Below, in pieces: positions 1 to 64,000 of a DNA stretch of 64,000 bases. The stretch spans positions 21,739,225 to 21,803,224 of the forward strand of contig OX387606.1 of assembly GCA_947568835.1 (NCBI GenBank), read 5' to 3'. Within the stretch, counting starts at the first letter, position 1. Each line of letters begins with the position of its first letter. The position numbers and the translations under genes are program-made. Under the pieces are notes generated by a model. It worked only from the letters and a program-made list of their open reading frames with translations. It ran no database searches and was not told the origin of the DNA. This DNA is from Protonemura montana. Lineage: Eukaryota > Arthropoda > Insecta > Plecoptera > Nemouridae.

Positions 1-1292
1 GCCTTGGTACATATAGGGGCCGTGGTACATAAAGGGACCGTGGTAAATATAGGGGCCTTGGTGCATATAGGGGACCGTGGTACATATAGGGGCCGTGGTA
101 CATATAGGGGACCGTGGTACATATAGGGGACCGTGGTACATATAGGGGACCGTGGTACATATAGGGGACCGTGGTACATATAGGGGACCGTGGTACATAT
201 AGGGGACCGTGGTACATATAGGGGCCTTGGTACATATAGGGGCCGTGGTACATAAAGGGACCGTGGTACCTATAGGGGCCGTGGTACATATAGGGGCCTT
301 GGTACATATAGGGGCCGTGGTACATAAAGGGACCGTGGTAAATATAGGGGCCTTGGTGCATACAGGGGGCCATGGTCCATATAGGGGACCGTGGTACATA
401 TAGGGGACCGTGGTACATATAGGGGACCGTGGTACATATAGGGGACCGTGGTACATATAGGGGACCGTGGTACATATAGGGGACCGTGGTACATATAGGG
501 GACCGTGGTACATATAGGGGCCGTGGTAAATATAGGGGACCGTGGTACATATAGGGGACCGTGGTACATATAGGGGACCGTGGTACATATAGGGGACCGT
601 GGTACATATAGGGGACCGTGGTACATATAGGGACCTTGGTACATATAGGGGCCGTGGTACATATAGGGGACCGTGGTACATATAGGGGACCGTGGTACAT
701 ATAGGGGACCGTGGTACATATAGGGGACCGTGGTACATATAGGGGCCGTGATACATATAGGGACCGTGGTACATATAGGGGCCGTGGTACATATAGGGGA
801 CCTTGGTACATATAGGGGCCTTGGTACATATAGGGGCCTTGGTACATATAGGGGCCGTGGTACATAAAGGGACCGTGGTACCTATAGGGGCCGTGGTACA
901 TATAGGGGCCGTGGTACATAAAGGGACCGTGGTACCTATAGGGGCCGTGGTACATATAGGGGACCGTGGTACATATAGGGGCCTTGGTACATATAGGGGC
1001 CTTGGTACATATAGGGGACCTTGGTACATATAGGGGCCTTGGTACATATAGGGGCCTTGGTACATATAGGGGCCGTGGTACATAAAGGGACCGTGGTACA
1101 TATAGGGGCCTTGGTACATATAGGGGCCGTGGTACATAAAGGGACCGTGGTACCTATAGGGGCCGTGGTACATATAGGGGACCGTGGTACATATAGGGGC
1201 CTTGGTACATATAGGGGCCTTGGTACATATAGGGGCCGTGGTACATAAATGGACCGTGGTAAATATAGGGGCCTTGGTGCATATAGGGGACC
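1..1292. repeat. 19-bp minisatellite array
   Basis: Tandem copies of GGTACATATAGGGGACCGT and 18-bp variants run from the window start to about 1292. The array therefore extends beyond the left edge. Variants with CATAAAGGGACC or CTTGGTACATATAGGGGCC alternate in blocks, which suggests higher-order homogenisation. Because the unit carries few stops, it gives spurious open frames on both strands. It lies on the downstream side of the GT31 gene on the minus strand and may sit in its next intron. Confidence 0.97.
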
Positions 1293-1329
1293 GTAATTGC
1301 AAGACTTCTAGGAAACTTAATTTTAATTT

Positions 1330-2485
1330 AAATGAATTTCTATATTTTGCGAAGGACACGTACGTGTCCTTCATGTCGAGAACCAGCAGGTCTGTCTCGT
1401 CGGACGCGTCACCGACGTCGCCACCCTGTTCCTTGCCCACAACAAACACTCGTCGGAAGTCGAGCGCCCAGACCTCCTCGTCGGGGTAGATAGCTCTCAT
1501 CGCCTGTCGCTTAGCAACATTGTCTGCCGGGCAAGCAGTCGAGGGTCAAATAGATCAGTGGCACCGACCACCATTTTACAGGCCAGCCCAACGCTGGACC
1601 GATCAACCCAAAGTAGAGCTAAACTAGCTTCAAACTCGGATTAAATGTCAACTTTATCAGATTTTTTAATATAGTACAAATGCACGAAAATATAATGGTG
1701 ATTTACATTCAAATGGGGTGTTGATTCAAGAAGGCACTGTTCTGTCGTATCAAACAAAATTAATTTTGTAGCTGTCAGTGTTTTCTCTGTTTCAAATTTG
1801 AACCTAGATCGATGGAGGTTTTAATTCTAATCCGCATTTCGAGTTCAAAGAAAATAGTGCCAGACAACAGTAACGTATTTCTTTATAATAAATCATTACC
1901 CGGTGATTTGAAATCTGCGCTAAAATGAGTGTTATTCTCGTTATACTTGTGTTGCCAACGTTTGCAAAATGAGGATGTTTTAAGGAAGATCAAATCTTGA
2001 GCCTAAACCGAGTTTACATTAGTAATCTGCGAGAAATTACAAAATTAAATAGCTTAACACTCAAAATGGCAGTGGCTCCATCTCGAGCAGGCAGTTTAAT
2101 ACAAGTACTGAGACTGACTACAGCGATGCCGTTGGAGAAAACGATAACGTTGCGTCCCTTGAACCGGGGTTCAGAGTAAAAGGCCAAAAAACGCGTTATT
2201 TCTATAGAGACACTGAAGCTCGCTAAACGCCCTCAGGCCGCGTAACGTGCCTGGATGCGAGATGACGAGAACGAGTACCAGGAAGGGCGTTTGCTCGGTG
2301 CATGCTTTGCTGGAGGTCACGTGTGCCACGTGGGTGAAGTCCGGCGCTGGGAGGAACACCTTGGGCCGGTGAAACGGAGCGGCAGAAGTCGCGGTCAGAA
2401 GCGAAGCCAGCAGCACCACGATGAACTCTTCGTGTGTAATTAACACTTTGTAACTTAGATAATTATTATTATTGATAATCGTCAT
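1330..2485 (-). CDS. GT31 beta-1,3-galactosyltransferase-like enzyme, partial (two exons)
   Basis: GT31 enzymes are Golgi type II membrane proteins that transfer galactose or GlcNAc in beta-1,3 linkage. Exon A runs from 2485 down to 2251. From the ATG at 2485 it encodes a hydrophobic stretch (FIVVLLASLLTATSA), which would be the signal anchor, then a cysteine and TPFLVLVLVISHP, matching the first strand of the GT31 domain. Exon B starts at 1523 and reads NVAKRQAMRAIYPDEEVW, then FRRVFVVGKG, then ETDLLVLDMKDTYVSF. These match the family pattern of an N..R.AIR motif, a VFLLG strand and a D.L..D..DTY motif. The two exons join in phase 1 only if the donor at 2250 is GC (CCAG|GCACGT), with a good acceptor at 1524. 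The donor of exon B is unclear; frame stays open to about 1300. The DxD catalytic exon is not in the window and presumably lies to the left. The gene is divergent from the lysine-rich gene, with about 490 bp between start codons. The start is less certain than the family assignment. Confidence 0.72.
1524..2250 (-). other. Candidate GC-AG intron of the GT31 gene
   Basis: Read on the minus strand, the intron begins GCACGT after CCAG and ends in TGCCCGGCAG. It contains nothing recognisable apart from a stretch around 1990-2160 with no coding character. No GT donor nearby keeps the frame into exon B. Confidence 0.55.
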
Positions 2486-2975
2486 GTTTTCAGTTAAATT
2501 GAGACGTCAGTTTAAATGACAAAACGAACGTTGACTTCCAGAACACGTATGATTCTCAAAACAAATCAAAACTTTCCAAGTGGCTTGGAGATTCAAATAA
2601 AGCGGTAAAATGATGGGAGATTTGAACCTGTATTCGAGATGTGGTCGATAAAGGTGCTATAGTCGGTACGAATATAAGGTACCATTCTGTTCAATCGGTT
2701 CACTTCTTTGCACTCACTGATAGGTCGTGTGGTGTCAACATTTCAAAGGAGTGAGCCAACATCAAGATTTTCTTGGAGGTTAGCATAAAATGAACAATGG
2801 CGACTCAGTCACTCTCCTAGGACTTGACCTGCTACGAGATGACAAGTTGTAACCCTGATCTCGACTGCAGGACCTTGGTCATTGACACCGCACACGTTGC
2901 CATTGTTGATGTTCCTTGGCCAGCTTTGTTGTCGTTGCCAAGCAGCACTGTGCCGTTCTCCCTTGCGCAGCCGCA

Positions 2976-5900
2976 ATGAACGACGACGACGCCGACGAGC
3001 TAGACGTAAGACGTTCATCGATCTGAAGGCCATAACCTAAAACCGACCTCATCTGGAGGTATCAAACGGTTTGGCGTGCAGAATTACAGAAGTTAAGCAA
3101 CACAGGTGCTGGGTCAGGTATTGGATGGGTGACCATCATACACATGACCAGTTCTGTTCGGGAGAGAGGTTGGAGGGATTAAAGTTAGTACAGCAACTTC
3201 ACTTGCCTAGCACATCAACCTCTCATCAGCATGGATTTGTGGAGGAATCCTGCTGTTTGCATTGTACCGTCCGTCGTAAGGGACGTTAAGCCGGTGGTCC
3301 TCTTGGTGCTCTTCGACAAGAGTAGGCTACGTGCCAGCATCGGGTTTCCCCTCCTCCCTGCTAGGCCATGTTCGTGTTTTTCAGGACATCGCACCGGATT
3401 TCCTGAATGCCGTTGCGAACGCGCCAGGACGCGCGCAGGCGCCGTTCCCGCGTCGTCCTCTGGGTCCTGCACAGGGAACTCCAAGCCGGCTGACGTCACT
3501 CGGGCTGGGACGTAGAACGCCCTCCCTGGTGAACGTACCGCGCTCTTCAAGGTGAACCAACCACAACGTGTTGTGTCGGGACAAGCTAGACTTATAACCT
3601 CCACCTCTGGTTTAGGGGCATCAATCACTTGGGCAAAGGTTGCCAGTGCATTTATTTCTCATAATATGTACGACTTAAAAACGATCGATTGAGCTTCGTT
3701 TCACTGTGTTGTTGTGTGGTAATTTTCGACGCTCTTTTGACGTGAGTTTGGCTATTGAAATACGCTTTGACTACTTTTTTGCACATTTTTAACTACCGTA
3801 CTTTAAAAAAACTTGCGTCTAGCACTTCTTTGACTACCAAATATTTCTTAAGGGATTATACCAATATCTTAAACGTATTTCTTTTTCACCAAACGTCCTC
3901 GTTTTATTGAAACTCTGTGCTACATAACTATATTTTTCTCGTTTTTCGTTTATCGTGTCTCCTAATATTACTAAATCTTGAGCCTAGGCCGAGTTTAATT
4001 CAAGTTTACCCGGATGTTGATTCGGAAACAAGTTACAAGGAACTTGGGAGCATGAAAGCTGTTACCAGCCTTCTGTCTCCCTCCTCATCATCACCCTCTC
4101 AATCACCGACGCCATTAAACCAGCGTCACAGAACTTGTTGTCAAAACAGTGCGTCATTAAACGACTTTTAACCGTTAATTTCAGCCTGATGTTCCGCTCG
4201 CCTGACGCTGTGATGCCTCCTGACCCTGTCAAACTGCCCAATGCTATCAATTCGTTCTCGCATGTCGAGAACTTGCATGAGGGTTTTCCCACCACCCCTA
4301 TGCCGCCCCCGCCGCCCCCACCGAGCCTAGAGGATGACTTCCTGCCACTGCCTGCCCGCCCAGTCTTGCCACACACTATGCACTTTCATGCGAGCGAGGT
4401 GCCCGCCGACCTCGCCGCCCTCCCACTGCCGCAGCTCTATGAGTACGTTGGAGCGGTTAGATGAGTATGGCTTAATACTTAATAATGTTTGATAAATGAC
4501 AAGTACGCATGATATGATAAATACTCATATGAGTTCTTGTATTATATAACGGGGTGGTCAATAACCATCAGCAACATTTTACCATTAATTAATGTCCTAT
4601 GTCGTCATAACAATGAGGTTAAGTGGTTTTTCGGTTTAAGAGCTGAGAAAGAACTTGGCCCATAAGAATAACACAGATACATTTTCAACCCCTAGCACCT
4701 AGTACATTGGACTGCTTGGAAAAACATGGCCCATAAGAATAACACAGAGACATTTTCAACCACTAGCATCTAGTACATTGGACTGCTTGGAAAAACATGA
4801 CCCATAAGAATAACACAGAGACATTTTTCAACCACTAGCATCGAGTACATTGGACTGCTTGAAAAAACATGGCCCATATGAATAACACAGAGATATTTTT
4901 CAACCCCTAGCACCTAGTACATTGGACTGCTTGGAAAAACATGGCCCATATGAATAACACAGAGATATTTTTCAACCCCTAGCACCTAGTACATTGGACT
5001 GATTGGAAAAAATATTAATTCTCAGAATGACATTCGTTGAACATTCAAGGGATGATTATCCAAGTTTGGTTCCGTAAGCGCAGCAAGTTAAATAAAGCAA
5101 TGAGTCAAGTTTTTAGCCCTGGCTTTTCAAGGACAAGCGTACTAGGGCCCTGGCTCTCGCATGCCCAACAGGGTGCTCGGTGACCAGCTGGCTGCGCGAG
5201 ACTGCGCACTAAACCACGCCACGTTCTGGTTGCTGGACGCGCTCCTCAATGCGCTGCTAACCGCGCAGCGTGCGCAGTCGTTGACTGCGCAGGGTCAGTG
5301 CGCTCTCGTCGAGTGGTTCGGCTTCCTGTTGTCTGCGCTCAGAGGTGTGTTGGACTGTGGACTGACTTACGGGAAGAATCTCCTGGTTGCAATGGATCTC
5401 TTACCGAGGCAAGAAACATAAATCGAACCAGATCGGACTCTGGCATAACGAAACAACAAAACAATCCCCGTTTTCTCCTGACAGTAATATTGATATCATA
5501 CCTTGGTTCGCTACGCTCAAGAACTTGTGCAAGGAGATGGTACCCTAGAGATTTCACGCCAATGTCTGCAGACTTTTCCTGATCGAGCCGTTGAAGCTAG
5601 TAACGAAGTACTTATGTTGTAGGCAAACAAGTTACATTCTGTTCGGGCAAAGCATTTTCTATGTCGATTTTGAACTCCACTTGCCAGAATTAACCCCAAA
5701 AAAGTGATTTTTTTTTTAACTAATTTCAGGACTACGTACGAAATGTACTGCACAATTTAAAACAAAAACAAGCCTTGTTCAAACAATGACGTGTTATTTA
5801 TCTGGCTCACACTCGAGTTCTAGTTTTCTAACTTATGAAGTACGACACGACTTGTTAAGCAAGAAAAATGGTAACATAAATAGATCAACCATTCTCTGCT

Positions 5901-8098
5901 CTTACTTCACCGTGGATTAGACACATTTGATCTGTCTTTGGAGTCCCAGACAAAGCATGTACGTGTTGGTAGGTCCATGGACTGTCAACAAGTCAGAGAT
6001 CTTTAAAAGTCCTGCCATGAGGTGCATCTCTCCGAATAATCAGCCTCCTAGTGTCAGGAAGGAACACGCCTAGTTTAGTGACCAACGTGAACCAACGTTC
6101 ACTGTTCCCAGACCACGCCTGGAGTCGCGAGCAACTGTTCGCGCATCTCGAGTCGGCCATGGTGGCGTCGGTGTGGAAGTCGGCGTCGAGCGGTTGGCAA
6201 GTGCCGAGCCCCGAGGTCGAAGACGCCTTCGACAAGCCTGTCGAGGAGGGCGCCGTCGAAAAGCCAGTCGAGGAAGACACCGTCGTCGTTCCTGGGCACG
6301 TGCCGGTCGATACCGTGTCGGGGTCGATCGAGGACGGCGTTGACGAGGAGTTTGACCCCGCGGCGGCCGTTGCAGAGCTCGCCGTCATTGCCCAGCTTCT
6401 TTACTCCACGTAAACGCCGTTTCCTTGTAGATTCTGTTCGGGCAATACATGTTTCTTACTCTCATGCTTTTGTCCAGAAGGGATAAGAAGGGGTAAGAAG
6501 TTTGAATTGTTTTTGTGACTCTAGAAACTCATTGCGTTTGCAATTATTTCAAGTGTATCCGGAAACCAGAGATGCACTGGGCCTTAAGCTTTCCAAGTGG
6601 CAATCAGGAGGGTATTTGTTCAATTCATGTCCATCTGGTCAGGTGTCAACATTTCAACCCGTCTCGACTCGACCATCTAAGCTGTGTTGCCAACTCACAT
6701 ACCTACCCCCACCCCTTCCTATCAGGAGGGTCTTTGTTCGATTCATGTCCATCTTGTCAGGTGTCAACATTTCAACCCGTCTCGACTCGACCATCTAAGC
6801 TGTGTTGTCAACTCACGTACCTACCCCCACCCCTTCCCATCAGGAGGGTCTTTGTTCGATTCATGTCCATCTTGTCAGGTGTCAACATTTCAACCCGTCT
6901 CAACTCGACCATCTAAGCTGTGTTGTCAACTCATGTACCTACCCCCACCCCTTCCCATTAGGTTAACACCAGAAATATAATTGCAATGCATGTCCCCGGT
7001 AGAAGATACATTCGCCAACGCAGCCAAATCAATCAATCCTGACAGCTGTCATGTCTCAGAGGTAAACATTGGATCCTACTCATGCGTGTACAAGGGCTTG
7101 TTGTCAGAACGGCCTGAAACTCTCTGAACTTCTTTCTGCCTTTGTGATGTGCAATACCTCGCACAGCATCATGTATTTGTTTGGTCCACTTAACGCAAAA
7201 GTCATCGAATGCAGACCAAGTATAAGACTACCTGAACCTGAACCTGATACCTGAACGCTTGTGCGCTCCTTTGTGCGCAGGTTTGGCGACGGGTTTGCAC
7301 ATGCCGTCCAACAGAGCGCTTTCTGTGTCCCACAAGACGCGGCCATCTGTCCTCTGGAGCGTCAGTTGTTGTTCCCCAAGACTTTGCGTCCTCCACCGCC
7401 ACCGCCCAAGAAGGAGAAGAAGCTGCCATCAGAAGGGAAGTCTTCGAAGGGCGGGAAATCAACCAAGGGCAAGGGGGGCAAGTCCGGAAAAGGAGGGAAA
7501 TCGGACAAGTCTGGAAAAGCAGGGAAATCGGACAAGTCTGGAAAAGCAGGGAAATCGGACAAGTCTGGAAAAGCAGGGAAATCTGAAAAGTCTGGAAAGT
7601 CTGGGAAGTCAGAGAAAGGAGACAAGAAAGGGAGTAAGAAAGGCGGCAAAGGGAAGAAAGGCAAGAAGGTGGTTGAAGTCGAGGAGGTGGTGGAGTTGCC
7701 GCCGCCGCCGCCCGAGAACCCGTTGGCCATCTACCGCGTCGAAGAGGTAGGTTTACCTGTGATTGTCCTCGACTTATGTAATTGATGTTGGCAATGGTTG
7801 AAGCTGTTAGTGTGACGGCATCGAGATTGGTCAGTTTGACAGAGTCTTTGTCCCCGGCCAGGTGGAGTGGTCTCTGCTGGAGGAGACGGCGAGGCTCAAC
7901 AAAGAGTGCTTGTGTAGACTCCAAGAGGCGTGTCCAGAGTCGTTTTTCACCGAACACTTTCCACCAAAACCGAAGAAGGAACCAAAGGAACCTGGGAAGG
8001 AGAAGAAAGGCAAAGGCAAGGGTGGGAAAGACAAAGGGAAGGGTGGTAAGGGCAAGGATAAAGGAGGGAAGGGGAAAGGGAAGGGCAAGAAGAAATGA
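2976..8098 (+). CDS. Uncharacterised 562-residue protein with Lys/Gly-rich C-terminus, complete 7-exon model
   Basis: I do not recognise the family. Exons: 2976-3005, 3385-3551, 4185-4442, 5172-5344, 6052-6409, 7281-7746, 7862-8098. All junctions have GT-AG sites and matching phases, and the total is 563 codons including TGA. The ATG at 2976 is preceded by an in-frame TGA. The protein starts MNDDDADELDDIAPDFLNAV, is then Pro/Arg-rich, has a polyproline run ([14 protein letters not shown]) near residue 110, a helical hydrophobic middle (residues about 155-205, ATFWLLDALLNALL), an acidic Val/Glu region with PVEE repeats (about 240-310), then PPPPPPKKEKK and a block of KSGKAGKSD repeats (27-bp period, 7490-7600). 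A second Lys/Gly block (KGKGGKDKGKGG) ends the chain. Lys/Gly-rich tails of this kind occur in some axonemal and nucleolar proteins, but that is only analogy. A SINE fills intron 1 and a 71-bp tandem array fills intron 3. Confidence 0.7.
3064..3368 (+). mobile_element. 5S-headed SINE, 3'-truncated, in intron 1 of the lysine-rich gene
   Basis: The head keeps AGAAGTTAAGCAAC and GGTATTGGATGGGTGACC, which correspond to box A and box C of a 5S rRNA gene. The SINE body follows (CAGTTCTGTTCGGGAGAGAG, then CAGCATGGATTTGTGGAGG). The copy stops after the CCCCTCCTCCCTGCTAGGC segment and lacks the family tail. The acceptor of exon 2 lies 16 bases further on. Confidence 0.85.
4075..4172 (+). mobile_element. 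SINE tail fragment
   Basis: This contains CACCGACGCCATTAAACCAG and TTGTCAAAACAGTGCGTCAT, the conserved 3' tail of the 5S-headed SINE, with no head. It ends 12 bases before the exon acceptor at 4184. Confidence 0.7.
4657..5010 (+). repeat. 71-bp tandem repeat, about five units
   Basis: Each unit contains GGCCCATAAGAATAACACAG, ATTTTCAACC and CTAGTACATTGGACTGCTTG. The array lies in intron 3 of the lysine-rich gene. Units differ by only a few substitutions. Confidence 0.92.
6595..6960 (+). repeat. About 120-bp tandem repeat, three units
   Basis: Units share CAGGAGGGTCTTTGTTCGAT, CAGGTGTCAACATTTCAACC and CATCTAAGCTGTGTTG, followed by a pyrimidine-rich CCCCCACCCCTTCC. It sits in intron 5 of the lysine-rich gene. 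A related single unit is found in reverse orientation at about 25485-25585, so the sequence is also dispersed. Confidence 0.9.
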
Positions 8099-9374
8099 TG
8101 ATCTACTTTCAAAACGTCTGTAGCTTGCTGTCGGTTTGTCACGAGTTATTAAATTTAATGTTCCCTGTCAAACTTTAACTCAGATTTTTTTGGTGTTTTC
8201 AAGTTTGATATTCGAACATATATTGTTTGTTTCGCGTACATCTGCATCGTCAACTTGGTGGCGTCATATGTTAATCTGCATGTCTTGAAGCTGTCGGTGG
8301 CTGTTGATGTCGATCCTTGCCCACTGATTTCGAAATGCAGCCATAAAAGTCATAATTGATTCGTTTTTTAATGTTTTTCTGCTAATGATGCATTCGTTCC
8401 TCGTCACGCCTGCTGGATCGCAATCGAAGGGTGCGATTGCATGTTGAAGCTTGGTGCACGCGAATGCAGGCGAATCGATGGCTTCACATGCACCAAGGGA
8501 TTGTCTGTTGACAGTTCTCGGCGGCTTCTGGGTTGAAAGCATCATCCAGGACGAAGTCGTGTTTCACATTCCTGGCTTATCTGAAGTTGGCCTGGAATCA
8601 TATGAAGGAAACTTCTTCCAGTTTTCACAGGTCGTAACTTGAAGCGTTCAAGTAGGCAAACTTGGTGGCAGACGTAAGTTACAATTCGTTAACAAAGTCA
8701 TTTGCGATTTATTTTATTTTTAGTGATTAATTAGCCTTTTGTTTTCAAGCACCATGCGCGTGTGTGAAAGCATAAAGATATTTGACGTTTAAAAAATGTT
8801 ATGTCAATTGAAAAAAAAGGCGATGGATTTGATCACGGTCTTGTGTAGTAGTAAGTCTAAACGAGTCAATAGCGCAGAATATCTGATAGCATGACATCTG
8901 TCAGAACTCAGGAAACATGCGACAACTTGAAGACAAGTAGCAACTTTCTTCTGTTCAAAACAGAGTTTTTTAATGCTAAATAAGAACCACTAAATTACAC
9001 AAAAATTTTAAAAATATAGCAATTATCTTGTTCCGGCATATGCATCTAACTAACGAAACTAATAATTGAACAATATTGAACAGTTTCGACAAAAAACTAT
9101 CCCGAGAAATTGGCATTTCTAACTGTGGAAAAAATGCCAAATTAAAAAATCCTGAAAGTGCTATTCAGGGTAGAAATAAGCGTAAAAATGATGACAGTCA
9201 TCTTGCCAGTGCCATTAGACCAGTACCACACGGCCCGTTGTCAAAACAGTGCGTCGTTAAACATCAACAAATCAATCAATAATGTCAGAAGCATTAAAAA
9301 AACCATTGCGCAACTTAAAAAATATCAATGATATTTTACTAAATGTGCAATGAGTGTCGGTAATCCTATTCCAG
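8099..9374. other. Intergenic region with one SINE tail
   Basis: This lies between the stop of the lysine-rich gene and the 5' UTR exon of the channel. Apart from a SINE-tail fragment at about 9195-9285 (GTTGTCAAAACAGTGCGTCG) I see nothing coding. An acceptor at 9374 (CTATTCCAG) marks a 5' UTR exon of the channel, so its promoter probably lies within or before this stretch. Confidence 0.5.
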
Positions 9375-9415
9375 GAGCGTACCCTAGGTTCTAGCAACCC
9401 CGGGCAGTCCACGCC

Positions 9416-12400
9416 ATGTCCCTCGCAGAGAGGTACTCACTGTTGAAGACCAGCTGGAGCTACCAGGCACGGCAGTTCTTCGAGAACTCATCTCTCCATG
9501 GAGTGCGCTACATCGACGAGCCCAAGAGACCCATCTGTGAAAAGTGAGCCAAGCTGCAATCAATTTTCTGACGTCCTCTTCAAACCTTTCCCACGCTCAT
9601 TTAATGACTAAATGCAATGTGTGTGAAATCTAATTTAATTTGTAAACGCTTGCAATGCATTTATAATACAAATTAATTATTAGGAACACTAAAAACTGTC
9701 TCAAAAGTTGTTGCCCAAGCGGAGATTTGAGCCCCGATCTCCACCTGTCGCGGGTGTTGCTCTAACCAATTGAGCTACTTGGACATCCAGCATTTATTGA
9801 GAGGATAATAGTGCATTTGATGAGAATGACGGATCTTCTAGCAGTAGAACCAAGAGGCTGTGAATACTCACAGTCACTCTGATTCTTGTGACGCTATACT
9901 ATGCCACATCCATTTAATCTCCAGTAACTCCAATTTAACGTTTGAAGCGTTTTGTGCTGTGAAATCTGATTTAAATTGCAAACGCTTGCAATTCTCAAAG
10001 TAATTTTTTTATTACTATGAACACTCAAAACGAAACAAATGCAATGTATTTTTGCGTCATAAAAATGCCACGAGGAAGTGATCAATCTGATACGGGACAT
10101 GCAACTGCCACGCGCCTAGCGGGGGAATCAGCATTAAAATGATGCAACGTTTTATCGCTACTTGCACACCCTCCGAAATACACGACAACATTTCCATTGG
10201 AAATATCATTAAAATACATAAATGTCGCGCTTCCCTGGTCGTTATCTTACACTACCCTACACTACAATTGACTTACATGTCTCAAATAACCTGGATAGAG
10301 CATAGGAACCAGCCAGCTGATCTCAAATAACCTGGATAGAGCATAGGAACCAACCAGCTGATCTCAAATAACCTGGATAGAGCATAGGATCCAGCAAGCT
10401 GATCTCGAATAACCTGGATAGAGCATAGAATCCAGCCAGCTGATCTCAAATAACCTGGATAGAGCATAGGATCCAGCCAGCTGATCTCAAATAACCTGGA
10501 TAGAGCATAGGATCCAGCCAGCTGATCTCAAATAACCTGGATAGAGCATAGGATCCAGCCAGCTGATCTCAAATAACTTGGATAGAGCATAGGATCCAGT
10601 CAGCTGATCTCAAATAACCTGGATAGAGCATAGGATCCAGCCAGCTGATCTCAAATAACCTGGATAGAGCATAGGAACCAACCAGCTGATCTCAAATAAC
10701 CTGGATAGAGCATAGGATCCAGCAAGCTGATCTCGAATAACCTGGATAGAGCATAGGATCCAGCCAGCTGATCTCAAATAACCTGGATAGAGCATAGGAT
10801 CCAGCCAGCTGATCTCAAATAACCTGGATAGAGCATAGGATCCAGCCAGCTGATCTCAAATAACCTGGATAGCCCATAGGATCCAGCCAGCTGATCTCAA
10901 ATAACCTGGATAGAGCATAGGATCCAGCCAGCTGATCTCAAATAACCTGGATAGAGCATAGGATCCAGCCAGCTGATTTCAAATAACCTGAATAGAGCAT
11001 AGGATCCAGCCAGCTGATTTCAAATAACCTGAATAGAGCATAGAGTCCGGCAATCCATTGCTGGCAAAAAGTAGGAGTTCCTAAATCAGAGGCGTTTTTA
11101 GAGTTTTTGCAGCATGTTTTTATCCAATTTTGACCATTTAAGTGATGAAAACTACGAAAACCATGAAAATTACCGATTAAAACATTTTGTGACGAATTCT
11201 TTGAGAGAACTAAAAATCAGCGACTCTCAAGATGGCGGCCTTGGCTTTAAAGCCTCTCTATGACAACCGCTATCCAGGTTATTTGAGATCAGTGGATATA
11301 CCGCAGTATCTCGCACGCTGTTTTCTCCAACTACTGCCAGGCTGATGTGGTTCTGCGTGACGTCGGTGGGTGGCGTCGCGACGCTGGTCATCATCGTGTC
11401 GCTGTGGGAGAAGTTCCAGACCAACCCGACCATCACCGGTCTCGACACGGACTTCCACAACTGGGTGGTCGCCTTCCCAGCCGTCGCCGTCTGCCCCTTC
11501 GAGCCAGCGAACCGTTCACGCGTAGACGACCTCGTGCAAAGGTACGAACCGCCCGCATCCCCGATACGCCCCGATAAAGAGCAAAGGATCCAGCCAGCTT
11601 TGTGATATCTGATTGAAACTGCAAACGCTTGCAATGCGTGGGCTATGTTCTTATTACAAATACTACTAACATCTCAAAAATGTAAGCCCAGACGGGGACA
11701 CAAACCCCGACCTCCACCGCATATTTTAGAGAGGAATTTAGTGCATTTGATGAGAATGTCGGATCTCTAATGAGTAGAACCAAGAGGCTGTGAATACTTA
11801 CAGTCACTCTGGTTCTAGTGACGTTAATTAATTTTTATGCTGTGAAATCTAATTTAAATTGCAAACGCTTGCAATGTGCGGGGTATTTTATTACTAACCT
11901 ATCAAAAGTTGATGCCCAAACGGTACTCGTACATACCCGGTAATTGTGGTGTTATTTTAGTTGTGTTGTGAAGTGGTTTAATTGCAAAACGTTGTGCTGT
12001 TTCTCCACGGGAGTCATCCAGAGGCTTTTCATCTAGGAATTGGCAAGACGCTAGCGAGGGCAAGAAGGTTCGTTACGGCGACTTGCTGCTAGCGCTCGCC
12101 AACCTGTCGTGGCCGAGCCTAGCAACGTTCAAGGAGTTTGAACGAGACGGACTGACCTTGGAACAGAACGTGGACCTGCGCGCGCTGGCAAATGAGGTAG
12201 GTCTACTGCGCAGCCATAATGCACCTTGCAAGGCACTAGCCGTGTTACCTTGTCCATTTTGCATTTATCTACATGGTTTAGTGTCATTTCCAGAAAGTTT
12301 TTTGATATTTTTACTTCTCCTATTTTGTCGTTCTAATTTGTGTCTTTGTATTGTTATTTTGGTAGGTCCTATTCAGATACATTTATTTCTAGATAGGACT

Positions 12401-15400
12401 TTATAAACTTGTGGTTGCCCGATGCTTAGCACCTTGACAGGTTCGCCGGATACGATGTTAATTTTTACTACATTTTCCTTGACATTTTCCGAAAACCATT
12501 CTTTGTATTTGAAATTTGGCGCCTTTATCACTGGGTGTCACTGTATTGTGGAAACTTTGTGAACTCCATGATCGATAAGCAATGATGTCTAAGTGGGCAG
12601 GATGAATTCGAAAACAAATTACGGTAGCTGTCAAATGATTGCCGTCAAAAATGTCTAAAAACCTGTCTTGGAAAGCAAAATCTATGAAATATGTGTCAAA
12701 TCGCAACTAAATGTTAAGAAAAACAGTATTATCACTCGCCAAGAGGCTTGAAATTGACAAAAAAAAGTAGGTTTATTTTATCATTAAGTTGAGTGGTCTT
12801 TAATTTCCCAGTCTTTTATAGTATACCTCGTAAGCTAGACGCTATGGGATAACCTAATTCTTCACCTGCACTATTGGGAATATCTTGAATACAAACTTTT
12901 AGCGCTCTGTGTGAAGGTGACAAAGCGTTGAAATAATTTTAATTTTAATTATTATTTGATACCTAGTACAGACACCAGGGACAGCTCGATGCTTGGGATT
13001 GAGAAGCTGTCACATTTGTTAAAACCAATATTTCTCTGTTCATAAATCAAGACTCTCATGTACACACCACTAGGTCCAGGCAACTGCCAACTTGCCAGTC
13101 ACATAGAACGGCACTCTACCAATCGGGCCTCTATTTTAAGGGAGCAAAACTATTTAAATCGCTGCCCGCCAGTCTAAGAGACATAGACAGCCCCAAAAAC
13201 TTTCAAAAAAGAGTGAAAGTTTACCTAATGGGCAAGGAGTTTTATAACATAGAAGAATTCTTTAATGATGATTAATAATTTTATATTGTTTGACGAAGTA
13301 TAACTGTAATAACATGTATGTTACGGAAATAACATAATTCTGGAACACGTATCACATTTTCCCCAATCAAACTCATGTGTCCACACTTGTTAATTTCGAC
13401 ACTTGTACTGATATGACGAGGGTTCCAATTGATTCCGTGACGTCATTGTGCGTTCAGGTGCGAGTCGGCTGTGACGAGGTTGTCAGCGAATGCTCGTTCA
13501 AGGGCGACGACTACCCGTGCTGCACGCAGGACAACGTCACGTCATTCTCCGCCCTCGAAACGGAGATCGGCTTCTGTTTTGCTTTCAACTCGCGACACAC
13601 TACCAAGTACGCAAGCGCCATTTTGTTGGGACAGCGGACAGCTGGAGCAACAAGATGGCGGCAAATTTTGAAACAACATTGACACTGTGTTTCCTCTACA
13701 TTTATCAAAACAGACAATGAGGACAATGCCCTTAACTCTGTTTGGGGTCAACGAGCGACCAACAAAACCTTGCGTCTGAAAACAAAAGTCAGCAAAACTT
13801 TCACAGCTCTTGACATTGACAGCTCCTGACATTGACAGCTGCTCACATTGGCAGCTGCTGACATTGACATCTGCTAATATTGACAGCCATTGACATTGAC
13901 AGCTGCTGAAATTGACAGCTGCTGACATTGACAGCTGCTGACATTGACAGCTCCTGACATTGACAGTTCCTGACATTGACAGCTATTGACATTGACAGAT
14001 GCTGACATTGACAGCTCTTGACATTGACAGCTATTGACATTGACAGCTTCTGACATTGACAGCTCTTGACATTGACAGCTCTTGACATTGACAGCTGCTG
14101 ACATTGACAGCTGCTGACATTGACAGCTGCTGACATTGACAGCTATTGGCATTGACAGCTCCTGACATTGACAGCTACTGACATTGACAGCTACTGACAA
14201 TGACAGCTACTGACAATGACAGCTACTGACAATGACAGCTACTGACATTGATAACTCCTGACATTGACAGCTACTGACATTGATAACTCCTGACATTGAC
14301 AGCTACTGACAATGACAGCTACTGTCATTGATAACTCCTGACATTGACAGCTACTGACAATCACAGCTACTGACATTGATAACTCCTGGCATTTACAGAA
14401 AGCTTAACACTATTGACATTAATTACAACGGTTACAACTGCTATCAACCTTGTTGAATTAACAGACATTTGTCGGGAAAATTGGTTGTTTTTACTTGGCA
14501 TTTAAAAATACAATTTAAAATTGTATTTTAAACACAATTTATAAGGTAATGCAAAGTTGATATGAGTGTAAGAACAGGAATTTCTAGATAGAATAGGCAT
14601 TGAACAGGGGGCCCAAGGCTACTTATGGGAATTTTGACCGTCATAAAAACATGCATTTTCAACAGACATCGAGTTTCAACTCTCTTCAACAGCCTCGTGA
14701 CTCGTACGCTCTTTGACGCAGGCGTGGGGCGAGCACCCCCTTCAAACTGAAGCTGATCTACGAGACCGATGAGAAGTGGCAGCTGTCCTTCAATCTGAAG
14801 AAGCTCGCTCCCGAAGCTGAGGATTCGGAGGGGGAGGTGGCGGTGCGCGTGATGAATGTTCCAGAGTACAGCGTGAGTCTCACCCATGAGGGCGTTTAGC
14901 ACTCAACAGATCCACGCGTCGGAAACACCGGTCCTCGTGAGATCACCGAAGTTAAGCAACACTGCGCTGGATCAGGTATTAGATGGGCAACCACCGAACG
15001 TTTTTGGCGCGTTGGAAACACTGGCCTTCGTTATATCACCGAAGTTAAGCTACACTGCGCTGGGTCAGGTATTGGATGGGTGACCACCGAACGGTTTGGC
15101 TTGCTGGAAACACCAGTCCTCGTTATATCACCAAAGTTAAGCAACACTGCGCTGGGTCAGGTATTGGATGGGTGACCACCGGGCAGTTTTTAACCGGGCG
15201 TGGCTTATCATAAGAGGCGTTGGCGTGTTGTAAAGTGGGCGTGTTATGATGTGGGCGTGTTATGAAGTGGGCGTGTTCGCAGGTGTTCATCCAATCAAAC
15301 GACGAGCTGCCGACGCTGGGCGTGGACCCTCAACACCTGTACGACCGCTCCATTGAACACGTGTCGTTCGGCGCAAAGCAAACCTACACAACGCGCGATG

Positions 15401-18400
15401 CTGAGCAGCTGTCAATCCGGCAACGTCGCTGTGTGTTCCCGGTATGACGTCAGCTCAGGGTCACAATTTCCAGCAGAGATGAAACTGAAAAAATAAAAAC
15501 ATCAAAAAAATTTAACAACATTTTTATTTTATGTTACGCTTGATAGTTTTTTATAAATCGCTCTATTTTTTCAGCGATTTTTTCTTAATTTTACTTCTAT
15601 AATTTTTTTTTATTTAGATTATTTTTATATTTGCGTGTATGTCAGTGTGTGTGTGATTAAGGTTAGGTTAGGTTAGGTTAGGCTAGTTTAGGTTAGGCTA
15701 GTTTAGGTTAGGTTAGGCTAGTTTAGGTTAGGCTAGTTTAGGTTAGGTTAGGTTAGGTTAGGTTAGGTTTGGGTAGGGTAGGGTTAATAATAATAATAAT
15801 AATAATAATATCTTTATTTGTCCTGAATTGATCATTTTACATGATATTGGATACGTCTGTGTCGTTAAGATATTCTGTCACATTATAAAAACACTTTCTG
15901 AGTAAGTATTGTTTTAACATATTTTTAAAATTTACATTTCTTTGAGTTTTTATACTAGTTGGCAGTTTGTTAAATAGGATAGAGCCTGCCCTTATGGGAC
16001 ATTTGTCAGAAAGTTTTAATTTCCTTCTTTCTACGTGAATATTGTTTAAAATTCTAGTGTTATGGTCATGGACCTTGTTGTTATTAATGACTAGGTGATT
16101 ATTTTCTATTACAAACATTATAGTGGTAAAAATGTATAAACAAGGCAGCGTCAGAATGTTAAAATCTCTGAACAATGTTTTGCAAGAGTCCTTATAAAAT
16201 ACGTCCCCACATGGGTCTTTACTTGCACCACCAAGAATTCTAAGTGCTCGCTTTTGCAATTGAAATAATCTCTTACTATGCGTTGAGTTACCCCAAAGTG
16301 CAACTCCATAGCTAATATAAGCATGTACATAAGCAAAGTAAATCATTTTTGCTGTCGCTGTATTACAAACATTCATAATTCGTTTCATGAGGTAGCACCC
16401 TGACGACACCTTTATACATATTTTAGAGATATGGTTTTCCCAGTTCAGCTGATTGTCTAAGAAGAGCCCTAAAAATTTCACGTCATTATGTTCTTTAATA
16501 CTACTACCTTCCAACAATATAAGGGGGCTAGATTCTAATATTACATTCTTAGTCGAGAATTGCATGTATACAGTTTTCTGTTTGTTTATAAAGAGATCAT
16601 TTTTTTCGCACCATTTTTCCAAATTCTTTACTTCATTTCTACTTGTAGCGGCAATGTCTTCTGTTCTTCCTTTGATGTAGTGTGTTGTGTCATCAGCGTA
16701 TAAAGTGAAGGATCCTGTCTGTACGCATTCTGAAATATCATTTGTATAAAGGATGAAAAGTAGCGGCGATATTGTCGCTCCTTGCGGGACCCCTACGTTA
16801 GTAGGTTAGGGTAGGGTTAGGTTAGGTTCTGTGAGATTGGGTTAGGTTTGGGTAGATTATAAGTATGCCAGTTAAGTTAATTTGTTCAGTTTGGTCATTT
16901 TTAATTTTCAATTTATAACTTAAAAAACTTATAATTTTAAATAAATTTTAAAAAATTACATTTAAAATTTTTTGTTTGCTTTTCTTATTAGCCAAATTCT
17001 TTTATAATTTTTTTATTGTAGTAGATGTTTAGTGTCTCAGCCTTTTCACGGTCCCTCTTGTCCGCAGGATGAGATAAAGCTGGTGACAGACGACATCTAC
17101 ACTTACACGGCCTGCATGAGCCAGTGCCGTATGAATAAAGCCAGGAGGCTTTGCAAGTGTGTACCGTTCTTCTACAAGCCAACAGGTGCGTGAAGATACA
17201 TCACAGTGTTGATAGTAATAAAATATCCGCTCATTGCTAGCGTTTGCAATTTAAATCAGATTTCATTGCATAAAACGCATCCAACGTCAAATTGGAGTTA
17301 CTCGAGTTTGACAGGGTGTGACGTGATATTGTGTCACTAGAATCAGAGTGACTGTGAGTATTCACAGCCTCGTGGTTCTACTCCTTGGAGAACTGTCATT
17401 CTCATCAAATACACTAAAATCGTCTCAAAAAGCCAGTGTCCAAGTAGCTCAATGGTTCAGAGCAACACCCGCGGCAGGTGGAGATCGGGGTTCGAGTCCC
17501 CGTTTGGGCATCAATTTTTGAGAGGTTATTAGTGTTCCAAATAATAGAGGCTTCCAGACACTTTGCTTCATCGTTTGTATTTTCTTGACGATGACTGAAC
17601 TGACAGTTTGCTGTGTACCGACCTTTCTGCCCTAGACGGGTACCGAACCTGCGACCTCGCGGGCCTCGTCTGTCTCTCCAAGAACATCGGTGAGTGATCG
17701 CGGCGAGACATAAGAGAAGCGCGCTCTGTGCATTGTTTTTAAATATATGAGCTTGATTATATATGAGTTTAGGCATCGATGTTTGAGACGGTTATAGTGT
17801 TGATAATAATGAAATACCCCGCGCATTGCAAGCGTTTGAAATTTAAATAACATTTCATCCTAATACAGCAACGAATCCAACTTCAAATTGGAGTTATTCG
17901 AGATTGACAGGTTGTTACGTGGTATAGCGTCACTAGAATCAGAGTGACTGTGAGTATTCACAGCCTCATGGTTCTACTCCTTGGAGAACTGTCATTCTCA
18001 TCAAATACACTAAAATCGTCTTAAAGAGACAGTGTCCAAGTAGCTCAATGGGTTAGAGCAACACTCGCGATAGGTGGAGATCGGGGTTCGACTCCCCGTT
18101 TGAGCATAAATTTTTGAGACGGTAGTTGTGTTCATAAAAGTAAAATACCCCACCCATTGCAAGCGTTTGCAATTTAAAAAAGATTTCATTTAAATATGAG
18201 CTTGATGTAGAGGTTAGCAAAAACCTGCAAGATGGCTTTAGAAGGCCATGTGAAGGCCAAGTGTTATGTTGCAGAAGCGGTGGTGCAAATGGAGGACTGC
18301 GCATGCGAGCTGGGCTGCGACAACACCGTCTACGAGGTGGAGAAGTTGCTCGACGTGAAGTGAGTGAGACACAAGTGTTTGAATGGTAGGGATGCCTTGT

Positions 18401-21203
18401 GTTTCAGGAGAAGACTACAAGCGATTTCAGACCAGTTCTTGCACGCCATCCCGGCCGGACCCTTGAACCTAGAATGCTACCATCACACATCCATTTTGTT
18501 GTGCACAATGGACCACAACTTCGTCCGTATCGAGAAGTATCTTAAGTATATTTTCTCCACAAGCGTCAGGGCAACACCGAACGGTTTGGCGTGTTGGAAA
18601 CACCGGTTCTCGTGAGATCACCGAAGTTAAACAACACTGCGCTGAGTCAGGTATTGGATGGGTGACCATCATACACATGACCAGTTCTGTTCGGGAGAGA
18701 GGTTGGACGTATGAAATCTAGTACAGCAAATTCACTCGCCTTGCTTATCAACCTCTCGACAGCATGGATTTGTGGAGGAATCCTGCTGTTCGAGTTGTAC
18801 CGTCCTTCGGAAGGGATGAAAAGCCGGAGGGAACCTTGGTGCTTTTCGACAGGAGTAGGCTACTTGCCAGCACCAAGGTTCCCCTCTCCCTTCTAGTCTA
18901 GGTTAGGTTCATCATCATCCTCGTCATCATCCACTTATTCACCGACGCCATTAGACCAGTGCCGCAGGGCCAGTTGTCAAAACAGTGCGTCGTTAAAAAC
19001 CACAAATAATAATAATAATTCAGGGCAACATCCAAGAAATAGAACGTAACTAATTTAAGGCTAAAATCAATTTCTTTGCTTCAATTCATACTCGATTACC
19101 GCAGACGCAGACTCAGTTTTTTTTTCTCCAATTAGTCCTGATTTTGTTCCGCAAACAGTTGATCAAAGTGAACGTGGAACTAGGATTGTAGCAAGTATAA
19201 TGATGCGAATGGCGCATCTGTCTGCGCAGGGTGTCTGATCTCATTCGGCCGCTGGAGGTCGCCTTCATCTCCTGGCCGATGGTCCGGTACAAACGCGAGG
19301 TACTTTTCGGCTGGGTCGACCTTCTCGGTAAGTGAAACTCATCGGTAGGGAACTATTGGAAAAATCCATTCCTAGCAAGAAGCGACATTATTCTACTTTA
19401 GGTTAGCATCAGCGTCATCCTGCAATCCCTGATACCTGTAAACCCCCAATGGTAGGACGTTTAACATTAGCGCTGTGACTCTGACTAAACCTGTAAACCC
19501 AATAGTAGGACGTTTAACATTAGCGCTGTGACTCTGACTAAACCTGTAAACCCAATGGCAGGACGTTAAACATTAGCGCTGTGACTCTGACTAAACCTGT
19601 AAACCCAATAGTAGGACGTTTAACATTAGCGCTGTGACTCTGACTAAACCTGTAAACCCAATGGCAGGACGTTTAACATTAGCGCTGTGACTCTGACTAA
19701 ACCTGAAAAACCAATAGTAGGATGTTTAACATTAGCGCTGTGACTCTGACTAAACCTGTAAACCCAATGGCAGGACGTTTAACATAAGCGCTGTGACTCA
19801 GACTAAACCTGTAAACCTAATGGTAGGACGTTTAACCGTTGAGTGTAGGTTATAGGTAGAGTTTCAACGTCAATGTTACAGTCTCTGCGTGAAAAATGAC
19901 TACCTTACCGACAAAAATGCAGAGTACCGGAAGTTCACGTTAAGTGGAGCCACTGTCGTATGAAATTTAATTTCGATATTTATCGTATTTACTCGCTTCT
20001 TAATATTGTTACGTGTATATCAATCGTTGAGGTAAACACTGATGAAGATTTTTTGAGCATGAAAAGTTTCAAAAGTGAGTTAACCTACGAGAAATATCGA
20101 AATTAAAATTCATACGACAGTGGCTCCACTTGACGTGAACTTCCGGTACTCTGCATTTTTGTCGGTAAGGTAGTCATTTTTCACGCAGAGACTTTAACAT
20201 TGACGTTGAAACTCTACCTATATCCTACACTCAACGGTTTAACATTAGCGCTATGACTCTGACTAAACCTGTAAACCCAATGGTAGGACGTTTAACATTA
20301 GCGCCATGACCCCGACTAACCCAGTTTGCTCGACGCTGCTGTCCCAGTGAGCTTCGGAGGAATCGCCGGACTGTTCCTCGGCTTCTCGCTGCTCAGTGGC
20401 GTCGAGCTGCTCTACTACTTTACTATGCGTGCCTGCTGCATGGTGTACCGCAACGCAGCCGACCTGCGCAAGCTGCAGATAGAGTACGCTGCGGTGAGTA
20501 CAACTCGCACAACCTTGATTGCGGTTGCCATGGAGAGACTTTGAAGCCAAGGCCGCCATCTTGGGAGCACCTGATTTTCAGTTCTCTCAAAGAGCCCAAG
20601 CCATGCTCAATGTTTTCGTCGGTAATTTTCGACGCTTTTGTAGTTTTCATCGCTTTAATGGTCAAAATTATTTGAACAAGAGTTTTACAAATTCTAAAAT
20701 TAGCATTGAAATCATAGGGACATCTCGGATTTAGGAACTCCTACCTGATGCCAACTATGGATTTCTAAGCTTTCATTTTGATCAGCTGGCTGGATCCTAT
20801 GCTCTATCCAGGTTATTTGAGACCAGCTGGCTGGATCCTATGCTCTATCCAGGTTATTTGAGATCAGCTGGCTGGATCCTATGCCCTATCCAGGTTATTT
20901 GAGATCAGCTGGCTGGATCCTATGCTCTATCCAGGTTATTTGAGATCAGCTGGCTGGATCCTATGGTCTATCCAGGTTATTTGAGATCCAGGTTATAAGG
21001 AGAGTCTGATATCACGGCAATGCCAACAGGTTGAGCGCCCACCCCTGGATCTGAGCCTCACGCCGCTTTTTATGCGTGAAAAGCATGCGCAGTCGACTCC
21101 TCCTACGCTGCGCGCGCAGCGAGGAGAGTTTATCCGCGTCGCTCCCTTCACGATTCGTCCGCTGCGCCCTCTGGCTCCTTACGGGCTCGAATACTTGCCC
21201 TAG
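9416..21203 (+). CDS. DEG/ENaC (pickpocket-like) amiloride-type sodium channel, complete 12-exon model
   Basis: The product is a trimeric sodium channel subunit of the plasma membrane with two membrane spans and a large cysteine-rich extracellular domain. Exons: 9416-9543, 11341-11541, 12037-12196, 13458-13606, 14722-14872, 15283-15441, 17068-17185, 17636-17689, 18275-18359, 19230-19327, 20348-20493, 21030-21203. All phases match and the sum is exactly 541 codons (540 residues). The N-terminus has FFENSSLHGVRYI, the HG gating motif region. TM1 is about residues 44-66, followed by FQTNPTITGLDT and FPAVAVCPF. Extracellular hallmarks are GFCFAFNS, the Y.AC...C....C.C.PFF.KPTG segment, and CACELGC. 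The pre-TM2 segment SWPMVRYKREVLFGW leads into TM2 with GLFLGFSLLSGVELLYYF (about residues 440-457), containing the G.S selectivity motif. The cytosolic tail ends GLEYLP. An in-frame TAG precedes the ATG in the same exon. The introns hold most of the repeats listed nearby. Subfamily and ligand cannot be told. Confidence 0.93.
9605..10015 (-). mobile_element. tRNA-bearing element with terminal direct repeats, copy 1
   Basis: The tRNA-like core lies at about 9712-9783 on the minus strand, with box A around TAGCTCAATTGGTTAGAGC and box B around GGGGCTCAAATC. Short inverted arms (CTCAAAA and TGAGAGG) flank the core. At both ends the unit carries the same direct repeat, GATTTAAATTGCAAACGCTTG-like followed by a TTAGGAACACT-like stretch. 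Lies in intron 1 of the channel. Confidence 0.75.
10272..11293 (+). mobile_element. 41-bp VNTR element, copy 1 (about 19 units plus unique arm)
   Basis: Tandem 41-bp units contain CTGATCTCAAATAACCTGG and ATAGAGCATAGGATCCAGC. The array runs to about 11045 and is followed by about 220 bp of unique sequence shared with the other copies (CTAAATC, then TTTTGACCATTTAAGTG, then CTCAAGATGGCGGCCTTG). It closes at 11270-11293 with the same terminus in reverse orientation (TATCCAGGTTATTTGAGATC). The element is thus bounded by inverted copies of one sequence, and its right end is 47 bases from the channel's exon 2. Confidence 0.85.
11595..11930 (-). mobile_element. tRNA-bearing element, copy 2 with half of the tRNA deleted
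   Basis: Both terminal repeats are present (CAAACGCTTGCAATG at about 11620 and 11863). Only the T-arm half of the tRNA-like core remains, around GGGGACACAAACCCCGACC, before the body resumes. Confidence 0.65.
13050..13275 (+). mobile_element. Non-LTR retrotransposon fragment (ORF2 C-terminus)
   Basis: A short open frame ends in KGAKLFKSLPASLRD, then NFQKRVKVYLMGKEFY and a stop. This resembles the C-terminus of jockey/CR1-type ORF2 proteins, where a ..LFN.LP..I....NF...LK.YLL..FY pattern is common. The reverse transcriptase core is absent. It lies in intron 3 of the channel and is clearly a remnant. Confidence 0.6.
13810..14400. repeat. 16-bp minisatellite
   Basis: Tandem GACATTGACAGCTGCT units with variants at the CTGCT and CATT positions. 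The last part carries a derived TGACATTGATAACTCC type. The array lies in intron 4 of the channel. Confidence 0.95.
14921..15192 (+). repeat. Three tandem 5S-rRNA-like SINE heads
   Basis: Three units of about 92-96 bp each hold GGAAACACCGGTCCTCGT-like sequence, ATCACCGAAGTTAAGC, and CAGGTATTGGATGGGTGACC. The SINE body does not follow any of them. The junction ACCGAACGGTTTGGC links consecutive units. Confidence 0.88.
15659..15785 (+). repeat. Interstitial (TTAGG)n telomere-type repeat, left block
   Basis: Runs of GGTTAGGTTAGGTTAGGTTA with GGCTAGTTTAGG variants. TTAGG is the ancestral arthropod telomere unit. The block is interrupted at 15785 by a non-LTR retrotransposon and resumes at about 16800. 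Confidence 0.9.
15786..16803 (-). mobile_element. 5'-truncated non-LTR retrotransposon inserted in (TTAGG)n
   Basis: On the minus strand the open frame begins GVPQGATISPLLFILYTNDI, then FTLYADD, the catalytic motif of reverse transcriptase (around 16689-16705), and continues to a stop at about 15837. The C-terminal region has LFQLQKRALRILGG and ILFNKLPTSIK, typical of the thumb/C-terminal part of jockey- or CR1-like elements. A (TAA)n tail closes the 3' end at 15786-15812. The frame is open, so this is probably a recent dead-on-arrival copy. TTAGG-type sequence on both sides shows where it inserted. Confidence 0.87.
16799..16860 (+). repeat. Interstitial (TTAGG)n, right block
   Basis: GTAGGTTAGGGTAGGGTTAGG continues the telomere-type repeat on the far side of the retrotransposon, then degenerates. 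Confidence 0.75.
17222..17560 (+). mobile_element. tRNA-bearing element, copy 3
   Basis: The tRNA-like core at about 17438-17511 has box A TAGCTCAATGGTTCAGAGC and box B GGGGTTCGAGTCCCC. The arm CGTCTCAAAAA precedes it and TTTTTGAGAGG follows. The upstream body has CATTGCTAGCGTTTGCAA and CTAGAATCAGAGTGACTGTG. It lies in intron 7 of the channel. Confidence 0.8.
17780..18200 (+). mobile_element. tRNA-bearing element, copy 4
   Basis: Same orientation and structure as the preceding copy. The tRNA-like core lies at about 18031-18104 with box B GGGGTTCGACTCCCC. Terminal repeats with TTGCAAGCGTTTG occur at about 17827 and 18158. It lies in intron 8 of the channel. Confidence 0.82.
18575..19019 (+). 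mobile_element. Full-length 5S-headed SINE
   Basis: The order is head with GATCACCGAAGTTAAACAAC and GGTATTGGATGGGTGACC, body with CAGTTCTGTTCGGGAGAGAG and GCATGGATTTGTGGAGGAAT, pyrimidine segment with TAGTCTAGGTTAGG, and tail with CCGACGCCATTAGACCAGTG, CAAAACAGTGCGTCGTT and (AAT)n. It is about 445 bp and is the reference copy for the family here. It lies in intron 9 of the channel. Confidence 0.9.
19434..20325 (+). repeat. 53-bp satellite, split by a foldback element
   Basis: Units contain GGACGTTTAACATTAGCGC, TGTGACTCTGACTAAACC and TGTAAACCCAATGG. About eight units lie before 19835 and more resume at 20238. A second array of the same family is at 24729-25100. Located in intron 10 of the channel. 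Confidence 0.93.
19836..20237. mobile_element. Foldback (MITE-like) element with TTTAA target duplication
   Basis: The ends are CCGTTGAGTGTAGG and CCTACACTCAACGG, a perfect inverted pair, and the inverted homology continues inward for about 140 bases on each side, up to AATATCGAAATTA. TTTAA flanks both ends (19831-19835 and 20238-20242), and the satellite unit continues across the insertion. No coding capacity. Confidence 0.9.
20497..20998 (-). mobile_element. 41-bp VNTR element, copy 2
   Basis: The unique arm (CATCTTGGGAGCACCTGATT, TTTTCATCGCTTTAATGG) is followed by five 41-bp units in reverse orientation (CTGGCTGGATCCTATGCTC, CAGGTTATTTGAGA). It begins immediately after the donor of the channel's exon 11 and ends 31 bases before exon 12, so the last intron is essentially this element. 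Confidence 0.85.
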
Positions 21204-22047
21204 AGGCCTTCAACACACAGGGCACTGGCAGAATCACTGGGCTTTGTTTTTATACTGATCATAATCGAGTTTACCGTTTTGAAATCTGATTTTAATTACA
21301 CAAGCTTGCAATAGTAACCTTGGAAAACTGAAAACCTCTCAAAAACTGGTGCCCAAATAGGGACTCGAACCTCGATCTCCAGTCCCCGACCAGTCCCCGT
21401 TTGGGCACCAATTTTGGCAAGGGCATTAGTGTTTCAAACAATAAAAACGAGTAGACCGCTTCTTCACAACTAACTTCAAATGATAAATAACTCGTGGTAG
21501 ATTCTCTGGTTCTTGGAGGGGTTCTTCACGTTGGAGGTGCTTTGTATTTGTGCTATCTTCTAGTTAAAGGGTGGACGTGAAACGACTTGTAGTGACGTTT
21601 GACTCTCAGAAACATCATGGCTAGTGGCGTCTTTTCTTGATTTCACTCTAATTTCCACTTCAAAGAACATTTTCTATTTCTATATTTCTATATGCTCTTC
21701 TACTGTGATGACGGTGGGGACTTGATTTGGGATCAATTCTGTGTCTTACTTACCACCAAATTCTTACCGTCTTATCTTTGCGACCACCCTGTCTTGATTT
21801 GGTTGTAAACAAAGCACTCACGATCACGAACTAAAAGTTTATGTATTTTCAAAACTATTTATCGATAAACAATGCGATTGCTAGAAATCAGCTGGCGAGG
21901 AACTACAATGTAACATAACTGTATACTTGACTGTAATACTAAGTTACTTTTGAATCTCTATTCACCTCTAACATTATTTCACTGCATTTAACACCTGGTC
22001 TATTGCTAGTTTGGGAGGTAGAGGAAGGGAAGGGTTGAGGGTCAACG
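21204..22047. other. Intergenic region between convergent channel and lectin genes
   Basis: Contains a rearranged tRNA-bearing fragment at 21275-21450 in which the T-arm half of the tRNA is present as an inverted duplicate (GGGACTCGAACC and GTCCCCGTTTGGGCACC). Nothing else recognisable. Confidence 0.5.
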
Positions 22048-25000
22048 TCAAAGCGAACGCTCGCAGATGGCCTTGAGCCGGGTAGAGCTTCCATGCGCGC
22101 GCAGTCCGCGCAGTCCGTGCAGCGCAGCGTACGGTCGGGTGCGCAGTTCGGCTGCGCGTGGCACCGTGTCGTCCCAGCGCACGAAGCCAGCGCTTTCCAG
22201 AGAATCTCCTGAACAGAATCGGAGCAAGGTGAGTCACACAAAGCATGCGCAGGGGATGGGACTTAGAACCGTTTAAATCAAGTCATATGTAGTTTATCAA
22301 TATATCGGACAAAAGGATCAGTTGCTGATGCAGGAATAAATCTGTTTTGAATTCAGGTTTGAACATGGTAAGATATTTTGTTCAAGTTCTTCGGGAACGT
22401 AGCTCCAAAGCCCGCTCCAAATACGGATGCCTCTGCTTGATGTCCTTGTTGACTCTATACTTGGGCAGATATAGTTTCTGGGCGTGGTCGTTGCTTCCGA
22501 TGACTGAAGGTTTAGCTTGAAGGTGAGCCATTCGCCATTGGACAGCTCTTCGGAAGGACAAGACCAGGGTGAGGGTGTCCTGTGTGCCGTTAGACAGCAG
22601 ACTGCGTGCAGGTACTGGGTTCATATCCTAAGCTTGGTTATTTAGGTCAGTTTTCATTTTAAAATGCCGACGAAAAAATAATCAGTGATTAAAATTAGAA
22701 GTGGAGACCGTATGGGATGAAGCAGGAATAACAGGATAATAGGGCTGCAGGTACCACTGCGATCTTCAAAGTGGAAGAGACAGCAATGGCAAGCAACTTA
22801 CAGGCGAAGTTGTTCTGAGACCACGCCTCGAGACAATGTGCGAGCTTAAATGAAGCAATACCTGTCAAAATATCTGTAAAGTGTTCAGCAATTGTAATTG
22901 GAAAGTTACACATAAAATGTCATTCAATCAATACAATGGCGGTGTACTTGACGGTTGTTTATTGCACTTTTGGTCCATGAAGTACAAAAATACCTTGGTC
23001 AACGTTTCGTTGGCGTTGGCGTTGGCGCCGACATCTTCAGGACCGACCGAGGTCCTTTTTCAGGACAATAGTCCATCACAGCAGAGCACAACCTTCGAAT
23101 GCACCAGCATCTGATCGCTCATCTTAACCACTAGCCCATTTTAATCAATACAATCAAGACATGCAACAGTCAAATCATAGGCTTCTTTGACTCTTACCGT
23201 GAACCGTGGTGAAGCCCGCGTTCTCGTGATAGAGCGCATGTGCCCCGACCCAGATCGCCTCCTCGCCCGGAAACGCCCGAATCAGCGTTCGGACCTCGTC
23301 ATCGCTGTTGAGTACGACCAGATTGGCGTGGTCTGCACGGCAGGTTGCCCATGCATCTACCCAGGAGGCGGGGGACGCCAGGAGGCGGTAGCGTCCATGT
23401 GGCGCCAGGCGCAGGTAGTCCCTCCTGCCAGACAGGTACCAGTTGGGACAATAACAACCAACAGCTTAACGTTCCTTACGAAGGACGATACAATGCGAAC
23501 AACAGGATTCCTTCACAAAGCCATGCTGTCGAGAGGTTAATAAGCAAGGCGAATGAAGTTGTTGTACTAACTTTATGATGGTTTACTCCGAGAGATAGTA
23601 CTAACTTTCATCCCTCTAACCTCTGTCCCGAACTGAACTGGTCATGTATATGATGGTCACCCATCCTGTACCTGACCCAGCGCAGTGTTGCTTAACTTTC
23701 ATCCCTCCAACCTCTCTCCCGAACATAACTAGTCATGTGTAAGATGGTCACCCATCCAAAAATTGACTCAGCGCAGCCTTGCTTAACTTTGGTGACCTGG
23801 TGGCGTTGGCTGCTAGTGTTGCTACCTACCACTGGCGGCGCTGACAAAGCGAATTGAGCGGCTGACGACACTCGACGTCCACTAGACCGGAAGTCGTCAT
23901 GGCGACGCAGTTCCTTGACATGCCGCCGTGCGGCGCCCCGCGTGCCCAGTGGCGGCCCACGGCCTCCCCGATCTGCTCGCCTGGCATCGTCAAACAAACG
24001 AGGTGAGTCGACGGGGGGAGATGGTTCTTGGCATCAAGAATGTCATGACAAGAAACAAATAGGTGGCCGAACGGAGACTCGAACTCCGACCTCCACCTGT
24101 CACAGGTGTTGCTCTGACCCATAGTGATAGGTACTTGGAAATGTCAGTTGATAAGAATGACGGATCCCCAAGGAGTAGAACCAAGAGGCTGTGAATACTC
24201 ACAGTCACTCTGATTCTAGTGACGCTATGCTACGTCACAGCCATTCAATCTCCAGTAACTACAATTCAACGTTGGATGCGTTATATGCTATGAAATCTGA
24301 TTTAAATTGTAAACGCTTGCAATGGGCAAAGTATTTCATGACGAGGAACAATGATAACCTCTCAAAAGTGTTTGAAAGACGTTGAGTACCATGCAAGGTG
24401 ACGTATCGCCCCTCAAGGAACTTGTCGTGGATGCCCACGTGGATGGCCGTCACGTTGAAGGTTAGCATCAGTCTTTGAACGACGTCCACCTCAGCGTCGG
24501 AGGTTGGCACCAACAGTTGGCTGTCACTCTGGGAACAATGCTGGGGTGGGGGTGCACCCCCCTTCTGCTCAGAACATGTCAAAAGTAACGTACTCTGCGC
24601 TTACGGCATCAATTCATTTAAAACTGCAGCTCAATTCTCGTTAGCTAGGTTTTTTTTCAGGAAGACAAGAAACCCACAAACTGGTAATTCTTAACTAGAT
24701 CGAAGATATTCGATCACTTCTAAAAAGATCTAACATTATCGCTGTGACTCTGACTAAACCTGTAAACCAAATAGCAGGACGTTTAACATTAGCGCTGTGA
24801 CTCTGACTAAACCTGTAAACCAAATAGCAGGACGTTTAACATTAGCGCTGTGACTCTGACTAAGCCTGTAAACCCAATGGCAGGAAATTTAACATTATCG
24901 CTGTGACTCTGACTAAACCTGTAAACCCAATGACAGGACGTTTAACATTAGCGCTGTGACTCTGACTAAGCCTGTAAACCCAATGGCAGGACGTTTAACA

Positions 25001-25263
25001 TTAGCGCTGTGACTCTGACTAAACCTGTAAACCCAATGGCAGGACGTTTCATATTAGCGCTGTGACTCTGACTAAACCTGTGAACCCAATGGCAGGTCGC
25101 CGTCCTATCTAGTTCACGTGTTACTCACCAACACAGCAGCGTCCCAGTCGACGGGCACCGGATTAAACACGTACTGACTCATCAGGAAGATGGCCGACAA
25201 GGCACGCAACATATCGCCGTCAGTGTCGGCGAGCGACTGCAAGGTCCAACCCTGGGACGGCGC
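22048..25263 (-). CDS. Secreted-type lectin with two C-type lectin domains, 3' part
   Basis: Exons on the minus strand: 25263-25129, 24528-24390, 23980-23830, 23424-23198, 22208-22048 (stop). All junctions are GT-AG and in phase. Domain 1 is built from DWDAAVL, SDSQLLVPTSDAEVDVV, AIHVGIHDKFLEGRYVTLHG and NCVAMTTSGLVDVEC with a final SLCQRR. Domain 2 has ASWVDAWATCRADHANLVVL, IWVGAHALYHENAG and ends KAICERSL. The arrangement resembles arthropod dual-domain lectins (immulectin type), which act in innate recognition. No EPN or QPD sugar-binding triplet and no WND are present, so classical calcium-dependent binding looks unlikely. Domain 2 lacks the inner cysteine pair. The N-terminus and signal peptide are upstream and were not found. 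Alternative: a non-sugar-binding adhesion protein. Confidence 0.82.
22382..22640 (-). other. Open segment in lectin intron, possible retroelement remnant
   Basis: A minus-strand frame of about 80 codons ends near VNKDIKQRHPYLERALELR and a stop. The closing motif is loosely like the C-termini of non-LTR ORF2 proteins, but no catalytic motif is visible. It lies inside the last lectin intron. Confidence 0.25.
22975..23070 (-). other. Hammerhead-like hairpin, copy B
   Basis: On the minus strand CTGAAGATGTCGGCGCC is followed by AACGCCAACGCCAACGAAACG. Long complementary flanks (GGTCCT and AGGACC types) surround it. See the copy at 35180-35290 for the better-preserved form. Confidence 0.5.
23440..23806 (-). 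mobile_element. 5S-headed SINE, rearranged copy
   Basis: In reverse orientation: body (CATGCTGTCGAGAGG), then two partial heads in tandem (CACCCATCCTGTACCTGACC and CACCCATCCAAAAATTGAC), each with the TTGCTTAACTT box A complement. It lies in the intron between lectin domains 1 and 2. Confidence 0.8.
24040..24375 (-). mobile_element. tRNA-bearing element, copy 5
   Basis: The tRNA-like core at about 24062-24122 (GGAGACTCGAACTCCGACC on the plus strand) is followed by CTGTGAATACTCACAGTCAC and a terminal repeat with TTGTAAACGCTTGCAATGG. It lies in a lectin intron. Confidence 0.75.
24729..25100 (+). repeat. 53-bp satellite, second array
   Basis: About seven units of GGACGTTTAACATTAGCGC with TGTGACTCTGACTAA. 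Same family as 19434-20325 and in the same orientation. It ends about 30 bases from a lectin exon donor. Confidence 0.92.
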
Positions 25264-27111
25264 CTGGTACGAGATAAAATCTGTGCCAGGTCATAGGTTA
25301 TGTCGGCCGCTGACCCACTGACCATTATCACGCTATTTAGCACGACAAAGGGGCAAAGTCCACGATACGCTGTAAAATCTCTCTGGGTCCTTTTCACTTT
25401 GCCATCTGACTTTGCCATGGTACGCGGATTTCCCTCGGGGATGGCCACGGTGAGCCTCAAACGGGCACGGGGTGGCACGCCGATTTTGGTACGTGAGTTG
25501 GCAACACAGCTTAGATGGTCGAGTCGAGACGGGTTGAAATGTTGACACCTGACGAGATGGACCTAAATCGAACAAATACCCGTTTGAAATGAAATCTTAT
25601 TTTATTATTATTATTATTATAATTATTTATAATGTTTTATTTATAGTGATCATAATAATAAAATACTCTTTTAGAATTCTATTATTATCAATACTTGCAA
25701 AATGCTCCGTTTTGTGCATCAATTTTTAAGACGGTTATAGTGTTGATAATAATAAAATACCCCGCGCATTGCAAGCGTTTGCAATTTAAATAAGATTTCA
25801 TCCTAATACCCTTTTAGAAGTTTAAACCCAATACACCTCCGACTTTGGGACATGCTATGCCCTGTGGATCTATTTTTATCAGAACGGCAAATGTAATTGT
25901 ACCATCTCATTACGCCAATTACCTTGATAATTGCTCCAATTGCCAGTTAATTGATCTAAAGTTATTGTCTCACGATTGACATGCAAAATGCATTGGTTGT
26001 ATTGTTGTTGCCAGGATCAAAGATCATACTCGACACCAAATAACTGGGTAATTAGCGTCGAAACAATGAAGCCCAGGTAAAAAAACACAAGGTCCATCGG
26101 GTCTGTGAGGATTTAACATCGAGGATCAGATCTCATCGCTCTGTTCACCATCGTCGCTCGAGTCGGGCTTCTTCTCAGTGGTAAGTTAATCAGCACCCAT
26201 GCCACCAAATCTTACTCCACACCTGAACCTCAACCAACATTTTAATATTGTCATTTTCGTGATTTTCCTTCCAACCTATTCTAGCAAAGTTGAGAGATGT
26301 TTCTTTTGCCAGCTTTTTTGACCGAACGGTTTGGTATGTTGGAAACACCGGTTCTCGTTAGATCACCGTAGTTAAGCAACACTGCGCTGAGTCAGGAATT
26401 GGATGGGTGACCATCATACATATGACCAGTTCTGTTCGGGAGAGAGGTTAGAGGGATGAAAGTTAGTACAGCAACTTCATTCACCTTGCTTATCAACCTC
26501 TCGGCAGCATGGATTTGTGGAGGAATCCTGCTGTTCGAGTTGTACCGTCCTTCGAAAGGGACGTTAAGCCGGTGGTCCCCTTGGTGCTCTTCGACAGGTG
26601 TAGGCTACGTGCCGGCACCGGGTTTCCCCTCCTCCCTTTTAGGCTAGGTTAGGTTTATAATCATCGTCATCATCATCCACTTATCCGACGCCATTAGACC
26701 GGTGCCGCATGGCTAGATGTCAAAACAGTCCGTCGCTAAACTCCACAAATAATAATTTTGCAAGCTGTTAGGTTAGGTAAGCTACATATCGTTACTCTTG
26801 ATTCATCGAAATTCGCAAATTTATTTTATCAGTCTTGTTTTCGATGCCAACAACAAATAATATAAAACAACTTCTAAATTAATTGGGTTCAACTAAATCC
26901 TTTTATTTGATAGAAACAGACAATCGACGCCCCCTGGCATAATACCTTACCGATGACCTCACGATGCAAACATTTCTGAGCCACTTTAACAGACTCAATA
27001 CGACTTTTAACTGAATGTTGCTAGAATACAGAGTTTCCGCCATTTCCACTGATGGTACTTGTCGTGACAATCCTGCATAAGCAAAGAGAAACTGCCTGGT
27101 TTCTGTCCGCA
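25264..27111. other. Intergenic / upstream lectin region
   Basis: Holds a reverse copy of the 120-bp repeat at about 25485-25585, a solo terminal repeat of the tRNA-bearing family at 25712-25805 (GCGCATTGCAAGCGTTTGCA) and a full SINE at 26321-26757. A minus-strand open segment near 26110-26170 (EKKPDSSDDGEQSDEI then stop) has no support as an exon. The missing 5' exons of the lectin should lie here or beyond, but I could not identify them. Confidence 0.45.
26321..26757 (+). mobile_element. Full-length 5S-headed SINE
   Basis: Head (GTTAGATCACCGTAGTTAAG, GGATGGGTGACCATCATAC), body (CTGTTCGGGAGAGAGGTTAG), pyrimidine segment (CCCCTCCTCCCTTTTAGGC) and tail (CGACGCCATTAGACCGGTGC, AATAAT) are all present. 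Confidence 0.9.
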
Positions 27112-27136
27112 GCCCCCCTCCTCTCCCCTTGATGAC

Positions 27137-30100
27137 ATGATGAATCGCATACCGCTGCGCTCTCTCCGCTGCGCAATGCTGCTCGCCCAGGTGACTGGTG
27201 TGATGGCCATCCTGCTGCTGGGCGCATGGCTGCTGCTGCCAACGACTGCACCGACGCCCTTGGTGGACCCCCTGCCCGTCCCACCGCAGCCCACTCCGCC
27301 CGCCACTGAGAAGGAATACAAACCACACATGAAGACCATTCTCTTCTGGAACCGGTGAGTTAATACCAATAGTAACAGGATCTCTGAAAGAGTACACAAG
27401 ATGAAAACTGATTGATTTGTTGCGTTTAGAGACGCACTATTTTGATGACTGGCACCGATAGGCTATGTGTGGGTATGGGGCACGTAGCCTACTCCTGTCG
27501 AAGAGCATGCCAAGAGGAACACCGGCTTACCGTCTCTTCCGAAGGATGGTACAATGTGAACAACACGATTCCTCCACAAATCCATGATGTCGAGAGGTTG
27601 ATAAGCAAGACCAGTAAAGTTGTTGTACTAACTTTCATCCCTCCAACCTCTCTCCCGAACAGAACTGGTCTGTGTATAATGGCACCAATCCAATACCTGA
27701 CCCAGCGCAGTGTTGCTCAACTTCGGTGCCCTCACGAGGTCCGGTGTTTCCAAAACGCAAAACTGTTCGGTGGTCACCCATCCAATCCTTGACCCAGCGC
27801 AGTGTTGGTCAACCTCGGTGATCAATGGTATTTTTTACCAGACCTGGCGTGTCATTCACTGTGCACCCTGGCAGGTACTTGAAGGCCAGTCACTTGGGGC
27901 AGCGCGTCGGGCACCACGGTTCCACTGACGCAGGGTGCCTTGAGACACGCTGCTTCACCGCCGACCATCGAGACGGGACCACTTTGCCCCTGGCCATCGA
28001 GGACTTCGACATGGTCGTCTTTCATGGAGCTCATCTCGGTATGTCCCCTAGGCACTCGTTTAGTCCCATGGTAGGTCCCCAAAATCATCGACAGTTCTAA
28101 GGTGTTCTAGCAACGAGTCCACACATGCGTTAGATGCAATGTTATCCTCTGAAACATGACAGCTGTCAGAATTGATTGATTTGGCTGCGTTGTCGAATGT
28201 ATCTTATACCGAGGATATGCATTGCAATTATATTTCTGGTTTAATCTGACGGGAGAGACGTTGAGCCAGTGGTCTTCTTGGTTCTATTCGACAGGAGTAG
28301 GCTACGTGCCGGCACCGGGTTTCACCTCCTCTCTTATAGGTTAGGTTACGTTCATTATCACCCACTCATTCACCGACGCCAATAGACCAGTGCCACATGA
28401 CCACTTGTCGAAACAGTGTATCGTTAAACACCACACATCTCTCAACGTATGTATGATGTCACGCTACTGTTTGCAGACTTGACTGCGGTGCCGGCCACCA
28501 GGAAGCAGCACCAGCGCTACGTGCTCTTGCTTCAAGAGAGTGCTGCCGTCTACCCGCAGCGGCTGCAACCTTGGGACGGCTTCTTCAACCTCACGGCGTC
28601 CTCGAGACTGGACTCCGACATCTTCATGCCCTACGGATGGGTGGCACCGATAGACAGTCCTCGCGACGCAGTCCCCGAGGTATGTGAGCACCCTCATCAA
28701 GTGCGGAGATTACTGCTATGGTTGTGAGTTTCCCAAAAAGTGTTATTTCCGGCGACAGGAAGTATTTTTTAGCCAAATCTTTACTTCAAATCGGAGTAGA
28801 TATAGAAATAAAGTGCAAATCACGAACGTCGTCGTTTGCAGAAGCGTCCAACTTGGCGTCCCCAGCCAATCGCGACGTCGCCCATTGATGGCGTCGGCGT
28901 CGTGCGATCGCAGCGCCGCCTCGCCGCGTGGCTGGCCTCGAACTGCTCCGACTCGCCGAAGGACTACGAGGACCTAGTGCTTGCGCTTGCGCAGTACGCG
29001 CCGGTCGACAGGCTCATGGAGTACGGACGGGATTGCGATCGGGACGAGTGCGATCCAGCACGCCTTGCAGAACACTACGACTTCTACCTGTCGCCCGACA
29101 ACTCGCTCTGTGAGTAACTGTCATGATGGTCACCCATCCAATACCTGACTCACCGCAGTGTTGCTTAACTTAGGTGATCTCACGAGGACCTGTGTTTCCA
29201 ACACGCCAAACCGTTCGGTGCAGTAGCTATACTACCCCCAGGGCAAATATAGCGACCGCCGCTGGGCCCAGCGGTTTGTTCCCAGATGGGTGATGCAAAC
29301 ATCTTCAGTTCATCTCCATCATCTCAACATTATGAGCCCATATTTGACAATCAGAGCTCATCTGAACCGGTTCATTACGATGATCTGTGGGGTTTATGGG
29401 ATCATGCTATTAATGGCAATGCTCTGCTTTCACTTGTTTGTCCAGGCTGCGACATCGTCACCGAGAAGCTGATTCTGGCGCTCAAGATGGACCTAGTGCC
29501 CGTCGTTCTGGGAGGTGCCGACTTCTCGCTGGTGGCGCCTCCCGGCTCCTACATAGACGCCGAGGATTTCGCCTCGCCCCGTCACCTTGCCGATCACCTG
29601 CTTGCACTGCAGGCCGACCGAAAGGTAGGCATAGGGAATATAGTCACGACACGATGGGCTTCTCTCGCACACCCTGTCATTGCTGTTGGTGGTTTTTCTA
29701 AGGAATCAAGTTGAGTCCACCCTAAGAGTGCCTTCAACATCCTTCCGACAGCAAGGATTTAAGGACCGGACGGTTTGGCGTGTTGGAAACACCGGTCCCC
29801 TGAGATTACCCAAGTTAAGCAACACTGTGCTGGGTCGGGTATTGGATGGGTGACCGTCATACACATGACCAGTTCTGTTCGGGAGAGAGTTTGGAGGGAT
29901 GAATGTTAATAAAGCAACTTCATTCATCTTGCTTGTCAACCTCTCGACAGCATAGAGTTGTGAAGGAATCCTGTTGTTCCCATTGTACAGTCCTTCGGAA
30001 GGGACGTTTTAAACCGGTGGTCCCCTTGATGCTCTTCGACAGGATTAGGCTACCACCCGGCACCGGGTTTCCCCTCCCCTCTTCTAGTCTGTGTTAGGTT

Positions 30101-30532
30101 ATTAACCACCTACTCATTTACCGACTCCATTGAACAAGTGCCACATGGTTTCTAACACGGCCACTTGCCCTCCAGGTGTACGAGCGACACTTCTGGTGGA
30201 AGAAGCACTATGAGGTGCGCACTGGCACCTCCCACGTCATGTGTCAGATGTGCTCTCTGCTGCACGACACGACGCATGCGCCGAGCGTGGTCCGCCATCT
30301 TGACACGTGGTTGCACGGAGACAAGTGCACATCGCCTGGCACGCACCTCGGCACGTGGATCGCACGTGCACGTCACGAGCTTGGCGTGGTCTTCAATCAC
30401 GCTGACCAACATCGGAAGACTGCGACACCGTCGGCCATCTTGGTGCTCGTGCTGGCGGCCATGTTGATCTATTTCGTCGTTATCCTTGTGGCCAAGTGGT
30501 TCTTGGCGAATCGGGAGCGATGGCGGAAGTGA
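27137..30532 (+). CDS. Alpha-1,3-fucosyltransferase (GT10), complete 6-exon model with extra C-terminal TM
   Basis: GT10 enzymes are Golgi type II proteins that transfer fucose from GDP-fucose to GlcNAc of N-glycans or Lewis-type glycans. Exons: 27137-27354, 27875-28038, 28477-28679, 28842-29109, 29446-29624, 30176-30532. Phases all match and the total is 463 codons including stop. The N-terminal anchor is about residues 14-34 (VTGVMAILLLGAWLLLP), then a Pro-rich stem and KTILFWNR. Hallmarks follow in order: DMVVFHGAHL, HQRYVLLLQESAAVYP, FFNLTASSRLDSDIFMPYG, WLASNCSDS, YDFYLSPDNSLC, and the donor-binding DIVTEKLILALKMDLVPVV with GGADFSLVAPPGSYIDAEDF. The CSLLH segment near residue 370 matches the family end. 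Beyond it is a second hydrophobic helix (about residues 430-452, AILVLVLAAMLIYFVVILVA) and a short basic tail, which is unusual. A probable 5' UTR acceptor lies at 27112. SINE pieces occupy introns 1, 2, 4 and 5. Confidence 0.92.
27480..27835 (-). mobile_element. 5S-headed SINE with duplicated head
   Basis: In reverse orientation: body (GATTCCTCCACAAATCCATG, CCCTCCAACCTCTCTCCCG) followed by two heads (CCAATACCTGACCCAGCGC and CCATCCAATCCTTGACCCAG). It fills most of fucosyltransferase intron 1. Confidence 0.83.
28247..28440 (+). mobile_element. SINE 3' half
   Basis: It begins at GGGAGAGACGTTGAGCCAGT and runs through CGACAGGAGTAGGCTACGTG to the tail CCGACGCCAATAGACCAGTG. No head is present. It lies in fucosyltransferase intron 2. 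Confidence 0.82.
29118..29225 (-). mobile_element. Solitary 5S-like SINE head
   Basis: The plus strand reads CACCCATCCAATACCTGACT, GCAGTGTTGCTTAACTTAGG and CCAACACGCCAAACCGTTCG. No body follows. It lies 9 bases after the donor of fucosyltransferase exon 4. Confidence 0.82.
29763..30150 (+). mobile_element. 5S-headed SINE, nearly full length
   Basis: Head (GAGATTACCCAAGTTAAGC, GTATTGGATGGGTGACCGTC), body, pyrimidine segment and a shortened tail (CCGACTCCATTGAACAAGTG). It ends about 25 bases before the last fucosyltransferase exon. Confidence 0.87.
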
Positions 30533-30834
30533 CGTTGTGGGGTTAGTTTCGTTCCTTGGCGATTTGTTAAATAATTGCCATGGCAACCTAAAGGTTTCCG
30601 CCGAATGCTATCATCACGCGTATCTGTAAAAGTGTTACGTAAATAGTCGCCGCGTCTCTAAAATGTAACAATATTTAATGACCTTTAGTTAGCATTCAAA
30701 ACGCATTTTAAATAGTTTTTCTTAAAACTAGTGCTAAGGATAAATCAAGTAGACATGAGTCTAAAAACCACCATAATGACCTATGATTTTCTAAACGTGT
30801 CTGGACTCCGTTTATGTTCCTGTTGTGTTCGTAC

Positions 30835-33800
30835 CCAGGAACGTGTCGTCGTCTTCTTTAGCGACGAACGCGACTTCCTTGCATCGTCTTAAGACCCACC
30901 GAGAGGCGAGGTAGCTCTTCAAACTAAGTCGGTCTGAATCCTCCACAAAGTCGAACTGCACGATGTCCTTTTTACGCTCGGCTGCAACGTGCAAAACATT
31001 TTTTATAAAAAAAAATGCGAACACATGTCAAAACTGCGAAATCTGATTGAAATTGGCGATGGGAAATGTATTATTATTATTAGGAACACTAATAAACTCT
31101 CAAAAATTGGTGCCGAAAAAAATAGTTATACTTTCTTTTGAGCAATTTGAGTAATTTGGACGAAATTTTGAGAGGTTACTAGCGTTGTTAATAGTAGCAT
31201 GCTACTAAGCCAATCGATTCATCGTTTATATATATTCCTATTCTCCTGTCTGATTGAATAAGGCGTGGTGGTCCTATGGTGATCGTGCCTGGTCCGTGTG
31301 CTGGAAGTACTGCGGTCAAATCCCGGTTAGGCAATTTTTGGCTATACCGAGTTATAGTCAGCTGGTCATCATGGTTTCAATGAGTCGACCACCACCGCTT
31401 TTGGGCTACATTTGAGTTATAATTGCAACGTCTTCGCCACCCACTGGTTCACCCTACTGAACAACCACATTGGCGTCTTGACAGAAAAGTCTTGGAGACC
31501 GTGGCATTAGACAGGCAATATTTAAATAAAACCTCATCCTCGAACGGATTCGAACCTGGTGATCGATGTTCAAGAAATTCCGTTCCATGGCTCAATCCAG
31601 TGACCCGTGAGGACAGTTGGAGTACGGCATGATGGGATAAAGAATGGCTTTGAAAACGTAAAACATGATAAATATCAAACATTTTTGGCGGGGCAACTAC
31701 TTGGACTACTACTTGGCAGTACGTCGAAGTGATTTTTTTTAGCGTGATAAGGTTGGCGGCACTCGTTGATCGTCCGACAGATTCACGTAACTTCCACTCG
31801 CCGTCAAGACAAACGCATTCAACCGGGTCTGATATGGACGATGAAACAAACTGGTTTAAAACGCGCGGTTGTTTTTTATTCGACCGCTTGGGTCATTAAG
31901 CGAGTAGGTACATGGCGGTTACCGACCAATCACTGATTTATCGACATTTTATTAATTACTACTCGATGTCTCAACAGAGTTCGCTGTCGACCTGCCGTAC
32001 AACAACAGATCTCGTTCAACTATTCTTGGATAAAGACCAGGCCCTGGGTGTCTCATGTTGGGGTACCGGAGTTTAAACGGCACTCAATGCCAGTCTTGCT
32101 CTGAAGGGTCGCATCTTTAATTTAGATCGTGACATGTTTGGTAGGCTAAGTGCGATCCAAGCCTCTGATGGTGCGGATAGCCAAGTTTAGCTCGTAGGCC
32201 GACTCGTTATCTGTTCTCCAACCCTGATTGAAGGCGCATGTGATGGTACTTGTGGGGTGTCGGTGGTATTTGTTGAAGTGCTTGAAGCTCGTGTATGTCT
32301 TGAGCGTGACGTGATGAGTGTATTGTTGATATATTTTTTGTTGATTTGTCTGAAATGTAACTTTGAGCTATCTGCTTCGAGCCCCTACCCTGTTATATTT
32401 TACTCAGCATAATCTTCCTGAGCATCCAGCAGAATAAAATTTCTGTACCAAAAATATATAATAAAATCATAACCTGGCCTGGATTCGAACCCGAACCGTC
32501 CAGCACACGGTCAAGTTGGTCTTACCACCCGGCCACGGACCCCTTCATGTCGCACAATTGTTTTGTGGTACATATAAAATATGAAACATAGTACTATCGA
32601 TGAAAAGATGCATCTGAAATGATTATTTGAAAAATTGTACAAGTCCAAATGGTAGTACCAATTTCAACCAACAGGTTGCGCTCGCATCAGTTTTTCCCTT
32701 AACACTAAGTCCCGATCCTTTATACTTGATGCTAGACTTAGGGGCCGCACACGGGGTTAGGTGGGGTTTGGGGTCGTGGGAACGTCCCGCGAAATTGCCG
32801 TGCGCGAGTGGCGCGAAGCGCCACGAGTGCTCGGCAATTTTGCTACTGTCTTAAACAAACGCCAAAAAAAAAAGAATCGGGATGGATGAGGACTTGGTCA
32901 TCCGGAATCGAAGTCCGGATTTTGAAGCCGACGAAGCACACGACAGCATTGCACGTGATTTATCTTCACTGGACGTTCGCATGGTGATTGTTGAAGATGA
33001 AGTGAACGGGAATCGAACACTGAACTCCCAGCATGCGAACTCGTTACTAAACCGCACGACCACGCAATCTCTTCTCACATGGGTGTTTTTTTTTTATATA
33101 TGAATTGCTGGGATTCAAGGTTAATGTTGGGCAAGAGGTGTAGGTACGAAGGTTTAATTCATGATTTGCTACCAGGTGTCTCTGTCCTCGTCAAGATCGT
33201 GCTTCTTTGAAGACCCAGCTTGTGGGTACGACCACGGCCTACATGCGTCCCATGCGTAGGACTTTCCAAGTCGACGGCGCAAGTCGACGACGCAAGTCGA
33301 CCAAAGGATTTGCTTTCACTATGCAAGGACTTTGCTTCAATCTTTGAGTTTTTACTTCAAGTGTTTACAATAAAAATACCCATCCCGCCTCAATAAGAGG
33401 GATTTGAACGCTGTACATCCTGGATATCAATCAAGCATTTAAACCGCTCGACCGTGGAGACATCCGTTATGATGCAGGGTTTTGCGGAACATTTAAAGTG
33501 CTTATCTTATTAATACCGATATAAAGATATCTCTAAGCCTAATTTCCAAAAACTTTATTTTACCGTGTAGTGAACGGGATTCAATACCAAGACCTCCTGC
33601 ATGCAGACCGCGTAGCGTCTACATGAGCTGATGTGGAGGAGGAGCTATTTGGAGACGGGCTTGTCTCAATGCGGACATATATAATGTCTGCGCCAGTTAT
33701 TTTGCATCTCACCTCCAGGTATTGGAAAAGTGCTTTTGAATTCATCCGACAGTAAAACGTACCGCCGGTGAGCGGACTCGAATATGGGGCGAAAGTATTC

Positions 33801-34338
33801 GCCGTGCATACACGAGCCGGCAACACGTGGTAACAGTAAGTGCCACCCTAACGTGTATGTTCATTCTTCATTGCTTTAATCGGGGAAATGCCTTTTATTC
33901 TTATTCGCTACACTAACTTAAAGTCGCTTATATTCGGGACATCGATCTGGTCTCCACCGTTTGGCACTCGTGTGAAATCACTAGCAAAATCTGCAAAATC
34001 TGATTTAAATTGCAAATGCTTGTAATGTGCAAAGTATTTTCTTAATAAGGAACACTAAAAACCTCTCAAAAATTGATGACCAATCTCCCTGGAGATCCGG
34101 AATTCTCAACAAATGCCGTACAAATCCAATGTTCCTACATTATAGGTACGCCGTACCTCTCGGCTGTCGAATGCAATGCCAACCAAACCATTAACATCTT
34201 TACCGTCAGACCTTACTTTTCCTATGCTAACAAAGTCTTTCAAGAGTTATTACCCTCCGCTAGAACCTCTTCGTCCGAGATGTCCTTGAAATTGTGGTTC
34301 GGTTCCCAACCGCCCCGAAGCCGACCTAGCACGAAGAC
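30835..34338 (-). CDS. Second GT31 glycosyltransferase, partial (two exons)
   Basis: Exon X is 34338-34254 and exon Y is 30981-30835. Exon X encodes VFVLGRLRGGW, then ISDEEVLAEG. Exon Y encodes ERKKDIVQFDFVEDSDRLSL, then SRWVLRRC and AFVAKEDDDTFLG. The order VFVLGR, EE...E, DI.Q.DF.D, DDD is that of the beta-1,3-galactosyltransferase family, and EDDDTF is the metal-binding DxD motif. The exons join in phase 1 across GT-AG sites (GAGG|GTAATA and TTGCAG). The exon with the N..R..IR motif should precede 34338 and the C-terminal exon should lie below 30835, but I could not find either. The fucosyltransferase stop is only 302 bases away on the other strand. It may be a real gene with unrecognised exons or a decayed fragment. 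Confidence 0.62.
31262..33840. other. Cluster of tRNA-like sequences
   Basis: Degenerate tRNA-like segments lie at about 31262-31336 (+), 32471-32543 (-), 33007-33068 (-), 33386-33462 (-), 33554-33625 (-) and 33772-33838 (-). Each keeps a box-B-like block (for example GGGTTCGAATCCAGG, GTTCGATTCCCG, GTTCAAATCCC) and, in most, a box-A-like block. Acceptor stems do not pair well, so I do not call functional tRNAs. They differ from each other and from the tRNA-bearing element. Confidence 0.5.
32793..32839. other. GC-rich hairpin
   Basis: The outer arms AATTGCCG and CGGCAATT enclose an inner GTGGCGC-GAA-GCGCCAC stem. No gene is adjacent. It could be a structural end of a mobile element. Confidence 0.5.
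34000..34080 (-). mobile_element. Solo terminal repeat of the tRNA-bearing family
   Basis: GATTTAAATTGCAAATGCTT, GTATTTTCTTAATAAGGAAC and CTAAAAACCTCTCAAAAATT with no tRNA core after it. The other fragments of this kind are at 25712-25805, 37060-37142 and 62465-62535. Confidence 0.65.
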
Positions 34339-34559
34339 CTGCGAGCGCCAAGGGAGGCGATCTCGGCCCCCGGGTAAGTTGCTCGGTCGAGCGCGCGTTC
34401 CTGGAGGTTGCTGACGTGAGAACATGGTGGGGTGAGGCCTCGGCGCAGACGTCATTGTCTATCGCTAGACCGACGTCGTCAGGGTCGGCGTCGAGGACCC
34501 AGGGTTGGGCGACGCTGACCGTTGCCAGGCAGGCGACGGTGATGAGGGACGCCGTCAAC

Positions 34560-34700
34560 GTCGCTAGGTGTAAACATGTGATGTAGCGATCAATGCACGC
34601 GGGAGTACGCAGCCCACCCGGTGATGTAGTGGTCAATGCACGCGGGTGTACGCAGTCCACCCAGTGATGTAGTGGTCAATGCTCGCGGGTTTACGCAGTC
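34560..34700. repeat. Short tandem repeat of about 51 bp
   Basis: Three imperfect units share GTGATGTAGTGGTCAATGC and ACGCGGGTGTACGCAGTCC. They lie upstream of GT31 exon X. Confidence 0.8.
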
Positions 34701-35179
34701 CAAGCTCGTACACCTGTCGACTCTGCCTAGAAACTTCCTAGTGACTGACAGCTCAGTGCAGATTTCCTAAAATCCTCAGCCCGAAGTTGGAGCTCTCCAT
34801 CATATCGAATAAACCTTTCACATGAATTACGTAATTGATACCAATTACAATGAGAGTTGTTGTTACTAATTGCAATCATTGTTAAGCCTTGTGTTATCAT
34901 TTATAGCTGTAAGCAAATTACAAGAATCATTGCAGGAATGTTGTAATGCGAGATTTTACTTTTGATCCTGTGAATTCAACTCGAATTCCTTGAAACACGT
35001 TTCATTCTGTGCCTATTCAGAAGACAGCTGGTCCCAGGTAAGACTAGTTTTAATGAGATTTAAACAGGACTGCAGGGTAATTTTACTTAGAGCAGATCCT
35101 TAACAGTAAGGAAATAGTAAACCAATAATGTAGATTATGTTGTGGTGAGTGACGGACTTGCTCTGTTGTAATTTACTTT

Positions 35180-35290
35180 TGGTCCTAAAAAGGACCTAAA
35201 AATTCGACGTTTCGTCGGCGTTGGCGCCGACATCTTCAGGACATCTTCAGGTGTGGTCCTTTTTAGGACCACAAGCCAATTACAACAGAG
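35180..35290 (-). other. Hammerhead-ribozyme-like hairpin, copy A
   Basis: On the minus strand the order is CTGAAGA, then T, then a 7-bp stem GTCGGCG-CCAA-CGCCGAC, then GAAAC and GTC. This matches the hammerhead core CUGANGA - stem II - GAAA with one extra base. Flanks GGTCCTAAAAAGGACC and GGTCCTTTTTAGGACC form long palindromic arms. Confidence 0.5.
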
Positions 35291-35991
35291 CAAGTCCATC
35301 ACTCACCACAACATTCACCCACAGCTCTGAACCACTTCACCAAACAATGTAGATTATGTTGACTAACTATTCTACAAATTATATTTGTATTTATTTTCAG
35401 TATGAACTTCTTCTGTATTAAAAAACGTTGCTTTTAAGTAATTTATTTTGAAAAGGGAAAAGGTGGCATGACGTTCACAAGTGGACGGCAGGAAATCTGT
35501 CGAAAAAATTCTTCTATTCTTGTTCAAAGTGTTTTGCAATCAGTTTTTTGAGTATATATTTTTTTATTACCTCGGTAATCGAAGAATGTAAATTAGAATA
35601 CATCGTGGGCTCTTGCATTCTTTGAACGAACTGAGCCTACGATACATGCAGCCCGATTGATCATCTTCTTGCGGTGTCAATACGATCACTACTACTTATA
35701 TCTAACATATCCTTGCAAACTCACTCACAAATCTTACCCCAGGAAACAAATACGCAGCACGCACTTTCCGCACTGCCATCTCACAGCGCAAATAAAAAAC
35801 AAAAGAACATTAGAACACTCGCAAAAATAAATAATTTCACTTTTCTCTCTCTCTCTTCGGTAACTTTCTTCCAGTTTAGAACATTACAGCTCATTACAAA
35901 ACCTGTATCAAATATCCCAGATGACAGCCATGTGCAGACAATTAGGGCAACCCTGCACGAATCACAAAGTGCTATCTCATAAAGCACAGCC

Positions 35992-38900
35992 TCAAACGTA
36001 GAAAATCAGCTCCGGAATCTGACCGTCTTCCACGGAGGTTCCGTTATTGTTTCCGGCCGCGTAGGAAAACTGGAACGAAACTTTGCCTCCGCTGGGACAG
36101 TCAAGGGTTGCCTTGCGCACCCCCTTGGTTCCATAGTGAGAGTCTGGACCCTGAAAACAACCAATCACGCACCAAGTCTAAGACACCATCATACGTACGA
36201 CCAGTTCTGTTCGGGAGAGAGGTTGGAGGGATGAAAGTTAAGCAACACTGCACTGAGGCAGGTATTGGATGGGTGACTATCATACACATGACCAGTTCTG
36301 TTTGGGAGAGAGGTTGGAGGGATGAAAGTTAGTACAGCAACTTCACTCGCCTTGCTTATAAACCTCTCGACAGCATGGATTTGTGTGAGGAATCCTGTTA
36401 CATCCAATACCTGACCCAGCGCAGTGTTATTTGACATCAACAATTGGTCAGACACCTATTTGTGGATGACGATCTCCCAGCTAACCTTGAGTGTCGCGGC
36501 CGCCGAGTAGCTCGTGTTCGCAGCGATTTCGACCGGTTCCTTGAACATCACGCGGGAGGTCAACGCAGATCCGTCACAACTGAAAGCAGTGTCCAGCGTT
36601 GCCAGTATGCGGCCAGAAGAGGTGTGGGCCAACTGAACATTCACCTCGTACTCCGTGGGACCGTGGATTGAGCCGTAGAGTCCCAAGCCCACGAGGAAGA
36701 TCGGACGGTCGACCACGAACCTGTCACAGATGCAAGAATTTTGATTTGTGTTCTATGATAACTATTTTATTTTTAATTTATTATTTTTAACAAAAAGATT
36801 AAGGTAACAAACTAGATGTGGGGAGAGAGAAACCTCCTCCTAGTTTTGAAAGTTGTCTCGATTTATGTACACATAATGTTCTTATTATTACAATTGAAAA
36901 ACATTCAAAATAATCTCAGCTTCTCAGCTGTCAAACTAACCATGAGCTTCTATTATTTACGTGGTACATTTGAGATCATCAAGTTTCAGCACTTTTAGTG
37001 CTAAAAGTATGATTTACTACCCACGTGTGATTGCTTCAGTAGCTGTGAATACAGCATGGGCACCAATTTCCAAGAGGTTATCAGTGGTCCTAATAATAAA
37101 ACACTTTGGGCATTGCAAGCGTTTGCAATTTAAGTCTGATTGATGCAGGAAGTTCGTACCTGATTCGGTCGCTAGTGCCGCTATATCCCCACCGGCTCTC
37201 GATCTGTTGAAACCGACTGACCGTCTGCTCCTTGCCCGTCATGCAACATCGAGGAGTCTCGGAGAAGTCGACAGCAGGCTTGGGGTTCTTGTTCACAGTG
37301 AAGTAGAGGAACAATGAGACCACCTCTCGGTCGCTGAGCAGGCCAGACTGAGCTGCCCCCACAGCAAACTCTTCCACCGTCATCAGCGGGAACCGAACCA
37401 GAGCCAGAGCACGTCCCAGTGCCAGGCGCTGGTTCTCCGGCACACTGGGCAAGTGCTGGCGCTGGCATTCTGCTTCCGACCATCTGTATACAGAGAAGCG
37501 GGGTATACAGGACTCTGATAATTTAATTGATGACCATAACAAGCTAGCATAACCTATCCCAAAAAAAAACACTTATTTTATTTATTTATTTTGAATTTTA
37601 GATTAAATTTGCTTTTGAAACCCCAATCGCTGTAAGAATAACTCACAAATGACCTACAAATTGAAAGAATTTCCAGTCGTTTACAACCAATTTTTGCAAT
37701 TTTCTTAAGGAAACTGATGTCCAAGAGTAAAGTAAAACAAGCCAACAACTTCACAAAGCCTCATTGTCCGTTCCAAGAAATTATGTCACCTTTAGTAATG
37801 GCTTAATAGAAAATAATTAATCGTTAGAAAATCTGCATTGAGTGCGGCTCTCCAAATCTATTAAAGTATCGTAAGTTTGTTTACTTGTTGTTCATTATCA
37901 TACTTCTGGAATGCAGTGTATTCAACAACTTTTTTTCTTGCATGCACCACGAGTGCATGGTACTGCCAAGTGTATTGTTTGTATTACCGTCGCAATTATT
38001 AATTAGCTCGTGTGTGAACATATCAAACAAGAAAACAATCCCAGGCAAGTGAGAGCCAGGAACTTTTCTATCGGCGGTGATATTTTGGTCAGTCCAAGGC
38101 TATCAACATGAAAATCATCGTGTGGCTAATGCTTTTTTGGGCTGGTGCCGGCTATGTTTGCTGTCAGACAGCCAAAAAGAATAATTATAAGGTGGGTTAT
38201 TTGATGGTTACTGCTGAGATCAGCTCATGAGAGGCAGTCTTGCAGAAGAAAACCATTAATAAGTGACAATTTTTGTTTATTTTCGCTGTTTTTCTTTGAT
38301 CTATACAATGGATCACCTTCACATCTTGTCATCCCAAAATATTGCTACACTCATCTTACAATGCAACTCGAATTGTGTTTGCAAGGCCCGAATATCACAA
38401 GATAACAATAAACAATTTGCTTGAGAATGACACCGAGCGTTTCTTTGCAAGTTTGGCAGCAGCCGCCGCATGGACATCTGCATGCCTGTCTGCAAAGACT
38501 ACATTGACATCTGCCTGCCATCGTGGGTCGACCCACAGGACTCATTCTACCCGCATTGCGAGGATACCGGCAACAAGGGCTGGCCAGACACAGCATGCCT
38601 TCTCTGCCTCAAGGCTCAAAGCAATCAACTAGAGCCAGAAGATTCAAATGCAAAGTAACCTGGTTTCTTACACCTCATCTTGATGGAATTAACTGGTTGA
38701 ACTATTTGTACACACTGGCATCTTTTGACTTGATTTATTACTGGGAAAAAGTTGAACAAATTGTCATTCTAAACAAAATAAATAAAACAAGAAACTCTTA
38801 GCGCAGCCTAAATGAAATCAACTGAATGCATTATTACCAGTTGTTTCAGTTGCAATTTTTTAAAATAAAAAACACTCCTGAAAACTGAGTTAGATGCTTT

Positions 38901-41190
38901 TTTAATTTTAATTTTTGTGTGAATAAAAATGTGTGCGATCTCAGCATCTCCACGGCTACCAAACGTTGAATCTCCCATTGAACCTCCCATGCTAGGTCAT
39001 GATATACCCGTGGTAGCATAAGATAGCAGAATTGAGAAGCTCTGTCAGGTAATCTCAGCATCTCCATGGCTACCAAACGTTGATTCTACCATTAAACCTC
39101 CTATGCTAGGCCATGATATACCCGTGGTAACATAAGATAGCAGAATTGAGAAGCTCTGTCAGGCAATCTCAGCATCTCCATGGCTACCAAACGTTGAATC
39201 TACCATTAAACCTCCTATGCTAGGCCATGATATACCCATGGTAACTTAAGATAGCAGAATTGAGAAGCTCTGTCAGGTGATCTCAGCATCTCCATGGCTA
39301 TTAAACTTTAAATCTTCTATTAAACCCCCAATGCTTGATATCTTTTTTTGGTTTCAAAGCTGGCAACAAAAGTGACCATAGAAAATTGGAGTAGGTATTA
39401 TTTTAGGTATAGTCAGGTTTTCTATAAAATGGTTACAATTTCACGGCCCATCCGTCTCAATCGCAAGTCATGACTTACGCGACGACGGCGTTGAACAGCT
39501 TGGCCTCCCGGATGCGCAGCGTGTCTCGCTCCAGGACTGCTAACAGCGTCTCACGATCAACGTCCGTGAACCCGTCCGCGGCCAACGCTTCAGCCGTGCT
39601 CTTGTCGATCGTTTCCAAGCAAAGCGCCGCAAGCTGGGGCTCGTCGAACAGACGCGCCTGCATAATTATCACTCGGTCAGACACGTTTTGTGTTCTACTA
39701 TCTGTGAGAAGCATGTTTGTCTGGAAGAGGGACCTACGGTACTTTAAGGCTTCATCACTGATCTCAAATAACCTGGATAGAGCATAAGATCCAGCCACCT
39801 CATCTCAAATAACCTAAATAGAGCATAGGATCCAGTCAGCTGATCTCAAATAACCTGGATAGAGCATAGGATCCAGCCAGCTGATCTCAAATCACCTAAA
39901 TAGAGCATAGGATCCAGCCAGCTGATCTCAAATAACCTAGATAGAGCATAGGATCCAGCCAGCTGATCTCAAATAACCTGAGTAGAGCATAGGATCCAGC
40001 CAGCTCATCTCAAATAACCTGGATAGAGCATAGGATCCAGCCAGCTGATCAAAAAGTCAGGCAATCCATTGTTGGCAAACAGGTAGGAGTCCCTAAATCC
40101 AAGGTGTTTCTATGATTTCACAGCTAATTAAAGGGTTTTCAAAACACATTTTCAAACAATTTTGACCATTTAAGTGGTGAAAACTACAAAAATCATGGGC
40201 TTTTAGAGAGAAATAAAAATCAGGGTCTCTCAAGATGTCGACCTTGACTTCAAAGTCCCCCCTTGACAACCTCTTGACCAGGTTATTTGAGATCAGTGTT
40301 TGGGTCATGCGGGCAAAACAAAAACTGTGAATTAGAAGAAGCAAACAGCGCTGGGAACCGTCGGCTCCTTGAACTGTAAACTTGCCTGTGTGAGAAGCAT
40401 AAAGGCATTGTCACTGCCCAAGTTGCTCTTCAGAAAATCTACACAGTGCTTCTCGAGGGCAGGTACAGCGTACTTCTTAGCGGTATAGAGCGTGGTCATG
40501 ACTGTCTCTGGGCCAATATGTACTTCGTCCGAATAAAGGAATCTGTAACCAGAATCAAGCCCATCATTTATTGACACTCTAGCTTAAACATCAAACAAAT
40601 GAGGTCTGGCAAAGTTGAATTATTTCATAGACAATGCTTGCAGTTATGACTTACCTTAGAAGGGCAAGAAACGCAGCAGGCTCGACGTCAGGCAAGTCAA
40701 TGTCTGCCGCCTGCGTGGCAAGCGTCCCATTGAACATTGCATCAAATACTGCGCTGCCCACAGACAGAACAAACCTGTGTGCAGGTATGCGTGGATGCTG
40801 CAAGTCTCGGCCCACAATGAAGTGGACATCGCTTAAGATCTCGTTGTTGAACAGAAATGCAAAGCGCTCCTTCACTGTTGTCTTTGTGGCCTGCCAATTG
40901 TCTATGGCTAGGTTGTTTGTTTGTGGGCTACAATCCCATTCACAGACCAACTGCCCATCGTTACTCTCCTTTCTCTTTCCGGCACAAGATTCGAGAAGAT
41001 AATCACCGTCTTCCTGTTCCACAAGTGATGCCGACTCCAAGTCCAAATCGTTAACTTGGTTGCTTGGAATAGGCCTATTGGTAGGTAACATGTTTTGAGG
41101 AATATCTGCTGCTGGAGGATCCATGGAACTTCGATTTCTGATTACCAAGGCTGGCAAATCAATGTCGTTTACTTGACTGGACCCCGACAT
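35992..41190 (-). CDS. BTB-BACK-PHR protein, BTBD1/BTBD2 type, complete 6-exon model
   Basis: BTBD1/2 proteins are cytoplasmic BTB adaptors, thought to link Cullin-3 and topoisomerase I. Exons on the minus strand: 41190-40655, 40542-40386, 39657-39479, 37483-37160, 36720-36486, 36150-35992. Phases close exactly to 530 codons including stop. After a low-complexity N-terminus, [20 protein letters not shown] opens the BTB domain (about residues 97-205: [51 protein letters not shown]). The BACK region has [19 protein letters not shown] and WSEAECQRQ. The PHR domain (about 375-529) has [37 protein letters not shown] and ends [10 protein letters not shown]. Intron 2 starts with GC (ACACAG|GCAAGT) and no GT donor keeps the frame. 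A secreted-peptide gene is nested in intron 3. The second intron holds a 41-bp VNTR element and a SINE lies in intron 5. Confidence 0.95.
36178..36430 (+). mobile_element. Rearranged SINE pieces in BTBD2 intron 5
   Basis: CAGTTCTGTTCGGGAGAGAGG occurs twice, separated by GCAACACTGCACTGAGGCAG and GTATTGGATGGGTGAC. A reversed head fragment (CATCCAATACCTGACCCAGC) closes the stretch. Confidence 0.78.
38108..38658 (+). CDS. Small secreted cysteine-rich peptide (96 residues), two exons, nested in BTBD2 intron 3
   Basis: I do not recognise the family. Exon 1 is 38108-38191 and ends TATAAG|GTGGG; exon 2 is 38452-38658 with acceptor TTCTTTGCAAG. The phases match (0/0). Exon 1 encodes a clear signal peptide ([20 protein letters not shown]) and then TAKKNNYK. 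Exon 2 begins [14 protein letters not shown], so a dibasic RR precedes the cysteine-rich core. Core cysteines follow C-x3-C-x6-C-x14-C-x12-C-x2-C, enough for three disulfides, and the chain ends in an acidic tail (EPEDSNAK). It lies on the opposite strand between BTBD2 exons 37483 and 39479. The layout suits a neuropeptide, growth factor or defence peptide, but nothing in the sequence decides this. Confidence 0.72.
38937..39340 (+). repeat. About 114-bp tandem repeat, nearly four units
   Basis: Units share TCTCAGCATCTCCATGGCTA, CCATGATATACCCGTGGTA and GCAGAATTGAGAAGCTCTG. The array lies in BTBD2 intron 3 between the nested peptide gene and exon 3. Confidence 0.92.
39755..40292 (+). mobile_element. 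41-bp VNTR element, copy 3 (complete)
   Basis: Seven 41-bp units run from 39758 to about 40050, then the unique arm (GTCAGGCAATCCATTGTTGG, TTTTGACCATTTAAGTGGTG) and the inverted terminus CCAGGTTATTTGAGATCAG at about 40290. It lies in BTBD2 intron 2. Confidence 0.88.
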
Positions 41191-43510
41191 AGTTAATTGG
41201 TGTGAGGCCTATTTGTCAAAATGTCAATCTTTCGAAATGCTCTTCACCTTGTATTGGTCTGTTGGCACTTTAAGGAAGCTATTTTCCCGGCGAGGTCCTG
41301 GTCCTGAAGCCTTATTCCAGGGAACAGGACTGCAGGAGAAAGACCAGGACCAAATTGTACCTGTCAAATTTGCCTTCTTTTCACCGATTTGCCGTTCCTC
41401 AGTACTTGGGCTTCGAACTCGGTACTATCCCAATCTAAAACGCCATTTTTAAAGCAGGGCTGTACAAATATCGACTAGAAATAATTCGACATTTCGCGGC
41501 TAGCCTACAGCAGTCAGAAAAAATATTTCATCAAGTAATTAATAAAGGATGGCAGCAAGGGTTGAAACTAATTGAAAATTACTAACTATCTCTGTAATAC
41601 TATGTTAATATAGCATCATATCATGCGTTACACAAGCTGCTAAAGTGACAATAAAAATAAAGCAAAATTTCCCTCCCTAAGAAATGGGAAAGACAAAAAC
41701 TGTTTTGTTTGAGAATTAGCTAGAAGTTCCCAAAATAATATTTTAGAAAAAGATAGTATCCTTATGCCGCCACTTAATAGGTGTGCTCACCTTTTATCTA
41801 GTAGCTTGCTTGATATTGCCATCCTCAAGGGACAGCATTTACATAATTACTAATTCAACATAAGTTGCTTCCCTTATTTTAATAACTGTAGTGTACTACA
41901 TGGGTAGCCAAATACTTTGATGCAATAACACCACACCAGAAAAATAGCATTGTTGTTTTGTTTGTCCAAAATAAACATTGGGTATTAAATATCAAACAAT
42001 GAATGGCTGGATCGAGGCTCTCGCTGGATATCCTCTTCAGACCAATTTCACCACCGCCGATTAAATCTTGCTTAGGTAATTGGCATGTTGGGCCAAATTA
42101 GCTTTCCCCATATAGTCAGCATTTAGAAATATTTCGATGGATAAATACACAAACAAGACGAAAATTCGAATTTGGATTTGGCAAAGAATTAAGAAGGCTT
42201 TGACCTGTCACATAAAATAAATTTTATCTAGCAGCCGTCACTATTTTGTCTCTGCCCTAATCACAGTTTAATATTAGAACCTGGAAGGATGGGATTTTAA
42301 CTTCAACACCGAGATTTGGAGGTCAAAGTATGTAGTCCTATTCATATTTTGATTGTATTCTTATTTAAAAACAACTTTTCTTGCTTTGTCCACATGTAGT
42401 CTAAACTTTTCATTTTTAAAGTTCAGTTCTTTAAAGCAAATTGCAAGGCAAATTACATAATATAAGAGCGTTTTAAACGGAGTTGGTGAAATTAGCCCCG
42501 TCTTCAATCCTTTGTCAGTCATTTCTCCCAATATAATAATAACTATTAATAACAATAATAATAACTATTAATAACAATAATAATAACTATTATTATTATT
42601 ACCTATTATTATTATTAAATATGGCACTGCATTTAACATTGAACATTATAAAGCTCTGAAAACCAAGTTCAGAGCGTACTCAGTAGCGAAATGAAACAAT
42701 TCATTCCACATGCATTCAAAAAATCAAAAAATACTTGGATGAAGCTGTATTGGCACAATGTGATTGCAACTCCTAGAGCAATACAGCTCCTGTGTTTCGA
42801 GTGTCAAAGGAAACTAGAACAACACAAATTTAATGAAGGAAACAATTTAAGAGAAACTTTGCAGCCATCCATGAAATTATCCGGAAAAGATAGACAAAAC
42901 CAGATGCAAGCTTCTTGAATTAAAGTTGCTCTCCCTGGCATTGAAACAGAAACATTCTAGCATCGATTGCCTTTGAACAGAATGCCTTACAGTACCATAA
43001 ACAAATAAGACTTGATAATAGCAAACAATGATTAACAAGTAACAAATGCACGCAATAATACACTAGGTAACACATTACTTCCAAACGTGTTTTGCGTAAA
43101 CGCCGCGATTTTATCTCTCGTTCTCGAGTCTTTCAGTGATGACTTTGCGGTACACACTCAAGATACAATCAGACCACACGAAGCTCAACTTAACCAAGTC
43201 TCTTCAACTGCAACCTAATGACAACTATGGTTTGGCGGAGGTCAGTTCCGTTTCTGGCAAATTTTCCTGAGAAAATATCGCTGGTTCAAACATGACACTT
43301 TGCCCCAGTATGCAACATTGCCAGAATGCTGAATTAAGAATGGGGCCACCAATCAATTACCTATTATGTCAAACTTGAAGCAAACTGCCATGCCCAGCAT
43401 ATGACAGATGCAAATTGCATGCAAATCCATCAAGTTGACAAAACTTGGTAACACATTTCTTCCAAAACAACCACCCGTTGGTCCACGTCTGTACCACTCT
43501 GCCCTCGCTG
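41191..43510. other. Intergenic region between BTBD2 5' end and KHDC4 3' end
   Basis: Mostly AT-rich unique sequence. A TAA/ATT microsatellite lies at about 42535-42615. No exon with acceptable splice sites and codon character was seen. The BTBD2 promoter should lie just above 41191. Confidence 0.5.
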
Positions 43511-46500
43511 CTACTGCGGCATCATCCAGAACGGGTTGTACTGGAATTGCGTTGGAGGTTGGTAGAAGTTAGAGGGCGGTGGAGGCGGAGGGGGTGGCGG
43601 GGGTGGTGGTGGGGCGTACACGCCGTGCATGTGGAAGGGCAGACTGGAGTTGTAGAGCTGCGGCTTTGAGGAATAGTGAGTGAATGACGGGCGTGCCTCC
43701 CCTCCACGCCTCCCTCCTCTCTCTTCAGCGTCACGGCCACCTTCCGGCTCCGCTTCTTCGGGGCTGAATCCTATCTCAGAGGAAACAAAACGGTTGGTGA
43801 GATCTGCTCGCCTATGTGGCATTTTAGGTAACTGTTAGCTATTTATTTAAGCAAGTAAAAATGTATAGGTAAGAATGGGCACGAGTTTGTGGGTTTAAAG
43901 TAGAAAAATGCAATTTAAGTAAATGGTATCTACAAGACCTGAAGGGCACAGCAAATCGGGACACTTGCCTTGTGTTTTCATTCTCTTGGCCAGATTACTC
44001 GGATCTCCTGGGCTCTTCTCACCTGCAAGAAAGTGTGTTTTAAAACTGCCCGTCACACGCAATCAGCGAGGCATGCATTCCCACAGAAAAACACAAGCAA
44101 AGCGCTAAACGGTCCTTCACAGAAGCGTTCCCGCCGCTCGGACCCTGAAACGGAACGCAGATTAGCGACGGTCAGCCCTGGAAACACTGAAAAGAGACGC
44201 TGATAGAAATCATGGTTTCATGCTTCCTCTCGTTTTCTCACGCCGTTGCCTGTTTGAAGCCTGCAGACGGCAAACATAACGGATAAAAACCAAACATCGA
44301 GTACAAAATGAAAAGTAATTAGTGAAACAAAGAACGAAAGATCTAGCTCGCGCCTGGCCTCTTGTTGCTTGGCAACGCGGCGCTCGACGATCGTTACCTC
44401 GTTGGAGTGAAGGCAATTAGCAGTTAGCGCTGCACCAGGCCGAACAACCCGAGAACACCCGGGAGTGCCAGGTCTGCTAACCCAAGGGCACGGCGTGTCA
44501 AGTCAGAGTCACGGCCCTAATGTTAAACTGTCTACCCGGAAAAATGACGATAGATGGATTCTATGCTGACAAAAATTGAGGCCACCCAGAAATAGAAACA
44601 CCAATGTTTTATGTGTTACTTTAAGTATGTTATTTCTCTTGCAGATTACTCGCATTTGAGACTGGTTTACGCTCAATTTATCTTTATTAATGCTAACCTC
44701 AATGATTGATTAACATGTATCGATATTTTGAGTTGTGAACTTGTGATTATTTAATTGTAGAGGTTTATTACAATGGACAGCCGCGAGCGCCATCGAGTGG
44801 CACCTACCGTTGCCACGTGTTGCCGGCCTCGTTTGCTCAGCAGAAAGCTCAACAGTAACACTGTGACTCTGACTAAACTTATAAAATATGTGTTTGAGGC
44901 TGTAAACCAGTCAACATTAGCGCCGTGATTTTGACTGAAATAAGCCGAACTCCGCATGGCACCGGGAGACCCAGACCTGCCAACCCAAAGGCAACGGGGA
45001 CGCCGGACCTACCAACCTGAAGGCACCGGGGGCGGCGGCATCAACTGCTTGTCCCGCTCCACGCCTCGACCCGTCTCGGGAAACTGCGACCGCTCCTCCC
45101 CACTGCGGGACAAAACCGTTAGCCACGCCTCTCAACGCAAAAACAACGCCCTTTGCGCTCGCCGCGTTTATACCGGGACATTGTTTCCGTCGAACAAAGT
45201 CTCGCATCTTGCCCGTGGCTTATTATTAGGATGACTCGAGACCTATTTGCGCAGATGAAGTCGGGTCAACCAGCAATAGAGCCAACGTTATAGATTCCTC
45301 ACCGGGGAGTTTTGGGTCCCCATATGCTTTCAAAAACCTGCTTGTACAATTTGAAATGCTTAGTAAATTATTTAACAAGTCATTTGTTTCTTTTTTTTTT
45401 ACACCGACGATTTAAAATCTGTACAAACGGAACAGAGAGGACTCGATCAGGGATCTCGAATACGGCTCACTTCGACGACCTATTGTTTTATTACAGGCCA
45501 CAACCAAAGTTTAGTTTCTGCACCGAAAACCACGACTGAGTTAATCGGCTGATTAGAATGTCGGTCGTCTCTCTCACGGTCTTGGTCCTTGTCCTAACAC
45601 TGCACTCCGGTGAATTTCCGTCGCACAATTCTCGATCGACAGTTCGTAACAACGACTTTCGTCCTCTTGTCTAGACGTCCGAGAAAGAGCATTAGTGGCA
45701 GCTGGAAAAAAAACATTTGCGGACCCGTTTCGGAGGGGCTTTCGAGTTCTTGCATCTAGGTGGTTGAAAGAGTGAACGTTAGTCGACGAGATATGTCATC
45801 CCGAGTGTCTGTGCTAGTCTGGAAATAAAGAGAGCCTCAAAGGTGAGTCATCAAGGTTAAGTAGGGCCGGGGGTGGGGTGTTAGCTGAAGGCACTGCCAT
45901 TTTAATGTACATTTTGGCATAAATTATTGGCTGCAACTTAAAGATTTCCATTGAAAATTAGTTTCTTGTTGGTATGGTGTATTTGATCAAAGGATGAGTG
46001 AGACAATTGCATTGTATTTCAAGGGAGGTCAGTTAATTGGAAATGGATGGTGATTTTCATCTAAATGTTATTTTATTTCAATATTTTGAACTTTGTGCTC
46101 TTTTAGGTTTGAAGATGCAGGTAGAGGTGGAAAGGTGGGAGAGTTTGTTTGGTAATGAATTCGTTCAGGCTGCAACACTTATGTTCTAACCACAATTGAC
46201 ATAGCAATAAGCACAAGCATAGTGCACAAGGATCTTAAAACTTGGTTATCATATGGGACTGCACACAGTTGACATGTTGAAATATTCCAACTTCTTGGGC
46301 ACTATGCTTATGTCAGCCAATCACAGAGCATTATTTTAACAAACATGGCAAACGATCTTGGTTGACTGACGGAATGGGAGGTTGTTGAGTGCTCCGTTGT
46401 TAGATTACAAGCCCGTAAACAGTCAAACCAATGCTACCTCACTGCTACTTTACGACACTAGACATTGAGTAAAATAAAACATAGGATTTTGTGGTGATCT

Positions 46501-49500
46501 GATTTTAAACATGTTATATAGTTCGATAAAGTCTTTCAAAGCCTTCTTTGTATAGTTCCCGATTGAAAACTAAAGGTGGCCGGTGACCGTTAAATTCGCA
46601 GTGATTGTGCTTATTGCTCTGTCAATTGTGGGAAGATCTCAGTAATCCATCTGGCAAAATTCCTGCATTGCTAGAACAATATTTGGCTTGTGGCCTCATT
46701 TACTGGTATTAAGGAAACAGAGCAGGAGAGGGTTATATTTACTGCTAAAATAATCAACTTTATTTGGAAATTTCAAGAAACAAACAGAATTTGCAGATGA
46801 AACCTGGCCCTAACTCTGAGTGAATTTAATAACAGAGCATGTTGTACACAAAAGATCTGATTATGGTCGAAAACGGCTCTTTTTTCAGACGTGTCGACTC
46901 GGTCTTCTAATTAAAAATGTGCACTTTTTCAGGTGTATTTTGGCGAGCGGAGGAAACAAATTTGAAAAAAGAGCCACATTCCATCTAAACGTAATCCTTC
47001 ATCAACAGCACACTCAATTCGTAGTTCAACAGTACGGCTAGGATTCATCGACAATAATCGATCTGAAATCACTAGGAGGTTCACTAGCAAGACGCATCTT
47101 GCTCAACATTGGTTTCAATATTATTTCATACTCAAAGCAAAGCCTAGTCTAAAAGGGACAATTAACAGGGCAGACGGCAGCTGCAACCAAGATGGAATAC
47201 AATTGTTGCAATCTGTTTTTTCAAGTCTCTCAGAGCAACTTCCAGCATGCACAGGTGGGCAGGTAACTCGACTTCAGTAACTCACCCGACACCCAATCGA
47301 AGAGGTTGAGGAACTCCGATCTGAGGACCTCCCAGCTGAGGTGCACCACGACCAGTCTACAACACAGGAACATTGGTCAGCCGTCAAGAGACTGAACAAT
47401 TCAAAACTTTTCCAGAATAGGACCCAGACCAAGACTAGCCCACCCCGTTGATACCACTAGACACAGACTCTTGATAGGAATAATCTAGGGGTGTGCGAAT
47501 AGTGGTTTTTGAGTTCGAATCGAATATCGAATCGAATTATTGTCAACAGTTTCAAACCGAATCGAATTTCGAATAATTATTTACAAAAACGTCGAATATC
47601 GAATCGAATGTCGAAGTATTTCATTTGATCGAAGTATTTTCGAATTGCTACTTTTACACTTCATTTCAATTTCAAAACGCAGAATTCTGAATTTTTATTG
47701 CCACTTGGGTATTTATTAGCAAGTTTAGCATGTTTTAACTTCCAGTTCAACAGCATTCCATAAGGTACATACTTATAGCTCTAGTCTCTTTCCTTTAGGT
47801 ACTACTAAAAAGTTTACCCATAAATCTCATGTTTATCAAATCAGGGTGAGTTGTGACAGATAACCATAGCATGATAAACACTTTAAACAGCATGATCATA
47901 AAATAACAAAAATGAGCTTTTTGTAGTGGTCCTAAATTACACTCCTCTTATTATCATTGATGTTATTGTTATCACCTTGCCTTTCCGTTTCTGCCTCACT
48001 CATATCAATATCCATGTTAGAAGCCAGAAGGGGTCATAAGTACGTAAATAGAAGAAGATTTAAATAAGCAAGAACCAGAGTAAAGGCCATTTTGAATTTC
48101 ATGTTTGGAATTCAATTTTGTGACGTGTGCTGCTCCCTAGTAGCCATTACATGAACCAACTTCGAAGTTGACCTCGAAGTATTCGAACAGCGAATAATTT
48201 TCTTTCGAACCGAAGTATTTTCGAATGATTTTAAAACAACTAATCGACAATCGAAGTCGAATAATTCGATTCGATTCGAGCCGAATTATTCGTCAAGTTC
48301 GAAGCTTCGCACACCCCTAGAATAATCTTTGCAATCTGTATTTCTATCACTTTCCTTTCACCACCTCTTCTTCTCCTTATTCCTTGTTTCATCCTTTGCC
48401 ACCTTCTGTTTCCTCTTTCTGTGTTTCGGAGAAGCAAAGGGGTATCCTCAACAAATCAAAATAAGTTAGGCTTGTTCAATGATCATCAGATTGAGGTGCC
48501 TGTAATCCCTCTATTCATTCAAGTCATTCATTCCAGTTCTCATATAATCTGGGACGTGCAAATATCTAACCTGATAAGCGTCTTGGTTGGCTTCATCTCG
48601 CTCCAGCGTGAATCGGCGCTTGGCAGCTGCTGACTTTGGGCCCAGCAAAGGCCGGATGGCCGGCGGCCCGGTGCTCTGTCCAACATTCGCTGGGCCCTGG
48701 TTTGGTTGGGCCTGGTGTGGTGGCCCCTGGAGTATCTGCCCCTGGATAGGTTGACCCTGGGTTGGTTGACCCTGGGATGGTTGACCCTGGTTTGGTTGAA
48801 CCTGGTTTGGTTGAGCCTGGTTTGATTGGCCTTGATGTGGTGACCCCTGGAGTATCTGTCCTTGGTGTTGCTGAGTCTGATTTTGTTGGCTCTGTTGAAG
48901 ATGGCTTTGGTTCTGTGGCTGCATTTGATGTATTGGACCTTGGTTCTGGGGCTGGGCTTGTGGCCCTTGATTTGGCTGTAATTGATGTAACGGTCCTTGG
49001 TTTTGCTGTAATTGATGTAACGGTCCTTGGTGTTGCTGTAATTGATGTAGAGGGCCTTGGTTTTGCTGAAGTTGATGCATAGGGCCTTGATTTTGCAGCT
49101 GGCCTTGTTGGGCTTGACTTGGCTGTACTTGCTGCAATTGATGCATTGGACCTTGATTTTGCTGCCCTTGATGCATAGGGCCTTGATTTTGTTGTATTTG
49201 ATGTAATGGTCCTTGGTTTTGCTGTAATTGATGCAACGGCCCTTGGTGTTGCTGTAATTGATGTAAAGGGCCTTGGTGTTGCTGTAATTGATGTAAAGGG
49301 ACTTGGTTTTGCTGCCCTTGATGCATTGGACCTTGGTTTTGCTGCCCTTGATGCATTGGGCCTTGATTTTGCTGCCCTTGATGCATAGGACTTTGATTTT
49401 GCTGCCCTTGATGCATAGGATTTTGATTTTGCTGTCCTTGATGCATAGGACCTTGATTTTGCTGCCCTTGCATCTGGTTGTGCTGTGACTGATGCACCAG

Positions 49501-52500
49501 ACCCTGCCCTGGCTGCCCCTGATTTGGTGCCTGCTGACTCATCTGCCCCTGGCCAGGCATGCCCTGCCCTATCGGTCCTTGGGGTTGCTGCCCCTGGCTA
49601 GCAAGCGGGTGATGCTGATTCTGCTGTGGTTGGTTCATCATCCCTTGCCCCATATGCGGCTGAACGTTCTGCCCCAGACCCATCTGCCCGTGAGCCAGCA
49701 GGGGTCCCTGGCTGGGTGGTGGGCCCTGCGCCAAGTGCTGACCGATCGGCACCGCCCCTAGAGGAGGAGCCATCTGCGTCTGCGACTGGATGCCAAACTG
49801 AGGGCCCAGCAACGGCTGGCCTGGAGGTCCTTGCAGTTGGTAGACCTGGCCCTGCTGGGCGACGGGGGTCCCGAACGGAGGCCCTTGCAGCATAGGGGGC
49901 CCGACGGCGACGGTTGGGGGCCCCTGGGTGAACTGCGGTGCCACCTGCTGCCATTGCCAGGTGCCGGCGGGGGCGGCGGCAGGGGTGGCGGTGGGGGCGG
50001 CAGGCTGCATGTACTGTAATGTTAAGGGGAAGTGAGTGGTTTGAAACATTGAGGACGGAGATATGACAGTATTGTTATGGCTATGTAATACAACAATGGT
50101 TGTGATAGGAATATGTTTCATGTTTTTTATGATTTATGCCTGCAGATCTATTATAAAAATATTTTTACACTTTTGTTTATGGGACTGTTTTTCCAATAAG
50201 CCAACTGTAATCACATGTTTGTAACAACGCTTTAGACCTCTATTGATTCACGTCAGTATCACTGGACTACAGGGATCCAAACTCACTCTGTTTGCAGCCA
50301 ACAGCTTTAGCAACAGACGAGTTATAGAACGAATTGGTATAGAACTACATTTATTGTAACCAAGCTGCGATGCAAAACAATCGATTCAATATAATACAAT
50401 TCATAGGATTTTTTTCAGTTTACTGGTGATTCTACACTAGAGCTAAAACCAGCAAGCACGGGATGGAAAGGAAGCTAGATCGGAAAACTGCTTGTCCGAA
50501 CCGGGATACAAACCCGTGACCTCCCAATTGCTGAACAAGCGATCTACCAACTGAGCTATTTGGCCATGCAAATTCCAGGCTACTTAGTGTCGGATAAGGG
50601 ATGTGATATGGATGGGATGGGGAGGAACAAATAAAGGATAAGGGATGAGTGGGCAAGGTGGAAGAGGCTGGGGCAACTCTTATGAAGGAGTACTTTGCAA
50701 CTCTTGGATGATATTGATAACTCAACAGCCACATGTACAGAATAGTTTGTTCATTTTTCCTCGAATCCAGTTTTTATCTTTGAAGGATGGAGTGTATGTT
50801 TCCTAGTCTAGCTCGTTCAGTTTCTATCCTCGGCCTGCTGATTTCAGCTCCCAACAACATTAACTGGAGTTAAGAGAAAGTAAAACAAATGTGAACAACA
50901 GAGCGATGGTGCAGATAAAATGTGCGATTCAAGTTGGCTGTAATTGACTGTCAGTAAATGGAGTCCAACAGCTGGTTTTTTCCATAAACTTCCTGGCAGA
51001 TGTGTCAGTTGCAACTTTCAACGTGTAATGACTTGTCAAAAAAGTCGAAAAGTTAATACAACATCTGAAAATGTCCGTAAATATTGAATAGTATCCAAAC
51101 TGTTTAACCGATTTGTCTAAGTAATGCAGGGGGCCCAAGTTGAAAACACAAAAATGTGCTCCGCAAATTTGGTTCAAATTGGGTGTGTCTTGCTATGCAC
51201 CTATAATAATAATATGATTTTATTCCAGATACCTGGTAGGAGAACGTCGTTGTGGGAGGAGCTGCCGTCAGAAAACCTTGTGGCAGCTGGGTGGCGCCGT
51301 CGTGGGTTTGTGCACCCGGTGGCGCAAACATCGTAGCATTCGTAAAGCCCACTGCTGCAACAAAGCAAGCGAAACGTTCTTTATTTACCTTGTATCCGTA
51401 GACAAGATGATTTAATTTTCATGTCATAGGAGATTTGGGCTATGTGGGATATGTGGGCTATTTGGCCATGTTCTACTTTGCACTTGGATATCAGTTTCTT
51501 TATGAGTTAACAAAAATTGGTTGAAAACTACTGGAAATAATTTCACTTTGTACATTATTTGTGCCTTATACCTAACTCAACATTCAATGGCCAATCTTAT
51601 ACCTTTCAAACGGGATTTAGTAGAGAGTGTACAATGCAAGATGTAGGGAAGTGGTTTTTAACGACTCACTGGTTTGGCCACGTAACCTAGCATAGAAGGG
51701 AGGAGGAGAAACCTGGTGCACGTAGCCTACTCTTGTCGAAGAGTACCAAAGGAACCACCGGCTTAACGTCCCTTTCGAAGGACGGTACAACGCATACAAC
51801 AGGATTCCTCTACAAATCCATGCTGTCGAGAGGTTGATAAGCAAGGCGAGTGAAGTTGCTATGCTAACTTTCATCCCTCCAACCTCTCTTCCAATCAGAA
51901 CTGGCCATGCATATGATGGCCATGTGTGTGATGGTCACATATATGATGGTCATGTATATGATGGCCATGTGTATGATGGTCATGTGTATGATGGTCACAT
52001 GTATGATGGTCATGTATATGATGGTTATGTGTATGATGGTCATGTGTATGATGGTCATGTATGTGATGGTCATGTGTATGATGGTCATGTGTATGATGGT
52101 CATGTGGATGATGGTCATGTGTTTGATGGTCACATGTATGATGGTCATGTATATGATGGTCACGTGTATGATGGTCATGTGTATGATGGTCATGTGTATG
52201 ATGGTCATGTGTATGATGGTCATGTATATGATGGCCATGTGTATGATGGTCATGTGTATGATGGCCATGTGTATGATGGTCATGTGTATGATGGTCATGT
52301 GTATGATGGTCATGTGTATGATGGTCATGTGTATGATGGCCACATGTATGATGGTCACGTATATGATGGTCATGTGTATGATAGTCATGTGTATGATAGT
52401 CATGTGTATGATGGTCATGTGTATGATGGTCATGTGTATGACGGTCATGTGTATGATGGTCATGTGTATGATGGTCATGTGTATAATGTTACAACTCACC

Positions 52501-55500
52501 AGGCTGTTGGGCTGGGGATGAACTTTGGCTGACCATCACCACCTGCATTGGTGGCGGCTGCTGCAGCATCAGCTGATTGGGCAACTGTTGCTGTTGCTGT
52601 TGAAGCATCACCTAGGGGAAGACAGGTGACCATTTGATTTATCTGCTCACTCAGTCACTTGAACACAGTTTGTACAGAATCTGAAAATGTTGTAGCGCAA
52701 TGTTCTAATGTACGTTGCCACAAGATGGTCATCTATAACGTCGATGTATAACCAAAAAATAAATAAATCTTCATCAAGCATTAGATTATCTTCTCGCTCG
52801 CAGAAACATCTGAACTTCACAAACTATGTTAGTGCTTTGAATTATAGACATTTTTTATTTTAGTTAGATGCATTAAGGAAGCCAGAACTAGGTTAGTTTC
52901 AATTTTCTTTATATGGTTTCGGGGTTGTTTTCAGAGCCGTGTTATGATGTTGAAATATGTTTCGTGGTTTTGCTCTGCGTTAAAGAGTTTTTTGGACCTT
53001 AAAAGGGCCTGAAGACTCAACATTTCAACGAGGCATTAGGCCCTTTTAGGACCAAAAATCTCCTCAAAACAGAGCAAAACCGCAAAACATATCTCAACAG
53101 TTATTATTATATTTATTAGTCAGTACATTACAATTTGTAAAAATAAACTCGTGTAGAATGTAGCAACATTCAGCAAATAGCAATGGAAAATACAATTTGC
53201 AATTTTTTAATTTGTAATGTGCCAAAGAGCTGGGATAACGAATATGTTGATTGGGAAAGTAAAGGAAGAGTACAGAACTTACCAAGCGGGAGTGGCTGGC
53301 CGCGATAGTGGAAATTCTTTGTTAACGTTTCGGTTCTTACCTATCACTGGAGAGAAGAGACTGATTGCTATCCCTACCTGTTTCATAATGTGGGGTAGGA
53401 ATTTATCAAGTAAAAATGTATTTAAATTGACTTAAAAACTTTCCCGCTCTATCGCTGCTTTGATTATATCTCGTCGGAAAAATTGGTTGTTTGTTACTTA
53501 TCATTTAACAACCAGTTTAATTTTTTTTTTTTCTTCGGTAAACCTGTATAACTTTACGTCAACAAAGAGTGAGCTTGCTGCGCTCACCTGTAGATGGTGT
53601 GCAGCAACCATGGGTCCCTGGTGAGAGGGTATGTGCAGGCCAGGCGGGGGCAGCTGCACCTGTTGCTGTAGCACCTGATGGGGCGGCTGGGTCAGTTGCG
53701 GGGGCGGCACACCAAGCATCGGGGGCGGTCCAGGCAAGGACACTGAGAAGCACATTTTAAATTATTAGGAAAACCAATAACCTCTCAGGAATTGGTGCCC
53801 AGACGGCGATTCGAACTCCCATCTCCACCTGTCGCAGGTGTTGCTCTAACCAATTGAGCTACTTGGACACTGGCTTTTTGAGAGGATTTTAGAGTATTTG
53901 ATGAGAATGACAGATCTCCAAGGAGTAAAACCATGAGGATGTGAATACTCACAGTCACTTGATTCCTGTGACGCTGCTGACTACCTGACATCCATTCAAT
54001 ATCCAGTAACTACAATTTAACGTTTTATGAGTTTTATGCTGTGAAATCTTATTTAAATTTCAAACGCTTGCAATGAGTAAAATATTTTATTGTTAGGAAC
54101 ACAGAAAACCTCTCAAAAATTGATAATTTTCAATTGAAACAGTTTTCACAAGACATTTGTTTATTTCATTTTCAGTCTCTATTTGCAGTGATTTGAATGG
54201 TCTGAATTCAGATAAAAAGCAGGGCCTCGCGAGCGCTCTTTACCCCGTTGAAGCAATAAACAATAAAGCTAGCAATACAAGCAATAAAGAGGTGGAATAA
54301 CAAGAAAAAACTAAAAAAAAATCATATGAAAAATGTAAACAACTTTGGAATGCTGGAAATGAACCAAGGACCCCGGTACCCACTCACCGGGCGGCTGCTG
54401 GGCGTACATCATCCCGGGCTGCAGGTCGGGACCGGGAGCCGGCACCATGCCCGGAGGCAGCGTGCCAGGGAATCCGGCTGAAAACAACACGATGTCATTA
54501 CTCATAATAGAACATCCAAGAGAATATTACAGTTTGTAGACTATTCTTGGTTTATTTTTATGAATTTTGCTTGGTTTTGGGCAACTTTTCCTCTGGGACC
54601 AACATATTTCACGTTTATCACATGAATTAACCTTCTATTAAAGCCACAAATCTGATGACGTCATTTTCAAGTAACAGGCTATGTGGCTATGTCTGTAACG
54701 CAGAATTCACTGGCAAGTTTACTTCTTGAATATAAATTACGAAAATCGGTTGAAAACGGCTGGAAATGGTTTTAATTTTTACACTTTTTGTGAGCACGAC
54801 CGAACGTGACTATTGTACGGTGATTTGTTCTTAAACTGGCTGGTAAGGAGAGATTTTGACGGTTTTCAAACGGGATTATCCAAATAAAAACTTGCTTTTA
54901 GTCGATGAAGAGTCTCTTGGCGTAATTTAATTATATTTTCGTAATATTTAAAGGGTATCAAACACAACACATATTTAATAAGTTTGGCTATCAAAGAAAG
55001 ATTTTTTTAAATCTGGGATGGCAATCTTTTGACAGCTACTATAATTTGTTTTCGAAACTATTGTCTCGGCCACATAGGAATTCACAGAGTTTCCACAATG
55101 CAGTGACTCCCAGTGACCCATGCAGCTAATTTCAAATACAGAGAATGGGTTTCAAAACATGAAATGGGCAATACTCGAGTTTTTAATAGACAATTTAATC
55201 TAAAACAGGCTGGCAAGGAAACATTTTGGATGGTTCAAAATGACACTCCAAGTTCATTGGTATAAAATTTTAAATTTTATTTTTAAATTTTTAATTTTAG
55301 GGGAGGTATCCTAGGCATCTTGAGACTATTTTTGTCTAGCCTGAGCTTAATTGCTAATGCCCTGAATGACTTCTTATGAGACCAGAAACCATTCTTCCCT
55401 GCATTGGTAACAACTTAAGTGCCTCCAAAAGCAACATCAAAAAGGATGTCAAATGCATCAATTTGCATTTTGCATTATTATTATTCTGATTCTTCATTAT

Positions 55501-58500
55501 TATTAAGTCTAAAGGGCATTTTTCTTAGTATACTCAATTGGTTGTGGTCCTATTATTGGAGGCTTTGGAAAAGGGTTTTGACCCTTTCAAATAACTTGAA
55601 TTACTCAATTTAATCACATCACTCTTATCTGTCACTTCACATACGGCAGCTGCGTACTCAGCAGGTGCACTACTTATTTTATAAATGCCATATTTTATTG
55701 CTTGTACAGCAGCCAAATACATTCGCGCATTGGGCCATATACGAACGAACATTCTCTGGAAATTTTCATTGCCACATCCCAGCGCTAATCACATCGCTCG
55801 TGGCAAGCAGAAGTGCAAACGGTGGCTTACCCTGCTGCTGAAACTGCCGCAGTTCGGTTTGCACCGTGTCCACCAGGTTTGCTGCGAGCTGCCTCGCCGC
55901 TTGCCGAACATCAGACTTTGAGTGCCTGTCACAAACCAGAGTCGTCAATCTCATAAAACTAACAATGCTATGCTATCAAACTAAACAACCGTCGGCTTTA
56001 CAGTTGGCCAGAGTCAAAGCCACTGATCTCAAATAACCTAGATAGAGCATAGGATCCAGCTAGCTGATCTCAAATAACCTGGATAGAGCATAGGGTCCAG
56101 CCAGCTGATCTCAAATAACCTGGATAGAGCATAGGATCCAACTAGCTGATCTCAAATAACCTGGATAGAGCATAGGATCCAGCCAGCTGATCTCAAATAA
56201 CCTGGATAGAGCATAGGATCCAGCTAGCTGATCTCAAATAACCTGGATAGAGCATAGGATCCAGCCAGCTGATCTCAAATAACCTGGATAGAGTATAGGA
56301 TCCAGCTAGCTGATCTCAAATAACCTGGATAGAGCATAGGATCCAGCTAGCTGATCTCAGATAACCTGGATAGAGTATAGGATCCAGCCAGCTGATCTCA
56401 AATAACCTGGATAGAGCATAGGATCCAGCTAGCTGATCTCAAATAACCTGGATAGTGCATAGGATCCAGCTAGCTGATCTCAAATAACCTGGATAGAGCA
56501 TAGGATCCAGCTAGCTGATCTCAAATAACCTGGATAGTGCATAGGATCCAGCTAGCTGTTCAAAATTGAAGTCAGGCAATCCATTATTGAGGAGTCTCTA
56601 TATTTGAGGTGTCCCTATGATTTCAACGCTAATTTCATAGTTTTTTTTAACTATTTTTCAACCAGTCTGAACCAGACAACAACAAAATGGCAGCTCACTC
56701 GACGCAGATGTGGAGAGGTTCCGGTGCCTCAGTTCCCGTTCCCGGCTCGGCAAAGCCCGAGCCGAGACCACGCAAAGTGACGAGCGCGCCTGTCTCTGCT
56801 CGAATGTAGTGAAGGTTGGCACCCCCAGAACCAAGCAGCCGGTTGCGCAGGTCGAAGTTGGGTGGGGCATGCGCCAGGGACACGCCCACTTTCTCTGCGT
56901 GAGCCAGCGCGGGGAGCTCGGTCTGCTGGCTGATTACTTCCTCGATGCGCAGCAGGGCAACTGTACCGTGAGGTAAGGTTTGCAAGTTGAATCACTCGGA
57001 AAGTACAGTCGGCACTTGCGTGATATATTCAGATAGACTGAGGCTACATGAACATGTTTAAATGTTATTTCCAACGGTAAATTTGCAACTGCCTTGCCGC
57101 TAAGTCGCAAGATCATATTTCACTGGCGATTACAAAGAGTAAGATGCACAAATATGTCACCAAAAATCTATTTATGCGACTACATATCAATCTATAGCCG
57201 CTGCTTATACAGCTATGTGAAGTTACTTTGAATCAAGACAATCACTTACGATCCACAGATTGCTTTGTGCTTCCTTGGATATGCAGGTATAGAGCACGCT
57301 CAGTTGGATTACGAGCCTTTTCTTCACGTGTCAGGTACCGTCCTCTTGTCGAAACGGCTGCTCCAGAATAATGATTTATTTCTTCTTGCGTCACACCCTT
57401 GGTCAACAGGTTGCGCGCCGTTCCAGCCACCTCGTTGATCTCAAATTCAGCCGTGAACAGATCTATAGCTGAACGGAAACCGCTGCTTTTTCCCACCTAC
57501 AACCAAAAGAAAACCCAGGTGAAATATGATATTTGCTTCCTATTCTACATCTATCTAAGTTTGAAATGATATCAGTAAAAAATCAGAGACTCGCATAGAA
57601 TGCCTACCTTGATCACATGCGTTTCTGGCTGCTTCAGCTTGCCTTTTGCGATTAGCACTGCATTCACTTTGGCTGCGGCTTCGCAGGCTGCCACAAGGCT
57701 GTTTCTGTTTAACATGTCACTGAAAAACAATGCAATTGTTTCGTTTCCCACTTACATAGGTATGTTGTTGTTTTTAGGAGCCCATAACAAAAAAATCTAG
57801 ATTGCTTAGCTCACCTTTTGTCCAATTGTACATCGTATGTGCCAGAAACACGTTGTAACTAAGTTACCTAATTGTGATTTTAAAATAAATTATGATCTGT
57901 ACTTGTGCTCGCGTACGTACCAATAACCGAGACCAACCAAAAAAAGAAATCGCCGGACCAAAACCCTAATTCCACCAAATTCGAGATCGATCTGGCCATT
58001 AGCAAAATGAGCAAATCCACTGCTGCCACACTGACAAATTTGACGTTATTTTTCGGGGTCAAATTTAAAAATCTTGCTCCTCGTTCTAAATGCTAAGGAA
58101 TTTACTGTTTTCTATAAAAATGTTATAATAACGTCGAGTTAAATAAATATATTTAAACTATTTATCAGCTGTATTTTTTTTCTATTCAGCAAATATATGA
58201 ACTGCTTAAAACCTTCTTCACGAAATATATATTTCAGCAATTGAAAGATCCTCGGTTCATATGCTAGTTTGTTTACACATTTTTCCTGTCCATTACAGTC
58301 CCTTCCATCCATTGATTACTGGTTCAAGCTCTTTTTTTTCGAGTACCAGACAAACAAAAAATCCTGCAACTTTCATTCACCTTTCATAGAAAAAGCAGGG
58401 GTGCGGGGCAGTTGAATAAGCATACTTGAGGTGCTAAGTACTCGTAACATTTTCCTCAGCCCTTTTCTTTCCTGCAGGATCCCATCTCCCACCCTTGAAT

Positions 58501-59312
58501 CCTGCATACCCAGAAATTTCAATCAGAAGGTCTCGATTCGGTCACCCATTTTTCCAGCAAGGATCCCCTTCCATATAAATATAAAGATTACATTGTTTTG
58601 CACATCACAGTACACTCTCGCAAAGAGCATTGCCGTGTAATTTTTTTTTCCAAAATCACCAGTCTACGACACATACGACAATTCCTCATCCAAAGCCACT
58701 TTTATAATCTTGAAGAAATATCTGTCAACGACACATCATGACCTGCTGGCCCCGCTACAATAAATATACCACTTTCTTAGTCCCTCCCCCTAACATATGT
58801 AAACCATGTTACCATACTCTTAATATAAGTACTTTTACTATTATATTATTTTTGCAATTTCTATTATTGTTACTTTTAATAATATCAATTTATCATAAAC
58901 CAAAAGTGCATACAAATACAATGTATTTGTTCGTCGCTTTAAAATAAATAAACTAGTATTAACAGTAGTATTAAGTCATGCACACTTTCGGTAACCAGTA
59001 ATATTACTTTATTAAAGGTGGAGCTTGAAAATGTGCACTTGGTGCAGAAGTTGGTACTTTACCATGCATCAATTATTGAATGGCATGAACGTTGCTCACC
59101 ATTCGATGCTCACTAGACTGTTTTAACAAATTATGCTGCCTTCTAATTATCCTGTAGGCCTGGTAATAAAAAATGATTGATAACAAGTGCATCTAGCATC
59201 AAAACATGATGTCAAGCTTGCATTAAAAATGATACCTGCGAGCAGAATTTGTCTTGAATACCTCGACTTGCCTTGGGCAAGGACAACCTCTTGTCGTGGC
59301 CCGGAGTCCCAA
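43511..59312 (-). CDS. KHDC4 (BLOM7-type) KH-domain RNA-binding protein with expanded Q-rich region
   Basis: KHDC4 is a nuclear RNA-binding protein linked to pre-mRNA splicing. Exons on the minus strand: 59312-59268, 57719-57608, 57496-57250, 56960-56699, 55925-55831, 54477-54388, 53742-53588, 52611-52500, 51354-51233, 50013-48571, 47356-47286, one unresolved, 44022-43969, 43770-43511. Family marks: [43 protein letters not shown], then a KH domain with [19 protein letters not shown] (GSGG is the GxxG loop) and [19 protein letters not shown]. Pro/Gln-rich exons follow, then a single 481-codon exon of [11 protein letters not shown]-like repeats that ends [10 protein letters not shown]. The C-terminus has [20 protein letters not shown] and closes NPFWMMPQ. 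The exit phase of 47286 (2) does not fit the entry phase of 44022 (1), so at least one exon between them is missing from the model. The initiator exon, above 59312, was not found. The last intron uses GC (CAAG|GCAAGT). Confidence 0.9.
44023..47285. other. Long KHDC4 intron stretch with an unresolved exon
   Basis: Two similar GC-rich blocks lie at about 44430-44520 and 44945-45040 (both have CACCGGGAGACCCAG-like or ACCCGGGAGTGCCAG-like sequence). A related 53-bp satellite fragment (CTGTGACTCTGACTAAAC) is at about 44858. The missing KHDC4 exon must lie here. I see no other gene. Confidence 0.45.
47486..48319. mobile_element. Non-autonomous hAT-type element with intact 8-bp target duplication
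   Basis: The ends are TAGGGGTGTGCGAA and TTCGCACACCCCTA, a perfect inverted pair. GAATAATC flanks both sides (47478-47485 and 48320-48327), an 8-bp duplication as in hAT transposons. Subterminal regions are dense in TCGAAT/ATTCGA motifs. There is no transposase frame in the 834 bp. It lies in a KHDC4 intron. Confidence 0.93.
50458..50575 (-). mobile_element. tRNA-derived SINE fragment
   Basis: The minus strand reads AAATAGCTCAGTTGGTAGA (box A) and GGTCACGGGTTTGTATCCC (box B), followed by TAGCTTCCTTTCCATCCCG and GCTTGCTGGTTTTAGCTC. The same head and body recur at 61268-61420, so this is a dispersed family distinct from the tRNA-bearing element above. Confidence 0.7.
51655..51905 (-). mobile_element. 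5S-headed SINE body, reverse orientation
   Basis: Reverse-strand body: TACTCTTGTCGAAGAGTACC, CATGCTGTCGAGAGGTTGAT and CCCTCCAACCTCTCTTCC. The copy runs directly into a 15-bp minisatellite where the head should begin. Confidence 0.85.
51905..52492. repeat. 15-bp minisatellite grown from the SINE head/body junction
   Basis: About 39 copies of GTCATGTGTATGATG with ATATG and CACATG variants. The unit equals the SINE junction segment (GTCATGTGTATGATGGTCAC in reverse orientation). Because 15 is divisible by three, it gives long open frames on both strands that are not genes. It ends 8 bases from the KHDC4 exon donor at 52500. Confidence 0.95.
53005..53065 (+). other. Hammerhead-like hairpin, degenerate copy C
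   Basis: GGACCTTAAAAGGGCCTGAAG precedes ACTCAACATTTCAACGAGGC, and TAGGCCCTTTTAGGACC closes the palindrome. The arms are kept while the core has diverged. Confidence 0.4.
53765..54130 (-). mobile_element. tRNA-bearing element, copy 6 (complete)
   Basis: The tRNA-like core at about 53797-53870 reads on the plus strand as GCGATTCGAACTCCCATCTCC and ends in CCAATTGAGCTACTTGGACA. Arms CTCTCAGGAATT and TTTTTGAGAGGA flank it. Terminal repeats are at both ends (TTATTAGGAAAACC and CAAACGCTTGCAATG with GTTAGGAACAC). It lies in a KHDC4 intron. Confidence 0.82.
56022..56640 (+). mobile_element. 41-bp VNTR element, copy 4 (about 13 units)
   Basis: Two unit types alternate, GATCCAGCTAGCTGATC and GATCCAGCCAGCTGATC, showing internal homogenisation. 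The unique arm (GTCAGGCAATCCATTATTG) is partly deleted and no inverted terminus is visible. It lies in a KHDC4 intron and ends about 60 bases from the KH exon. Confidence 0.87.
57720..59267. other. KHDC4 first visible intron
   Basis: AT-rich sequence with short plus-strand open frames lacking splice or codon support. A pyrimidine-rich stretch at about 58295-58335 resembles the body of the tRNA-derived SINE seen at 50458 and 61268. Nothing else seen. Confidence 0.4.
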
Positions 59313-59639
59313 CTGCAAACAATGGCGCAGCACAAAACAGAATAATAATTGTATTAATCGACGCTGTCAAAGTCTACAGGCAGACTTCAGAGAAGCAAGA
59401 ATTCTTTTGAAAAACTGTTTTCCAAATGACTTGAAATATAAAAGATTATATTTTAATATTTTAAACGATTGTAATCAGCAGGTTTAAGGTCATGCGAGAA
59501 GATTTTTCAATCCCCTTCCTGAAGGGATTTAAAAAAAATAACAAGGCACTAAAAAAACTTCATAATGGCACACAACTTTGAAGGCAAGAAATAGTTTCAA
59601 CCCTTGTCGTGGTCAGTGGGAATAAGTTTTCCCGCTTTT

Positions 59640-60035
59640 CAAATCTCTGTGGATTTATATTTTCAACTACAAAGCATCAGTGGGAAGTATATATGTTCAA
59701 CTACAGGGCATCAGTGGGAAGTATATATGTTCAACTACAGAGCATCAGTGGGAAGTATATATGTTCAACTAGAGAGCATCAGTGGGAAGTATATATGTTC
59801 AACTGCAGAGCATCAGTGGGAAGTTTATACGTTCAACTACAGAGCATCAGTGGGAAGAATATATGTTCAACTACAAAGCATCAGTGGGAAGTATATATGT
59901 TCAACTACAGAGCATCAGTGGGAAGTATATATGTTCAACTACAAAGCATCAGTGGGAAGTATATATTTTCAACTACAGGGCATCAGTGGGAAGTATATAT
60001 GTTCAACTAGAGAGCATCAGTGGGAAGTGTATACC
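59640..60035 (+). repeat. 34-bp minisatellite
   Basis: About eleven units of CATCAGTGGGAAGTATATATG with TTCAACTACAGAG. Open frames through it are artefacts of the repeat. It sits between KHDC4's first visible exon and the CENP-K stop, so the missing KHDC4 start exon may lie close by. Confidence 0.93.
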
Positions 60036-60308
60036 CCACTAGTTTATTTAACAGTTCTGCTCAATATTAATAAAACAAATTTATATTGGACCATTTTTAA
60101 AATAGTAAGCGTATAAAAAGAGAAATACTAAATCTTGAAAAAAATCATTTAACCAAGAAAGGTTTAATCTGCCAAAGGGAAACTTAAATAATAACAGCAA
60201 AACAGAGCAGATAAAAAATAAATAAAAATAAAAGTTACAGAGTTTTAACATTATTTTTATTGGCAACTGAATTTCAGAAAGTTTTAAATGTTGGCATGGT
60301 GACGCTGG

Positions 60309-63147
60309 CTAGGAGAGATCTTGAAGGCGTATGCGATTATGATCGTACGGATGTCTCATTACGATGCCGCTCGAGATCAAGCTCAACAAGTTCGAAGAGA
60401 TCTGTTCGCTATCGGTGACCGCATCAATGTACAGGTCGCCTTCGCTGAAGAAGGCTGAGGTGAGATTCTGGAATCCAGGGGCGCACATTCATTTTACAAG
60501 GTGATTAAAGGTGACATATGGCATGTAATAATTGCGTAGAAGATATGATTGATAGATCAATGTCTTTAATTGTCTTAATTTAAATAAATTACAGGCCAGC
60601 AATTTTGTTGAGCTTTCATTTTTACACATTCTTGATATAACAGGTGCAGAAACAAACTCATCCAGGGTATTTTTGTTATTAGGAACACTAAAAACCTCTC
60701 GAAAATTGATGCCCAAACGTGGACTGGAACCCCGATCTCGACCTATTGCGGGTGTTGCTCTAACCAATTGAACTACTTGGACACATAATTTTTGAGATTA
60801 TTTTAGTGCATTTGATGAGAATGACGAATCGGGATCTCCAAGGAGTAGAACCAAGAGGCTGTCAATACTCACAGTCACTCTGATTCTAGTGACGCTATAC
60901 CACGTCACAACCATTCAATCTCCAGTAAGTCCAATTCGAATTCCAATTTTTGAGAGGGAATAAGCTTAGAGCACAAGTGTTCCTAAAAATAAACAAAAAT
61001 GCACTGGACTGATACAGTATATTTTACTTTGGAAGGGGATCTAGACTGGAGACTGAATCCATATCCCCCCAAATTGAATAGATCGAGTTGATGAAAATCC
61101 AAATTGTTTGGATCAATGATTAAATTGAATTAATTGCCCTGCATTGGCTGTTGAATTAGCATCCCATCCTAGAGCTGCTATGTACTTATCCATACGAGAC
61201 GAGCTATCTCTGCCTCTTGTTATCTTGAGGGAATCCCTTGCCCCAACCTGCAAAAGCTGGAATATGTGTGCCTTGATAGCTCAGTTGGTAGAACCGTTGA
61301 GTGTGTAGAACACCCTACCAGCAATTGGGAGGTCGCACATTTTTCCAGTCTAGCTCCCTTTCCATCCATTGCTTGCTGGTTTCAGCTCCCTAGTAGCATC
61401 ACCAGACAAACCAAAAACTCAGCACAGTAATGTGATTTTGCTGGAGTCAATCTGCGGTGAACTGAGTTTTAAACTCACCATGAGAAGATCAGTCATATCA
61501 TCGTCATCAGCAAAAATTTCATTAATCATCGTCATCTGAAAACAACACAACACAACGACATAAAATGCCTGGCGAATTTATGTAGAAAAATAAAAAGATT
61601 TTTTACTGCTTCCTTGCTCACTTTTCTCTTCGGACTTACTGCTTTGCATTGGCTAAATAGAATCGCCCAATGCAATTCCACCAGATTAGACACAGCCAGA
61701 TCAGAATCAAAGATGGGGTAATTTTTATTATCGGCACACCACATTACAGCCGAATATTTTGATAAAAACTACGGATGAATAATTACAGAATTGTAAAAAA
61801 CTGATTTTATTCAACCAAGATCAACGGCTGTTACCGATTCTGGAACTTGAAACATTTCTAATGAAGACTGTGATTCTGGTTTCAGCTCTTCAAAGTTTTC
61901 AATAAAGTTAACAGTTTCAGTTTAAGGCCCTGCTGTATACTACGCCATAAACGTTGCCAATGAAAGCTTAGAAAAATTTTCTTACCAGCCACTTGCGTTG
62001 CGTCTTAAACAGTCTGTTAACAGCGGCAAGTTTCTCAGTCAGCCGCTCGTCGTCGAGCATTTCTCCTTCTGTCTGACGCAACTTTCTCAGTCGCACTAGG
62101 AGTTCAACTTCATCTTTGACCCTAAACACCAGACCCACTCTCTTACCACTTTACAATATCTTACCAACCAAATAATTGTCATACAGAAAGGACATTCCAT
62201 CAAAACTAGGGGTGCAATAAACAATATTTCTTTTAGAAATAATTTTTATGGAAAAAAATTGAAAAAAAAACTATCTTTAAGGATTAATAAAATCAAAAAG
62301 TGTCAACATTTTAGAAAGTTCAAACAGTCGACGTTAGAATGGCTAAGAAACCTATCATAGTTTCTTTGAATCTGAAAATGTATGCATAAAAAATAGCTTT
62401 TTGCTTATTAAAATACATTTTTACTTTACTGCTATGAGCATTAATTGAACACAAAAATTGATAAAAACGGGGACCCTCGTTAAATTATAAAAATACTTCG
62501 AGCATTGCAAGCATTTGCAATTTAAATCAGATTTCATACAATTATTATTATTGTTATTACCATCAAGCATTTTACCAATATAACTTATGCTATTTTTTTC
62601 AAGCAAAGTCCATCTAATTTGCCTCTCTTACTTTGTTTGGTTGATCTTTGATTCTTCGATTTCAGCCTTCTTGTTGCGCACAAGCTTCTGTATATCTTCC
62701 AGTTGCTCGCTCAGACTCTGCACCAACTGCTCGGCCGATATCGGTAAAATCTCTGGCGGCTGCGCTTCAATAGCTGCACACAGCTTTGTTGCAAATAACG
62801 CTTGCTGAAATTTGGCAACTAAGAATACAACAGCGATCGGCCAGCAACATCTATTCAACTTCATGGCTACATTCAAGAACTTCTAATAATATTTTCAGAT
62901 CTACTCACCGTCGCAGGCGTCGCCAACTTAACGTTTAAATCAGGAACGTTATTGGCCAGCCACTTGCGCCTCTCGCTTGCATCTTTCCGCAGCCCAGCCA
63001 GTCTTTTCTCTGCTTCTGAAACAACTTCTTGAAGAGTTGGAACTACCTAGAAAATGAGGTTAAGATAATTATTTTCCTGTCAAATTCAAGATTTTACGAA
63101 CGAAATGAACTACATTAAACACATACTTCTTCAGTTGTTTGTGCCAT
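60309..63147 (-). CDS. CENP-K, inner kinetochore (CCAN) subunit, complete 6-exon model
   Basis: CENP-K belongs to the CENP-H/I/K/M module of the constitutive centromere network. Exons on the minus strand: 63147-63127, 63046-62909, 62804-62632, 62121-61986, 61535-61479, 60467-60309. All sites are GT-AG, phases match, and the total is 228 codons including TAG (227 residues, somewhat shorter than the vertebrate proteins). It starts MAQTTEE. The chain is largely coiled coil (EVVSEAEKRLAGLRKDASER; LSEQLEDIQKLVRNKKAEIE; VRLRKLRQTEGEMLDDERL). Family marks are PPEILPISAEQLVQSL, which matches the conserved P.E..P.. segment, RLFKTQRKWL, and the C-terminal signature LLSLISSGIVMRHPYDHNRI with RLQDLS at the end. 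The gene lies tail-to-head with KHDC4, which is on the same strand. Confidence 0.9.
60670..60935 (-). mobile_element. tRNA-bearing element, copy 7
   Basis: The tRNA-like core lies at about 60708-60782 on the minus strand (plus-strand CAATTGAACTACTTGGACAC closes it). Body marks CAGTCACTCTGATTCTAGTG and ATTCAATCTCCAGTAAG follow. The copy lies in CENP-K intron 5. Confidence 0.78.
61265..61420 (+). mobile_element. tRNA-derived SINE fragment
   Basis: TTGATAGCTCAGTTGGTAGAA (box A) and AATTGGGAGGTCGCACATTT (decayed box B) precede CAGTCTAGCTCCCTTTCC and TTGCTTGCTGGTTTCAGCTC. Same family as 50458-50575. It lies in CENP-K intron 5. Confidence 0.7.
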
Positions 63148-64000
63148 TGAGTTCGAGTATGTAGGTTGTCTACGGAAGGTTTACTTAATTCACATTTCAC
63201 GTCGTATGTCACTGAAGACATAAACAAATTCGCGCCTTTGACGAGGAACTACCGCCAACTGCCGGGTGGTTGGCATCCTTGGTTGGCAACAGATCGTGTA
63301 TGAAAATAGCCGCGAATGCAGATATATTTGTGTCACTGTACAGTTGTGTTAGCCTTACCTTGCCACAGCCTGGTGGACTCTGACTACATATTGCCAACTT
63401 TAGAATGCAAAATAAAGCCAGTCTTCGCCGGGGAGTTTGAAAATTAACCAGAAAATTATGATCAAACAATGCATCTCGCACTAAAATTCTTTGTGAACTT
63501 ATCAGTTTATTTACGTGAAATTGATTCTATTGAAAAAGAAGAACTTAAATGCAAAACTAAAAGTCCTAATGGCTTCTACTAAATACTTACCGTACACTAG
63601 CGGATTCTAGCAATGGCTGCCAAAAAGCAGTTTGCAAGCTTGGTTTCCTGCCTAAACCTGATAAAAGTTAAAAGTAATCCAAAATATATTCATTTTAACT
63701 TTGGTTGATTAACATTTATTGTTTTTCATTAAATATTTTGTTTTCCTGAAATTATTCAATGTTTCAACCAAAGAAAAACATTATTTTGTTGCTTTTAAAT
63801 CGGATAGTTAACAGTAGCATCATGGTGTCATGTTTTCTAGGTTGGTACAAGCACCCCAGAAAGTGGCAAACTCAAATTAATCCTAGTGTAGTGTCGTTCA
63901 ACTTTCGTTCCAAACAATGTCTGAATAAGTGATAGATAATATGAAGAAATTTTGCGATTTATCTTTATGATCTTATGGCATCTGTAAAATAGGTTTTTGC
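63148..64000. other. Region upstream of CENP-K
   Basis: Should contain the CENP-K promoter and 5' UTR. I see no coding exon with splice support and no repeat. Confidence 0.5.

Follow-up and report, generated by a model that had tools for sequence, protein, structure and literature searches.

A dispersed repeat with a tRNA-like core and two fixed ends in Protonemura montana, a probable passenger of Penelope-like elements

The 64,000-nt stretch of the Protonemura montana genome analysed here (assembly GCA_947568835.1, contig OX387606.1, positions 21,739,225 to 21,803,224 of the forward strand; hereafter the window) harbours copies of a short repeat with a tRNA-like sequence in its interior. The initial annotation described at least seven copies sharing one layout, bounded by terminal direct repeats, together with four isolated repeats resembling solo LTRs, which raises the question of what kind of mobile element this is and which machinery moves it. 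As argued below, it is probably a non-autonomous retroelement, built of a 330-nt unit with a tRNA-like Pol III module and moved by a Penelope-like element (PLE).

Copies in the window and the repeat unit

The 18-mer, the inverted arms (CCTCTCAAAA and TTTTGAGAGG) and the tRNA-like core noted initially are present in the window, where the 18-mer is matched 18 times with at most three mismatches (0.04 expected), some of these matches being both strands of one near-palindrome; a near-palindrome adjoins one end of the repeat. The genome-wide search proposed with the initial annotation returned 4086 matches to the 18-nt core and none to the reversed control. From 37 candidate clusters in the window, the 13 also found by BLAST were kept, the 24 dropped being mostly of low identity or within simple repeats. 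The copies kept are listed below with their positions in the window and in the unit.

9610..9620, unstranded: target duplication on the left of the 9621 copy; its right counterpart is at 10037-10047
9621..10036, minus strand: tandem-form copy, unit 323 down through a full period to ~248; tRNA-like core at 9710-9785; target duplication AAATGCAATGT on both sides
11603..11932, minus strand: tandem-form copy, tRNA-like core partly deleted
17205..17546, plus strand: one-period copy, unit 262 round to 277; tRNA-like core at 17437-17512
17767..18193, plus strand: tandem-form copy, unit 233 round to ~330; tRNA-like core at 18033-18107
21278..21446, unstranded: diverged copy in hairpin form, with a minus arm (325 to 211) followed by a plus arm reaching 280; absent from the initial annotation
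24055..24369, minus strand: copy of about one period, terminal repeat almost nil
25674..25807, unstranded: copy in hairpin form, with a minus arm from 283 to 254 and a plus arm from 227 to 330; initially a "solo" repeat at 25712
31038..31202, unstranded: diverged copy in hairpin form (identity 0.68), with a minus arm from 322 to 234 and a plus arm from 244 to 283
33996..34083, minus strand: single arm, unit 321 to 235, start near site A (defined below)
37057..37141, plus strand: single arm, unit ~231 to 320
53755..54124, minus strand: 370-nt copy, unit 282 round to 241; terminal overlap ~41 nt
60671..60993, minus strand: diverged copy, minus 280 to 15, then a short plus arm 242 to 279; site-A end not seen
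62422..62541, unstranded: copy in hairpin form (identity 0.75), with a minus arm from 282 to 225, seen in the cluster analysis only, and a plus arm from 264 to 328; initially a "solo" repeat at 62465

The repeat unit is 330 nt long, and what had been taken for a terminal direct repeat is the unit continuing beyond one full period. The supposed common layout of seven copies holds for three of them (9621-10036, 11603-11932 and 17767-18193), in which a terminal direct repeat of ~75-100 nt is clear, whereas the overlap shrinks to ~41 nt at 53755-54124, ~16 nt at 17205-17546 and ~5 nt at 24055-24369, and the copy reported at 60670 is one unit followed by a short inverted arm. Likewise, the repeats at 34000 and 37060 have only one clear arm, whereas those at 25712 and 62465 possess a second, inverted one. 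The anatomy of terminal direct repeats and solo LTRs thus gives way to one of partial tandem copies of the 330-nt unit, with an inverted form as the main one in the 18-mer sample described below.

Target duplications, the search for which had been recommended initially, flank two tandem-form copies of the window, those at 9621 (9610-9620/10037-10047) and at 17767 (13 nt, 17745-17757/18194-18206, with 9 additional nt on the left side). A weak duplication (11 nt, one mismatch) was seen at 25575-25585/25805-25815, and none in the flanks searched of the copy at 17205..17546. The unit has no long open frame, the best one in three tandem units being 97 aa. It thus cannot be an autonomous PLE, whose hallmark, an ORF with reverse transcriptase (RT) and GIY-YIG endonuclease, is lacking inside the element, but only a non-autonomous passenger.

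Paired ends, target duplications and the tRNA-like core

Three samples of genomic loci were compared. The 18-mer sample (L039-L098) consists of loci that match exactly at the site-A end, and the frequency of copies lacking this end therefore cannot be measured from it; L009-L038 were picked with a 361-nt query taken from a copy of the tandem form, a choice biased towards long arms, and L099-L128 by a B-end pattern, many of the latter being loci already in the other samples. Dropping copies at locus edges, groups without a 28-nt stretch and duplicates reduced 152 groups to 119 elements.

The commonest form in the 18-mer sample is an inverted hairpin whose two arms have different starts: site A, at unit position ~330, and site B, at ~280, where A-runs of variable length occur. 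In all samples taken together, 47 of 119 elements are A/B inverted, none is A/A and four were scored B/B. This pairing makes it rather unlikely that the repeat is a tRNA-derived SINE moved by a LINE, with inverted copies as ordinary products of twin priming, since twin priming should place the second start at varied internal points. LINE machinery does also give duplications of the lengths found here, A-rich ends and 5' truncation, all of which fit the repeat, and the genome contains many RVT_1 matches of LINE-like length; on the other side stand a target that is symmetric and not L1-like, and PLE fragments of the same genome that obey the same two-end rule.

Target duplications were detected at 34 of the 82 elements with a site-A end, leaving 48 where none was detected, and at 27 of the 47 A/B elements; five swapped-flank controls gave 0, 1, 1, 0 and 0. 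With a required score of 8 and a search confined to lengths of at least 8 nt, 31 of the 34 duplications measure 9-14 nt, one 8 nt and two 18 nt, with a mode of 12-13 nt. The target (n=34) is A-rich and then C/T before the duplication, and any base and then T-rich after it, a symmetry expected if one enzyme cuts both strands.

The duplication length refutes an assignment to TRIMs of the Helenus kind (TRIMp3), that is, LTRs with a tRNA-like sequence. Helenus resembles the repeat in that a tRNA-like sequence with box A and box B lies inside its repeated end, and direct repeats do occur in three window copies, but Helenus has true LTRs, PBS/PPT and duplications of 4-5 bp (PMC10886601), whereas those of the repeat are mostly 8-14 nt (lengths of at least 8 nt scored). 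Inverted copies, copies as short as 35 nt and ends that vary inside the repeat make this explanation scarcely conceivable. The original verdict that the repeat is not a standard SINE or TRIM is borne out.

ARAGORN predicted three tRNAs in the window (9710-9785, 17437-17512 and 18033-18107), and matches to a tRNA model were obtained in the window and in sampled loci, with TAGCT and GGTTC boxes as in PMC10886601. The one copy folded has a folding-energy z of -3.87. Covariation in the tRNA and extended stem did not exceed that of shuffles in 53 of the 61 distinct copies, eight with indels or odd length having been left out before counting, so that it is conservation and energy that argue for the tRNA-like fold. 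The inner ends of both arms cluster at unit positions 225-254, at the 3' edge of this fold (40 of 91 in the 18-mer sample, 10.1 expected), and the cluster is common to both arms despite starts 50 nt apart. Such variable inner ends clustered at the fold, the variable A-runs at site B and the varying duplication length render a DNA-level element (a Helentron-type element, MITE or foldback transposon) very improbable, even though Helentron-type elements have asymmetric terminal inverted repeats and the repeat, too, has asymmetric inverted ends and the near-palindrome beside one of them.

The two arms of an element share variants in 163 of 231 columns (0.71), more than unrelated arms do (control mean 0.52, maximum 0.64 in 200 shuffles), and the same trinucleotide stands in both arms of 12 of 14 close inverted pairs (4.6 expected). 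Separate RNAs for the two arms are disfavoured by these shared variants, though in the broad set the trinucleotide agrees in 19 of 39 A/B elements (8.9 expected) and differs in the other 20.

Continuous arms longer than one unit number 36, the longest being 548 nt, and 20 of them end at 225-254. They lend a limited but real probability to a retrozyme-like origin, in which a circular RNA template would be reverse transcribed as proposed for animal retrozymes, an explanation compatible with a PLE helper. Most of the 36, however, stem from the tandem-query sample, and arms longer than one unit are few in the 18-mer sample (4 of 93). Animal non-LTR retrozymes are described, in the extract of PMC7761336 used here, as short non-coding, partially tandem elements with units of ~150-300 bp and PLEs as suspected helpers, all of which recalls the repeat; the latter differs in having a tRNA-like module instead of a hammerhead and, in the 18-mer sample, a dominant inverted form. 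The consensus unit has no CTGANGA core with downstream GAAA on either strand, and Rfam gave no ribozyme match of weight in four loci, a weak test since Rfam also missed the hammerhead-like motif in the PLE.

Penelope-like elements of the same genome

PLE-like RT was found at 66 places in the genome, one of them within an 856-aa open frame; at L132, an ATG and the RT match lie 459 codons apart, in frame. One RT fragment reads GIAMGSPLSP...RYVDDTFLVW, which by its motifs we take to be that of a PLE. The PLE pieces read have no match in Pfam or PDB, the PLE N-terminus being without a Pfam family. No GIY-YIG endonuclease was found near the PLE in the stretches read, which stop short of the C-terminus of the 856-aa frame, and the single match that the Pfam search returned is read as SLX1-like. 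The PLE 3' end, sought downstream of one RT fragment (L130), yielded nothing informative. The hammerhead-like motif of the PLE occurs 595 times in the genome (control 0), and the 100 places listed include 17 close pairs, all head-to-head, with none in another arrangement within 600 nt.

PLE copies follow the end rule of the repeat: in the loci sampled, all seven distinct fragments whose opposite arms both measure 40 nt or more end at 395-403 and 338-350 (L092 and L128 being one locus), and only these were used. One-arm or shorter fragments (L019, L020, L022, L027, L032, part of L016 and the two in the window listed below) fall outside this test; at L022 (2125-2269) the PLE site-A end is present and the second arm unclear.

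30661..30779, plus strand: PLE fragment, L132 positions 278-397, PLE sense; ends at PLE site A
52819..52906, plus strand: PLE 5'-region fragment, L132 positions 116-204, PLE sense

Three of six PLE fragments carry duplications of 11, 11 and 13 nt with one mismatch each (0 of 30 with swapped flanks); that at L038 alone passes the threshold of 8, the other two scoring 7.2 and 7.3, and no swapped pair of the 30 reached 6.5. The unit ends, and with them the RT start sites, bear no similarity to those of the one PLE family compared (score 17 against a shuffle mean of 18.5; p=0.69 by a crude shuffle). PLE and repeat adjoin at L016, L032 and L112, which suggested chimeric insertions, but no joint target duplication that would point to a single insertion event was found.

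Proposed mechanism and relation to known systems

The template would be a tRNA-sense RNA of one unit or more. A PLE endonuclease would cut AT-rich DNA in a staggered manner, leaving 3' overhangs of ~12-13 nt. Reverse transcription would be primed by both 3' ends at two fixed positions inside the RNA, one for each strand: A (~330) and B (~280). The 3' edge of the tRNA-like fold may often be where each reverse transcriptase halts, in some cases with one whole unit already passed, whereupon the two cDNAs would be joined, mostly with little or no microhomology. The expected products are inverted hairpins, partial tandems, very short copies and an A-to-B "tail".

Mobilization by a PLE is favoured by the A/B rule, the target duplications, the symmetric target, the inner-end cluster and the variants shared between arms, and, on the side of the genome, by PLE-like RT, the head-to-head hammerhead-like motifs and the PLE fragments with the same two-end rule. 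It also agrees with the behaviour of a purified PLE, which cuts and extends both strands from two adjacent internal sites bounding a "tail", in what is by its own account (2024) the first study with an active full-length PLE enzyme (PMC11167929, in extract). Copies of the Penelope/Poseidon clade likewise are inverted or partial tandems with a one-end "tail", duplications of 8-13 nt and AT-rich targets, and have two internal RT start sites with both strands primed, as we infer for the repeat (extracts of PMC11167929 and PMC3846280). Pseudo-LTRs of this kind, inverted or partially tandem and with a one-end tail, would be expected of a PLE-dependent element and are found in the repeat; they provide a precedent for its plan, for which the initial annotation knew of no named family.

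Several observations speak against a PLE: the absence of kinship between unit and PLE ends, of a GIY-YIG domain found near the PLE and of a Pfam or PDB match, the 48 of 82 elements without duplication, the 20 of 39 trinucleotide mismatches and the lack of covariation in the fold. A T5 run directly follows the tRNA-like core; it should halt Pol III ahead of sites B and A, which leaves the promoter of the template RNA unexplained. Compared with PLEs, the repeat has no long ORF and no hammerhead core and has a tRNA-like core instead; its tail is ~50 nt rather than 30-40 nt, and its strict A/B pairing contrasts with the published enzyme, for which the extract of PMC11167929 reports no strand difference in start site.

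The repeat shares with tRNA-derived SINEs the Pol III boxes, short length, dispersal, target duplications and A-rich end. It departs from them in its mid-unit tRNA-like part, two fixed 3'-type ends and inverted hairpins, the SINE plan of a 5' tRNA part and a single 3' tail not being found. No PLE-dependent tRNA element is described in the titles and abstract openings of the best-matching open-licence papers, and we know of no autonomous element with A and B ends, the loci sampled being 1.3-3.4 kb long. The evidence leans, if only somewhat, towards a tRNA-bearing SINE-like class dependent on Penelope-type machinery, in which A and B would serve one cut strand each and the tRNA-like fold would block both cDNAs.

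The integration of Penelope-like elements is poorly known, and the family described here consists of thousands of short insertions with readable ends, target duplications and inner stops. If the proposed origin is true, these copies would be a natural record of Penelope-type integration, with a testable claim, site A on one strand and site B on the other, that is absent from the extract of the enzyme study (PMC11167929). A tRNA-bearing passenger would then be added to the Penelope system, for which, according to the extract of PMC7761336, hammerhead-bearing ones have so far been suspected, and a class of jumping gene that is little understood would gain a passenger of a new kind.

The tRNA-bearing repeat and its unit

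The 18-nt core of the repeat was found 4086 times in the genome (258 Mb, 34 contigs), as compared with none for the reversed control, and 18 matches with up to three mismatches were detected in the window against an expectation of 0.04. Since, in addition, three tRNA-like genes were predicted within the window and the Rfam tRNA model concurs, the tRNA-bearing repeat proposed in the initial annotation is real. The copies have in common a 330-nt unit with the following parts:

Features of the 330-nt unit
Unit ~169-241, tRNA-sense direction: tRNA-like part, bordered by CGTCTCAAAAA and TTTTTGAGACG
3' of the tRNA-like part, tRNA sense, ending near unit 280 (site B): GTGTTGATAATAATAAAA
3' of site B, ending near 330 (site A): near-palindrome, then ATTTCATC and a few A/T-rich letters

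In the ten loci scanned, ARAGORN reported 14 tRNAs, comprising 10 Ser (cga), 2 Ser (tga), one Pro and one Leu. By our reading of the consensus, the tRNA-like part lacks U33, a residue usual in tRNAs. It probably does not function as a tRNA; no covariation support was obtained for the stem. In some copies, a 52-nt piece of this part (unit ~169-220) is also present in head-to-tail arrays of up to ten or so (loci L004, L007, L008, L032 and L044), and their joint, GGGG/TCCAAG, suggests that copying resumed at a short match.

Other repeats of the window include a 41-nt satellite (AATAACCTGGATAGAGCATAGGATCCAGCCAGCTG and similar) forming several arrays in both orientations (10280-11043, 20780-20988, 39758-40050, 56023-56558) and a 53-nt tandem array occurring twice (19434-19836 and 24731-25096), the first of which adjoins a 158-nt inverted repeat (19830-19987/20086-20243, 96%). 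Five 5S rRNA-like sequences, possibly 5S-derived SINEs, are dispersed on both strands (18576-18696, 26321-26441, 27653-27771, 29105-29211, 29765-29884).

Element forms, arm joins and target duplications

Strand-switching alignment of 128 loci yielded 119 distinct elements, the largest class of which (47 of 119, in samples that were not random) proceeds inward from site A along one strand, switches strand and returns outward to site B; within the sample picked by the 18-mer at the site-A end this class accounts for 33 of 68. None of the 119 elements has site A at both ends, and four were scored as B/B. Other elements lie on a single strand and span up to about 1.3 units, with a few longer; it is these copies that were described earlier as terminal direct repeats.

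In the 18-mer sample, 40 of 91 inner ends, from both kinds of arm, fall at unit 225-254 (10.1 expected), where the tRNA-like fold has its 3' edge. The position of this cluster is identical for arms begun at 330 and at 280, which indicates that the stop is set by position, not by how much has been copied. Among the 36 continuous arms that exceed one unit, most of them from the sample picked with a tandem query, 20 stop in this same zone after passing one further unit. Microhomology at the joins is small, and is absent in 23 of 43. These features point to a tRNA-sense RNA as the template of both arms. A trinucleotide differs between arms in 20 of 39 cases of the broad set; since variants are nevertheless shared by the two arms above chance, one RNA, or RNAs from one source, per insertion is suggested.

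Target duplications were detected at 34 of 82 site-A elements (0, 1, 1, 0 and 0 in swapped-flank controls). Their lengths peak at 12-13 nt (8-14 nt in 32 of the 34, 18 nt in two), and the elements bearing them range from 35 to 566 nt. The duplication is flanked by A-rich sequence on the 5' side and T-rich sequence on the 3' side, a symmetry expected if the same enzyme cuts both strands. Target and element letters overlap at both site A and site B, which fits priming from both cut ends.

A Penelope-like element of the same genome

A search with the reverse transcriptase (RT) motif RYVDDxF gave 45 matches in the genome against 4 in controls, and GIAMGSPLSP...RYVDDTFLVW was read at one locus. The RT fragment matches 66 places, one of them within an 856-aa open frame. 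Since the 50-aa RT fragment had no Pfam or PDB match, nor the 93-aa N-terminus a Pfam match, this element was designated Penelope-like (PLE) by its motifs, the length of its frame and its architecture; no endonuclease domain was seen by Pfam search. At L132, the locus with the 5' part, an ATG shares the reading frame of that locus's RT match and lies, as compared by position, 459 codons upstream of it. L132 also contains a hammerhead-like core (CTGAAGA...GCGAAACGTC), to which Rfam gave no score; the motif occurs 595 times, and the only pairs less than 600 nt apart among the 100 matches listed are 17 close ones, all of them head-to-head. Many RT copies whose frames are 310 aa or 487 aa long (G000 C1, C2, C4, C5, C12, C13, C14) lie less than ~0.5 Mb from the end of a large contig, where that end is known, and are perhaps subtelomeric.

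PLE fragments obey the same two-end rule as the tRNA element. Seven distinct fragments, from loci chosen on other grounds, have a pair of opposite arms each 40 nt or longer, and every one of them has one end at 395-403 and the other at 338-350 of L132 (sense). Duplications of 11, 11 and 13 nt, with one mismatch each, were found at three of six fragments tested, their scores being matched by none of 30 swapped-flank pairs. The tail is about 57 nt long, as compared with 50 nt in the tRNA element, and no sequence similarity was detected between the unit ends and the PLE ends. PLE fragments directly adjoin tRNA elements at L016 (1273-1853), L032 (2044-2301) and L112 (1448-1754), with no joint target duplication at any of these; at L016, a PLE arm carries its site-A end, and the tRNA-unit arm that comes next carries its site-B end.

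Relation to known elements

Among the literature matches listed, the closest named tRNA-bearing terminal-repeat element is Helenus, the duplications of which are 4-5 bp (PMC10886601), whereas those described here peak at 12-13 nt. A TRIM of this kind was therefore rejected, and the earlier TRIM reading is wrong. For rotifer Penelope copies, inverted pseudo-LTRs with a 31-bp tail and duplications of 8-10 bp are described (PMC3846280). When purified, a Penelope-like protein cleaves and extends both strands, and it begins copying at two internal RNA sites lying next to each other, which accounts for the tail; the A/B rule is absent from what the sections consulted report for this enzyme (PMC11167929). 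PLEs are also suspected of carrying animal retrozymes as passengers (PMC7761336).

For a full-length template, transcription would have to continue beyond the T5 run. The observations are best explained by a non-autonomous element that bears a tRNA-like part and has Penelope-type insertion, in which the machinery of a putative helper would prime from both sides at two RNA sites.
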